DNA of 45,613 bases from Pseudomonadales bacterium (GTDB lineage Bacteria > Pseudomonadota > Gammaproteobacteria > Pseudomonadales > Azotimanducaceae): contig JANQOA010000334.1 of NCBI GenBank assembly GCA_028279305.1, positions 1 to 45,613 on the forward strand, written 5' to 3'. Under the pieces are notes generated by a model. It was given only the letters and a program-made list of their open reading frames with translations. It did no database searches and had not been told where the DNA came from. The position numbers and the translations under genes were made by a program. Shown here piece after piece: positions 1-45,613 of this stretch; the stretch's first letter is position 1; each line of letters starts with the position of its first letter.

Positions 1-158
1 CCGCAGCGGTGAGACTCGCGCAGCGAGGCTCAAGAGCGGAGGAAGGGGAGCCGGGAGGGCCGGCGGCGTGAGCGCCGTAACCCCCATGCCCTGTGATCCC
101 GGACCAGGAAACTGAAAACCAGCAGGCTTCAAAACCCAAACCCCAAAAACTGAAGCTC
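1..158 (+). repeat. Non-coding repeat, copy A (uninterrupted)
   Basis: This stretch has no credible gene and matches a second non-coding stretch at about 2159-2418. Shared blocks include a hairpin (GAGACTCGC at 11-19, loop 20-22, GCGAGGCTC at 23-31), the G-rich block ending GGGCCGG at about 63, then CGGCGTGAGCGCCGTAACCC and the 3' block with GGAAACTGAA and CCCCAAAAACTGA. In copy A the GGGCCGG block runs directly into CGGCGTGAGC, whereas copy B has about 97 extra bases at that point. The hairpin loop differs between copies (GCA here, AAA in copy B) while the stem is kept, which suggests a structured element. The window edge may cut its start. Confidence 0.7.
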
Positions 159-162
159 GGGC

Positions 163-191
163 TTGACTTTTGTGAGATGAAGTACAAACAT
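163..191 (+). promoter_or_regulatory. Putative sigma70-type promoter of the arsR-CDF operon
   Basis: TTGACT at 163-168 is a good -35 element. A weak -10, AAACAT at 186-191, lies 17 bp downstream and overlaps the ArsR-type operator. Repressor binding would therefore block polymerase directly, the usual arrangement for SmtB/CzrA-type autoregulation. The -10 is poor, so its exact position is uncertain. Confidence 0.45.
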
Positions 192-212
192 ATGAACAGT
201 TATTCATATGTT
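187..212 (+). promoter_or_regulatory. 12-2-12 ArsR/SmtB-type operator
   Basis: Left half AACATATGAACA (187-198), a 2-bp centre GT (199-200) and right half TATTCATATGTT (201-212) form an inverted repeat with 11 of 12 positions matching. This is the 12-2-12 form known for metal-sensing ArsR-family repressors such as SmtB and CzrA. It lies over the likely -10 region and runs across the upstream ATG at 208, so the protein encoded here is expected to repress its own operon. Confidence 0.85.
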
Positions 213-552
213 GGTTTCAATGCAGCAACTCAAGCCGTTCAGCCCCGTCACACAGTCTGAAGAAGCGTTAGCCCACGTGGCGGATCTATTCCGTCTTATG
301 GGTGATGCCAGCCGCCTGCGCATAATTGTCACCTGCCTGAGTGAACCCATCAGCGTGGGGGATATTGCCGCCCGGCTGGATCTCTCCCCTTCGCTGGTCA
401 GCCACCATCTGCGCTTGCTGCGCGCGGCCCGGGTATTAAAAGCGGAACGCCGGGGCAAGCAGATGTTCTACACTGCTTGTGATGACCATATTGAATGTGT
501 AATTCAGGACATGCTTACGCACATTGGTGAACCTTATGAGGAGGACGCGTAG
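208..552 (+). CDS. ArsR/SmtB-family metal-responsive repressor
   Basis: A 114-residue winged-helix repressor of the ArsR family. The recognition helix region (about 55-72, SPSLVSHHLRLL) and the beta-wing (RRGKQMFY, 81-88) are clear. Near the C-terminus D92-x-H94 and H105-xx-E108 reproduce the spacing of the alpha-5 zinc site of SmtB and CzrA, so zinc or a similar divalent metal is the likely inducer. The last base of the stop codon is the first base of the downstream CDF transporter gene, which fits a metal-efflux operon. A 12-2-12 operator overlaps the first ATG. An in-frame ATG at 220 (MQQLKPF) is an equally plausible start, because neither has a clear ribosome site and transcription may begin only a few bases upstream. 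Confidence 0.88.
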   Translation: MLVSMQQLKPFSPVTQSEEALAHVADLFRLMGDASRLRIIVTCLSEPISVGDIAARLDLSPSLVSHHLRLLRAARVLKAERRGKQMFYTACDDHIECVIQDMLTHIGEPYEEDA

Positions 553-1190
553 TGGCCTGCGACGGCTGTGCGCCGGAAGACCTCGGGGTTGCGGATGATC
601 AGCGCTTCCGCCGGGTACTGTGGCTGGCGCTGATAGCAAATTTTGTCATGTTCGGAGTGGAACTGGTCGCCAGTTGGTGGGGTGATTCTGTTGCCCTGCA
701 GGCTGACGCGCTGGATTTTTTTGGTGACGCCGCCAACTACGCCATCAGCCTGTTTGTGCTGGGCATGTCCCTGCAGCGGCGCGCCTATGCGGCGTTGTTC
801 AAAGGCTTGACCATGGCCGCATTTGGCCTGTGGGTAATCGCAACCGCGGTGCAGCGGGCAATTACCGGCAGCGTCCCGGACCCTGCCACCATGGGCGCCA
901 TTGCCCTGCTGGCGCTGCTGGTGAATGTTGCGGTTGCGCTGATGTTGTACCGCTACCGCAGCGGCGACAGCAATATGCGCTCCATCTGGCTGTGCAGCCG
1001 CAACGATGCCATCGGTAATCTGGCCGTGGTGGCTGCCGCGTCCGGGGTGTTCATGCTGGGATCCCGCTGGCCGGACCTACTGGTCGCCATGCTTATTGCG
1101 GGCTTAAGCCTCAGCGCCGCGGTGCAGGTGGCGCGGCAGGCCTTGAGCGAACTGCGGTCGCCGGTTTACGGCCGCTCAGCGTCCGGCTGA
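552..1190 (+). CDS. CDF-like cation transporter
   Basis: A 212-residue membrane protein with about six hydrophobic helices, resembling the membrane domain of cation diffusion facilitators that exchange cytoplasmic divalent metal for protons. The second helix carries QADALDFFGD, giving a DxxxD pair, and the fifth carries CSRNDAIGN, where the usual metal-binding His or Asp four residues before the conserved Asp appears to be Cys. The cytoplasmic C-terminal domain typical of FieF or CzcD is absent, since the protein stops right after the sixth helix. Its GTG start shares one base with the arsR stop codon and has a strong AGGAGG at 539-544, so the two genes are translationally coupled. Zinc or a similar metal is inferred from the regulator. 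Confidence 0.85.
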   Translation: MACDGCAPEDLGVADDQRFRRVLWLALIANFVMFGVELVASWWGDSVALQADALDFFGDAANYAISLFVLGMSLQRRAYAALFKGLTMAAFGLWVIATAVQRAITGSVPDPATMGAIALLALLVNVAVALMLYRYRSGDSNMRSIWLCSRNDAIGNLAVVAAASGVFMLGSRWPDLLVAMLIAGLSLSAAVQVARQALSELRSPVYGRSASG

Positions 1191-1796
1191 TCAGCTGGTG
1201 CGGATGGCCACCGGCTCACCGCCGCGGTGTTTCACCACCACACCTTCAGCGGTGCCGCGGGGCATCGGCAATGCGCCGAATCTGGAATTCTTGCGGCGGC
1301 CGATTTTACGTTGACCGGGCCGGTACATCTTCAGCTTGCCGGTGTGGTTGGTCATGTAAATGGGTACACCCAGGCGGTCGGCTGACTCAGTGTCCGCGGG
1401 GCTGAAAAAATCCCGGTCACTGGCTTCAGCGCCATGGGTATGCCACAGCGCCACCAGGTCGCAGCGCTTCGGTTTCGCCACGGTGAATTCCACCGGCGCC
1501 TGATGGTCTGCACCCACACCGTGGGTATAGAAGTATCCATGCCCTTTACATTTCAGGATTGCACCCACATGTTCGCGATTGCGCACAATGGAATCAGCAT
1601 TGTACCGGTCGCTGGCCGCAATCACGGCCGCCAGCTTGCTTGGATAGCCAGATTGGGGAACTGCCGTATCCTCAACAAGACGGCTGACCACCTTCGGGCT
1701 GGACACCTCCAGAAGCTGCGGAGCAGACGGCAACAGCAGCCATGCCAGGGTTGCCCCCAGAATGCTGCCGATGATAACGCCGCCCAGTAACTTCAC
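1191..1796 (-). CDS. DUF4329 (JAB/MPN-like) protein with N-terminal membrane anchor
   Basis: A 201-residue protein with an N-terminal hydrophobic segment (about 4-23) that would serve as an anchor or signal. The middle contains LWHTHG, then FSPAD about ten residues later, an arrangement like the metal-binding HxH...SxxD motif of JAB/MPN-type isopeptidases, and the overall pattern fits DUF4329. It may be a periplasmic hydrolase, but activity and substrate are unknown. The C-terminal part is basic (RKIGRRKNSRFG). It ends head-on against the CDF transporter with no spacer and has no clear operon partner. Confidence 0.7.
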   Translation of the reverse strand: MKLLGGVIIGSILGATLAWLLLPSAPQLLEVSSPKVVSRLVEDTAVPQSGYPSKLAAVIAASDRYNADSIVRNREHVGAILKCKGHGYFYTHGVGADHQAPVEFTVAKPKRCDLVALWHTHGAEASDRDFFSPADTESADRLGVPIYMTNHTGKLKMYRPGQRKIGRRKNSRFGALPMPRGTAEGVVVKHRGGEPVAIRTS

Positions 1797-2006
1797 AGAC
1801 CATTCGCTTGTTCGCCTTCGTTGGGCGTACCTTGGCGCGGCACTGCCGGCGGCGTCCTCCGGACCGCGTCCTTTTTAGCTAATGCACAGGAATAACCTTA
1901 AATTTCAATGAGTTACACGAGCGAGAGAGTGCCGCCGCCGGACCTGATTCAGACCAACAGGAGGTCTAGCAGCCGCCGCACACGCCAGGATTCGGGAAAC
2001 AGCACT

Positions 2007-2119
2007 CAGCCCTGTTCGTCAACAACACCTCAGCCCTGTCCGAAAAGCATCCCCAGCCCTGCCCGGGATAAGCATCCTCAGCCCTGAACGAGTTGGGGCA
2101 ATTGAGTACTGCAGGGCTG
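2007..2119 (+). repeat. Degenerate ~24-bp tandem repeats with CAGCCCTG core
   Basis: CAGCCCTG occurs at 2007-2014, 2031-2038, 2054-2061 and 2079-2086, giving periods of 24, 23 and 25 bp. The sequence between is partly conserved (AAGCATCC before the third and fourth copies). An inverted copy, CAGGGCTG, lies at 2112-2119. The role is unknown; the inverted fifth copy would allow a hairpin with any of the four direct copies. Confidence 0.75.
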
Positions 2120-2128
2120 TGTATCAGA

Positions 2129-2249
2129 ACCAGGTTTCTCGCCGCTTTTTGAGGGGCCGCCGAACGGAGTGGGGAGACTCGCAAAGCGAGGCTCACAAGC
2201 GGAGGGAGGGCAGGCAGGAGGGCCGGCCCCGGGCGGCGAGAAACCTGGT
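2129..2249. repeat. 17-bp perfect inverted repeat with 87-bp loop
   Basis: The 17 bases at 2129-2145 (ACCAGGTTTCTCGCCGC) are the exact reverse complement of 2233-2249. The loop contains the first half of repeat copy B, including its own hairpin (stems 2174-2182 and 2186-2194). The long perfect stem is unlikely by chance and suggests a structured RNA or the ends of a small mobile cassette. No transposase is nearby. Confidence 0.8.
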
Positions 2250-2418
2250 CCCAATGCGCAGACCGGCCAGTCCAGATAAAGCCCAAACCTAACAGAGCCG
2301 AAGATGCTTGATTCCGTGGTATTCGGCGTGAGCGCCGTAACCCCCACGTCCTGTGAGCCCGGACGCAGGAAACTGAACCCACACCAGGCTTCAAATCAAA
2401 ACCCCAAAAAACTGAGCC
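2159..2418 (+). repeat. Non-coding repeat, copy B (interrupted)
   Basis: This is the second copy of the element at 1-158. The first half (2159-2226, ending GGGCCGG) and second half (from CGGCGTGAGC at 2324 to the CCCCAAAAAACTGAG block near 2415) are separated by about 97 bp with no counterpart in copy A. The inserted piece begins with the right arm of the 17-bp inverted repeat. Two copies 2.1 kb apart bracket the arsR-CDF-DUF4329 genes. Confidence 0.7.
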
Positions 2419-2426
2419 GCGTTAAC

Positions 2427-3455
2427 CTACGAAGTGCCGATTGACAGAAGATTCTCCACCGGCTGATACAACGCCTCCAGAAACTCGATATCTTCCGCAT
2501 CGAGGCTGATCTCAGTGGCTGCCACCAGTTGGCTCAGTTGCTCCACTTTGCTGACGCCGACTATCGGCGCATGTAAGTCCGGCTTGCTGAGCAGCCAGGC
2601 CAGCGCAATCTGCGCCGGGGTGTGGCCGTACTTGTCAGCCAGGGTTACGACCCGGTCAGCCACCGGAAACACGTGTTCACCGTGGTACAGGCTTTCCGTG
2701 CGGCGCCGGTCGCCGCCTTTGGAACGGTTGGTGCTGCCGCCGGCAAAACCGCCCTGGTAGGCGCCGGTAAGAATACCCCGGGCCAGGGGCGACCAGGGCA
2801 TCACCGCCACGCCGGTGCTGGCGCAGTAGGGGATCATTTCCCGCTCTTCTTCCCGGTAGACCAGGTTGTAGTGGTTCTGCATGGAGATGAAGCGGGTCCA
2901 ACCATTCAGTTTTGCGGTCAGCTGCAGCTCGGCAAATTGCCAGGCAAACATGGACGATGCGCCCAGGTACAGCACCTTGCCCGCTTTCACCACATCGTGC
3001 AGCGCTTCCAGCGATTCTTCTATGGGGGGCGCCACCGCGCCGGGAATGCCGTGGGGATGGCGGTGGATCACCAGATGATCAATATAGTCCAGACCCAGGC
3101 GCTGCAGGCAGGCGTCAACCCCCTCGATCACATGTTTGCGCGACAGCCCGCCTTGATTGGCCCCCGGGCCCATCGGCATGGAGATCTTGGTGGCCAGCAC
3201 AAACTGGTCCCGCGGCAGCAGCTCCCTGAGCAGCGCGCCGACCACCTCTTCCGAAGCGCCGATGCCGTAGATGTCCGCACAGTCAAAATAGAACAACCCC
3301 TGCTCAATGGCGGCCTGGAAAATGGGCCGCGCATCGTCCAGGCCCAGGGTCCAGTCACCCTGATGGCCGCGCCCGGGGGTGCCGAAATTCATTGTGCCCA
3401 GGCAGAGTTGCGACGCGCGCAGGCCGCTGTTTCCCAATTGCACCGGCTTCAACAT
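2427..3455 (-). CDS. Aldo/keto reductase
   Basis: A 342-residue cytoplasmic NAD(P)H-dependent oxidoreductase with the TIM-barrel aldo/keto reductase fold. The catalytic tetrad is visible as D58 and Y63 (FDCADIYG), K90 (LATK) and a His in VIHRHP (131 or 133). The N-terminal GNSGLRASQLCLGTMNFG is typical of YajO- and voltage-channel-beta-like members. Length is normal. GAGGA stands six bases before the ATG. It is transcribed divergently from the Rieske oxygenase gene with about 60 bp between, so the two may share a control region and act on related compounds; the substrate is unknown. Confidence 0.9.
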   Translation of the reverse strand: MLKPVQLGNSGLRASQLCLGTMNFGTPGRGHQGDWTLGLDDARPIFQAAIEQGLFYFDCADIYGIGASEEVVGALLRELLPRDQFVLATKISMPMGPGANQGGLSRKHVIEGVDACLQRLGLDYIDHLVIHRHPHGIPGAVAPPIEESLEALHDVVKAGKVLYLGASSMFAWQFAELQLTAKLNGWTRFISMQNHYNLVYREEEREMIPYCASTGVAVMPWSPLARGILTGAYQGGFAGGSTNRSKGGDRRRTESLYHGEHVFPVADRVVTLADKYGHTPAQIALAWLLSKPDLHAPIVGVSKVEQLSQLVAATEISLDAEDIEFLEALYQPVENLLSIGTS

Positions 3456-3515
3456 GTGTAATCCTCAATCCAAATCGTTATTCTAGACACAAGCTTATGG
3501 GAGATACGAGCAGCT

Positions 3516-4892
3516 ATGCCGGACATCTATGAGGCGGGTGACCCGCAGTTGCCGCCGGGCGCGGCCCGCTGTCCCGGGCCCAGTGCCCAGGACATTATCG
3601 CGCGGGATGCCGACAGCCCGCCGCCGGCGCTGACCCGGCAGCAGTACGAGTTTCTCGGTGACGAAGACATTTCCTGGAGCCGTTACACCAGCGCCGAGTT
3701 TTACCGGCTGGAAATGGAAAAAATGTGGTGCAAAACCTGGCAGTGGGCCTGCCGGGAAGAACACATTCCCAACGCCGGAGATTATTACGTCTACGACATC
3801 GGCGACTACTCCGTTATTGTTATCCGCGACCAGCAACAGACGATTCACGCCTTTGTGAACTCCTGCCCGCACCGCGGCATGCAATTCTGCGGCGCCGGGG
3901 AAAGCGGTTCGGGCAAGCAGTTCCTGCGCTGCCCCTTTCACGGCATGTCGTGGCATCTGGACGGCAGCCTGCGCGAAATCCCCTGCCGTTGGGATTTTCC
4001 GCACATCAAAGACGACCAATTCCGCCTCATCGAAATCCCCTCCGATACCTGGGGCGGGTTTGTTTTTATCAACCTGGACCGCGACGCAAAACCGCTGACC
4101 GATTATCTTGAGGTGCTGCCGGAACACTTTGCCAAATGGCCGCTGGAAAACCGCTACACGGTGCTGCACACCCAGAAGGTGCTGCCCGGCAACTGGAAAA
4201 TGTGCATGGAGGGTTTCATGGAAGCCTACCACGTGCTGGCGACCCATCCGGAAGGGCTGCGTGCCTCGAGCTGGGCGAACACCCAATATGACGTGTTCAG
4301 TCCGCACGTGTCACGCTTCCTGCAGAATCTGTCATCCGGCAATCCGCATTTTGAAAAGCCGCTGAGTCAGCCGCAGCTGTTCGAGTTTCTCGGCCACAAC
4401 GCTGACGATCTGCCGGACGGGCTGTCCGCGCGCCAGGCGCATGCGGACCACCTGCGGCAGACACTGGGGGCGGAGATGGATGTTGACCTTTCCCGCCTCT
4501 CCAACAGCGAAATGCTCGACAGCATCGAATACCACGTTTTTCCCAACGCCTGCTTTTTCCCCGGCATTGTTATCCCCCTGATCTACCGCTTCCGCCCGCT
4601 GGGCGTGGACCGCTGTATCCACGACATCATGATGCTGCGCCCGGTGCCGGAAAACGGGCCGCGGCCGGCGCCGGTGGAATGTGTCAAGCTGGGCATAGAC
4701 GAGCCTTACGTGAGCGTGGAGTCATTCAAGACCAACCGCCTGTCTTTTGTGCTGGACCAGGACACCGCTAACTTCAAACGCCAGTGGGCGGGCATCAAGG
4801 CGTCGCAGAAAGGCGCCCAGACCCTGGGTAACTACCAGGAAGCCCGCATCCGCCACTTTCACCGAACCCTCGACAGCTATCTGCAGGCATGA
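3516..4892 (+). CDS. Rieske non-heme iron oxygenase, alpha subunit
   Basis: A 458-residue oxygenase component of a ring-hydroxylating or demethylating system. The Rieske 2Fe-2S ligands are C117-x-H119 (CPHRG) and C139-xx-H142 (CPFHG). The mononuclear iron site is H239 and H244 in EAYHVLATHPE, with a C-terminal Asp, probably D416, in VLDQDTANF. Such enzymes take electrons from a separate reductase, which is not encoded nearby. It is closely similar along its whole length to the oxygenase at 36120-37493, including the N-terminal CPGPS segment. The stop overlaps the SnoaL-like gene by four bases (ATGA). That partner, unlike typical SnoaL-fold beta subunits, may still form part of the oxygenase. 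Substrate unknown. Confidence 0.93.
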   Translation: MPDIYEAGDPQLPPGAARCPGPSAQDIIARDADSPPPALTRQQYEFLGDEDISWSRYTSAEFYRLEMEKMWCKTWQWACREEHIPNAGDYYVYDIGDYSVIVIRDQQQTIHAFVNSCPHRGMQFCGAGESGSGKQFLRCPFHGMSWHLDGSLREIPCRWDFPHIKDDQFRLIEIPSDTWGGFVFINLDRDAKPLTDYLEVLPEHFAKWPLENRYTVLHTQKVLPGNWKMCMEGFMEAYHVLATHPEGLRASSWANTQYDVFSPHVSRFLQNLSSGNPHFEKPLSQPQLFEFLGHNADDLPDGLSARQAHADHLRQTLGAEMDVDLSRLSNSEMLDSIEYHVFPNACFFPGIVIPLIYRFRPLGVDRCIHDIMMLRPVPENGPRPAPVECVKLGIDEPYVSVESFKTNRLSFVLDQDTANFKRQWAGIKASQKGAQTLGNYQEARIRHFHRTLDSYLQA

Positions 4893-5401
4893 CCATGAGT
4901 ATTGAAGAACTGCTGGCCAAACAGGAAATTACCGACCTTGTGGGACGCTACATGCGCGGCCTGGACCGGCTGGACCGGGAGCTGCTGCGCAGCACTTTCC
5001 ATGACAACGCCACTACCGATTACGGCTTTTTTAAGGGCGGGCCCGACGCATTTGTCGACATGGCTTTTAATGCGCTGAAAGACCATCTGGCCAACCATCA
5101 TATGATCGGTCAGGTGAACATTGATGTGGAAGGTGAGACCGCCTTCGGTGAAGTCTATTTTCAGGCGTTTCACCGCATTGTCACTGATGGCCAGGAACGG
5201 GATCTGTTTATCTCGGGCCGCTACGTTGACCGCTACGAGCGGCGTGACGGCGAATGGAAAATTGCCTTCCGCAGCGAGGTCAACGACTGGGCGCGCAACG
5301 ACCCGGCCAGTGACGATTATTTTGCCGCCACCCCGGACTCCCTGCGCGGCGGACGCATGGACGATGCTTCTTACCAGCGCGAGGCACTGCGTACCCGTTG
5401 A
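4889..5401 (+). CDS. SnoaL-like / NTF2-fold protein
   Basis: A 170-residue protein of the SnoaL-like (NTF2-fold) type, recognisable from the N-terminal helix EELLAKQEITDLVGRYMRGLDRLD, the strand F-H-D-N-A, and the C-terminal VDRYERRDGEWKIAFRS. The same fold occurs in small beta subunits of ring-hydroxylating oxygenases and in ketosteroid-isomerase-like enzymes, and the four-base ATGA overlap with the Rieske gene makes joint function likely. Whether it is catalytic or structural cannot be told. The in-frame ATG at 4895 (MSIEELL) has better spacing from AGG upstream and may be the true start. Confidence 0.85.
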   Translation: MTMSIEELLAKQEITDLVGRYMRGLDRLDRELLRSTFHDNATTDYGFFKGGPDAFVDMAFNALKDHLANHHMIGQVNIDVEGETAFGEVYFQAFHRIVTDGQERDLFISGRYVDRYERRDGEWKIAFRSEVNDWARNDPASDDYFAATPDSLRGGRMDDASYQREALRTR

Positions 5402-5403
5402 AT

Positions 5404-6612
5404 ATGCGCATCTTACTTATCCCGGCGCTGACCCTGGCCGTGTACAGCAGCCAGGGGGCGGAAACCGGTGATTTCAGCCTGAACTTTTCGGCCCGCTTCG
5501 AGCAGCAGCCATTTGCGGTAGCAAGCATAGAAATTGCTCAAACCGGCGGCGGGGTGAAACGCCTGGACCTGAAGGCACCCGCAGACAAGTACGAGCTGCT
5601 GGATGCCGCAGGTGAGGTAGAACAAAGTGACGGACGCATTGTGTGGGAACCGCCGAGCAGCGGCGGCAGCCTGCGTTACCGGGTGAGCATCAACCAGAAG
5701 CGTAAAACGGGTAACGGCGGGCGCGCGCCCGACGCGGTAAAAACGGATCGCTGGGCCATTGTGCGGCTGGGCGATCTGTTCCCGCCGGCGCGCATCCGCG
5801 CGTCCAACGGTGCTGACGGAAAGTCCTACGTATCCCTCAGCGGCCCCAAAGGCTGGAGTTTTGAAACCCGTTACGGCCCGGTGACCGGCATGCCCGTGCC
5901 GATGCCGGGCAAGCGCCTGTACAACCGGCCCACCGGCTGGCTGGTAGCCGGTGATATCGGCACCCGCCGCGAAGATATAGATCAGCGCATTGTCACCGTT
6001 GCCGCGCCCAAGGACATGGGTTTTCCGCGGCTCGACATTCTCACCTTTCTCAACTGGACGCTGCCGGAAGTAACCCGGGTGTTTCCGGATTTCCCCAAAC
6101 GCCTGCTGATTGCCGGCGCGCCCAGGGAAATGTGGCGCGGCGGCTTGTCCGCGCCGGGTTCCCTGTACCTGCACATCGACCGGCCTCTGGTCAGCGAAAA
6201 CGCCACCTCAAGTCTGCTGCACGAACTGGTGCACGTGGCGGGTATCCATTCCGCCGTGGGCGGCGGTGACTGGATTGTGGAAGGCCTGGCTGAATACTAT
6301 TCGCTGCTGGTGCTGAAACGCAGCGGCGGCATCTCGAGGATGCGCTTTGACAAAGCCCTGCACCAGCAGCGGGAATGGGCGGACCGCGAAAACGGCGTGC
6401 TCAGCCATCCGTCAAAAGGCGCAAATACCGCCAGGGCGGTACTGGTGCTGCACGAGTTGGCGGGGGAGCTGCAAACCCGCGGGGTAAGCATCGACAAGGT
6501 GGCGCGGGCGCTGTTGGAACGGGGCGAGATCAGCCCGGCTAGCCTGCAGCAGGTGACCGAACAGCTACTCGGCGCACCCAGCACCACCCTGTCGAAATAC
6601 CTGAGCGACTAA
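5404..6612 (+). CDS. Secreted HExxH metallopeptidase-like protein
   Basis: About 402 residues with an N-terminal signal peptide (MRILLIPALTLAVYSSQGA). The C-terminal half carries HELVH with a downstream Glu in DWIVEGLAEYY, the zinc-binding HExxH...E pattern of gluzincin peptidases such as aminopeptidase-N-like and M61 families. The N-terminal half looks like a beta-rich domain. It should be exported to the periplasm, where it may be a peptidase of unknown target. A TTG at 5398 overlaps the previous stop, but the ATG at 5404 gives a cleaner signal peptide and is preferred. It directly follows the SnoaL-like gene and probably shares its transcript, though a functional link to the oxygenase is not evident. 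Confidence 0.8.
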   Translation: MRILLIPALTLAVYSSQGAETGDFSLNFSARFEQQPFAVASIEIAQTGGGVKRLDLKAPADKYELLDAAGEVEQSDGRIVWEPPSSGGSLRYRVSINQKRKTGNGGRAPDAVKTDRWAIVRLGDLFPPARIRASNGADGKSYVSLSGPKGWSFETRYGPVTGMPVPMPGKRLYNRPTGWLVAGDIGTRREDIDQRIVTVAAPKDMGFPRLDILTFLNWTLPEVTRVFPDFPKRLLIAGAPREMWRGGLSAPGSLYLHIDRPLVSENATSSLLHELVHVAGIHSAVGGGDWIVEGLAEYYSLLVLKRSGGISRMRFDKALHQQREWADRENGVLSHPSKGANTARAVLVLHELAGELQTRGVSIDKVARALLERGEISPASLQQVTEQLLGAPSTTLSKYLSD

Positions 6613-6971
6613 GCGGCCGGCGTATGCAGCGCTAGCAGGTTGCCTTCCGTATCGGTGAAGCGGCCGATGAATCCAAACGGGCCGATGGACGATTTAGGCA
6701 TGGCAATGGTGCCGCCCGCCTGCTCCGCGCGCTGCAGGGCTGCATCGATATCATCGCAGCCCAGGTAGACCAGCACCCCGGCGTCAGCGCTGGGTGAGCC
6801 TGTGTCCGTCAGCGCTCCCGCCGGGCCCTCAGCGCCCATAAATACCGCCATGGGCCCGTCCGGCCCGTCGATGCTGCCCAAAGGAGCACCCAGTACCGCG
6901 CCGTAAAACTCCACCGCGCGCGCTTTGTCCTGTACCGGAATCTCAAACCAGTTTACCGTGACTTCACTCAT
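6609..6971 (-). CDS. VOC (glyoxalase/bleomycin-resistance) family protein
   Basis: A 120-residue single-domain vicinal-oxygen-chelate protein: two beta-alpha-beta-beta modules, with VNWFEIPVQDKARAVEFYGAVLG at the start and FIGRFTDTEGNLLALHTP at the end. Members of this subgroup (PhnB/YdfO-like) often lack a known reaction. The ATG at 6971 has AGGAG nine bases upstream and is preferred to the TTG at 6989. Its stop overlaps the end of the metallopeptidase gene by four bases in convergent orientation. Confidence 0.85.
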   Translation of the reverse strand: MSEVTVNWFEIPVQDKARAVEFYGAVLGAPLGSIDGPDGPMAVFMGAEGPAGALTDTGSPSADAGVLVYLGCDDIDAALQRAEQAGGTIAMPKSSIGPFGFIGRFTDTEGNLLALHTPAA

Positions 6972-7148
6972 GATCCATATCTCCTGCAAATGTTAAGAAT
7001 TTCATGCCCGGGTATTTAGTAGACGGAGCAGGCGGGAGAATCCGGACATCCCGGCCGGGGCACGGACAATTTAATCCGGCAGCGGCCGCAGGCTCGAATC
7101 CACACCCTGCACTTGTTAAGGTGGGGGCTTACTTGGACGGGGGGACAC

Positions 7149-8192
7149 ATGGGACTAGCCGTTCCCGGCAGGCAGGCTGTGCTGTTGGCTGCGGTGTGGC
7201 TGGCCGCCACCGCGGCCCACGCCGCTGAGCTGCTGTTTCCGCAACCTGACGCGGCTCAACCGCCGCGGTTGCTGCAGGTTACCCTGGAGCTGCCGCTGCA
7301 GACCATTATCCGCGAACCTGCCGGTGCCGATATCAGCCACGAAGCAAAACTGGTGCTGGCTGACGGCACGGGTTTGCCGCTGACCGTAGCGCGCAGGGGA
7401 AAATCCCGTCAGGACCACTGCCGCTTTCCGCCGCTGTGGCTGGATTTCAAGAAAAAGCACACCGAAAACACGGTGTTTGCCGGCCAGAACAAGTTAAAAC
7501 TGGTCACCCATTGCAAACGCAGCTTTGACGGGCGGGGCTATCTGGCTGCTGAAATGTTGGCTTACCGCCTGCTCAACCTGTTGTCGGACTACAGCTTCCG
7601 CGTGCGCGCCCTGCAAATCACCTATGCCGACAGCGATAACGGCAAGCAGGGACAACACTGGGCTTTTCTCATTGAACATAAATCCAGCTTAGCCGAACGT
7701 CTGCAGGCACAGGCTGAGAATTTGCCCAAGGTAGACATCACCGGGCTGGATGCAGCCTACAGCACCCGGGTGGCCCTGCATCAATACCTGATCGGCAACA
7801 CCGACTTTTCGTTTATCCGCGGTCCTGAAGGCGACCACTGCTGCCACAACGTTGTGCCGCTGCGCGGTCCTTCCGGCCGCGTCTATCCGGTGCCTTACGA
7901 TTTTGACGCCAGCGGCCTGGTCAACCCGCCCTACGCGGCCCCGGTACCCAGCCTGGGCATCAGCAAAGTCACCCAGCGCCTGTACCGCGGTTACTGCAGG
8001 CACAACCCTGAGCTGGCAGACGCGGTTGCTGAGTTTCTGCAGCGGCGCGGTCAGATAGAGCAGTTGATCAGCCAGTTCAGCGAGCTGCCGGACTTGAAAC
8101 GCGAGCGGGTGCAGAAGTACGCCGCCAGGTTTTTTGCCGTGCTGGCATCGGAAAAACAGCTGGCGCGCAAGGTCACGGGCAAATGCCGCTAA
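7149..8192 (+). CDS. Secreted CotH-kinase-like protein of unknown function
   Basis: A 347-residue protein with a clear signal peptide (hydrophobic run about 8-23, cleaved near AHA-AEL). It is not a family I can name with certainty. The middle and C-terminal parts read like a divergent CotH or protein-kinase-like fold: NTDFSF (217-222), HN (233-234), and YDFDASG (250-256) resemble the D...HN...DxD pattern of CotH spore-coat kinases. Four Cys near 103-134 and 243-244 (numbering from the upstream TTG) may form disulfides. The ATG at 7149 is preferred over the TTG at 7113 because it gives a standard signal peptide. A DUF4956 gene, a family often found near CotH-like genes, lies 2 kb downstream. 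Confidence 0.65.
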   Translation: MGLAVPGRQAVLLAAVWLAATAAHAAELLFPQPDAAQPPRLLQVTLELPLQTIIREPAGADISHEAKLVLADGTGLPLTVARRGKSRQDHCRFPPLWLDFKKKHTENTVFAGQNKLKLVTHCKRSFDGRGYLAAEMLAYRLLNLLSDYSFRVRALQITYADSDNGKQGQHWAFLIEHKSSLAERLQAQAENLPKVDITGLDAAYSTRVALHQYLIGNTDFSFIRGPEGDHCCHNVVPLRGPSGRVYPVPYDFDASGLVNPPYAAPVPSLGISKVTQRLYRGYCRHNPELADAVAEFLQRRGQIEQLISQFSELPDLKRERVQKYAARFFAVLASEKQLARKVTGKCR

Positions 8193-8200
8193 AGCTGCGC

Positions 8201-9100
8201 TCAGGCCTGCAACCACTCCGCCAGACAACGCGTCATGCGTGGATGGATCAGGTAGCCGAGGCTGCTGTGGGGATTTGAGCGGCCGTAGCGCACCGCCAGA
8301 TTGTACACCGTGTAGTCGCTGATACCGCCGATCAGGCGCTGCTGTAACATGCCGGCGAAATCATCCGCCACGGTTTTGTCATGGCAGACATAGTCATCTT
8401 CGGCGGCCAGGTTGTGCCAATCAATGACGTTAACCGGATAGCGGCGCGGACCGGCTTCCCCGGAGCCTGCCAGTTTGCTCTGCACGTAACGGGAGCCAAG
8501 CGGTGAACCCAGAGTCACCCAGCAGCTGACCCGGCCCTCCACACCCTGCTGATGGCCGAGTTGCCACAGCACGTCGTAGGCGATAACGCTGCCCATGCAG
8601 TGACTGAGCAGGAGTATGTCCTGCCCCTCCCCAAGCCCGTTGTGCAACTCATGCTGCAGCTGCTGCTGCACACCGCGGCTGAACGGCTGGTCGCGCCAGT
8701 AAAACTTGAGCTCCGGCAACGCCCGGCCGACCGCCGCCGCGCCCAGTCCGGCCACCGCGCTGAAGTCCATGACAAATTCTTTAACCGCACTTTTGCCCGG
8801 CAGCCCTTCGTAATTACGGCGGCGGAACTGCCGCGGCTTATCCAGCTGCTGCAGGCGTTCAAGCGCCTGACGGCGGTTCGCCAGATCCAGTTCGATATCG
8901 TAGCTGGTGCGGTCAAATTCCTGCACCGCGTCAGCAAAATAGATCATCTCGCAGCGCACGCTGCGGAATGTCTCCAGCAGTTCAGGCTGATCGCGCTGCA
9001 ATCCCGCTTCCAGGGCCTGCAGCCAGAGATGCTGCAGCGCGTCCGCGCCGGGTTTGCGGCCGCGTCCATGCAGCATGATGATGCGTTTAGAGCGCGCCAT
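8201..9100 (-). CDS. Alpha/beta hydrolase with Cys at the nucleophile position
   Basis: A 299-residue cytoplasmic alpha/beta-hydrolase. It opens with IIMLHGRGRKPG, an oxyanion-hole strand. The nucleophile elbow reads LLLSHCMGSVIAYDVL, where S166-H-C168-M-G170 replaces the usual G/S-H-S-M-G, so the nucleophile is Cys rather than Ser (TGC in the DNA). A candidate acid lies in VIDWHNLAAEDDYV and the His in NPHSSLGYLIHP. Cys nucleophiles are known in dienelactone hydrolase, which usually acts on lactones. It is followed 11 bp downstream of its start by the lipoprotein gene on the same strand. Substrate unknown. Confidence 0.8.
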   Translation of the reverse strand: MARSKRIIMLHGRGRKPGADALQHLWLQALEAGLQRDQPELLETFRSVRCEMIYFADAVQEFDRTSYDIELDLANRRQALERLQQLDKPRQFRRRNYEGLPGKSAVKEFVMDFSAVAGLGAAAVGRALPELKFYWRDQPFSRGVQQQLQHELHNGLGEGQDILLLSHCMGSVIAYDVLWQLGHQQGVEGRVSCWVTLGSPLGSRYVQSKLAGSGEAGPRRYPVNVIDWHNLAAEDDYVCHDKTVADDFAGMLQQRLIGGISDYTVYNLAVRYGRSNPHSSLGYLIHPRMTRCLAEWLQA

Positions 9101-9111
9101 GGGTGCAATCC

Positions 9112-9969
9112 TCAGATCAGTTCGCGGTAGCGGGTTAGAGTCCCGCGCTTGCCTTTTTTACCAGCTTCATTGGCCACGTAGAAATAGCCGTCTGCAAATA
9201 CAAAACCTTCCGCCTGGTTATGGATTTTTTTGTCCGGCAGGTCACCGGCGGCGAGCGCTTTACCGTCCAGCGATATTTTCAACAGCCGCTTGCCCTGGGC
9301 AGACAACAGCCACAGCTGCCCGGTGTTTACCCTGCTCACCGCTGACGGGAAGACCTTGCCGTCTTTTAACGGTTTGTCAAACGCATCAAACGGCACCTGG
9401 ATATCCGCCTCCGGCACCCGCTGTTGCAGTTCCGGCGACCATGCAAACAGATTCAGGTTGCCGCGCAGGTGCTTTTGCAATGGCGTCTTGCACAGCAGCA
9501 GAAGTACTTCCCGCTCCGGCCAGGCTTCCAACCCTTCTATTTCGCATAATTCGGCCAAGCCGGTGTCAAACCGCTGAAACGCGGTTGCCTTGCCGTCAGC
9601 AACATTGTCACTGCGGTACAGGACGCCCCTGCTGGTAGTGGCGTACAGGGCGCCGCGGTACACCGCCAGGCCCTCAAAGTCCTCTTTCTCAGGCGGATCG
9701 CCGAAGCGCAGCCACTTTTTCACCCGCGCTTGGGCAAAGCGGATCCTGTAGACCAGCCCCTGTTCGTCGCCGATAACAAACAACTCCCCGTTATGGGCCG
9801 TGAGGCCGGAGACCTCCCGCAAACCCTTGGGCAGCTCCATCGTCAGATGATCAGCCGCAGCGGTGTCCGCCGCCGGCCTGCCGCAGCCGGTAACGGACAA
9901 GGTCAGCACCAGGCAGGCGGCCGCCAGCCGCACGCGAGATGCAGGCCGCGCAGACCGGCTAAAGCTCAT
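9112..9969 (-). CDS. SdiA-regulated-type lipoprotein (beta-propeller)
   Basis: A 285-residue lipoprotein: the signal peptide ends in a lipobox, LSVTGC, so it is probably anchored in the outer or inner membrane. The mature part contains repeated strands of the type ELFVIGDEQGLVYRI, LYATTSRGVLYR and QAEGFVFADGYFYVANE, matching the SdiA-regulated (YjiK) beta-propeller family; phytase- and esterase-like propellers are related. Function unknown. Its start overlaps the end of the DUF4956 gene by 11 bases, so the two are cotranscribed and probably translationally coupled. Confidence 0.8.
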   Translation of the reverse strand: MSFSRSARPASRVRLAAACLVLTLSVTGCGRPAADTAAADHLTMELPKGLREVSGLTAHNGELFVIGDEQGLVYRIRFAQARVKKWLRFGDPPEKEDFEGLAVYRGALYATTSRGVLYRSDNVADGKATAFQRFDTGLAELCEIEGLEAWPEREVLLLLCKTPLQKHLRGNLNLFAWSPELQQRVPEADIQVPFDAFDKPLKDGKVFPSAVSRVNTGQLWLLSAQGKRLLKISLDGKALAAGDLPDKKIHNQAEGFVFADGYFYVANEAGKKGKRGTLTRYRELI

Positions 9970-10603
9970 TGTCGTCCCGGCCGCGCCCGGTCAGAAAAGA
10001 AAAGAACGGCGTGGTCAGATCCGCGCCGTAATCCAGTTTCCAGAGTAACAGGTTGACGTACACAAAGCCGACGGAAATAACAAAGGAAATACCCAGAGCC
10101 CCGATACCGGCGCCGAGGCCAACGGCAATAGCGGAAAAAATGTACAGCGCGTGGGCGGGTTCCTCCAGGGCAAAACGAAAACGCACCGCCGCCACCACTC
10201 CGGCCAGGCTGAAGGCCAGCGCCAGATTGTTCTGCACAATCATGGCTATACCCGCCACAATCACCGGCAGCACGACAATGGTCTGCGCAAAGGAACGGTT
10301 GATCATCTTGCTGCGGGTGGTAATAAAATAAACCCAGGAAATGGGTGCCATTATCAGCAGCGCACCGAAAATGGCCATGGCCAGGGTCACTGCTTCTACA
10401 CTCTCCACGGTGTCGGTGTTAACAAAAGTGGCGATCACCTCAGCGTCGTCCGCGCTGCGGTCCGGCAGCTCTACCCCGCCAAAAGGCAGCAGCGGTACAT
10501 AGCGGGGGAAACTCCAGACCACCACCTGCAGCAACACGATAAGTGCCGCAAAATAACACGTGATCAGAAACAGCGGATTTCTGATGGGTGTGGATTTTCT
10601 CAA
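9959..10603 (-). CDS. DUF4956 membrane protein
   Basis: A 214-residue protein with four or five membrane helices (about 9-30, 70-92, 105-125, 130-150, 155-185). The segment NNLALAFSLAGVVAAVRFR followed by LYIFSAIAVGLGAGIGALG is characteristic of DUF4956. In other bacteria this family often sits beside VTC-type polyphosphate polymerase and CotH genes; here a CotH-like gene is close but no VTC domain is seen. It overlaps the lipoprotein gene and lies 13 bp from the phosphatase gene on the same strand, so the three probably form an operon. Role unknown. Confidence 0.85.
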   Translation of the reverse strand: MRKSTPIRNPLFLITCYFAALIVLLQVVVWSFPRYVPLLPFGGVELPDRSADDAEVIATFVNTDTVESVEAVTLAMAIFGALLIMAPISWVYFITTRSKMINRSFAQTIVVLPVIVAGIAMIVQNNLALAFSLAGVVAAVRFRFALEEPAHALYIFSAIAVGLGAGIGALGISFVISVGFVYVNLLLWKLDYGADLTTPFFSFLTGRGRDDNEL

Positions 10604-10616
10604 TTGCCCCCCCGGA

Positions 10617-12311
10617 CTATTCAGCGGCCTCCGGCCAGCCCTGCACCAGATCCCTGCGCTTGAGTATGGCTTTGATTTGCCGCTTGCTCAACAGGTCCTC
10701 CAGCTCCGCCTGCAGCCGCGCCTCGTCCAGCGCCGCCAGTTTTTCCGCCAGCGCCGGCGCCAGTTTGGGGGTGTGGGCATATTGATTGGGTCTGCTGTCC
10801 GTGGGGAACGCGCGCTGCTGCCCGGTTGCCCTGATTTCCCAGGTGGGCAGGCGGTAAAACAGATTTTCCCCGCTGCGGTCGCGCTGGCCGGTCAAGGTAT
10901 CAAACGCCGACAACAGGTCGTAGTCGCTGCCCTGGCGGCAATAGTTAGGCCGGCGGTACCCGCCCTGCAGGCGCTGCTGTTCACTCAGCCAGCGGGCATC
11001 TTTCAGCCGCACCACCCCGGTTTTACCGCTGACTTTCCGGCTGACCGTCTCTGCCATCATGTTCAGGCCCAACAACCGGTCCAGGCGGTACGCCGCCAGC
11101 ACCCGTTGTGCCTGCTTCTGCGGCATGATTTCAAATTCCGCCTCGGTGCCGTCCTTAAAGCGCAGTTGCGTCACGCCATCAGCCTGCTCGCCAAGCTGCG
11201 GGTCTTCGTTGGTCAACATGTTGCGCAACGCATCAACCTGCGCCGCCGTGGGCTGCGCGGTGAGCGCTTCGGTCCGCTGCGCCTGGCTGTCGATTACCGC
11301 TATCCGGCTGCCGGTGATTTCGAGCACAAACGGCTTGCCTTTGTACACCTCCGCCAGCATGCCTGTGTCAACCACCACCACCTGCCCGTCCAGACGGCTG
11401 CGCACTTTGCGCCCGGGGGTGGGGGTATGTCCGACAATCACCCGCTCCACCGCAAACTGCTGCAGCAGGCCCCGCAGAGAAGGTGACTCCAGCAACGCAT
11501 GGCAGGCAGCATTGCCGCGGTGCCAATGGGGGCCGAATGAACCCAACAAAGGTTCAGCCGCAGCGGCAACAAAAGCTGCGATGTCCGCGGGCAGTTCCGC
11601 CCCTTCCGCAGCCAGGCCGCCCAGGGTGTCCGCCAGGGTCAATAGATCCATGTCCGACCCGGGGGATTCAGCATCCGCAGTGATTTCAGCGTGATAAGCC
11701 CGCGCTGCGGCGGCTACCGCCCGCAGTGCGGTCAAAGCCGTGCCGACCCTCTCATTCACCTGCTGCTGATCGAGCCCGGCCAGGGCGGTTGACAAGCCAC
11801 CATGCACAAACAGGCTGTTGTCGATAATCAGCATGGTCGGCAGCGACAGCAGCCAACTGCCGTAGACCCCCGCACTGGAAAACAATTGCCGGTGCCCCGC
11901 CGGGCCGCCGTAACTGGCCATTTCAGGCTCGCTGACGTCGCGCAGGTCCGCCGTCAGGTTCATGACTTCGTGATTACCCAGCAGTACATGGACCCGCCCG
12001 CCCGCCGCCGCAGCCTGGTTCTGCAAAGACCGCATCAAGTCCAGGACAGCCCGCGAGCCGGCCCCGCGGTCTATGAGGTCACCGACGCTGACCAGGTGGG
12101 TGGCGCCGCCTGTCCACCGCTGTTCAGCGTCTATCAATTCCGCGGCGCTCAACACACTGAGCAGCGGCTGCAGGGCACCATGCACGTCACCCACCACCAC
12201 CACCCGCTCGACGTTCTGCCAGCGCCCCGGTGCAACCTCCTGGGGCTGTGCCGCAGCCCAGGCGCTGAACCCCAGGCCAAGCGCCCACAGGCATAACTTC
12301 AGATAATCCAT
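10617..12311 (-). CDS. Secreted PPP-family phosphatase fused to a kinase-like domain
   Basis: A 564-residue protein with a signal peptide (to about 21). Residues 35-320 are a metallophosphatase of the Shewanella-type PPP family: GDVHG (41-45), GDLIDRG (77-83), GNHE (112-115), VHGG (169-172) and GHTP (294-297). After a linker, residues about 400-555 look like a degenerate kinase fold of the PI-kinase/FAM20 kind: AYRLDRLLGL (407-416) and FDTLTGQRDRSGEN (470-483), where D478 and N483 match the DRxxxN catalytic loop. The following metal-binding Asp of kinases is not evident (WEIRATGQQRAF). It could act on phosphoproteins or other phosphorylated targets in the periplasm. It heads the run of minus-strand genes with DUF4956 and the lipoprotein. 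Confidence 0.78.
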   Translation of the reverse strand: MDYLKLCLWALGLGFSAWAAAQPQEVAPGRWQNVERVVVVGDVHGALQPLLSVLSAAELIDAEQRWTGGATHLVSVGDLIDRGAGSRAVLDLMRSLQNQAAAAGGRVHVLLGNHEVMNLTADLRDVSEPEMASYGGPAGHRQLFSSAGVYGSWLLSLPTMLIIDNSLFVHGGLSTALAGLDQQQVNERVGTALTALRAVAAAARAYHAEITADAESPGSDMDLLTLADTLGGLAAEGAELPADIAAFVAAAAEPLLGSFGPHWHRGNAACHALLESPSLRGLLQQFAVERVIVGHTPTPGRKVRSRLDGQVVVVDTGMLAEVYKGKPFVLEITGSRIAVIDSQAQRTEALTAQPTAAQVDALRNMLTNEDPQLGEQADGVTQLRFKDGTEAEFEIMPQKQAQRVLAAYRLDRLLGLNMMAETVSRKVSGKTGVVRLKDARWLSEQQRLQGGYRRPNYCRQGSDYDLLSAFDTLTGQRDRSGENLFYRLPTWEIRATGQQRAFPTDSRPNQYAHTPKLAPALAEKLAALDEARLQAELEDLLSKRQIKAILKRRDLVQGWPEAAE

Positions 12312-12397
12312 AAGCCCGATGATAACCCACCCCGCCCGGGGCCAGCCAACCGGACCGGCTTCACATTGAAGCAGGCCGGTTCTGTTAAAATGCCGCC

Positions 12398-13900
12398 ATG
12401 ACGCAGCAGAACCAACAGCACATTGCCGTTGTCGGTGCCGGTATCGCCGGCATGTGCACAGCCCTGGCGCTGAGCAAACAGGACTACCGGGTCACCGTAT
12501 TCGAGCGCGATATACCGCCGCCGGCGGGTGATGCAGACCAGGCTTTTTTTCAGTGGCAGCGCCGCGGCGCGGCCCAGTTCCGGCACCCGCACGCTTTCCT
12601 GGGGTTGATGTGCAGCCTGCTGGAAGAACACTATCCGGATCTGCTGCAGGCTTTTTTTGCCGCCGGGGCACGGCGCATGAACTTTGCCGACATGGTGCCG
12701 CCGGCACTGCTGGAGGCCTACAGTCCGCAGCCGGGGGACGAAAAGTTATGGATGCTGCTGTGCCGCCGGGCGACCATGGAAACCGTGCTGCGCCGCCACG
12801 TCACCGCACAGCCGAATATTGATATCCAGAACACCAGCTATGTGACCGGCGTGCGGACCACTGCAGGCAGCACAGGTCCGCTGAACATATGTGGCCTGCA
12901 CATCACAGACCGGCTCAGCAAAAACAAGTACACGCACGATGCGGACATCGTTGTGGATGCCACCGGCCGCGCCAGCAAATTCCCGCGCTGGTTTGCCGCC
13001 CTGGGCGCCGACATTCCCGAGCAGCGGGACGACGCTGAGATCGTTTACTACACCCGTCACTACCGGCTGAAGCCCGGGGTGGAGGAGCCGTCGCGGCACG
13101 ACAACCCCCCCGCTGCCGGCGACCTCGGCTATATGAAGTATGGCGTGTTTCCGGGCGACGGCGGCCATTTTGCCGTCATCATCTGTCTACCCAACGGCGA
13201 AACAGAGTTGCGCGCGGCGGTAAAGGACGGCGCCAAGTTTGACGCGATCTGCCGCACCGTGCCCGGCCTGCAGCCCTGGCTGGCCGCGGACCGGGCTGAA
13301 GCCACCACCCCATCCTTCGGCATTGGCGAGATTCATGCGGTCTGGCGCGACTACGTAACTGCGCAGCAGCCCGCCGTGTTGAATTTTTTTGCCGTCGGCG
13401 ATTCCAGCGTGCGCACCAATCCGCTGTACGGCCGCGGCTGCAGTACCGGTATCCTGCACGCCCAGATACTGGCTGAAGTGCTGGCTGCGCACAGTTCACC
13501 GGCAGACCGCGCACGCGCCTTTCAGGACCGCACCAACGAACGCATCCGGCCGATTTTCGACGCCAGCCTGCGTGAAGACCGCAGCGGCATCCGCCGCGCC
13601 GCCGCTGTCATGGCGGGTGAGCCGAGGGATCAGGCGGACAGTCTGAAAAAATGGTTCGGGCTGGCGTTTGCGGACGCGCTGGCGGCAGCGGTCAGGGATG
13701 AGATGCACGTCTTCCGCGGCATGATGCGTACGGTGAACCTGGTGGAAAAACCCGGAGAGTTTCTTAAGGACCGGCGGGTGCGGCTCACGATCCTGCGTTA
13801 CATGCTGCGCGGCCGCAAACGCAATGCCCGCGCCCGGGTGCAGCGTGGCCTCAGCCGCCCGGACCTGTTGCAACACGTGGCGGGCCTGCAGGGGTCGTAA
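12398..13900 (+). CDS. FAD-dependent oxidoreductase
   Basis: A 500-residue flavoprotein. GAGIAG (13-18) is the dinucleotide-binding motif, VVDATGRAS is the second FAD motif and GDSSVRTNPLYGRGCSTG is the GD motif, together typical of the geranylgeranyl-reductase, hydroxylase and halogenase superfamily. The tryptophan-halogenase signature lysine motif is not seen, so a monooxygenase or saturase-like role is more likely. It stands alone, divergent from the phosphatase and followed by an SDR gene about 200 bp on. Confidence 0.85.
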   Translation: MTQQNQQHIAVVGAGIAGMCTALALSKQDYRVTVFERDIPPPAGDADQAFFQWQRRGAAQFRHPHAFLGLMCSLLEEHYPDLLQAFFAAGARRMNFADMVPPALLEAYSPQPGDEKLWMLLCRRATMETVLRRHVTAQPNIDIQNTSYVTGVRTTAGSTGPLNICGLHITDRLSKNKYTHDADIVVDATGRASKFPRWFAALGADIPEQRDDAEIVYYTRHYRLKPGVEEPSRHDNPPAAGDLGYMKYGVFPGDGGHFAVIICLPNGETELRAAVKDGAKFDAICRTVPGLQPWLAADRAEATTPSFGIGEIHAVWRDYVTAQQPAVLNFFAVGDSSVRTNPLYGRGCSTGILHAQILAEVLAAHSSPADRARAFQDRTNERIRPIFDASLREDRSGIRRAAAVMAGEPRDQADSLKKWFGLAFADALAAAVRDEMHVFRGMMRTVNLVEKPGEFLKDRRVRLTILRYMLRGRKRNARARVQRGLSRPDLLQHVAGLQGS

Positions 13901-14096
13901 CGGCCTCAATGCCGGCTCGAAGCCGCGCGCGGTTGCTGCCAAACTTCCTTTTTCCAATCCGCCCCCCTTGCCGGGGTGACATCGGCGCGGCCGGCGGCTG
14001 TGCTGTGATTCCTTTGTTGCTTTGATGCTTGTCCTGCGGTGCATGGTGTACGGCAGGCGGGGGTTGGTACACTTGCGCATTTTTTGGAGAGCACAC

Positions 14097-14891
14097 ATGC
14101 AGGATCTTTTTTCAGTGGCGGGCAAAGTGGTGGTGGTAACCGGCGGTTCGCGGGGTATCGGCGAGATGATTGCGGCGGGATTTCTCGCCAACGGCGCCAA
14201 GGTATATATCAGTTCGCGCAAGGCTGAGGCCTGCGACGCCACGGCGCAGCGGTTGCAGGCGGAGTTTGGCGGCGAGTGTGTGTCCCTTCCGGCGGACATG
14301 TCGACGCTGGCGGGGATTCAGGGATTCACCGACAGTTTTAAGGCCGCCGAATCGCGCCTGGACGTGCTGGTGAATAACGCCGGGGTCGCCTGGGGGGCGC
14401 CGCTGGAGGAATTCCCCGAAGTGGGATGGGACAAGGTGATGAATACCAACGTCAAGGGTCCGTTCTTCCTGACCCAGCAACTGTTGCCCCTGCTGGAGGC
14501 AGCCGCCAGCTTTGAAACCCCGGCGCGGGTAGTCAACGTAGGTTCTATCGACGGCATCAAAACACCGGTTTTTGACAACTTTTCCTACGGCCCTTCAAAA
14601 GCAGCCATCCACCACCTGACCCGGGTGCTGGCTGCGCACCTGATCAAACGTAACATCATTGTTAACGGCATTGCGCCGGGGCCATTCCCCACTTACATGC
14701 TGAGCACCGGCGTCGGCGGCGGCGGGGACACACACACGACAGATTGGGACGCGGTCGGCCGCGCTAACCCCCGCGGCCGGGTCGGCACCGCTGAAGATAT
14801 CGCCGGGCTGGCTATCTTCTTAAGCTCCAGGGCATCCGGCTTCACGGTGGGGGATGTCATCACCTGCGACGGCGGGTCGGTGGTTTCTTAA
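14097..14891 (+). CDS. Short-chain dehydrogenase/reductase
   Basis: A 264-residue SDR: TGGSRGIG near the N-terminus binds NAD(P), NNAG is the structural motif, and the catalytic Ser (VGSIDG), Tyr and Lys (YGPSK) are present. The C-terminal ITCDGGSVVS is typical of fatty-acyl and rhamnolipid-type ketoreductases. ATG at 14097 has GGAGA just upstream and is preferred over the ATG at 14022. The stretch coding GGDTHTTD contains one exact copy of the dispersed GGACACACRC motif (14723-14737). Substrate unknown. Confidence 0.9.
   Translation: MQDLFSVAGKVVVVTGGSRGIGEMIAAGFLANGAKVYISSRKAEACDATAQRLQAEFGGECVSLPADMSTLAGIQGFTDSFKAAESRLDVLVNNAGVAWGAPLEEFPEVGWDKVMNTNVKGPFFLTQQLLPLLEAAASFETPARVVNVGSIDGIKTPVFDNFSYGPSKAAIHHLTRVLAAHLIKRNIIVNGIAPGPFPTYMLSTGVGGGGDTHTTDWDAVGRANPRGRVGTAEDIAGLAIFLSSRASGFTVGDVITCDGGSVVS
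14723..14737 (+). repeat. Dispersed motif, in SDR gene (first copy in window)
   Basis: GGGGACACACACACG is the first exact-core copy in the window. It is translated in the SDR as GDTHT. The preceding 14.7 kb contain no exact core. Confidence 0.6.
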
Positions 14892-14907
14892 TTACACCGC
14901 CCGTCAT

Positions 14908-15714
14908 TCACCTGGCGTACATGGCAATCAAGCGCTGATCCCGCTGCCAGGCCGGATCAGCGGCAAATACGGACCCGCCGGTTCTGCCGCGCAGGTCCTG
15001 CACCAGCCCGGTCAAGTCTGCGAACGCTTGATGCGCCTTGGGCGAAGGCAACTCGTGCGCCTGCGCCGCCAGGCTCAAACCCCGCGCGATCTCGCGGGCA
15101 TAAGTTTCGATTCCGCCCAGCTTCTGCAGCGCAACCTGCAGGTAGGCGAGGAACGCACTATAGATGTACAAAGCCTCAAAACCGCTGAACGCTGCTACGT
15201 GCTCGGTGGGCAGTTGTTGAGCGGGGGACACCACAACCTCGTGCAGAGTAGCCTCACCCTGGCTCAGGTCCGGCAGCATGCCGGGTGAATCTTTGTGGGT
15301 GAGCGTGACGCCGCTCTGACCCTCCGCCACCAGGCAGTAGCGGGCGCGCTCACCGCGTCCTGCCTTAATCACCAGATCGGAGACCGAGCGGCTGGCCGCG
15401 ATCCAGGTTTTGTGACCGGACAGCAGCAGGGTGTCCTGGTGTTGCTGCCAGTCGACACCAGGCTGCAGGTGTGTGTCCTTTTCAGAGACTGCAAACGCCG
15501 CCCAGCCGCTGAACGATGTGCGCGGGAAGGTGCGGCGTATGGCAGCCTGGTAACCGGCAACAAACACCCAGGCCAGGCGGTCTGCGCAGAAGCCGCCGGC
15601 TACCGCCATTTCCAGAGGGTCCTGCAGACCTGCCGCATACGTTTGCCAGCGCTGCAGGAACTCGGCCTCATCCGCCGCGGCAGACAGTTCAAACGCCCAC
15701 TCGGGTGTATTCAC
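14908..15714 (-). CDS. Acyl-CoA-dehydrogenase-like protein (short)
   Basis: A 268-residue protein resembling acyl-CoA dehydrogenases: the middle beta domain is clear (AAFAVSEKDTHLQPGVDW, LSGHKTWIAASRSVSDLVI, SPGMLPDLSQGEATLHEVVV), followed by a short helical region. At 268 residues it is much shorter than the usual 380 or so, because the N-terminal helical part is reduced, so FAD binding and activity are uncertain. Its GTG start overlaps the TauD stop by four bases (GTGA), which indicates an operon with the dioxygenase. The segment KDTHLQPG is encoded by an exact copy of the dispersed motif (15463-15481). Confidence 0.75.
   Translation of the reverse strand: MNTPEWAFELSAAADEAEFLQRWQTYAAGLQDPLEMAVAGGFCADRLAWVFVAGYQAAIRRTFPRTSFSGWAAFAVSEKDTHLQPGVDWQQHQDTLLLSGHKTWIAASRSVSDLVIKAGRGERARYCLVAEGQSGVTLTHKDSPGMLPDLSQGEATLHEVVVSPAQQLPTEHVAAFSGFEALYIYSAFLAYLQVALQKLGGIETYAREIARGLSLAAQAHELPSPKAHQAFADLTGLVQDLRGRTGGSVFAADPAWQRDQRLIAMYAR
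15463..15481 (-). repeat. Dispersed motif, in acyl-CoA-dehydrogenase-like gene
   Basis: CTGCAGGTGTGTGTCCTTT on the plus strand is a full-length match to the motif on the minus strand. It codes for DTHLQ in the sense of the gene. Confidence 0.7.
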
Positions 15715-16496
15715 CGGGGTTGTTCTCCTTCCACCTGACAGCGATGAATTAAACGCGGTTCATCTCCATGGTCATGCACCGCATAGTGCAGCACGCTGCG
15801 GTTGTCCCAGACCACCAGGTCGCCGGCCTGCCACTGGTGACGGCCTTGAAACTCGGGACTGACCGAGTGTGTAAACAGATAGTCCAGCAATGATTTACTT
15901 TCCTCACGCGACCAGTCTTGAAAGCGCCGGGTGAATGCGCGGCACACATACAGCGCCCGCAAACCGCTTTCGTCATGGGTACGCACCACCGGATGCAAGG
16001 ATTCTGGCGCCTGCTCCTCATCCTGCCCGTACAACCGCGCCAGCCCGCGGGCGGAATGATGGGCGTGCAGACCATCCAACACCCGCTGCATGCCGCTGCT
16101 GAGTTCTTCATAGGCCAGCACCTGGTTGGCAAAAGCCGTTTCACCGCCGATGCTTGGGGCTTCGTGGGCGTACAACACCGTCATTTTGGGGGGCCGGATG
16201 TTGTAAGTCATATCCGAGTGCCAGTGCTGATTAACATCTTTGGCTTTACCGCGGTTGCGCAGTTCTATGATGTCAGCATGGTCAGGCAAGCCGCCGTAGG
16301 GGAATGGGATCAAGCTTCCCCAGCGGCCGGCAAACTGGGTCTGTTGCGCCGGTGTCAGCGTCTGGCCGGGAAACACCAGTACGTGGTACCGGCACAACAA
16401 GCCATTCAATTCCTGCCACTGCGAATCTGAAAGCTCACGTACGTCCAAGCCGGAAACCACTGCGCCCACCGGCGCGGACATTTGCCTTATTTCCAT
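15711..16496 (-). CDS. TauD/TfdA-family Fe(II)/2-oxoglutarate dioxygenase
   Basis: A 261-residue non-heme iron dioxygenase. H93-x-D95 (WHSD) and a distal His in WDNRSVLHYAVHD (about 237) form the iron triad, and the Arg in LIHRC binds 2-oxoglutarate. Relatives oxidise taurine, phenoxyacids, carnitine precursors or similar small acids; here the substrate is not known. It is the first gene of a two-gene minus-strand unit with the acyl-CoA-dehydrogenase-like gene, and diverges from the second Rieske oxygenase. Confidence 0.9.
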   Translation of the reverse strand: MEIRQMSAPVGAVVSGLDVRELSDSQWQELNGLLCRYHVLVFPGQTLTPAQQTQFAGRWGSLIPFPYGGLPDHADIIELRNRGKAKDVNQHWHSDMTYNIRPPKMTVLYAHEAPSIGGETAFANQVLAYEELSSGMQRVLDGLHAHHSARGLARLYGQDEEQAPESLHPVVRTHDESGLRALYVCRAFTRRFQDWSREESKSLLDYLFTHSVSPEFQGRHQWQAGDLVVWDNRSVLHYAVHDHGDEPRLIHRCQVEGEQPR

Positions 16497-16533
16497 ACCA
16501 CTCCCTCAGGCCTGTTTCGGCGTTTGCCGCGTT

Positions 16534-16595
16534 GGGGACACACGCCTGCAGATTCCCCCAAACGTTCGAACACCCGTTTGGGACACACGCCTGCA
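16534..16595 (+). repeat. Dispersed motif pair between tauD-like and Rieske genes
   Basis: Two direct copies, GGGGACACACGCCTGCAG (16534-16551) and GGGACACACGCCTGCA (16580-16595), lie in the divergent intergenic region. Between and overlapping them is an 8-bp inverted repeat, CCCAAACG (16557-16564) with CGTTTGGG (16575-16582). Confidence 0.85.
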
Positions 16596-16650
16596 ATTTC
16601 AACACAAACTTGCCGATTCACGTAGAATGTTTTTTAGCAAGGGAGGAAAT

Positions 16651-18006
16651 ATGGCCGAATCCATGAAGCACATCGACCCGGACACCATGCCGAGATCTCC
16701 GGGCATTACTTATCAGCAGCTGCTGGATACGGACAGCAAACCGGTACCCGATGTTTTGCGTCTGCAGTCCCCTCGGGATTTGGGCACACACGACTACGCT
16801 GCAGAGCGCTACACCAGCAAAGAATGGCACGACAAAGAGGTCGCCCGGCTGTGGCGGCGCGTGTGGCAGATGGCCTGCCGGGAAGAAGATATCCCGCAGC
16901 CAGGTGACCACCACCGTTACGATATCGCAGGGATTTCATTTCTGATCGTCCGCGCAGGTGATGGCGCCATCAAGGCCTACCCCAACGCGTGTTTGCACCG
17001 CGGCCGGTTACTCAAAGAACACGACGGCCGGGCAAACGAGTTGCGTTGCCCGTTCCACGGATTCTGTTGGAACCTGGAGGGTGAGCTAGTTGACGTACCC
17101 GCCCGCTGGGATTTCCCCCAGATCATCACTTCGGAATTTTCTCTGCCGGCCATTCCCGTCGCCACATGGGGTGGATTTGTGTTCATCAACCCCGACCAGA
17201 AATGTGCACCGTTTGAAGATTTTATCGCTGACCTTGCCGATCAGTTTGATCGTTGGGATCTGTCCAAGTTATACAAACAGGTACATGTCGCGAAAATCAT
17301 GCCATGCAACTGGAAAATCGCCCAGGAAGCATTCTGCGAAGCGTATCATGTGAACGGCACCCATCCGCAGATTCTTAAATCCCTGGGTGACGTTAACAGC
17401 CAGGTCGACGTCTGGGATAACTGCGCCAGAGTAATAACACCCTCATACACCCCCAGCCCGTTGCTCGGCTACGAGGTGAGTGATGAAGATATGATGCGCT
17501 CGCTCATGGACATCCCTGAAGATCAACCGGTCCCAGAACTGCCTGACGGCACAAGTCCCCGTGCATGGAGCGCAATGAACACCCGGGAAATGCTGCGCCC
17601 GGACGCCGGCGACATCGTAGATGAATACTGTGATGCGGAGATGGTCGACAACCTCGATTACACGCTATTTCCGAACTTCCATCCCTGGGGTGCTTTCAAC
17701 CGAATTGTGTACCGCTTCCGCCCAAACGGCGACGACCATCGATCGTGCATATTCGAATGCATGATGCTGGCTCCCTTTCAAGGTGAACGGCCGCCTCCTG
17801 CTGAAGTTACCTGGCTGCAGGCGGACGAACCCTGGTCGTCTGCGCTTGGCTTCCTGGGCAAGGTCTTCGACCAGGATGCATTCAACATGCCGAAGGTGCA
17901 ACTCGGGCTGGAGTCCACTTACAAGCCAGGCATTACCCTTTCCGCTTACCAGGAAAGCAAAGTACGTTGGCTGCACCACCGGCTGGGAGAGTGGCTTGAT
18001 GACTAA
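16651..18006 (+). CDS. Rieske non-heme iron oxygenase, alpha subunit (second)
   Basis: A 451-residue oxygenase. Rieske ligands are C114-x-H116 (CLHRG, with Leu in place of the usual Pro) and C133-xx-H136 (CPFHG). The mononuclear iron site is in EAYHVNGTHPQ, with a later Asp in the VFDQDAFNMPK region. It shares the overall plan of the other two Rieske proteins here but is clearly more distant, and the N-terminal CPGPS segment is missing. AGGGAGG precedes the ATG at 16651, which is preferred over the ATG at 16627. The last eight bases overlap the small gene that follows. Substrate and reductase partner unknown. Confidence 0.93.
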   Translation: MAESMKHIDPDTMPRSPGITYQQLLDTDSKPVPDVLRLQSPRDLGTHDYAAERYTSKEWHDKEVARLWRRVWQMACREEDIPQPGDHHRYDIAGISFLIVRAGDGAIKAYPNACLHRGRLLKEHDGRANELRCPFHGFCWNLEGELVDVPARWDFPQIITSEFSLPAIPVATWGGFVFINPDQKCAPFEDFIADLADQFDRWDLSKLYKQVHVAKIMPCNWKIAQEAFCEAYHVNGTHPQILKSLGDVNSQVDVWDNCARVITPSYTPSPLLGYEVSDEDMMRSLMDIPEDQPVPELPDGTSPRAWSAMNTREMLRPDAGDIVDEYCDAEMVDNLDYTLFPNFHPWGAFNRIVYRFRPNGDDHRSCIFECMMLAPFQGERPPPAEVTWLQADEPWSSALGFLGKVFDQDAFNMPKVQLGLESTYKPGITLSAYQESKVRWLHHRLGEWLDD

Positions 18007-18265
18007 AGCACGTGAAGAAGCGGCGCAGACATCGGTGACACACACTATTCGCCACCCGTTCGACAATACGCTGTATGCCCTGACCGAGAGCGGAGAAATC
18101 CTGGTTACCGACGGCGACCGGCAGGCTTATTTTCATGAGGACGGCAGGTTCATCCGAGGGGATTTCCGCCATGCAGACCCGCAAATGTGTGTTTGGGTGG
18201 GCAACCGGCCAGATGTCGAGCCAGACTCAGCCGTACAGCGCCGTCATACCATCGACCCCCACTGA
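17999..18265 (+). CDS. Small protein coupled to the Rieske oxygenase
   Basis: An 88-residue acidic soluble protein whose ATG lies inside the last codons of the Rieske gene (8-bp overlap), so its translation is coupled. I recognise no family. The centre NTLYALTESGEILVTDGDRQAYFHEDGRFIRGDFRHADP is strand-rich and could be a small beta domain that supports the oxygenase. The codons for SVTHT contain a one-mismatch copy of the dispersed motif at 18034-18046. Confidence 0.65.
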   Translation: MTKAREEAAQTSVTHTIRHPFDNTLYALTESGEILVTDGDRQAYFHEDGRFIRGDFRHADPQMCVWVGNRPDVEPDSAVQRRHTIDPH

Positions 18266-18281
18266 GATCTACCGTAGCCAA

Positions 18282-18848
18282 TCAGTCACGACGGCTGCAC
18301 CTGTTTGAGTCAATCATGCGCAGTCCGCCGGTTTCGATTTGATGCAGTTCCACTTCCACCTCACCGGGACTAATGTTTAAAAATCCAATAGTGCCGTGCC
18401 GGGTGGACTGATTGTTCGGAAGCGTTGGTGAACCGGGATTTACGTACAGTGTCCCGTCCACCTCATGCACTTCAGCCAGATGTGTGTGTCCGTAAACCAC
18501 CACATCGGGGTCCGCGTCACTGAACGCCTGGCGGGTCTTCTTCTGCAACCGCTCAATACCTGCACGGCGCGGCGTTGGAAACTTGTGCACCATTGCCACG
18601 CTCAAACCCGCCATTCGTCCAATCCAGACTTCAGCAAGTTTTGGGTGTACTACATTCAGATCACCGTTGCCCGTGCAGACAAACGTAGGCGCCAATTGCT
18701 CGAGTTCTTCTATCACGTCGACAACATGCAGATCTCCGGCATGAAGGATGCAGTCGACATCTGCAAAGGCATCATGCACTTGCGGCCAAAGCTCCGCGAT
18801 TGTACCTGGCATGTGTGTGTCAGCGATCAAACCAACGCGCATCTGCAT
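18282..18848 (-). CDS. YfcE/MJ0936-type metallophosphoesterase
   Basis: A 188-residue calcineurin-like phosphoesterase of the short YfcE/MJ0936 class. Metal-binding motifs are DTH (IADTHMPG), GDLH (HAGDLH), GNGD, H in VHK and GHTH (YGHTHLAEV), and NPGS near the end is also typical. Members hydrolyse phosphodiesters in vitro; the natural substrate is unclear. The start is MQMRVGLIADTH at 18848, or MRVG at 18842, since the frame upstream merely translates an intergenic motif copy. The codons for DTH and GHTH each fall in copies of the dispersed motif (18808-18823, 18477-18492). Confidence 0.88.
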   Translation of the reverse strand: MQMRVGLIADTHMPGTIAELWPQVHDAFADVDCILHAGDLHVVDVIEELEQLAPTFVCTGNGDLNVVHPKLAEVWIGRMAGLSVAMVHKFPTPRRAGIERLQKKTRQAFSDADPDVVVYGHTHLAEVHEVDGTLYVNPGSPTLPNNQSTRHGTIGFLNISPGEVEVELHQIETGGLRMIDSNRCSRRD

Positions 18849-18922
18849 GGTGTTGGAAAATTCCGGGGCGATTGGTGCGCACCTCAAGGTTGCTTTCATC
18901 GATACTAACAATAAGGCAGAAC

Positions 18923-18970
18923 AAGGGACACACGCCTGCAGCGTAACACCGATGAGGGACACACACTGTG
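18923..18970 (+). repeat. Dispersed motif pair upstream of the ydbH-like gene
   Basis: AGGGACACACGCCTGCAG (18924-18941) and AGGGACACACACTGTG (18955-18970) are direct copies 31 bp apart in the divergent intergenic region. The second ends about 55 bp before the ydbH-like start. Confidence 0.85.
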
Positions 18971-19024
18971 CGACCGCCGCCCGCTCACATATACTCGCCC
19001 GGCACGCCTTAACATCCCAGAGTA

Positions 19025-21316
19025 GTGCCCAATTTCCGCAGAAAAAAACGCTACCTGATAACAGCGAGCGCCATTATCATCGCCGCCGTTTCTTACGCTG
19101 CAATCCCCGTTGCGGTCAAAAATCTGGCCGAACACGCTGCTACTCCCTATGGCGTCGGGTTGGACATCGATATGTCCCACCCCGGGTGGGCTGAAACCCG
19201 CATCAATTTTGTCGAGCTCACCCACCCCGAATTCCGGGTGGTAGCCCGCGACATCAACGTCTCTTACACTTTTGCGGGCCTTGCCAGTTCCAGCGCCGAA
19301 TCCATCAAAGTGGTAGAACTTGCGCTGTATATCAACATTGCACCTACCGGCACTGAGCCCGAAACGATGAGTGGCACGTTCCCGGATTCGTTTGCACCCG
19401 TGTTTAGCTTCTTGCCTGCTAAACAGATCGAAATCCAGCGTTTAACCGTTGAAGCAGTTGATCCTGAGGTGTACGTAGTCGGTACCGCCAAACTTTCAGC
19501 CCAAAGCGCAGTTGTGGATTTGACCGCTGCCGCCCCTGGCCCGTGGCAAGGCTGGTCCACCCGGTTGCGGCTGAATGATGACAACAGTTTCGACTTTAGG
19601 CTCAACTCGACCCGCTTAGTGGGACCTCCTCCGGTGAGTATTCGAGGACAAATCGCAGAGCAACAACTTGGCGCTCAAGTGTGTGTCCATATCGAAAGTG
19701 AAGATCTGCTTCCAGCACAGAATTATTTTCCGCAGCTCCCAGACCAGGTGAAGCTCGCAAGCACAGGTGGCATAACGCTGCCCTGGCCTTTACCAGAAGA
19801 TGCAAGTCTCGACCCCCAATCCATATGGCCTTTTCTCTCCGCAGATCTCGACAGCCTCTTATTGACCTATGCCAGCAAAGGTCCGGACGTGGAGGCAAGA
19901 TTCAGTTCTGACAATCTGCTCCTCAGCTCAGGCCTTTTAACGGCTACGCTTAGTGGAGAAATTGAACACACACGCGGTGATCTGAAAATCCGCACCCAGC
20001 TACCAGCAAATACCCCGCTCACTTATGACAATGGGGTACTACACCTGGGCACCCAGGCTCGTCCGCTGCTACAAACTGTTCGTAGCAACGATGCAGAAAT
20101 TGAGATGCGCAGTTCCCTGACATTGAATCTGAACGCTACCCCGGAACTGGCTATAGCGGCAGAACTTGGCGCGCAAAGCGGCAAAGAACTGGGCTTGCAG
20201 GGAGTGATCAACGGCAACTTCCAAGCCTTGGATCTGCAGTCTGCGGCGCTGCAAGGTAGTTTGCTCCTCGACGCTTCAGCAAGTATCGGCACCTACTCCA
20301 TCCCCCACAAGTTGGCAGCCAACCTGACGTATTCAAGGGACACACACCTGCAGATCGATGGCAGCTTTGCCGCCGAACCCATTCGTCTCCCGTTCCAAGT
20401 GACACACAATCTGGACACTGCTGAGGGCGAACTTGTGTCGTCAGGGACACACGCCTGGCATGGCGATCTAATTGCCTCCGTGTTACCAGGCTGGGATGGA
20501 GATATAGAACTCACAGAGGGGAAGATGAGCACCTTGGCAACTATTGCATGGGGAGACTCAGTTTCAACCGATCTAAGCCTTCAACTATCGGGCGCCAACG
20601 CAAGCTTTGACGAATATGTGTTGAACGGCGTTGAACTGCAGACACGGTTTACCAACCACGACGCAACTAATCCGGAAACATGGTCCCTGGCTCCCACGAG
20701 CATAAAAGCCGCTGCGCTCAACGTCGGATTCGAGATCAGCAATATCTCGGCGGAACTGTCATCTACTACCGACGGGTTCAACATTCACGACGCCCGCGCG
20801 GACCTGCTCGGCGGCACTATTCTGTTAGAGGAGGCCAGCTATCAATGGCAAGAGGCGAGTTCTTTTGATGTACAGCTGCAAGACATTGATCTCGCTAAAC
20901 TGCTTGCGTTGGAAGGAGACAAAGTGAGTGGAAGCGGCACTTTATCCGGCAGCTTACCGATCACTGCGAACGCATCGGGCATTTCAGTAACACAAGGATT
21001 TGTTGCGGCTGCCGCTCCGGGCGGAAAGTTGTCCCTATCACCCGATCTGACTCAGCCGACGGGCCGTGCAGAACTGGATTTTGCACTCAAGGCTCTGGAA
21101 GACTTCACATACACAGACTTGCGTGCTGATATCAATTACGGTGCCAACGGCGATTTGAAGCTGGCCGTTAAACTGGCTGGCACTAATCCGGGCTTCGAGA
21201 ACGGAAGGCCCGTGCACTACAACCTGACCGTACAGGAGAACATTCCCGTTTTGCTTCAGTCCCTTCGCATACAACAAGGTTTAACCGACAAAATCGAAAG
21301 GGCGGTCACAAAGTAG
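19025..21316 (+). CDS. ydbH: YdbH-like intermembrane phospholipid transport protein
   Basis: A 763-residue protein with one N-terminal membrane helix (about 9-28) and a long beta-strand-rich, low-Cys remainder, matching the AsmA-like YdbH family (TamB, YhdP and YdbH in E. coli). These proteins form a hydrophobic groove across the periplasm that carries phospholipids to the outer membrane. The next two genes match YnbE and YdbL, the same order as in E. coli, which supports the call. The start is a GTG. Base composition is less G+C-rich than the first 16 kb. Two exact motif copies lie in the coding region (20335-20353, 20442-20460), one of them coding DTHLQ, and others on the opposite strand (19676). 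Confidence 0.88.
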   Translation: MPNFRRKKRYLITASAIIIAAVSYAAIPVAVKNLAEHAATPYGVGLDIDMSHPGWAETRINFVELTHPEFRVVARDINVSYTFAGLASSSAESIKVVELALYINIAPTGTEPETMSGTFPDSFAPVFSFLPAKQIEIQRLTVEAVDPEVYVVGTAKLSAQSAVVDLTAAAPGPWQGWSTRLRLNDDNSFDFRLNSTRLVGPPPVSIRGQIAEQQLGAQVCVHIESEDLLPAQNYFPQLPDQVKLASTGGITLPWPLPEDASLDPQSIWPFLSADLDSLLLTYASKGPDVEARFSSDNLLLSSGLLTATLSGEIEHTRGDLKIRTQLPANTPLTYDNGVLHLGTQARPLLQTVRSNDAEIEMRSSLTLNLNATPELAIAAELGAQSGKELGLQGVINGNFQALDLQSAALQGSLLLDASASIGTYSIPHKLAANLTYSRDTHLQIDGSFAAEPIRLPFQVTHNLDTAEGELVSSGTHAWHGDLIASVLPGWDGDIELTEGKMSTLATIAWGDSVSTDLSLQLSGANASFDEYVLNGVELQTRFTNHDATNPETWSLAPTSIKAAALNVGFEISNISAELSSTTDGFNIHDARADLLGGTILLEEASYQWQEASSFDVQLQDIDLAKLLALEGDKVSGSGTLSGSLPITANASGISVTQGFVAAAAPGGKLSLSPDLTQPTGRAELDFALKALEDFTYTDLRADINYGANGDLKLAVKLAGTNPGFENGRPVHYNLTVQENIPVLLQSLRIQQGLTDKIERAVTK
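20335..20353 (+). repeat. Dispersed motif, in ydbH-like gene
   Basis: AAGGGACACACACCTGCAG is a near-ideal copy, translated as RDTHLQ. A second, AGGGACACACGCCTGGCA, lies at 20443-20460 and is translated as GTHAW. Confidence 0.8.
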
Positions 21317-21342
21317 TCGAAAGGGATATTGGACTGTATGCT

Positions 21343-21359
21343 AAGGACACACACATGCA
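21343..21359 (+). repeat. Dispersed motif between ydbH- and ynbE-like genes
   Basis: AAGGACACACACATGCA lies in the 61-bp gap inside the ydbH-ynbE-ydbL operon. Confidence 0.75.
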
Positions 21360-21377
21360 TATCACTCGGAGTCAGGC

Positions 21378-21575
21378 TTGCGGACCCATAGCCTTTGCGG
21401 AGTAATTTCAACCATCACCTTGTGCGTTGTCGCAGGGGCATGCACCCCAACCGTGAAGGTTGCCACCGAGGAACCGATCACAATTAATCTCAACGTCAAC
21501 ATTAAGCACGAAATACTGGTCAAAGTGGATGAAGACCTGGACGATCTGTTCAGTGATGACAGCGACCTGTTTTGA
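21378..21575 (+). CDS. ynbE: YnbE-like lipoprotein
   Basis: A 65-residue lipoprotein: the signal peptide ends in VAGAC, so the mature protein is lipidated at that Cys and is about 44 residues. The mature part TPTVKVATEEPITINLNVNIKHEI is the conserved YnbE core. In E. coli YnbE multimerises in the outer membrane and joins YdbH to form a continuous intermembrane bridge. The start is TTG, the only usable one after an in-frame stop at 21342-21344, with GGAG at 21368-21371 six bases upstream. Middle gene of the operon. Confidence 0.85.
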   Translation: MRTHSLCGVISTITLCVVAGACTPTVKVATEEPITINLNVNIKHEILVKVDEDLDDLFSDDSDLF

Positions 21576-21601
21576 GAGACCACGGAGCCCCTTTTATTCA
21601 A

Positions 21602-21946
21602 ATGATGAACCGTTTAAAGAAGAAGTTACTCGTTTCCTTGGTCGTCATAACCGCGGCGCTAAACGCAGTACCCGCCTCAGCTTCAGACCTGGATGACGCC
21701 AAGCGCGCGGGCCAAGTGGGTGAACAGGCAAACGGCTACCTGGGTTTAGTTCAATCATCTGCCCCTTCTGCTATACAACGCCTGGTCCAGGACGTTAACC
21801 AGAAGCGCAGAGCAGAATATCAGCGCATCGCTGAAAAGAACGGTATCACCTTGTCACAAGTAGAAGCCCTGGCGGGCAAAAAAGCCGTAGACAAGACCAG
21901 CTCTGGCGGTTGGGTCAAGATCAACGGCGCATGGCAACAAAAGTAA
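21602..21946 (+). CDS. ydbL: YdbL-like DUF1318 protein
   Basis: About 114 residues with a signal peptide (MMNRLKKKLLVSLVVITAALNAVPASA) and a DUF1318 domain: SDLDDAKRAGQVGEQANGYLG, then QRLVQDVNQKRRAEYQRIAEKNGITLSQVEALAGKKAVDKT and the terminal WVKINGAWQQK. In E. coli YdbL is a periplasmic chaperone-like partner that restrains YnbE multimerisation. A TTG at 21572 overlaps the ynbE stop, but the ATG at 21602 or 21605 gives a clean signal peptide. It completes the ydbH-ynbE-ydbL operon. Confidence 0.85.
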   Translation: MMNRLKKKLLVSLVVITAALNAVPASASDLDDAKRAGQVGEQANGYLGLVQSSAPSAIQRLVQDVNQKRRAEYQRIAEKNGITLSQVEALAGKKAVDKTSSGGWVKINGAWQQK

Positions 21947-21980
21947 TACCTTAGTTTTACATCGTATATACAAATTTTTC

Positions 21981-21996
21981 TGCCCGATTTCGGGCA
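21981..21996. terminator. Possible hairpin after ydbL
   Basis: TGCCCG (21981-21986), loop ATTT, CGGGCA (21991-21996) forms a strong short stem. The run of T lies before it rather than after it on the plus strand, so it is not a standard intrinsic terminator. It may still slow transcription or protect the ydbL end. Confidence 0.35.
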
Positions 21997-22037
21997 ATAT
22001 CCTAGAAAGTTTTGGCAATCCTTGGATAATTTCTTCC

Positions 22038-22310
22038 ATGGACGCTGATCTCGAACAACCTTTTGTTAATTTTCTGTCTGCTAGTACCGGACTTCCTGCA
22101 AGTGTGTGTCACCGACTGGTGCTGGACGTCCTTGCCAATTACGACGAAACCATCGAAGAATTTGTTCAGCGGCGTCACCAGGAACTGAAAAACGACGCTG
22201 GACTCAAAAACGAAGAAATATACAAAAAAATTGTGAGCGAAATTCCTCACCGACGTTTCAGCGCCCCGACTTTAACAAAACGCCAGGTGCGTCGACTGAT
22301 ATACGGGTGA
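22038..22310 (+). CDS. Conserved-looking small helical protein upstream of glmS
   Basis: A 90-residue soluble protein, predicted mostly alpha-helical, with acidic and basic stretches (VQRRHQELKNDAGLKNEE, then TLTKRQVRRLIYG). I do not recognise a family. It ends six bases before the glmS start, so the two genes are almost certainly cotranscribed. The basic C-terminus could bind nucleic acid, but this is speculation. One variant motif copy lies at 22096-22114 (minus orientation). Confidence 0.7.
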   Translation: MDADLEQPFVNFLSASTGLPASVCHRLVLDVLANYDETIEEFVQRRHQELKNDAGLKNEEIYKKIVSEIPHRRFSAPTLTKRQVRRLIYG

Positions 22311-22316
22311 ATCGAT

Positions 22317-24152
22317 ATGTGTGGAATTGTGGGTTACGTCGGCAGCAAGAACGCCATGCCGGTGCTATTGGAGGGCCTCAGCCGTCTGGAATACCGCGGC
22401 TACGACTCCGCTGGCCTGGCACTTCAACGGAAAGAAAAGATCGAAGTATTCAAGAAGGCCGGCCGGCTGGACGCTCTGCGGACACTATTGCCTAAGCGCA
22501 ATGCCGCAACTACCGGGATTGGACACACACGCTGGGCCACACACGGCGCACCTACAGACCTGAACGCCCATCCTCACACCGACAGCAGCGGGTGTGTGTC
22601 CATCGCACACAACGGAATTATCGAAAATGCAGGTGAGTTACGCGAATACCTGACCACCCGCGGCCATTCTTTCGCCTCGGACACAGACTCGGAGGTCCTG
22701 GCTGCGCTCATTGCTGAGGAATACGGCAACGCGGGGTCGCTGCTGGCGGCCGTAAAGGCGTCGCTGCGGCGGGTCGCCGGCACATACGGACTATTGGCAA
22801 TGCATCGTGACGAGCCAGCCAACATCATTACAGCACGCAACGGCAGCCCGGTTGTGGTGGGTGTAGGAGACAACGAAATGCTTGTCGCTTCCGATGTGGC
22901 GGCCCTGGTGCCGTTCACCCGGCAAGTGCTGTATCTGGAGGACGGGGAAATAGCCAGCCTGTCAGCAAAGCACCATGAAATACACAGTCTTGAGGCTTCC
23001 CGGCCGGGTGTCAGCCAACGCACCCCATCGGTGGTGGACTTCGACGTCACGTTAGCTTCAAAAGGTCATCATGATCACTTTACGCTGAAGGAAATCAGCG
23101 AACAGCCGGAAGCTCTGGAACGCGTACTGCGCGGGCGCATTGACACACGCTTTAAGACCGCTCACTTCGGCGGTTTGAATCTCGAACCCAAGGAACTGCT
23201 GTCTTTCAAGCGCATCAAGATATTAGGCTGCGGAAGCGCATTCATAGCCGGTTCCATCGGCGCAGCCATGATCGAACGTACCACGCGGCTGCCCGCGGAT
23301 GCCGAATCGGCTGCTGAGTTCCGTTACCGCAACCCCATCATCGAACACGACACCCTTTATATGGCCGTCAGCCAGTCGGGCGAAACCTTTGACACGCTTA
23401 CCGCGGTTCAGGAAATCCAGCGCAAGGGCGGCACGGTCCTGGGTGTGGTAAATGTTGTAGGCAGCAGTATCGCCCGGCAATGTGGTGCCGGCATTTATCT
23501 GCACGCCGGTCCTGAAGTGGCGGTGGTGTCCACCAAGACGTTTGCCTGCACATTATGTGCATTTGCGCTGTTTGCCCTGTACATGGGCCGCATGCGGGAT
23601 ATGTCACCCGCTGAGGGTGAGGCCATCATCAACGCTCTGACGCAACTGCCGGAACAAATGCGTGCGCAAATCGCCAGCCCGGACCCGCTCCGTAGGCTGG
23701 CACAAAAGTACGCTCACTACCAACGAGCGTATTTTGTGGGCAGGTGCGAAGGGTTTGGGTTGGCCCGGGAAGGCGCCCTTAAACTCAAGGAAATATCGTA
23801 CATCCACGCTGAAGCTTACCCTGCTTCGGAATTAAAGCACGGCCCGCTTGCGTTGATTGACGAGCAAACACCGACTTTTGTCATCATTCCGCAGGATGAT
23901 CTGCTGACCAAAAACCTCTCCACCATCGCGGAGATCAAAACCCGCCAGGGACCGGTAGTGGCCGTCTCCCAGGCCGATATGAGTGATAAGCCTGATGTTG
24001 ACGACTGCATTGCAGTCCCCAAAGGCCATCCCCTCACCGACCCGATACTACTGCTGCCGCCACTGCAATTTCTTGCCTATTACGCCGCGCTGGAACGCGA
24101 ATGCGACGTCGATCAGCCACGCAACCTCGCGAAAAGTGTCACCGTTGAATAG
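22317..24152 (+). CDS. glmS: Glutamine-fructose-6-phosphate aminotransferase
   Basis: 611 residues, normal length. It converts fructose 6-phosphate and glutamine to glucosamine 6-phosphate, the first step of UDP-GlcNAc, peptidoglycan and lipid A synthesis. The N-terminal domain starts MCGIVGYVG with the Cys nucleophile, followed by GIGHTRWATHG. The two SIS sugar-isomerase domains cover about 280-420 and 450-600, with GCGSAFIAG and SQSGETFDT, and the C-terminus KSVTVE is typical. The codons for GHTR and GCVS both contain exact motif copies (22519-22536 plus, 22588-22603 minus). No upstream ribozyme is possible in the six-base spacer. Confidence 0.97.
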   Translation: MCGIVGYVGSKNAMPVLLEGLSRLEYRGYDSAGLALQRKEKIEVFKKAGRLDALRTLLPKRNAATTGIGHTRWATHGAPTDLNAHPHTDSSGCVSIAHNGIIENAGELREYLTTRGHSFASDTDSEVLAALIAEEYGNAGSLLAAVKASLRRVAGTYGLLAMHRDEPANIITARNGSPVVVGVGDNEMLVASDVAALVPFTRQVLYLEDGEIASLSAKHHEIHSLEASRPGVSQRTPSVVDFDVTLASKGHHDHFTLKEISEQPEALERVLRGRIDTRFKTAHFGGLNLEPKELLSFKRIKILGCGSAFIAGSIGAAMIERTTRLPADAESAAEFRYRNPIIEHDTLYMAVSQSGETFDTLTAVQEIQRKGGTVLGVVNVVGSSIARQCGAGIYLHAGPEVAVVSTKTFACTLCAFALFALYMGRMRDMSPAEGEAIINALTQLPEQMRAQIASPDPLRRLAQKYAHYQRAYFVGRCEGFGLAREGALKLKEISYIHAEAYPASELKHGPLALIDEQTPTFVIIPQDDLLTKNLSTIAEIKTRQGPVVAVSQADMSDKPDVDDCIAVPKGHPLTDPILLLPPLQFLAYYAALERECDVDQPRNLAKSVTVE

Positions 24153-24202
24153 ACCAAGGACACACACCCGCAGGTGGAATAGACCAAGGACACACGCCCG
24201 CA
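24147..24202 (+). repeat. Dispersed motif pair, 30-bp direct repeat, after glmS
   Basis: AAGGACACACACCCGCAGGT (24156-24175) and AAGGACACACGCCCGCA (24186-24202) are each preceded by GAATAGACC, making an almost perfect tandem repeat of period 30 between the convergent glmS and VOC genes. Confidence 0.9.
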
Positions 24203-24667
24203 CTACGTTGTAGCAAACAGTGCGCCCTTTACATCTCTGAAAGCTTTGAACTCCAGCGCATTGCCCGTCGGGTCTGTAAAAAACATCGTGCGCTGCTCAC
24301 CCGGTTCACCGGAAAAGCGGGTATGTGGCGGGATTACAAATTCAGTAACAAAAGACTCCACTCTTTCGCGTAGCTCGTCCCACTGTTCGATCGTCAAAAC
24401 CACACCAAAGTGCGGCACCGGTACCGAGTCGCCGTCCACCGGGTTGTAGACCGCTCCCAGAGACCCGTTGGGTCCCAGCGTAGGGTCAAGGTGGGTCACA
24501 ACCTGGTGCCCGTAGACATTGAAGTCTACCCAGACGTCAGCAGAACGGCCTTCAGTAAACCCCATCTGGTCCCCGTAAAAGCGCCTGGCTTCGCGGATGT
24601 CCCGTACTCTGATGGCAAGATGGAAAGGCTGCACACACCCCCCTTGTTCCGTGGTGCTTGACCACAT
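24203..24667 (-). CDS. VOC family protein
   Basis: A 154-residue vicinal-oxygen-chelate protein: PFHLAIRVRDIREARRFYGDQMGF opens the first module with a candidate metal-binding His, and RTMFFTDPTGNALEFKAF ends the second with the Glu. These resemble extradiol-dioxygenase-like or lactoylglutathione-lyase-like enzymes. The ATG at 24667 is used. A GTG at 24634 preceded by GGGGGG would start the protein at MQPFHLAIRV and is a real alternative. Convergent with glmS. Substrate unknown. Confidence 0.85.
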   Translation of the reverse strand: MWSSTTEQGGCVQPFHLAIRVRDIREARRFYGDQMGFTEGRSADVWVDFNVYGHQVVTHLDPTLGPNGSLGAVYNPVDGDSVPVPHFGVVLTIEQWDELRERVESFVTEFVIPPHTRFSGEPGEQRTMFFTDPTGNALEFKAFRDVKGALFATT

Positions 24668-24752
24668 TCTAGCCCTGTAATCAAGGCAGTATAAGTTCCG
24701 GCGCCGGCCAATTGCACAAGTGGCCGGGCGATGCCATAGTCGCGCCCTGCCC

Positions 24753-24787
24753 TACAACAAGTAAAAAGCCTTACAACCAATAAAAAG
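24753..24787 (+). repeat. Short tandem duplication before the GH3 gene
   Basis: TACAACAAGTAAAAAG (24753-24768) and TACAACCAATAAAAAG (24772-24787) are direct repeats of period 19 ending at the GH3 start codon. The region is A-rich and has no clear Shine-Dalgarno site. Confidence 0.6.
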
Positions 24788-27277
24788 ATGTCTAATCCCT
24801 ACCCGGGCTTGCGCTCCAAACACAACCAAGCTGCGGCCATCGTCGACCAACTGACCCTGGCTGAAAAAGCCAAATTATGTTCCGGCAAAAATTTTTGGCA
24901 CACCGAAGGTATCCCCCGCCTCAATCTGCCCAGCGTTATGGTGACTGACGGCCCCCACGGCTTGCGCAAGCAAAACGCCGCAGCAGATCACGTCGGGCTT
25001 AACAAGAGTGTGCCGTCTACATGTTTCCCGACAGCGTGCGCACTGGCAGCCAGCTGGGACACAGACTTGATGGAAGAGGTGGGTGTTGCTCTGGGCGAAC
25101 AGTGTGTCGCCGAAGACGTAGCCGTGCTGTTAGGCCCCGGCTTGAACATCAAACGGCATCCCCTCTGCGGCCGAAATTTTGAGTATTTTTCTGAAGACCC
25201 GTTGCTGAGCGGGAAAATGGCGGCAGCCCTTGTTCGTGGCGTTCAATCTCAAGGCGTAGGCACCAGCGTCAAACACTTTGCCGTCAACAACCAGGAATTC
25301 GCGCGTATGTACGCGGACGTGATTGTTGATCCGCGCACTATCCGGGAAATCTACCTGAGAGGATTTGAGATTGTTGTCAAAGAAGCCCAGCCGTGGACGG
25401 TAATGTGCGCCTACAACAGGGTTAACGGCACCTACTGCAGCGAACACGACTGGCTGTTGAATCAGGTGTTACGACACGAATGGGGATTCGAGGGATTGGT
25501 CGTGACCGATTGGGGCGCCACCAATGATCGGGTTGCCGGCGTCGCCAGCGGTCTTGATCTGGAGATGCCCGGCAGCGGAGGCGTAAATGACGAACTCGTG
25601 CGCAGGGCTGTTAAAAACAAGACGCTGGCCGAGGACGCGCTCGACCAAGCCGTTCTTCGCAATGTAAGCCTGGCATTGCTGGGCCAGGATGTGGCTGACA
25701 AAAACCAGACCCTGGACCACCAGGCGCACCACAACCTTGCAAGAAGGGTTGCCGCTGAATCAACTGTGTTATTAAAAAACGACCCCTCTCTGCTGCCCTT
25801 GCCGTTCGGTGAATCCGTTGCGGTGATAGGCGCCTTTGCCAAAAACCCGCGGTACCAGGGCACCGGCAGCTCCCAGGTTAACCCGACACGTCTGGACAAT
25901 GCCTGGCAAGCCATCGCGGAGTATTCAGATTCGATCCTCTATGCGCCGGGTTATGACCCTAAGTCCAGTGAACTGAATGAATCTCTAATCGATGACGCCG
26001 TCAGCGCCGCCCTCGAAGCAGACACCGCCATCGTATTTATTGGTCTGCCGAACATATACGAATCTGAGGGTTTCGACCGCATCCATATGGACCTGCCGGA
26101 GCAACATAATCGGCTTGTGCGGGCCGTGAGCAGCGCAAACAAAAACACGATTGTGGTACTGGAGAATGGGGCACCGGTGACCATGCCCTGGATAGATGGG
26201 GTCGGCAGCGTCATCGAAACATATCTTTCCGGTCAAGCCGGGGGCGCAGCCGTTGCTGACGTAATTTTCGGCACATCAAATCCCAGCGGCAAACTCGCAG
26301 AAACCTTTCCCTGGGCGTTAAACGACGTTCCTTCGAATAGATGGTTTCCGGGCAAAAACCGGCAGGTCCACTACAGGGAAGGTTTAAACGTCGGTTATCG
26401 GTATTTCGACTCGGCAAATGCCCCTGTACTGTTTCCATTTGGCCACGGCTTAAGCTACACCAGTTTTGAGTTTTCTGATCTGGATATTGTGTTAGATCCT
26501 TCACCCGACCGCACTCGGGTGACACTCACTTGCAACTTAACGAATACCGGCCAGATAGAAGGCGCGGAGGTCGTGCAGGTGTATGTCCATGACGTTGAGT
26601 CTTCTGTTTACCGTCCGGAACAGGAACTGGCAGCATTTGAGAAGGTGCTGCTTGCTCCCGGTGAAACAAAGTGTGTGTCCTTTACCTGCGATGAAACGGC
26701 TTTTAATTTCTACGATACCGGGGTGCAAGCGTGGGTTGTTGAGCCCGGCCAGTTCGAGATTCGCGTGGGTGCGTCCAGCCGGGACATACGCTTGCGGGAA
26801 ATCTTGGAAATACCCGCTGCCGGCGACCTTGTTGACCAGGAAAGCACCCAAACTGCAGCAGTGAGTACCGAGGCAGTTCGCGCGATGCCGGGTGATTCCC
26901 CGAACCGCGGCATCGCCGAAAACGAAGCGGAATTTGAACGGATGTTGACGCGGCCGGTACCGGCAAGGGAATATCCACGCCCGTTCCACATCAATTCATC
27001 CGTAGGAGAGTTGCAGCACTCTTGGCTGGGTGAAAGAGTTAGAAATTTCTTTGTTAATCAGTTTCTGGGCTCCATGGGCGGCTCATCCAGTAATGCCACC
27101 TTAAACAAAATGTTTGAAGAAATGGCCAACCATATGCCTCTTAGGGGACTGGTACTGTTCAGCCGGGGAAAGGTGACACACACGCACGTGCGCATGATTG
27201 TTGCCGCGCTGAACCACCAGTTTGGGCAGGTCGTTCGGATTTGGGCGCAACATAAGATCGATCTCAAAGAAAAATAG
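24788..27277 (+). CDS. GH3 beta-glucosidase-like glycoside hydrolase
   Basis: An 829-residue cytoplasmic-looking (no signal peptide) family 3 glycoside hydrolase. The N-terminal barrel has K162-H163 (SVKHF) and the nucleophile D241 in VVTDWG. The second domain carries GLPNIYESEGFDR with a likely acid/base Glu. A fibronectin-III-like domain follows at about 570-660 (TLTCNLTNTGQIEGAEVVQVYV). A C-terminal extension of about 140 residues (690-829) has no counterpart I recognise and ends in a helical, partly hydrophobic segment. It probably cleaves beta-glucosides in the cytoplasm after import. One exact motif copy (26668-26685, minus) and one variant (27173-27188) are in the gene. Confidence 0.92.
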   Translation: MSNPYPGLRSKHNQAAAIVDQLTLAEKAKLCSGKNFWHTEGIPRLNLPSVMVTDGPHGLRKQNAAADHVGLNKSVPSTCFPTACALAASWDTDLMEEVGVALGEQCVAEDVAVLLGPGLNIKRHPLCGRNFEYFSEDPLLSGKMAAALVRGVQSQGVGTSVKHFAVNNQEFARMYADVIVDPRTIREIYLRGFEIVVKEAQPWTVMCAYNRVNGTYCSEHDWLLNQVLRHEWGFEGLVVTDWGATNDRVAGVASGLDLEMPGSGGVNDELVRRAVKNKTLAEDALDQAVLRNVSLALLGQDVADKNQTLDHQAHHNLARRVAAESTVLLKNDPSLLPLPFGESVAVIGAFAKNPRYQGTGSSQVNPTRLDNAWQAIAEYSDSILYAPGYDPKSSELNESLIDDAVSAALEADTAIVFIGLPNIYESEGFDRIHMDLPEQHNRLVRAVSSANKNTIVVLENGAPVTMPWIDGVGSVIETYLSGQAGGAAVADVIFGTSNPSGKLAETFPWALNDVPSNRWFPGKNRQVHYREGLNVGYRYFDSANAPVLFPFGHGLSYTSFEFSDLDIVLDPSPDRTRVTLTCNLTNTGQIEGAEVVQVYVHDVESSVYRPEQELAAFEKVLLAPGETKCVSFTCDETAFNFYDTGVQAWVVEPGQFEIRVGASSRDIRLREILEIPAAGDLVDQESTQTAAVSTEAVRAMPGDSPNRGIAENEAEFERMLTRPVPAREYPRPFHINSSVGELQHSWLGERVRNFFVNQFLGSMGGSSSNATLNKMFEEMANHMPLRGLVLFSRGKVTHTHVRMIVAALNHQFGQVVRIWAQHKIDLKEK

Positions 27278-27331
27278 GAGCATTCGCACGTCGCAATATT
27301 CCTACATGGACCTCGGCATTTATCCCGATAT

Positions 27332-27356
27332 TTTTTCAGCAACAGCTACTGAAAAA
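27332..27356. terminator. Possible bidirectional hairpin after the GH3 gene
   Basis: TTTTTCAG (27332-27339), a nine-base loop, CTGAAAAA (27349-27356). The A/T-rich ends could support termination of the GH3 transcript, but the stem is weak. Confidence 0.35.
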
Positions 27357-27384
27357 CGGATGAGTACCCTTGCACCATTGGGCA

Positions 27385-28305
27385 ATGGCGACACCGCGCA
27401 AAAAGCTAGTAGATTCAGAACACGCTCTGTTCTATCACCTTATTTCCAGGTGCGTACGAGGCAGTTATCTGTGCGGCAAGGATTTGCGTACGGGAAAGAA
27501 CTACAACCACCGCAAACGTTGGATTGTCAGTAGAATTAAGCGCCTGGCTCGCAGTTTTGCAATCGAAGTGCACGCTTACGCTGTGATGAGCAACCACTTT
27601 CACCTGGTCGTTCACTACGATCCCAAAGAGGCGGATCGATGGTCTGATAGCGAAGTGGTTGAGCGTTGGTTTGATGTCTTTCCGAAGCGTAGCCGAGATG
27701 GAAAAATCGATCACATTCGGTCCGCCATAGCCAAGGCGGAGTGCCTCAAAAACCCGTCACAGATTCAGCATTTTCGTAAAACGCTGGGTTGTATGTCGAT
27801 GTTTATGAAACATCTGAAGCAGCCTGTCGCGCTGCGCGCAAACCAGGAAGATGGGTGTTCAGGTCACTTTTTCGAACAACGCTTTTACTCTGGGGCGCTG
27901 GTGAGCGAAAAAGCGGTTATTGCAGCAATGGCCTACGTCGACTTAAACCCGGTCCGCGCCAAAATCGCCCGCTCAATTGAAGAATGCAATAACACTTCGA
28001 TCGCAGAGCGCCTGCAACATCTCAAACACACAAAACAAAAGATCCGCAGAGCAATAGAACCAATTGTTAGCGGCAACAAAGTACCCAGGCAACTTGGTAT
28101 TTCCACGGGTCGTTATATTGACTTACTCAAGCACATATCCCTGGTTACGACAGGATCAGCGCCAGCGCCCATACACAGGGAGTCACTTTGGGTCAGCGCG
28201 ATTCAGAGTCTCAGCAAACGTCAACGGGCGTACGGCACAGCAGCAGACATTGAAGTCTGGCGCAAACGGCAAGGCTTCCGACGCAAAGAAGCTCCCCTGC
28301 CATAA
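27385..28305 (+). CDS. RAYT-like Y1 (HUH) transposase
   Basis: A 306-residue single-strand transposase of the Y1 type, related to REP-associated tyrosine transposases and longer than IS200 TnpA. The HUH metal motif is H71-F-H73 in VMSNHFHLVV, and FFEQRFYSGALVSEKAVIAAMAYVDLNPVRA is the conserved C-terminal block of this subgroup. A canonical catalytic Tyr in the following helix is not obvious (MSMFMKHLKQ), as in several such relatives. No flanking inverted repeats or target duplications are visible, so it is probably a domesticated single-copy gene. ATG at 27385 is preferred to the TTG at 27370. Copies of the dispersed motif lie about 200 bp on either side in opposite orientation. Confidence 0.85.
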   Translation: MATPRKKLVDSEHALFYHLISRCVRGSYLCGKDLRTGKNYNHRKRWIVSRIKRLARSFAIEVHAYAVMSNHFHLVVHYDPKEADRWSDSEVVERWFDVFPKRSRDGKIDHIRSAIAKAECLKNPSQIQHFRKTLGCMSMFMKHLKQPVALRANQEDGCSGHFFEQRFYSGALVSEKAVIAAMAYVDLNPVRAKIARSIEECNNTSIAERLQHLKHTKQKIRRAIEPIVSGNKVPRQLGISTGRYIDLLKHISLVTTGSAPAPIHRESLWVSAIQSLSKRQRAYGTAADIEVWRKRQGFRRKEAPLP

Positions 28306-28395
28306 CACGCGGACTTCTGGTTCGCCATATCTTCAAAATTCGCCAATCCGGCCCAATTTTAGTTTTTTGAAACAATCAAAATGCGTACAATCGAG

Positions 28396-28416
28396 TGCTG
28401 TTTGCAACAGACAGCA
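28396..28416. promoter_or_regulatory. Palindrome upstream of the molybdopterin oxidoreductase
   Basis: TGCTGT (28396-28401) and ACAGCA (28411-28416), with CTGTT-TGC-AACAG inside, form an operator-like inverted repeat 30 bp before the start codon. A possible -10, TACAAT, lies at 28386-28391. The binding protein is unknown. Confidence 0.35.
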
Positions 28417-28446
28417 TTTGAAACAGACCTGAACGGGAGGTATGGC

Positions 28447-30708
28447 ATGGCGAGCTCCAGTAAATCAGACGATTGGTTAAGTACAGCGTGTGTCCTGTGT
28501 TCCCTTAACTGCGGGGTCAAAGTCCAGCTGTCCGAAGATGGTCGGGAAATCGTACGGACCAAAGGGGATGCAGAACATCCGGCCTCCGAAGGCTATCTGT
28601 GCAATAAAGCATCCAGGCTGAATTTCTACCAGAACCGCGAGGACCGGCTTCTTTACCCCATGCGCCGGGACGAGTCGGGGCGTTACGCCCCCATCAGCTG
28701 GGAGACGGCAGTCTCCGAGATCGCAGAGAAACTGCGGGCAATCAGAGACACACACGGTGGCGATAAGATCTTTTATTACGGTGGGGGTGGCCAAGGGAAT
28801 CATCTCCCAGGCGCCTATGCCCGAACGACACTTCAATCGCTAGGCGTCCGCTACCGTTCCAACGCCCTTGCACAGGAAAAGACGGGGGAGTTCTGGGTTG
28901 CGGATAGAATGTTCGGCGGCTACAACCACGGCGACTTCGAGCACGCTGAGGTCATCATCTTTCTGGGTAAGAATCCGTGGCAGTCCCACGGTTTTCATCG
29001 AGCCAGGGCGGCAATTCGGGCGATGGCCAAAGATCCTCAGCGTACGCTTATTGTTATTGATCCTAAGCGGACCGAAACCGCTGACCTCGCTGACACACAC
29101 TTGCAGGTGAAACCAGGCAGAGATGCCTGGTTACTGGCCGCAATGGTTGCCACCATCGTCCAAGAAGAACTCAGCGACGAAGCTTGGCTGCAACAGCATG
29201 CGCGCGGGATCGAAGAAGTAAAGGACGTCTTTCAAAGCCTAGACATCAGTGATTGTGCGTCCAAATCCGGAATCGACGAAGCGCGCATCCGCTCCACCGC
29301 TCGCATCATCGCCAAAGCGGAAAGCGTCGCCTGCTTTGAAGACTTAGGCGTACAGATGAACCGCCATTCAACCCTTGTGAGTTATCTGCAAAGGCTTCTT
29401 TGGATGCTGGGGGGGAACTTTGCAAAACCCGGCACCCATTACACATCGAACGGACTAGGTAATATCGGCGCAGGCAAAGCTGAAGGGTTCAGCCCTGTCA
29501 CCAAGTCCAGAATCATTGCTGGATTGGTACCCTGCAACGTTATCCCGGCGGAGGTGACCAGCAATCATCCGGATCACTTCCGGGCCATGATTATAGAATC
29601 CGGCAATCCAGTGCATTCACTGCCAGAAAGTCCGCGCTGGCGGGAGGCGATGCGGGCCCTGGAACTCAGTGTTGTAATTGATGTTGCCATGACGGAAACC
29701 GCACGCGAGGCAGACTATGTACTTCCCGCCACCACACAGTATGAGAAAGCTGAAGCCACTTTTTTCAACTTCGAGTTCCCAAACAACTACTTTCACGTGC
29801 GCAAACCGATTTTCGCGGCACCCGAAGGGCCGTTGGATGAAGCAGAAATCCACATGCGTGTGTCCACTGCACTGGGCGTTGTTCCAGAAGGATTAGAAGA
29901 AGAGCTCTACGGCGTGCTGGCGCAAGAGGGTCGAACCGCCTTCCGCGACCTGGTTTTTGCAAAACTCGCTGAGGATCCATCTCTGATGGCAATAGCCCCC
30001 GGGCTCTTGTACCGAACTTTGGGGAGGGCCCTGCCGGAGGGTATGCAGAATGCGGCTGCGCTGTGGGCGGTCTGCCATCAGCATGCTGCCGGCAACCGTG
30101 TGTCACTGGAAGCGGCGGGAATCTCCGGCGACGGCATGGACCTGGGAGACAATTTGTTCGACAAAATTATCAGTTCTCCAAGTGGGGTCATCACAAGTAG
30201 TGAAGACTGGTCAGACATCTGGTCACGAGCGCCCGAAGGACAGGTGAATCTATCACTTACCGATCTGTTGGGTGATATCGCAACCCTTAACGCGCAGGAG
30301 CCAAAAGAAACCGACGATCAATATCCGTTTGTACTTTCGGCAGGTGAACGCCGAAGTTTTACCGCAAACACAATCATTCGAAATCCCGCCTGGCGGAAAA
30401 AAGACATGCAGGGTGCACTCTATATCAACCCGGACGACGCAGCCCGCCTCAACCTGGGTGAGGGCTCCTCAGCGCGTGTGTCCACGCGCAGAGGAAGTAT
30501 GGAAGTTATCGTGGCTCTGAATCAGCGCATGGGACGTGGGCATGTCTCATTGCCTAACGGCATGGGTCTCGATTACCCGGATCAGACAGGTGCGATGCGC
30601 CAGACGGGGGTCTCGCCAAACGAACTTACTTGGTCCGAATTCGCAGACGAATACGTTGGAACCCCCTGGCACAAGTCCGTACCCGCCCGCATCGAGGCAA
30701 TCGACTGA
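28447..30708 (+). CDS. Molybdopterin-dependent oxidoreductase (FDH/nitrate reductase-like)
   Basis: A 753-residue cytoplasmic catalytic subunit of the DMSO-reductase superfamily. C15-xx-C18-xxx-C22 and C52 bind a 4Fe-4S cluster, and the bis-MGD domains follow (NALAQEKTGEFWV, GKNPWQSHGFHRAR, VIDPKRTETADLADTHLQVKPG, and the C-terminal dinucleotide-binding domain with TRRGSMEVIV). No Cys or selenocysteine ligand to Mo is apparent where one is usual, and there is no in-frame TGA. Substrate unknown; the layout resembles formate-dehydrogenase-like proteins of unknown role. GGGAGG at 28434-28439 favours the ATG at 28447 over 28381. Several motif copies lie in it (28486, 28744, 29090, 29856, 30474). 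Confidence 0.9.
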   Translation: MASSSKSDDWLSTACVLCSLNCGVKVQLSEDGREIVRTKGDAEHPASEGYLCNKASRLNFYQNREDRLLYPMRRDESGRYAPISWETAVSEIAEKLRAIRDTHGGDKIFYYGGGGQGNHLPGAYARTTLQSLGVRYRSNALAQEKTGEFWVADRMFGGYNHGDFEHAEVIIFLGKNPWQSHGFHRARAAIRAMAKDPQRTLIVIDPKRTETADLADTHLQVKPGRDAWLLAAMVATIVQEELSDEAWLQQHARGIEEVKDVFQSLDISDCASKSGIDEARIRSTARIIAKAESVACFEDLGVQMNRHSTLVSYLQRLLWMLGGNFAKPGTHYTSNGLGNIGAGKAEGFSPVTKSRIIAGLVPCNVIPAEVTSNHPDHFRAMIIESGNPVHSLPESPRWREAMRALELSVVIDVAMTETAREADYVLPATTQYEKAEATFFNFEFPNNYFHVRKPIFAAPEGPLDEAEIHMRVSTALGVVPEGLEEELYGVLAQEGRTAFRDLVFAKLAEDPSLMAIAPGLLYRTLGRALPEGMQNAAALWAVCHQHAAGNRVSLEAAGISGDGMDLGDNLFDKIISSPSGVITSSEDWSDIWSRAPEGQVNLSLTDLLGDIATLNAQEPKETDDQYPFVLSAGERRSFTANTIIRNPAWRKKDMQGALYINPDDAARLNLGEGSSARVSTRRGSMEVIVALNQRMGRGHVSLPNGMGLDYPDQTGAMRQTGVSPNELTWSEFADEYVGTPWHKSVPARIEAID
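29090..29109 (+). repeat. Dispersed motif variant in oxidoreductase gene
   Basis: CTGACACACACTTGCAGGTG matches the motif with T for G at the second core position and a full TGCAGG tail. It is translated as ADTHLQV. Confidence 0.6.
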
Positions 30709-30740
30709 CAACCAAGGAGAGACGAACAACGGTCGAACAT

Positions 30741-30778
30741 CGGTGACACACACTTAGCAACCGTGACACACACTTCAC
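30741..30778 (+). repeat. Dispersed motif variants between convergent genes
   Basis: GGTGACACACACTTAGCA and CGTGACACACACTTCACG are direct copies 20 bp apart in the 72-bp gap between the oxidoreductase and rdgC ends. Both have GTGAC in place of GGGAC. Confidence 0.75.
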
Positions 30779-30780
30779 GC

Positions 30781-31674
30781 TTAAACAGCAAAACCACCCA
30801 ACTGCCGTTTCAAGTCCAATAACAAGCGTGTGACCAAACCACTGAGCAGGGTGAACTCGGCATCGTGTTGTGCCAGAGGGTCCTCATCTTCTGCGTCGTC
30901 AGGGCTGTCCAATCCCTCAAAGCGAAGTTTGCGCAAAACGAGGTCCTGGTCGATTGAACACCCCAGAACAGCGTCAAAGCGAATCCCCAAGCGATCAATG
31001 GATAACCCGTCTTTTACATGAGCCCGCACTTTTTTGCTGGCCAGATCCATATCCAGCCAATTCACGGAAGCCGCGGGGTCGCTCTCATCGCGCATGCGGC
31101 ATTCCCTGCCCAGAGCAAATTTATCCGGCCCTTCCCCGAGGAACACTCTGGTCAAGAGTGCTGTGGCGGGCTGTTTGAACGCAAGCGGCACAGCCTGCAG
31201 GGTACCGAGAGCTTCACGCAGTTTCTCCAGCACGCGTTCCGCGGTATTCGCAGACGGCGTGCCAATCGCCAATATGGATTCGGACGCCACGTAAAACGCC
31301 CGCACGCGTTCCGATTTCAGCAGCGCTCTCGGTAACAACTCCGCATACACCTCATCCTTGAGCTCACGGGTTTCTTTGCGCGACGGGTCTCTACCGGTAC
31401 GCTGACTGAACTGGGCCTGCCGCTCCACAAGTGCTTCCTTGACTGCTGCCAGCGGCATCACGCGGCTCTGAATGCGCAGTTGCAACAGATCCGCCCCCGC
31501 CAGACGCCGGCACAGTAACCCTCCCGCATCCTCCACCGGTGGTTCAAATCCGTAACTGTGTTCACTGAGCGTGCCGCACGGTGTAAACGCAACGCGGGAA
31601 AGCTGTTCGGATAGATCGTCTTCTGCAACCGGCCACTCGCTTTGAATGCGGTAGAAGCGGAGGTTTTTGGTCAT
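30781..31674 (-). CDS. rdgC: Recombination-associated protein RdgC
   Basis: A 297-residue cytoplasmic protein matching RdgC of beta- and gammaproteobacteria, a ring-shaped double-strand DNA-binding protein that modulates RecA. Family marks include the N-terminal MTKNLRFYRIQS, ERQAQFSQRTGRDPSRKE, KVRAFYV-type and the C-terminal LSGLVTRLLLDLKRQLGG. Length is normal. It is convergent with the molybdopterin oxidoreductase and downstream of the Nramp transporter. Confidence 0.95.
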   Translation of the reverse strand: MTKNLRFYRIQSEWPVAEDDLSEQLSRVAFTPCGTLSEHSYGFEPPVEDAGGLLCRRLAGADLLQLRIQSRVMPLAAVKEALVERQAQFSQRTGRDPSRKETRELKDEVYAELLPRALLKSERVRAFYVASESILAIGTPSANTAERVLEKLREALGTLQAVPLAFKQPATALLTRVFLGEGPDKFALGRECRMRDESDPAASVNWLDMDLASKKVRAHVKDGLSIDRLGIRFDAVLGCSIDQDLVLRKLRFEGLDSPDDAEDEDPLAQHDAEFTLLSGLVTRLLLDLKRQLGGFAV

Positions 31675-31713
31675 GCTATTGCCTAACTGCGGGGCGCGGA
31701 TTGTACAGTCAAA

Positions 31714-33117
31714 CTACAACAACACAAAGTAAATAACCGCAGCCGCCATGCCCAGTTGAAACAGAAAGGTCACCTGTAAAAAAGTGCGGGCCAACCGCCC
31801 TGGCTGCACCTCTTTAGGCAACCGTTTGGCTTGCAGATAAAGGGTTAAGCCCGATTGGACGGGCAGCATGATGGCGGCAAATGAGCCTGCGACCGTCACC
31901 ATCAATACCGGCCGTTGAAAGCCTGCGTATAACAACAAACCCAGGAACGGGACCACCAGGCCGTACCACTTGATTACGGCATAACGGACATCCAGGCGGC
32001 TGCGGGACAGAAATCCGAGTTCCATCAGATAATCGGGTATGTAGCGCCCGCCCGCCGCCACGCCGGCCAGAGTGCTTGAAAACAAAATGCTGAATGCGCC
32101 AACTGCAAATATCCAGATCGACCACTCGCCCAGGGTCAGGGTAAACATATTGCTCAGTGCAACAATGGTTTCGTTACCGCTGGGTTGTTGCCCCGTGGCG
32201 TGCAGGATACCGGCACCCAGCAGGTAAAAAGGCACGGTGGCCAGCGTAAGAATAACCAGCGTAATCCAGACATCAGTACGCAAAACCCTCAACCAACCGC
32301 GCGCGCGGGCATACCAGGCCGCCGAGCCGTCAAAAGCCCCGATCCGTGCCGGATAGCCTTTTTCAATGCACCAGTAACTGTAGGAGGATATTTCCCCTGA
32401 ATTGACGCCCGTGTACCCGTAAGCAGCGAGTGCCAGCACCGCAAACTCCGTGGAGAATTCAAAGTCGAATGCTGATTTAACATCTTCCCATCGGGTCGCG
32501 TACTCCGTGCCCTGCATTAAGCCCGCGCTGATCAACGTCAAGCAGGTAAAAGTAAACACGAACAGCAGCATCAGTTTTTCCAGCCGCCGATAGCCGCCGC
32601 TACCCAGCAGCACGGCGGTGGACAATGCCAGGATGGCCACTGCGGTTACCGGCGTTAGGCCTGGAAAAAGCAGCACCAGCGCTTGCCCGGCGCCGCCAAT
32701 GATCCCCCCTAGCCCCGTTAGGCCAGGTACAAAGGCGATCAGACCGAGCAGCAGCGGCCACGAAAACCGGCCTCTGGGGCCCGGGATGCGGCCCGGTGTC
32801 CGGTTCAACGCACGCAGGTAGGTGTCCCCCGACAACACCACGTAACGGGCAAGCTCCGCTTGCAGTATGGACTTACTCCAACACGACAATAGCACCCACC
32901 AGAGCATGCTGTATCCAACCGCAGCACCCAGCCCCGCCGTGAGAATTATTTCACCTGAGCCGACAATAGTTGCGGAGATAATGACGCTGGGCCCCAGGTA
33001 CTTCAGCGCCTGGAGCAGATTTTCCGGTGGGTTTTCGACCCGGCCCGCGGGTTGGGTGTACTCGTCGCGGGATTGGTCGCCAAGCGCTGGAGTTGCTGCC
33101 CGGTTTTCAGGGATCAG
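31714..33117 (-). CDS. Nramp-family divalent metal transporter (non-canonical start)
   Basis: A membrane protein of about 467 residues with ten or eleven helices, in the Nramp/SLC11 superfamily. The first ATG in the frame is at 32907, but the frame stays open upstream and encodes the missing first helix, LGPSVIISATIVGSGE. No ATG, GTG or TTG lies between 32907 and the stop at 33190. A CTG at 33115-33117, just after GAGGTGCAGG and overlapping the end of the DUF1801 gene, is the best start. The DPGN motif of Mn2+ transporters is GSGE here, and no MPHN is seen, so it may carry another divalent ion. If truly begun at 32907 it would lack helix 1. Confidence 0.7.
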   Translation of the reverse strand: MIPENRAATPALGDQSRDEYTQPAGRVENPPENLLQALKYLGPSVIISATIVGSGEIILTAGLGAAVGYSMLWWVLLSCWSKSILQAELARYVVLSGDTYLRALNRTPGRIPGPRGRFSWPLLLGLIAFVPGLTGLGGIIGGAGQALVLLFPGLTPVTAVAILALSTAVLLGSGGYRRLEKLMLLFVFTFTCLTLISAGLMQGTEYATRWEDVKSAFDFEFSTEFAVLALAAYGYTGVNSGEISSYSYWCIEKGYPARIGAFDGSAAWYARARGWLRVLRTDVWITLVILTLATVPFYLLGAGILHATGQQPSGNETIVALSNMFTLTLGEWSIWIFAVGAFSILFSSTLAGVAAGGRYIPDYLMELGFLSRSRLDVRYAVIKWYGLVVPFLGLLLYAGFQRPVLMVTVAGSFAAIMLPVQSGLTLYLQAKRLPKEVQPGRLARTFLQVTFLFQLGMAAAVIYFVLL

Positions 33118-33556
33118 CCTGCACCTCGCTGTATTTCCGTTGCATTTGAGACACGGACTTGCGCACCAGTGTCCGCAAAACCTGCAAGTTCACGGAGTGC
33201 AAGCGGCCCAGGTAGAGACAGGACTTACCGGTGCGGTACTTGCCCAGATCAGACAGCAAATCTGCGTATTCAGTAAACCCCGGCATAATATAGACCACCA
33301 GATTGGCTTTTCGGGGCGAAAAGCCCACCAGGAAACTGTCTCCTTCCCGTCCGCTTTCATACACGTAGTGGTACTTACCGAATCCAACAATCGATGGTCC
33401 CCACATGACAGGTTGCATGCCCGTGACCTCCGCCATCAACTCGAGCAACTGCTGCGCATCCTCACGCCGTCCCGGGTGTTCGACTGAACCCAGAAAGGCT
33501 GACACATCCGCTTTATGCGGGCGCGTCTTGTTGTCTGCCTGCGTCCTGCGCGGCAT
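33107..33556 (-). CDS. DUF1801 (YdhG-like) protein
   Basis: A 149-residue protein of the DUF1801 group: MWGPSIVGFGKYHYVYESGREGDSFLVGFSPRKANLVVYIMPG and LSDLGKYRTGKSCLYLGRL are its typical core. These small alpha/beta proteins have no established biochemical role. The start at 33556 faces the GST gene across 30 bp, so the two divergent genes share a control region. The stop lies 11 bases into the suggested transporter start, implying translational coupling. Confidence 0.85.
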   Translation of the reverse strand: MPRRTQADNKTRPHKADVSAFLGSVEHPGRREDAQQLLELMAEVTGMQPVMWGPSIVGFGKYHYVYESGREGDSFLVGFSPRKANLVVYIMPGFTEYADLLSDLGKYRTGKSCLYLGRLHSVNLQVLRTLVRKSVSQMQRKYSEVQADP

Positions 33557-33586
33557 AGTCCCCCCATCTACTCTGAGGAATAAGTG

Positions 33587-34195
33587 ATGCTGAGAATCTA
33601 CCACGTCACGGGAACACGAGGTACCCGGGTCATCTGGCTGTGTGAAGAGCTGGGCGTCGAGTACCAGGTTGAGAAGATCGATTTTTCGCCGGCATACCGC
33701 CGTTCCCCGGAATGGCGCGCACTTAACCCTGTCGGCAAAGTGCCAGTCATGAGCGACGCAAATGGCACACTTTTCGAATCCGGCGCGATGGTTCAGTATC
33801 TGTTGGACCGCAACACTCCTAATACCCTTCAACCTGACCGCAGTGCAGCAGACTATGGTTTGTACCTGCAGTGGTTTTGGTTTGCGGAAGCGACGCTGGC
33901 CCGACCGCTTGGTGAAATTGTAAATCACGGGAGAGCGTTTCCAGACGAGCAGAAAATTGTGCCCGTGGTTGAGGAGATGGCGGCGCGCGCCGTGGACTGT
34001 TTACAGGCGGTTGCAGATCATGTCCAAGGTAAACGCTTTATCCTGGGTGATACATTCACTGCCGCGGATATCATGCTGGGCTACTCCATCATGCTCGCGG
34101 AAATGCTCATTCCGGATCAGATCCCTCAAAACCTGCTTCCATATTGGCAGAATCTGCAAAGCCGTCCGGCGCTGCAGATCGCCCGCGCAGCTTGA
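33587..34195 (+). CDS. Glutathione S-transferase family protein
   Basis: A 202-residue GST. The N-terminal thioredoxin-like domain (MLRIYHVTGTRGTRVIWLCEELG, NPVGKVPVM, LFESGAMVQYL) has the glutathione-binding cis-Pro and ES dyad; the C-terminal helical domain ends FTAADIMLGY. The catalytic position near residue 10 is T/G-R rather than an obvious Cys. GAGGAA at 33575-33580 supports ATG 33587 over GTG 33584. A MAPEG-family gene follows 240 bp on, another glutathione-linked type. Confidence 0.92.
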   Translation: MLRIYHVTGTRGTRVIWLCEELGVEYQVEKIDFSPAYRRSPEWRALNPVGKVPVMSDANGTLFESGAMVQYLLDRNTPNTLQPDRSAADYGLYLQWFWFAEATLARPLGEIVNHGRAFPDEQKIVPVVEEMAARAVDCLQAVADHVQGKRFILGDTFTAADIMLGYSIMLAEMLIPDQIPQNLLPYWQNLQSRPALQIARAA

Positions 34196-34221
34196 CGCAA
34201 TCTGTTCGGAACGCCATTTGT

Positions 34222-34335
34222 CAGGGACACACACTTGACCGAGAAGCAGGCGGGGCTTGTTTGCCAGTCTGTGCCGTTTACGAATTTGCAAGCGTGTGTC
34301 CCTTACCTCCTTATCTGCAAGTGTGCGTCCCTTAC
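34222..34335. repeat. Three dispersed motif copies between GST and MAPEG genes
   Basis: CAGGGACACACACTTGACC (34222-34240, plus strand), TTGCAAGCGTGTGTCCCTTA (34286-34305, minus) and CTGCAAGTGTGCGTCCCTTA (34315-34334, minus). The last two are in tandem with period 29. The first and second face each other, 64 bp apart. Confidence 0.88.
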
Positions 34336-34432
34336 TGCCTCCCTTACACCCTTTCGCAGTCTTGACAATAATCCCCCACCAGGCAGTATTTTAGGCGGGG
34401 CACTTAATATGAATTCTAAGAGGGGGAGAATC

Positions 34433-34816
34433 ATGCCTACCGTCACGCTTTTGTGGGCCGGGCTACTGGGCTTAATGTCAATCGCAGTGTCATTCCCAGC
34501 CGGTAGCCAAAGGGGTAAGACGGGTATCTCGGTTGGCGACGGAGGTAACCCGGATCTGCTTCTTGCCATGCGCCGCCACGGCAACTTTACCGAATACGTT
34601 CCTCTGGCGTTGATCTTAATGGGGCTGCTGGAGATGAACGGCTTGTCCGCGCTTACTATCCATATCTTCGGCGCGGTATTACTGATTGCCAGGATATGTC
34701 ACGCGGTCGGCCTTAAGGCCGATACCGTAACCACACCGTTGCGCGGCATCGGCGCAGGCGCTACCGCCCTGCTTACCGTTGTCATGTCGATCTGGTCTAT
34801 CGTGATATTCTTTTAG
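34433..34816 (+). CDS. MAPEG-family membrane protein
   Basis: A 127-residue protein with four membrane helices and the MAPEG mark GNFTEYVPLALILMGLLE, where the RHGNFTEY core would bind glutathione. Family members conjugate or reduce lipophilic substrates with glutathione. AGGGGGAG at 34421-34428 precedes ATG 34433, while the frame upstream merely translates intergenic motif copies. Lies downstream of the GST gene, so a shared detoxification role is possible. Confidence 0.88.
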   Translation: MPTVTLLWAGLLGLMSIAVSFPAGSQRGKTGISVGDGGNPDLLLAMRRHGNFTEYVPLALILMGLLEMNGLSALTIHIFGAVLLIARICHAVGLKADTVTTPLRGIGAGATALLTVVMSIWSIVIFF

Positions 34817-34826
34817 GCACGCGGTT

Positions 34827-35618
34827 ATGGCGGTAACGCAGTTTGAAGTGCAGGGTCATGTGGCATACATCACATTGAACCGGCCGGAAGCTATGAATGC
34901 TCTGAATCCCGAACTCCGCTGGGCCCTCTCACAGCATTTCGATGAAGTGGAAAACCGCAGCGACATCTGGCTGGCGGTGGTCACCGGCGCCGGCCAGCGA
35001 GCCTTTTGTGCCGGAGCTGATCTCAAGCACCGGGCCCTGGAACGGGCGGCCAACGCCGAGCAGAAAGCTGAATGGGCGAAGCTCACATCAGATACTTTAC
35101 CGTTGAATCAGCGCTGGGATTTCTCTAAGCCGGTCATTGCCAAAGTCAATGGATTTGCATTGGGCGGCGGCCTGGAACTGGCCTTGGCCTGTGACATTAT
35201 CGTCGCTGCCGACCATGCAGAATTGGGCCTTCCAGAACCCCGCCGCGGTTTGATTGCCGGCGGGGTGGGTGTGCATCGCCTCCCCCGTCAAATTGGTCTG
35301 AAAGTTGCCATGGGTTACCTGCTGACCGGCCGTCATATGAGCGCCGCCAGAGCTTATGAGTTGGGGTTGGTCAACGAGGTGGTGCCTGCCGAACAGCTCG
35401 ACGAGTGCGTTTCGGGATGGGTAGAAGATATCCTGCGCTGCGCCCCATTGGCGGTGAGAGCAACAAAAGAAGCCGCCATGCGCGGCCTCGACACCAACCT
35501 ACGGGATGCCTTTCAAGCACGTTACCCCGCTGAGGAGGCGCGGGCCGATAGCGCAGATGCGTTGGAGGGTCCACGCGCGTTTGCTGAAAAACGAACACCT
35601 GATTGGCAAGGCCGCTAA
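34827..35618 (+). CDS. Enoyl-CoA hydratase/isomerase family protein
   Basis: A 263-residue crotonase-fold enzyme. The oxyanion hole is formed by CAGADL (61-66) and GGGLELA (113-119); E117 and E137 (LPEPRRG) are candidate catalytic acids. It probably hydrates or isomerises enoyl-CoA in fatty-acid or side-chain breakdown. It starts 10 bp after the MAPEG gene and ends in a four-base convergent overlap with the EthD gene. Confidence 0.92.
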   Translation: MAVTQFEVQGHVAYITLNRPEAMNALNPELRWALSQHFDEVENRSDIWLAVVTGAGQRAFCAGADLKHRALERAANAEQKAEWAKLTSDTLPLNQRWDFSKPVIAKVNGFALGGGLELALACDIIVAADHAELGLPEPRRGLIAGGVGVHRLPRQIGLKVAMGYLLTGRHMSAARAYELGLVNEVVPAEQLDECVSGWVEDILRCAPLAVRATKEAAMRGLDTNLRDAFQARYPAEEARADSADALEGPRAFAEKRTPDWQGR

Positions 35619-35968
35619 TCCGCACCCTCTTCGGTCACACTATACATCTGGGTTCGGGAACTGATCAGAAAATTGGCCTCATCCTCCCGTATTGCACGGC
35701 TCACCTCAGGCTGCCGGATACGAGCCCAAAAGGCTGCCAGATCATCCTCGCTGCTGAACCATAGCTGGGTCAGTACATCAAAATTTGCCAACCCCTGATC
35801 ACCTGGCACCTCCGGCTGATCAGGCAAATACGTTCGGGTGTACGCGCCGATCATGGGCAACAACCTGCGAACCAATGGTGCATGGTGAGCTTCATAGTAG
35901 GAACGGAATTCTTCTCGGCTCAAATGTCGTTGTTTGGATATAAGCGCAACCAATTTTGGCACAGACAT
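35615..35968 (-). CDS. EthD-domain protein
   Basis: A 117-residue dimeric alpha+beta-barrel protein: MSVPKLVALISKQRHLSREEFRSYYEAHHAPLVRRLLP is the typical EthD opening. Members accompany oxygenase and degradation genes, sometimes as cyclases or isomerases, though the role is often unknown. The start at 35968 is chosen because the frame upstream has motif copies and no homology. It diverges from the third Rieske gene, which suits a shared function. Confidence 0.85.
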   Translation of the reverse strand: MSVPKLVALISKQRHLSREEFRSYYEAHHAPLVRRLLPMIGAYTRTYLPDQPEVPGDQGLANFDVLTQLWFSSEDDLAAFWARIRQPEVSRAIREDEANFLISSRTQMYSVTEEGAD

Positions 35969-36005
35969 TACTCTCAGTTTGGCTTCACAAAATATATCAG
36001 GGATG

Positions 36006-36025
36006 TGCAGGTGTGTGTCCTGCGC
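36006..36025 (-). repeat. Dispersed motif upstream of third Rieske gene
   Basis: TGCAGGTGTGTGTCCTGCGC, minus orientation, lies in the 151-bp divergent gap between the EthD and Rieske genes. The flanks GTGCAGG and CCTGCGCAC make an imperfect palindrome. Confidence 0.8.
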
Positions 36026-36119
36026 ACAGCCCTCTTTCCCTCGCCCGCACGTTTCCTTTAAAGTCAGTGGGATTGCGGTCGATTTACTACATAGTTGGTC
36101 AAGAGAGAGAACCGGAGCA

Positions 36120-37493
36120 TTGAGCAAACACGATACGCCGGGTGAGGCCCGATGCCCCGGCCCCAGCACACGCGAGATTATCCTGGCAGACGGTGACAAT
36201 GCGCCCGACGCCCTGGTGGAGGAGGCTTACACTTTTCTGGGTGACGAAGACATCCCATTCAGCCGTTATACCTCGCAGGAGATGTATCAACAGGAAATTG
36301 ACCACATGTGGTCGCGCACCTGGCAATGGGCTTGCCGGGAGGAGCACGTGCCTAACCCGGGCGACTACTACACTTACGACGTGGGTCCCTACTCTGCCCT
36401 GATTATTCGCGACTCGGACGGCAAGCTGTGCGCCTATATCAACTCGTGTCCCCACCGCGGCATGCAATTCTGCAACGCCGGTGAACAGGGCCGCGGCAAG
36501 CAATTTATACGCTGCCCTTTCCACGGCATGAGCTGGCACCTGGACGGCAGCTTAAGAGAGATCCCCTGCCGCTGGGATTTCCCTCACATCAAGGAAGATA
36601 ACTTCAACCTCACCGGGATTCCCGTCGGCACCTGGGGAGGGTTTGTGTTCGTGAATTTCGACCCGCAGGCCGGGCCGCTGCAGGATTACCTGGAGGTATT
36701 GCCCCGGCACTTCGCCCACTGGCCGTTGCAGGACCGCTACGTGGCGCTGCACATGCACAAGCTGTTGCCCGGTAACTGGAAAATGTGCCTGGAGGCATTC
36801 CTCGAGGCTTACCACGTGATGGCAACACATCCCGAAGGGCTGCGTACCGCCGGCGACGCCAACGCCCAATACGATATTTTTGGCGATAATGTGTCGCGTT
36901 TTGTGCACACGGTAGGGTACCCGAGCCCGCACCTGCCCAAACCGCTGACGCAGCCTGAGTTGTTTGCCGCCCTGGGACATGCCGCGGAAGATTTACCCGA
37001 AGGCGCCGGCGCCCGCCAACAGCATGCTGACCTTCAACGCTCCGCCCTGGGGGCGCAGATGGGTGTTGACCTGAGCGGGTACAGCAACTCCGAAATGCTG
37101 GACTCCATCGAGTATTACCTGTTTCCGAACGCCTGCTTCTTTCCGGGTATCAGCATTCCTCTGATCTACCGTTTCCGCCCGGTGGACGTTGACCACTGCG
37201 TGCATGAAATCCTCATGCTCAAACCCAAACCCGCGGCAGGCCAGGTACCACCCCCTGCTGAAGTCATCAACCTCGGCATTGAAGATTCTTACACCGCGGT
37301 CAGCGAGTTTGCCGCGACGGGCCTGGCCTACGTGCTGGATCAGGACACAGAGAACTTTCACCGCCAGCGGGCCGGGATCAAAGCTGCGGTGAAAACAGGT
37401 CAAACTCTGGGTAATTACCAGGAGGCGCGCATCCGTAACCTGCATCGAACCTTGGACAAGTACCTGAGCCATTCACAGTCCCCGGGGGCCTGA
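36120..37493 (+). CDS. Rieske non-heme iron oxygenase, alpha subunit (third)
   Basis: A 457-residue oxygenase closely matching the one at 3516-4892 over its whole length, including CPGPS, GDEDI-SRYTS, WQWACREEH and IPCRWDFPHIK. Rieske ligands are C110-x-H112 and C132-xx-H135, and the iron site is EAYHVMATHPE. The start TTG at 36120 is chosen to match the length of the relative; GGAG at 36114-36117 lies very close and a better site is not seen. The longer frame from 35934 overlaps the EthD gene and its motif copy. Two bases separate its stop from the aminotransferase start, so the two are likely coexpressed. Substrate unknown. Confidence 0.9.
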   Translation: MSKHDTPGEARCPGPSTREIILADGDNAPDALVEEAYTFLGDEDIPFSRYTSQEMYQQEIDHMWSRTWQWACREEHVPNPGDYYTYDVGPYSALIIRDSDGKLCAYINSCPHRGMQFCNAGEQGRGKQFIRCPFHGMSWHLDGSLREIPCRWDFPHIKEDNFNLTGIPVGTWGGFVFVNFDPQAGPLQDYLEVLPRHFAHWPLQDRYVALHMHKLLPGNWKMCLEAFLEAYHVMATHPEGLRTAGDANAQYDIFGDNVSRFVHTVGYPSPHLPKPLTQPELFAALGHAAEDLPEGAGARQQHADLQRSALGAQMGVDLSGYSNSEMLDSIEYYLFPNACFFPGISIPLIYRFRPVDVDHCVHEILMLKPKPAAGQVPPPAEVINLGIEDSYTAVSEFAATGLAYVLDQDTENFHRQRAGIKAAVKTGQTLGNYQEARIRNLHRTLDKYLSHSQSPGA

Positions 37494-37495
37494 TC

Positions 37496-38809
37496 ATGCA
37501 AAAACTGGGTTGGCCTTTTTTACCGGGCCGGAACATTCGTATTGAGCGGGCTGCAGGTGTGTGTCTCTTTACAGACGACGAGCGGCAGATTATTGATGCC
37601 GCCGGCGGTGCAATCGTGGTGAACGTTGGACACGGCCGCGAGCGGGTGGCGCAGGCGGTGGCGGATGCGACCCGCAACTATACGTACGTGGTCCCGCCCT
37701 GGCTGACCCCCAGCCGGCAGGCGATGCTGGACGTACTGGGCACACACTGGCTGCCGGAAACGCTGAGCCGCGTGCATTGCACGTCCGGCGGCACGGAAGC
37801 CAACGAAGCGGCGATGAAAATTGCGCTGCACTACCAGCAGGCCATCGGCCAGACCCAGCGCAGCAAGATCATCGGGCGCTCCATCGGCTATCACGGCACC
37901 ACCCTGGCAACCGCGTCTATCAGCGGCCACCCCGGCCGTAAAGAAGGGCTGCAGCACGCCCTGCCGAAGTTCCCCGAGGTAGCCAGCCCCTACCCGCTGC
38001 GTTGCCCCCTGGGCAGTTTTCACGAAAACAGCGGCCAGTATTATGTTGATCTGTTGGCTGACATTATTGCCAGTGAAGGGGCGGAGAACATTGCCGCCTT
38101 TCTCGCCGAGCCGATCATCGGCTCTTCCGGCGGCGCTATTGTGCCGCCTGAGGACTACTGGCCGGCAGCGGCAGCGTTGTGTAAAGAAAACGGCATCCTG
38201 CTGATCATGGACGAAGTAATGACCGGGTTCGGCAGGACCGGCTCTGCTTTCGCCCACGAGCACTGGCAATTGAACCCGGATATCATGATCAGCGGTAAAG
38301 GCATGGCTGGCGGATACGCACCGTTAGGCGGCGTATTTGCCCGGGAAGAGATCGGACAGGCTATCGAACAAGCCGGCTTTCAAGTCATGTTTAATACCTT
38401 CGGCGCGCACCCGGCCGCCTGCGCAGCAGCCGCTGAAGTATTGTCCATCATGGTCGAAGAGTCGCTGGTTGAGCGTTCCGCGACTCTGGGGGCTTATCTG
38501 CATAAGCAGCTGCAGGATACGTTTGCTGATCATCCGCACGTGGCTGAGGTGCGTGGACGGGGTCTGTTTGCCGCGATTGAGGTGGTGGCCAATCGCGAAA
38601 GCCTGGAAAAATTCCCGCGTGCTTCGCAGGTCTCCGGCCGCATCGTTGCCACCGGCTTGAATAAGGGGGTGTTCTACTACGGCGGCGGCACCGGCGAAGT
38701 GCGCGACATTGTCTGCATGGGCCCGCCGCTGATCATCACGGAAAGCGAGACCGACCAGGTTGTGTCCACCCTGGCGGCCAGCGTCGACGAGGTGGTGGCG
38801 AAAGTATGA
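37496..38809 (+). CDS. Class III (omega-type) aminotransferase
   Basis: A 437-residue PLP enzyme. Phosphate-binding SGGTEAN (97-103), D239 (MDEV) and the PLP lysine K268 (ISGKGMAGGY) are present. It resembles omega-amino-acid and amine-pyruvate transaminases, so a carbonyl or amine produced by the oxygenase might be processed, but this is inference. An exact-length copy of the dispersed motif (37551-37572, one core change) lies near the start and codes for AGVCLF. It overlaps the CysZ-like gene by four bases (ATGA). Confidence 0.92.
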   Translation: MQKLGWPFLPGRNIRIERAAGVCLFTDDERQIIDAAGGAIVVNVGHGRERVAQAVADATRNYTYVVPPWLTPSRQAMLDVLGTHWLPETLSRVHCTSGGTEANEAAMKIALHYQQAIGQTQRSKIIGRSIGYHGTTLATASISGHPGRKEGLQHALPKFPEVASPYPLRCPLGSFHENSGQYYVDLLADIIASEGAENIAAFLAEPIIGSSGGAIVPPEDYWPAAAALCKENGILLIMDEVMTGFGRTGSAFAHEHWQLNPDIMISGKGMAGGYAPLGGVFAREEIGQAIEQAGFQVMFNTFGAHPAACAAAAEVLSIMVEESLVERSATLGAYLHKQLQDTFADHPHVAEVRGRGLFAAIEVVANRESLEKFPRASQVSGRIVATGLNKGVFYYGGGTGEVRDIVCMGPPLIITESETDQVVSTLAASVDEVVAKV

Positions 38810-39540
38810 GCCCGGCCGCCGGGCTGAGCTGCTTTGTTGCCGGCCTGCAACGCGCCGGCCGGGCTGACGCCCGTCCATTTATCCTCGGTCCGGCCCTGGT
38901 CAGTCTGACCATCATCAGCCTCGGCTTGTATTTCGGCTTCGGCTACATCAATCAGTTTGCCGCCTACGTGCAGAACACCCTGCCGTCGTGGCTGGACTTC
39001 CTGAATGTTATCCTGGCGCCGCTGCTGTACCTGCTGGGCGTGCTGGTCGGCGCCTGGAGCTTTGGTCTGCTGGCTGTCATCATCGGCTCCCCGTTTCTCG
39101 GCGATCTGGCCGCGTACACCGGCGAACAGGAACAGCCCGGCAGCACCCACGACTATCAGAACACACCCTGGTGGCAACAGATTCTACCGGCGCTAGCGCG
39201 GGAACTGCGCAAGCTGCGGTACCACCTGCCGCGCCTGCTGGGCCTGCTGCTCTTCAGTCTCATACCCGTACTCAACACCGTCGCACCCATTCTATGGCTG
39301 ATCTTTGGCGCCTGGATGATGGCGGTACAGTTTTGCGACTACAGTACGGAAAACCGGGGCGAGAGCTTCACCACCACGCTGCAGCAGCTGCGCACGCAGC
39401 GCGGGGCGGCGTTGGGTTTTGGCGCCTGTGTCACGGTCTGCATGTCGATCCCGCTGCTCAATTTTCTGGTGGCACCGGTTGCCGTTATCGGCGGCACCCT
39501 GCTGATGCATCAAATCAAGTCCGGAACGCCTTCATCATGA
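38806..39540 (+). CDS. CysZ/EI24-type membrane protein
   Basis: A 244-residue protein with four or five membrane helices, matching the EI24/CysZ family (LYLLGVLVGAWSFGLLAVIIGSPFLGD and the terminal LVAPVAVIGGTLLMHQIK). CysZ in E. coli is a sulfate permease feeding cysteine synthesis, but here no cys genes are near, so sulfate transport is not certain. ATGA overlaps join it to the aminotransferase before and the esterase after. Confidence 0.85.
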   Translation: MSPAAGLSCFVAGLQRAGRADARPFILGPALVSLTIISLGLYFGFGYINQFAAYVQNTLPSWLDFLNVILAPLLYLLGVLVGAWSFGLLAVIIGSPFLGDLAAYTGEQEQPGSTHDYQNTPWWQQILPALARELRKLRYHLPRLLGLLLFSLIPVLNTVAPILWLIFGAWMMAVQFCDYSTENRGESFTTTLQQLRTQRGAALGFGACVTVCMSIPLLNFLVAPVAVIGGTLLMHQIKSGTPSS

Positions 39541-40418
39541 TCCGTATAGTTTTGCTAATGGCGCCCATCTGTCTGGCCGGCACATCCGCACTGCAGGCGG
39601 CTGAAAACCCCATACCCCAGTGGGCGCACCACATTGTCACTGAAGTGGACCTCGCTTATGGCGACCACGAACGGCAAACACTGGACACACACCTGCAGGG
39701 TCAGCGGGTCGGTGAGCCGGATTATTTCGTGGCGGACGCACAAGCGCGCCCAACCCTGATGTGGATCCATGGCGGCGGGTGGCTGGAGGGTGACAAAGCC
39801 CGTGATCTATCCCGCATCATGCCGTTCCTGCAGCGGGGCTGGAATGTCTATTCCATCAACTACCGGCAGGGGCCGGAAACCGCGCCCCAGGCTGTTGACG
39901 ATGCCTTGTGCGCGTTTCGCTACGTTGTGCAGCACACCGAAGAGCGCGGCCATGATCCGCGCCGGATTGTGGTTGGCGGCGCAAGTTCCGGGGGGCACCT
40001 GGCATTGGTGGTCGCGCTCCTGAACACCCAGGGTGAACATCCCTGCAAGGCGGCTTTTCCACCCCGTGCCGCGGTTAACTGGTTCGGCATCACCGATATT
40101 GAGCTGCTGGATGAATTTTTGCAGGACACACGCCCGCAAAGTAACTACGCACGCGCGTGGGCAGGCAGCGCAGCCGCCATTGTTGAAGTGTCCGACGCCT
40201 ATTCCCCGATGTATCTGATCTCTGACAACGCACCGCCAATAGTCTCGGTTCACGGCACCGAAGACTCGGTGGTGCCGTTTGACCAGGGTGAATCCTTTCA
40301 TTCCAGCCTTAATACGCCGAACGAACTGGTGATCTTGCGCGGCAATCACGGCGGCTTTTCCGACCATCAATACCAACAGGCATGGGACCAGATCTTCACC
40401 TTCCTTGACGGCCACTGA
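39537..40418 (+). CDS. Secreted alpha/beta-hydrolase (HSL-type esterase)
   Basis: A 293-residue esterase with a signal peptide (MIRIVLLMAPICLAGTSALQA). HGGGW is the oxyanion motif of the hormone-sensitive-lipase class, GASSGG the nucleophile elbow, with Asp in VHGTEDSVVPF and His in RGNHGGF. It starts inside the CysZ-like stop (ATGA), ending a four-gene coupled run that begins with the Rieske oxygenase. Two exact motif copies are in it, at 39681-39701 (LDTHLQG) and 40122-40141 (QDTRPQ). Confidence 0.9.
   Translation: MIRIVLLMAPICLAGTSALQAAENPIPQWAHHIVTEVDLAYGDHERQTLDTHLQGQRVGEPDYFVADAQARPTLMWIHGGGWLEGDKARDLSRIMPFLQRGWNVYSINYRQGPETAPQAVDDALCAFRYVVQHTEERGHDPRRIVVGGASSGGHLALVVALLNTQGEHPCKAAFPPRAAVNWFGITDIELLDEFLQDTRPQSNYARAWAGSAAAIVEVSDAYSPMYLISDNAPPIVSVHGTEDSVVPFDQGESFHSSLNTPNELVILRGNHGGFSDHQYQQAWDQIFTFLDGH
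39681..39701 (+). repeat. Dispersed motif, in esterase gene
   Basis: TGGACACACACCTGCAGGGT (39682-39701) is nearly identical to the consensus and codes for LDTHLQG. The second copy in the gene lies at 40122-40141. Confidence 0.8.
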
Positions 40419-40442
40419 TCACTGCCTCTGTAAGTACCCTGC

Positions 40443-40532
40443 AAGGGACACACACCTGCAGGTAGTACCTGCAAGGGACACACGCCTGGCAGGTTGCCGC
40501 GCACGCGGAGCTGTAAAGGACACACACCTGCA
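40443..40532 (+). repeat. Three dispersed motif copies between esterase and copper-oxygenase genes
   Basis: Copies at 40443-40463 and 40473-40494 are 30 bp apart; the third is at 40515-40532. The first reads AGGGACACACACCTGCAGGT and is the best full-length example. CCTGCA before and TGCAGG after the core form an inverted repeat round copies one and two (ACCTGC ... GCAGGT), so single-strand hairpins are possible. Confidence 0.92.
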
Positions 40533-40645
40533 CGCCCCACCCACACGTGCCAACCCCCATGTACATATGCTAGTTTGCTGAATCACAACCGGCACGCCCG
40601 CACCATTTGGGAGCAGTTCCAAATGCAACTTGGGAGCAGTTCTAA

Positions 40646-42556
40646 ATGCAACGACAAATTATCCGAATGATATGGTTAACGCTATGGGCAGCGGCAACTC
40701 CGGCATTTGCTGTTTCCGTCGACAATTTTGTCCTGCTGGATCACCAGGGCACCGCCCATGAACTGTATTACCACCGGCAGGCCCCCGCAGTGGTAATCAT
40801 GTTGCACGATACCCAGTGCACACACAGCACCGCCGAGGTTGCGCAGTTTGCCAGGCTGCAGGCGCGGTACCAGGAAGCCGGGGTGCGCTTTTACCTCCTC
40901 AGCAGCTCTGCAGGTCAGCAGCGCACCGAACTGGCCGCCAGCGCCGCCGCGCTGGAGATCCGCGCTCCGATTCTGGATGACCGCAGCCAGATTGTGGGTG
41001 AGGGTCTGGGGTTCGCGCACAGCGGCGAGGCATTGATTATCAACCCTGAGACTTGGGAAGCGGAACACCGCGGCCACATCAACACCGTGGCACCGGTGCT
41101 GGCGGGCATGCTGTCTACACCGCCGCCGGTCCACACCCCTGCTGCCGGCCGCGGCTGTGAGGTCAGCTTTCCCGACCCCAGCAACAACCGGCAAATCAGC
41201 TACAGCAGGGATATCGCACCGCTGCTGCAGGAAAAATGCACAGTCTGCCATCGTGACGGCGGGCTGGGCCCCTGGGCGATGTCCGATTACAACATGGTGA
41301 AGGGTTTTGCACCCATGATACGCGAGGTGGTGCGCACCAAACGTATGCCGCCCTGGCATGCGGATCCCAACATCGGCCGATGGAAAAATGACAGTTCCCT
41401 ATCCGCGGCCCAAACCGGCATGCTGGTACGCTGGATAGAAGCCGGCGCGCCGCGCGGCCCCGGCGAGGACCCCTTAGCCGCTGCCATTCCGGCAGCGGCG
41501 GAATGGCCGCTGGGCCCTCCCGATCTGGTTCTGGACATTCCTCCGTATACGGTACCGGCCAGCGGTGTTGTCAACTATCAGTTTCCAACCGTGGCCAATC
41601 CCCTGGACACGGGTGTCTGGGTGCGGGCCGCTACTGTGGTGCCCGGCGACCGTGAAGTGGTGCACCACATTCTGGCCGGCACCATCGACGCAGACGCCAC
41701 CCAATTGCGCCGCGACAGCGGAGTGTTCGATAACTACCTGATCGGTTATGCACCCGGCAACGAATCCCATGAGTTTCCTCCGGGCACCGGTGTCTATATC
41801 GCACCCGGCGGAGAGTTCTTGTTCCAGCTGCACTACACTCCGGTAGGCCGGGAAACTGTCGACCGCAGCCGCATCGGCCTTTACTTTCACAAGGACACAC
41901 CAGCCAACTATTTTCGTCAGGGGGTAGTCATAGACCCCACCATCCGAATCCCGCCGCGTACATCCCGGCATGAGGAAACCGCATACTACGAGTTTCCTGA
42001 GGATGCGTTGCTGCATAACCTCGTACCCCACGCCCACTACCGCGGCGTGGCTTCCAAATTTGAGTTGTGGCAGCCGGACGGCAGCAAAAAACTGCTATTG
42101 TCCGTGCCCAACTATGATTTTAACTGGCAGCGCACCTACCAGTTTGCACAACCCCAGCACGTAAGCGCCGGCAGTCGCCTGGTTCATACCACGTTCTACG
42201 ACAATTCTGCAGACCACCCGCGCAATCCGGATCCCACCCGGGAAGTACCCTGGGGGCTGCAGAGCTGGGATGAAATGCTGTACGGCGCATTCAGTTATAC
42301 GGTGGTTAACGAATCCACCAGTGCACCCACCCACGACCGCCTGCTGGCCCGCACCGCGCAGTTTGTCGGATTTCTGGACGCCGACCTGGACGGCAGGCTG
42401 AGCTGGCGGGAATTACCGCGGGAGCTGAAAAAAAGGCTTGTGCAGGGTTTCAAGGCGGTGGACCGCAACGGAGACGGCGGCCTGGATCTGCAGGAAATGC
42501 ATGAGATTACCCTGCGCCGGCAACAGGCCGCGCAACAGGCGGGCGAAGCAAGATAA
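40646..42556 (+). CDS. Secreted redoxin / cytochrome c / copper-monooxygenase / EF-hand protein
   Basis: A 636-residue exported protein (signal peptide to about 22). In order: a thioredoxin-like redoxin domain (30-160) with a lone Cys at 58 (DTQCTHS), a heme-binding C198-TV-C201-H202 domain, a type-II copper monooxygenase-like region (VVHHILAG, then PHAHYRG) like the C-terminal part of PHM and dopamine hydroxylases, and two EF-hands near the end (DADLDGRLSWRE and DRNGDGGLDLQE). Such proteins occur in marine bacteria, but the substrate is unknown. The ATG follows a near-duplicated 25-bp segment (TTGGGAGCAGTTC) at about 40608-40645. Confidence 0.85.
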   Translation: MQRQIIRMIWLTLWAAATPAFAVSVDNFVLLDHQGTAHELYYHRQAPAVVIMLHDTQCTHSTAEVAQFARLQARYQEAGVRFYLLSSSAGQQRTELAASAAALEIRAPILDDRSQIVGEGLGFAHSGEALIINPETWEAEHRGHINTVAPVLAGMLSTPPPVHTPAAGRGCEVSFPDPSNNRQISYSRDIAPLLQEKCTVCHRDGGLGPWAMSDYNMVKGFAPMIREVVRTKRMPPWHADPNIGRWKNDSSLSAAQTGMLVRWIEAGAPRGPGEDPLAAAIPAAAEWPLGPPDLVLDIPPYTVPASGVVNYQFPTVANPLDTGVWVRAATVVPGDREVVHHILAGTIDADATQLRRDSGVFDNYLIGYAPGNESHEFPPGTGVYIAPGGEFLFQLHYTPVGRETVDRSRIGLYFHKDTPANYFRQGVVIDPTIRIPPRTSRHEETAYYEFPEDALLHNLVPHAHYRGVASKFELWQPDGSKKLLLSVPNYDFNWQRTYQFAQPQHVSAGSRLVHTTFYDNSADHPRNPDPTREVPWGLQSWDEMLYGAFSYTVVNESTSAPTHDRLLARTAQFVGFLDADLDGRLSWRELPRELKKRLVQGFKAVDRNGDGGLDLQEMHEITLRRQQAAQQAGEAR

Positions 42557-42732
42557 AACCAGGCTGGGAAAGACAAGAAACAGAGCAATATCGAATTGGG
42601 ATTTACTCACAATTTCGATACTCTTAAACCGATATTTTCCGCTACCTTTAACAGTAACCGCGGCGAGTTACCGCGACACAGAACCGGAAAAAGAAGAGCA
42701 AAAAGCAGCCCCTGAACAACATAGGATCTCCC

Positions 42733-44118
42733 GTGGCCTCCAACGCTAAATACATAAATACCTACAATGATTGGTACGCCCAAGCGATCAACGAAGACAG
42801 CCGCACCGGCGCGGACCTGTGGCGCGGCCGTGACGCCAGCACCCTCTATGACTATCGTGTTATCCGCAGGCGTTACGACGAACTCAAAGGCATTCGGCTT
42901 TCGGGAGACATCAAGGCGCTGCTGTTCTATATGCACGAGGGCTTTCACGGCAATATGGCCGGCATGGGCTCACCCGCGCTTTATTCGCGCGCAAAATCCG
43001 GTACCAAACAACTCATCAGCGACTACATCAGTGAAATGGTCGCCTCTCTGGAACTGCTTGCAAACGCGAAAAAGAGTGAAATCAGCAAGCATGAAAAAAT
43101 AGAATTTTTCCGCCGTTCCGCCAGCTGCTTTGGCCGCTCGGCACTGATGCTCAGCGGTGCGGGGTCCTTGGGGCCATTCCATATCGGGGTGATTAAGGCG
43201 CTGGCGGAACAGGACCTGTTGCCCCCAATTATAAGCGGTTCCAGCGCCGGCTCGCTGGTGGCTGCGGTGGTTGGGACACACCCGCGTGAAGATCTGCTGG
43301 CCATGCTGAACGAAGAAACGCTGGTCGCTTTGACCACCCAGAACGACGACCAGGCGGCGGGTTCACAAATGCGCAGGAAAGATCTGGTGGATCTGCTGGA
43401 GAGGCTGATTCCGGACCTGACTTTTGAAGAGGCTTTGCACAAGACCGGCCACTACATCAACATTTCCGTAGCGCCAACCGCCATCAACCAACGCTCCAGG
43501 CTGCTTAACGCGGTGACGTCTCCGAACGCCTGTATACGTGAAGCGGTCATGGCCTCCTGCGCAATTCCGGGTATTTTCCCGGCGGTGACACTGGCGGCAA
43601 AAAACGCCCAGGGAGAGCGCAAACCTTACATCGCATCCAGAAAATGGGTGGACGGGTCCGTCAGCGACGATTTACCGGCACGGCGCCTGATGCGCCTGTA
43701 TGGGGTAAACCATTTTATCAGCAGCCAGGCGAATCCCGCGGTGTTATGGATGCTGCAGGATCCCACCCAGACCAATGCGTTATCGCAAATTGCCGGTGTA
43801 TACCAAGCTGCCGCCAGAGATATGTCAAAAGCCATTTATCCTTTTGCCATGAATCTGGTGCGCAATGTCTATCCCATCAACATTCTCACCCGTACCTGGT
43901 TTGGCCTCATCACCCAGGAATACACGGCAGACATCAATGTCCTGCCGCGCCAGCGCTGGTTCAACCCGGCCAAATTGATTGCGCGCCTATCCAGTAAGGA
44001 AACTCGGCAGCTTATTGAAGACGGCGAGCGCGCCACCTGGCCGAAAATCGAAATGATCCGCAACTGTACCGCGGTCAGCCGCACCATCGACGCCGCCCTG
44101 GCACGGCTGGAGGCCTGA
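42733..44118 (+). CDS. Patatin-like phospholipase with DUF3336-type N-terminus
   Basis: A 461-residue lipase. The first 130 residues resemble DUF3336 found before patatin domains (YDYRVIRRRYDELKGIR, GFHGNMAGMGSPALY). The patatin domain has SGAGSLGPFHIG, the nucleophile S171 in GSSAGS and catalytic D307 in WVDGS. It probably hydrolyses acylglycerols or phospholipids, perhaps in the cytoplasm or attached to membrane. The start is GTG at 42733. Confidence 0.9.
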   Translation: MASNAKYINTYNDWYAQAINEDSRTGADLWRGRDASTLYDYRVIRRRYDELKGIRLSGDIKALLFYMHEGFHGNMAGMGSPALYSRAKSGTKQLISDYISEMVASLELLANAKKSEISKHEKIEFFRRSASCFGRSALMLSGAGSLGPFHIGVIKALAEQDLLPPIISGSSAGSLVAAVVGTHPREDLLAMLNEETLVALTTQNDDQAAGSQMRRKDLVDLLERLIPDLTFEEALHKTGHYINISVAPTAINQRSRLLNAVTSPNACIREAVMASCAIPGIFPAVTLAAKNAQGERKPYIASRKWVDGSVSDDLPARRLMRLYGVNHFISSQANPAVLWMLQDPTQTNALSQIAGVYQAAARDMSKAIYPFAMNLVRNVYPINILTRTWFGLITQEYTADINVLPRQRWFNPAKLIARLSSKETRQLIEDGERATWPKIEMIRNCTAVSRTIDAALARLEA

Positions 44119-44144
44119 CCGCACCCGGGGAGACCGTCCGCAAC

Positions 44145-44227
44145 AACAAGCGTGTGTCCCGCGCAGCGTCCTGCAGGTGTGTGTCCCGTGCAATGTGTCC
44201 CGCGTGCATGTGTGTGTCCCGTGCAGC
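44145..44227 (-). repeat. Four dispersed motif copies after the patatin gene
   Basis: GCGTGTGTCCC (44150-44160), CTGCAGGTGTGTGTCCCGTG (44171-44190), a shortened ATGTGTCCC (44193-44201) and GCATGTGTGTGTCCCGTGCA (44206-44225), all minus orientation. The dense cluster fills the 184-bp gap before the next gene. Confidence 0.9.
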
Positions 44228-44302
44228 ATCGGCAAATTTGCGCACCTGAATTTCACAGGCCGGTGCTAGAATCCTGTTCAAATCTTAATCCGCGGATCAT
44301 CC

Positions 44303-45508
44303 ATGCAACGGGAATACGACATCATTATCTGGGGCGCCACCGGCTTCACCGGGAAGCTGGTGGCTGAATACATGGCCGCCAACTACGGCGGCGGCAACCT
44401 CACCTGGGCCCTTGCCGGGCGCAACGCGGCGAAGCTGAATGCCGTGCGCGACGCCTGCGGCGCTGACGTCCCGGTACTGGAGGCGGACGCCCACGACACC
44501 AACGCCATCGCCGCCCTGGTGCAGAAAACCCGGGTTGTGCTGACCACCGTGGGGCCGTATGCCCGCTATGGTTCTGAACTGGTGGCGGCCTGTGCGGAAC
44601 ACGGCACACACTACTGCGACCTCACCGGCGAGGTGCATTGGATGCACAAGATGATCAACGCCCACCAGCAGCGCGCCCGGGAAAGCGGCGCGCGCATTGT
44701 GCACACCTGCGGCTTTGACAGCATCCCTTCGGACCTGGGTGTGTATTTCCTGCAGCAGCACATGCGCAACACCCACGGCGTTCCGGCGCGGGAAATAAAG
44801 TACCGGGCCAAGGCGTTTAAGGGGGGCTTCAGCGGCGGCACCATCGACAGCATGATGGCGATGATGGAAGCGGCCAAAAAAGATCCCTCCATCACCCGTA
44901 CCATCGCTGACCCCTACGCCTTGAACCAGCAGCACCGCGGCCTGGACGGGCCGGACCACAATCACCACTACTACGATGCGGATTTTAAGTCCTGGGTGGG
45001 GCCGTTTGTTATGGCCGCCATCAACACCCGGGTGGTGCGGCGCAGCAACGAACTGCTGAACCTGGCGTACGGCGCGGATTTCCGCTACAACGAAGGCACC
45101 CTGACCCGGGACGGCGTTACCGGCCTGATGGGTGCCGCGGCGCTGGGCATGGGCTCTTCAATGATGAACAGCATGGCGGCGCTGGAACCGGCGCGCAAAC
45201 TGATGCAGAACTTTCTGCCGAAACCCGGTGAAGGGCCAAGCCGCGAAGAGATTGAGAACGGCTTTTTCGAGATTGAACTGGTCGCCAAACACCCCGACGA
45301 CAGTGCTAAGGACATGCGCGCGAGCGTTAAGGGTGACCGCGACCCCGGCTACGGTTCAACCGCAAAAATGCTCAGCGAGAGCGCCGTATGCCTGGCCCAG
45401 GACGACCTTGCCGCGGGCGGCGGTTTCTGGACTCCCGCCAGCGCCATGGGTGACGCTTTGCTGCAGCGCCTGCCGGCCAACGCCGGGGTTACTTTTGAAC
45501 TGTTGTAG
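44303..45508 (+). CDS. Saccharopine-dehydrogenase-like NAD(P)-binding reductase
   Basis: A 401-residue protein opening with YDIIIWGATGFTGKLVAEYM, a Rossmann NAD(P)-binding fold of the saccharopine dehydrogenase family. Mycobacterial trans-acting enoyl reductases and eukaryotic SCCPDH are relatives, with the shared stretches VLTTVGPYARYGSELV, CDLTGE and HTCGFDSIPSDLG. The substrate is not known, but a lipid or polyketide intermediate is likely. Its 3' end overlaps the last gene, on the opposite strand, by 20 bases. Confidence 0.85.
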   Translation: MQREYDIIIWGATGFTGKLVAEYMAANYGGGNLTWALAGRNAAKLNAVRDACGADVPVLEADAHDTNAIAALVQKTRVVLTTVGPYARYGSELVAACAEHGTHYCDLTGEVHWMHKMINAHQQRARESGARIVHTCGFDSIPSDLGVYFLQQHMRNTHGVPAREIKYRAKAFKGGFSGGTIDSMMAMMEAAKKDPSITRTIADPYALNQQHRGLDGPDHNHHYYDADFKSWVGPFVMAAINTRVVRRSNELLNLAYGADFRYNEGTLTRDGVTGLMGAAALGMGSSMMNSMAALEPARKLMQNFLPKPGEGPSREEIENGFFEIELVAKHPDDSAKDMRASVKGDRDPGYGSTAKMLSESAVCLAQDDLAAGGGFWTPASAMGDALLQRLPANAGVTFELL

Positions 45509-45613
45509 GCGGCTCTGCCGCCAGCCGGGCCAGCCACGCGGTTAACAGCATCAGTAACACGCTGACCAGGCTCAGCGCGCCTAAGGACGCGCTGAAGCCG
45601 CCGCTGAGATCGT
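45489..45613 (-). CDS. Possible MFS transporter C-terminus (partial)
   Basis: The minus strand stays open from the window end to a TAA at 45489-45491. The 41 residues seen include a single hydrophobic helix (FSASLGALSLVSVLLMLLTA) and a short polar tail, like the last helix of an MFS transporter. It is truncated by the window edge, so the call is tentative. Confidence 0.5.
   Translation of the reverse strand, partial: DLSGGFSASLGALSLVSVLLMLLTAWLARLAAEPPTTVQK

Follow-up and report, generated by a model that had tools for sequence, protein, structure and literature searches.

A locally concentrated sequence motif around a RAYT-like Y1 transposase gene in a Pseudomonadales genome as the probable recognition sequence of the transposase

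DNA uptake sequences (DUS/USS) are short oriented words that recur about once per kb throughout a genome, in and between genes, while chromosome-domain organisation involves ParB acting at parS and MatP acting at matS. Published REP sequences are palindromic hairpins with GTAG heads that are mostly extragenic and usually genome-wide. As early as 2010 they were reported to gather around RAYT genes, in stretches no longer than two hundred kilobases for three marine gammaproteobacteria and as a partly RAYT-proximal set in Thauera (Nunvar 2010, PMC2817692). In Marinomonas, the RAYT-proximal accumulation seen with the REPtrons Ma and Mb was explained as recent arrival (PMC8266576). In parallel, Y1 transposases with inverted repeats that are not REPs were termed TIRYT, and the units TIRtron; TIRs are described there as long ends, some of which form moderately abundant repeat families (Di Nocera 2013, PMC3733652). 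TIRYT/TIRtron probably corresponds to TnpA_Y1 subclass 2.1. Subclass 2.3 was described from Chromatiales and Alteromonadales and is marked by YVDLNP, TS, NHYH, a median HuH-Y spacing of 110, a median length of 325 and a subclass-specific distal C-terminal domain; no REP-like sequence is reported for it, so its substrate had been open (PMC6006769).

The window is a stretch of 45,613 nucleotides from a Pseudomonadales bacterium (Azotimanducaceae; assembly GCA_028279305.1, contig JANQOA010000334.1). It contains 31 exact copies of GGACACACRC on both strands, against a mean of 0.40 and a maximum of 2 in dinucleotide shuffles. Thirty of them lie within 14723-44227 and one at 14276-14285, which bears out an earlier sequence-only reading that had announced a dense motif with about 30 exact cores in 29.5 kb on both strands. 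With up to 3 mismatches allowed, the 19-mer occurs 17 times in the window where 0.02 are expected. The shorter core GACACAC is found 46 times, always between about 14.28 and 44.22 kb and never in the first 14 kb. No known RNA family or tRNA was found in the window, and in a literature search with the motif letters the 20 matches listed of 1,696 look unrelated by title.

The genome-wide count with a control that the same reading had proposed gave a local result. GGACACACRC occurs 42 times in the 5.7-Mb genome, 31 times on the window contig and 11 times elsewhere, and the reversed word 25 times genome-wide; the outside copies being fewer than the control, the motif is local and not a genome-wide signature. 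Parallels to DNA-uptake sequences and chromosome-organising motifs, which had also been suggested, therefore fail, the motif being at chance level beyond the 30 kb. It shares with DUS an oriented word near one per kb that is kept as a word through substitutions, but it does not extend beyond tens of kilobases around a single gene. For GGACACACRCCTGCA, 10 of the 11 genomic copies lie in the window (control 0). Of 58 genomes searched, two contain GGACACACRCYTGCA, one of them being that of the window. GGACACACRCYTG is present in 11 of 40 genus genomes, as a single copy in nine, four copies in G027 and twenty in G000. G027 carries arrays of GGACACAC (C56, C193, C210) on contigs in which no homologue turned up in the search. 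The 25-kb stretch of the same-genus genome G026 that is syntenic with the window has GACACAC once and the control three times. A chimeric or misbinned contig is unsupported since the orthologues of the glmS-like, GH3 and RdgC genes are close together in G026, the estimated contamination of 6.56% in this fragmented assembly notwithstanding.

Near the middle of the motif-filled 30 kb lies an ORF for a Y1/HUH transposase. Its position and those of the main motif sites are as follows.

16536..16590, +: two intergenic motifs spaced by 45 bp
18484..18491, -: in-gene motif where the metallophosphoesterase has its conserved GHTH codons, ungapped against G026, the core differing by one synonymous base
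18926..18966, +: two motifs spaced by 31 bp, upstream of where the metallophosphoesterase probably starts
20338..20347, +: copy within the YdbH-like gene, repeat family D1; with its flanks, 20 bp are identical to the copy at 40442-40461
22521-22530 (+) and 22592-22601 (-): two in-gene motifs of the glmS-like gene, ungapped against the G026 orthologue
24158..24197, +: two intergenic motifs spaced by 30 bp, directly past the glmS-like gene
26671..26680, -: in-gene motif of the GH3 gene, ungapped against G026
27174..27183, +: left inward motif, TGACACACAC, within the end of the GH3 gene, 195 bp from the transposase ORF; inward copies are found at comparable distances in relatives
27385..28305, +: Y1/HUH tyrosine transposase, RAYT-like, 306 aa from ATG or 311 from an upstream TTG
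28486..28495, -: right inward motif, within the start of the molybdopterin oxidoreductase ORF, 189 bp from the transposase ORF
29091..29113, +: in-gene TGACACACACTTGCAGG of the molybdopterin oxidoreductase
30744..30773, +: two intergenic TGACACACACTT motifs spaced by 20 bp
34225..34332: cluster of three motifs, at 34225 (+), 34292 (-) and 34314-34332 (-, variant)
39683..39692, +: in-gene motif of the esterase gene
40446..40527, +: intergenic array of three motifs, the first an exact 19-mer
44150..44219, -: intergenic array of three motifs, at the right edge of the cloud

The protein matches Pfam Y1_Tnp at 7e-6 and the NCBIfam REP-associated tyrosine transposase at 2e-11, although its 44 bits fall short of the cut-off of 80. 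Its structure model has a pLDDT of 93.5, and the best PDB match by fold is the E. coli REP-associated transposase 4er8 (E 5e-5, TM 0.32/0.56); by sequence, no solved relative was found at E 0.01. It carries NHFH, YVDLNP and TS, with a HuH-Y spacing of 113. A 9-row transposase alignment, in which YVDLNP and TS are found, has an invariant DLNP. Among relatives from the best 80 of 320, YVDLNP is present in 61 of 62 full-length rows, and the HuH-Y spacing of the 62 rows has a median of 112 (range 105-122). By YVDLNP, TS, spacing and length (306-311 aa), the window protein thus appears to resemble TnpA_Y1 subclass 2.3, from which it differs by NHFH in place of NHYH.

Within 15.5 kb of the transposase, 43 GACACAC copies divide into 30 in coding sequence (28.0 kb) and 13 in non-coding sequence (3.9 kb), and the reversed word gives three and none over the same span; this mask, like those of the Hahella, density and codon tests below, is mechanical, and some of its "genes" may be false. 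Five copies lie within 1 kb: those at 195 and 189 bp are directed inward, those at 442, 691 and 787 bp outward. Over all distances, 17 point inward and 14 outward. Scattered in both orientations within and between genes, the copies form neither a promoter nor a terminator pattern, as had been stated from the sequence. They are mostly alike over about 10-20 bp only, adjacent ones such as 24158/24188 having longer common flanks. One recent duplication, which had been named as a case that would account for the confinement, is spoken against as the source by these short common stretches and by the position of copies in unrelated genes and gaps.

As in RAYT-REP systems, a Y1 transposase gene lies between inverted copies of its own repeat, and the repeats are concentrated nearby. 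Among the parallels proposed earlier, REP is the closest because of this REP-associated-type transposase near the middle and the matching motif clouds of its relatives. Nevertheless, the window motif is not a standard REP, since the window set has no hairpin and no GTAG and most copies are in ORFs. In an arm-pairing test for hairpins, 62 of 100 shuffles were as good for the window and 99 of 100 for Hahella. Out of 11 motif sets, eight gave no signal, while L169 and L175 (0/100) and L232 (3/100) did. Neither the window consensus nor that of Hahella has the GTAG/GTGG foot tetranucleotide; in the GG-type sets L234 and L238, whose reading is (g)TGGACAGG, GTGG is contained by overlap. With TIRYT, a partial likeness lies in inverted repeats flanking a RAYT-like gene and in the common TIR word GGGGWSAS, which overlaps the motif through GGGGACAC, but the general form of the motif here is RGACANNC; the available text describes neither a local in-gene cloud nor a conservation test (PMC3733652).

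Related loci show the same arrangement. The scan for relatives found 320, the best 80 of which were retained and make up 79 loci; its seeds contained NHF or LKQP, hence NHFH among the scanned loci is largely by construction. Among these 79 loci, RGACANNC words flank the transposase as inverted repeats, loci from one genome or near-copies (e.g. L168/L169) being non-independent. Clade A comprises the first 43 by rank and L218, placed there for its motif of the clade-A type, the split having been made post hoc. In the first 500 bp on each side of these 44 loci (among the best 80 of 320), 132 words point inward and none outward. A sparser cloud reaches kilobases out, into genes and gaps. At clade-A loci, 1-10 kb out, motif density under the mechanical ORF mask is 0.165/kb in coding sequence (control 0.026) and 0.787/kb in non-coding sequence (control 0.080). 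Non-cognate words are rare, with 9 of the CC type and 6 of the GG type in all clade-A flanks and 25 of the CA type in all clade-B flanks. In clade B, the GG type taken alone has no direction (49 vs 39).

The NN letters of RGACANNC broadly track the transposase tree. Motif type changes 15 times against a shuffled mean of 33.5, none of 200 shuffles being as low, on a quick tree of 91 rows, 22 of them without a motif type, where near-copies help clustering; the GG and GC types do not cluster on it. In a set of 30 loci, one of them without a readable ORF, at least one inward RGACANNCR is present at 29 of 29 readable loci, unlike the lack of a REP-like element in the published description of subclass 2.3, and on both sides at 20. 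NHYH is the HuH motif of 21 of these 29 relatives, with a similar flanking motif. Around four homologues in G019, GACACAC occurs 23, 9, 11 and 12 times per 40 kb, and three control stretches of 20 kb contain 0, 2 and 2. Homologues C53 and C236 (same genome) have inverted GCCACACAC at their ends without a cloud, so the cloud is not obligatory.

The age of a cloud could be assessed in Hahella. HN01 has one match to the window transposase. In 140 kb, 53 of the 55 motif copies fall at 31-86 kb, around the transposase at 62.5-63.3 kb; 20 of the 53 are in ORFs of the mechanical mask. Locus and cloud are syntenic in four Hahella species, with a transposase dN/dS of 0.084-0.094 and a dS of up to 1.0. 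Of 531 aligned ordered comparisons, which share ancestry when pooled, 480 retain the motif; a further 63 are unaligned. Third codon positions are conserved in 153 of 159 cases (96%) within the motif and in 1375 of 1740 (79%) beside it. These conservation figures are for Hahella only, the window locus having no close relative. Partly orthologous stretches of two outgroup Hahella have no motif in 60 kb each and no transposase match on the same contigs. The intergenic arrays of both the window and Hahella resemble repeat arrays.

In-gene sites of the window are ungapped in eight of eight alignments to G026 orthologues, which exist for six of 24 genes, three of these with sites; a ninth site (18926) was dropped because it sits in an unaligned N-terminal extension. 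In the same way, Hahella in-gene sites are ungapped against an outgroup lacking the transposase there in four of four cases, the only ones with a spanning outgroup alignment. That all 12 alignable sites are ungapped against relatives without the transposase there indicates that they arose by base substitution. This origin, together with the long conservation in Hahella, is unlike published REPs.

The explanation we consider best, and in its entirety quite probable, is that the motif serves as recognition sequence for the subclass 2.3-like transposase at 27385-28305, which would act mainly nearby, and that motif copies there would be retained. The association between motif and transposase is strong; what we infer is that the protein recognises the motif directly and prefers to act in cis, and why copies are retained. 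Evidence to the contrary comes from the outward copies near the window gene, the directionless GG type of clade B, the unclustered GG and GC types, the homologues C53 and C236 without a cloud and the arrays of G027. The protein would be a RAYT-type Y1/HUH single-strand endonuclease recognising the motif, with the two inward copies about 190 bp on either side as putative ends of the transposase unit and the remainder as the cloud. It may work chiefly close to its own gene. Within genes, new copies would come from point mutation, and in intergenic arrays probably from small duplications; being bound or nicked would be the reason why copies close to the transposase gene persist. We propose that nicking at the motif initiates the copying or transfer of single strands that include the transposase and its surroundings, so that motif-bearing alleles would spread with the gene. 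Such linkage drive is our favoured, if tentative, reason for retention. With slightly more conviction, still short of even, the system may be regarded as a local, gene-centred equivalent of uptake sequences, in which a HUH nuclease acting in cis would make the surrounding tens of kilobases, host genes included, its own substrate. Point mutation would create the sites, and selection or linkage drive would maintain them while the transposase stays. Host genes would then carry a DNA-level constraint imposed by a neighbour.

A different reason for maintenance, possible but rather doubtful, is a benefit to the host, in which a domesticated transposase would bind the array and organise or protect a local chromosome domain, much like ParB at parS or MatP at matS, and the host would maintain the sites. 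It is consistent with the fact that transposase and motif are both conserved, within genes as well as between them, and with the syntenic position across the four Hahella species. Against it, neighbour genes do not recur (the largest family is found in 6 of 80 loci, among the best 80 of 320), a single genome can have clouds at several unrelated positions, and sibling transposases lack a cloud. Less probable by far is that the transposase copied short mobile repeats which landed nearby, the copies being decaying leftovers of recent activity. Published accumulation of palindromic REPs near RAYT genes (Nunvar 2010, PMC2817692), the recent arrival invoked for Marinomonas (PMC8266576), the likeness of the intergenic arrays to repeat arrays and the paired arms in three of 11 motif sets would fit such debris, but arms do not pair in the window or Hahella sets, the 12 in-gene sites are ungapped, and the Hahella cloud is old with a motif more conserved than its surroundings. 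A genome-wide signature, for instance an uptake sequence, on a contig from a different organism in the bin is very improbable: the density near one per kb in and between genes, which resembles that of uptake sequences, and the contamination estimate are set against an empty left 14 kb of the same contig, a window middle syntenic with a same-genus genome and the local clouds of G019 and Hahella HN01, which contradict a general account. Binding sites of a pathway-specific transcription regulator can be dismissed almost entirely, for although some copies lie between genes and near starts, most are within ORFs, the window genes belong to unrelated families, and clouds in other species surround different genes, their recurrence around transposases with unrelated neighbours contradicting this account.

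RGACANNC, with NN differing between clades, is put forward as a concrete candidate substrate of subclass 2.3 transposases. The conserved in-gene copies represent a constraint on host coding sequence that is not obviously due to protein function or host regulation, and, in Hahella at least, they speak against explaining repeats close to a transposase by recent arrival. Among 369 genomes sampled from the class of the window, 57 gave matches to the transposase, so that the effect may bear on many genomes.

The window contains 31 copies of the GGACACACRC motif, where 0.40 would be expected, and 17 of the 19-mer at up to 3 mismatches, which bears out the dense family over about 30 kb described by the sequence-only reading. 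The genome-wide count that it had called for makes this family a local one, since the whole genome (5,697,157 bases in 399 contigs) contains 42 copies, 31 of them in the window, and 25 copies of the reversed word. The shorter core GACACAC occurs 46 times in the window, all within about 14.28-44.22 kb, and its first 14 kb hold 0 copies. These counts limit the motif to about 30 kb of the window.

By Pfam, this region carries ordinary genes (SDR, TauD, Rieske, metallophosphoesterase, YdbH-like, glmS-like SIS/glutaminase, glyoxalase, GH3, molybdopterin oxidoreductase, RdgC, Nramp, GST, MAPEG, enoyl-CoA hydratase, class III aminotransferase, esterase and patatin), with the exception of a Y1 transposase. 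The features discussed are the following:

27385-28305 (+), Y1 transposase gene
17044-17366 and 36510-36832, Rieske oxygenase genes, about 71-80% identical in DNA blocks and 19,466 bp apart, an old paralogous pair
22317-24152, glmS-like gene, 42% identical to the one at G000:C41:7332-9161 (same genome), closely matched, among 40 genus genomes searched, in G026 (74%) and G010 (66%) alone

The features of the transposase agree with TnpA_Y1 subclass 2.3, except for NHFH instead of NHYH. The only PDB structure that its AlphaFold model (pLDDT 93.5) matched at E <0.001 is 4er8, in which the E. coli REP-associated transposase is bound to a REP hairpin, and the TM-scores are modest (0.32 and 0.56). 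In the same-genus genome G026, GH3 adjoins RdgC with no transposase-like or molybdopterin-like gene between them, no match to the transposase was found at E 0.001, and the 25 kb with shared genes contain 1 copy of GACACAC and 3 of the reversed control word.

Similar clouds surround relatives of the transposase in public genomes, where 320 relatives were found and the best 79 loci kept, then split after the motifs had been seen into clade A (44 loci: the 43 best-ranked plus one moved because its motif is of the CA type) and clade B (35 loci). In clade A, motifs pointing to the transposase numbered 89 in the first 250 bp each side and 43 in the next 250 bp, with 0 outward in both; beyond 500 bp and as far as 10 kb the density is lower, 0.13-0.42 per kb, against reversed controls of 0.00-0.05 per kb (0.19 in the first 250 bp). 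Altogether 208 inward and 64 outward copies were counted, with at least one at 42/44 loci. Clade B displays same-shaped words with different middle letters (GGACACCCA, GGACAGGCA, GACAGTCA and others): within the first 250 bp, 62 point inward and 2 outward; the totals are 219 and 124, and 32/35 loci have at least one copy, the GG type taken alone showing no orientation bias (49 inward, 39 outward). Non-cognate words were 9 CC-type and 6 GG-type in clade-A flanks and 25 CA-type in clade-B flanks. At 1-10 kb from the transposase, coding DNA gave 0.165 against 0.026 per kb in clade A and 0.265 against 0.044 in the other set, and non-coding DNA likewise shows an excess, a split made with mechanical ORF masks so that some genes may be false.

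Genomes of the window's class were also sampled separately, and 57/369 had the transposase. Thirty loci were drawn, 29 of them readable (21 NHYH); inward RGACANNCR was found at least once at 29/29 and on both sides at 20/29, and summing the rows gives 112 inward against 15 outward copies. When 91 proteins were placed on a quick tree, with 69 rows typed for motif, the middle letters required 15 changes against a shuffled mean of 33.5, and 0/200 shuffles were as low; CC, CA and GT types cluster on this tree, GG and GC types do not. In G019, a genome of the window's genus, four homologues are surrounded by 23, 9, 11 and 12 GACACAC per 40 kb, most of them no more than about 7 kb from the transposase gene; three 20-kb controls have 0, 2 and 2.

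The Hahella sp. HN01 record, not marked as a metagenome assembly, holds one match to the window transposase and two further weak partial matches elsewhere when Hahella's own transposase is the query. RGACACCCA occurs there 55 times in 140 kb, 53 of them between 31 and 86 kb around the transposase, against 0, 1 and 0 in three 20-kb controls; three more Hahella genomes carry the transposase too, with 38-56 copies over the corresponding 100 kb. At the DNA level, conservation is higher in the motif than around it: motif 9-mers were intact in 18/18, 16/18 and 14/17 genic cases against 47%, 55% and 35% of random genic 9-mers, and in 26/30, 29/33 and 17/22 intergenic cases against 43%, 45% and 32%, while third codon positions were conserved at 153/159 within the motif against 1375/1740 adjacent to it (these and the cloud counts use mechanical ORF masks). 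Over 12 ordered Hahella pairs of shared ancestry, the motif was retained in 480 of 531 aligned comparisons, changed by substitution in 32 (25 single-base) and by gaps in 19; 63 were unalignable. The transposase itself has a dN/dS of 0.084-0.094 at dS 0.36-1.01.

Two outgroup Hahella have 0 motifs in 60 kb each, over partly orthologous stretches, and no transposase match on those two contigs, other matches lying elsewhere in both genomes. Since the 4 testable Hahella in-gene sites align ungapped with the outgroups, as do 8 window in-gene sites with their G026 orthologues, the aligned in-gene copies originated by substitution. Four of the window sites (18484, 18815, 22521 and 25102) differ only synonymously, with identical amino acids, and the other four include replacements. 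Intergenic copies may have spread by duplication, as suggested by arrays with longer repeated units such as nine copies at 42352-42968 of Hahella contig G061:C45, single copies of which vary among four Hahella species by substitution or gap.

The motif forms a transposase-centred cloud with inverted ends, and its word varies together with the protein. We infer that the transposase recognises the motif word, that it acts mostly close to its own gene and that sites are retained owing to its action there. Linkage drive, in which nicking at the motif and copying of the neighbourhood would keep the sites, is tentatively favoured as the reason for retention; binding that benefits the host ranks only slightly lower. 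Against a simple mechanism, 3 copies within 1 kb of the window gene point outward, with 2 inward. In addition, two more family transposases of the same genome (G000:C53:332-1276 and G000:C236:17048-17590) are flanked by an end pair only of an inverted variant word, GCCACACAC, and no cloud is seen over the 20 and 29 kb examined, one being at a contig edge. Finally, GGACACAC arrays in the same-genus genome G027 lie on C193 (1146-4911), C210 (12391-12883) and C56 (6075-7078), where the homologue search found no family transposase; they may be remnants left behind by a transposase since lost, or sites of one encoded on a different contig.

Accumulation of repeats near RAYT genes is already known: Nunvar 2010 (PMC2817692) describes, in four genomes, palindromic REPs gathered close to RAYT genes and suggests that they are produced in the vicinity following acquisition, and REP accumulation in Marinomonas was attributed to recent arrival (PMC8266576). 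As far as our searches show, a motif class belonging to subclass 2.3-like transposases is new, as are the origin of motifs by substitution within genes and their conservation. The TIRYTs of Di Nocera 2013 (PMC3733652) have a TIR word, GGGGWSAS, that overlaps the window motif word.
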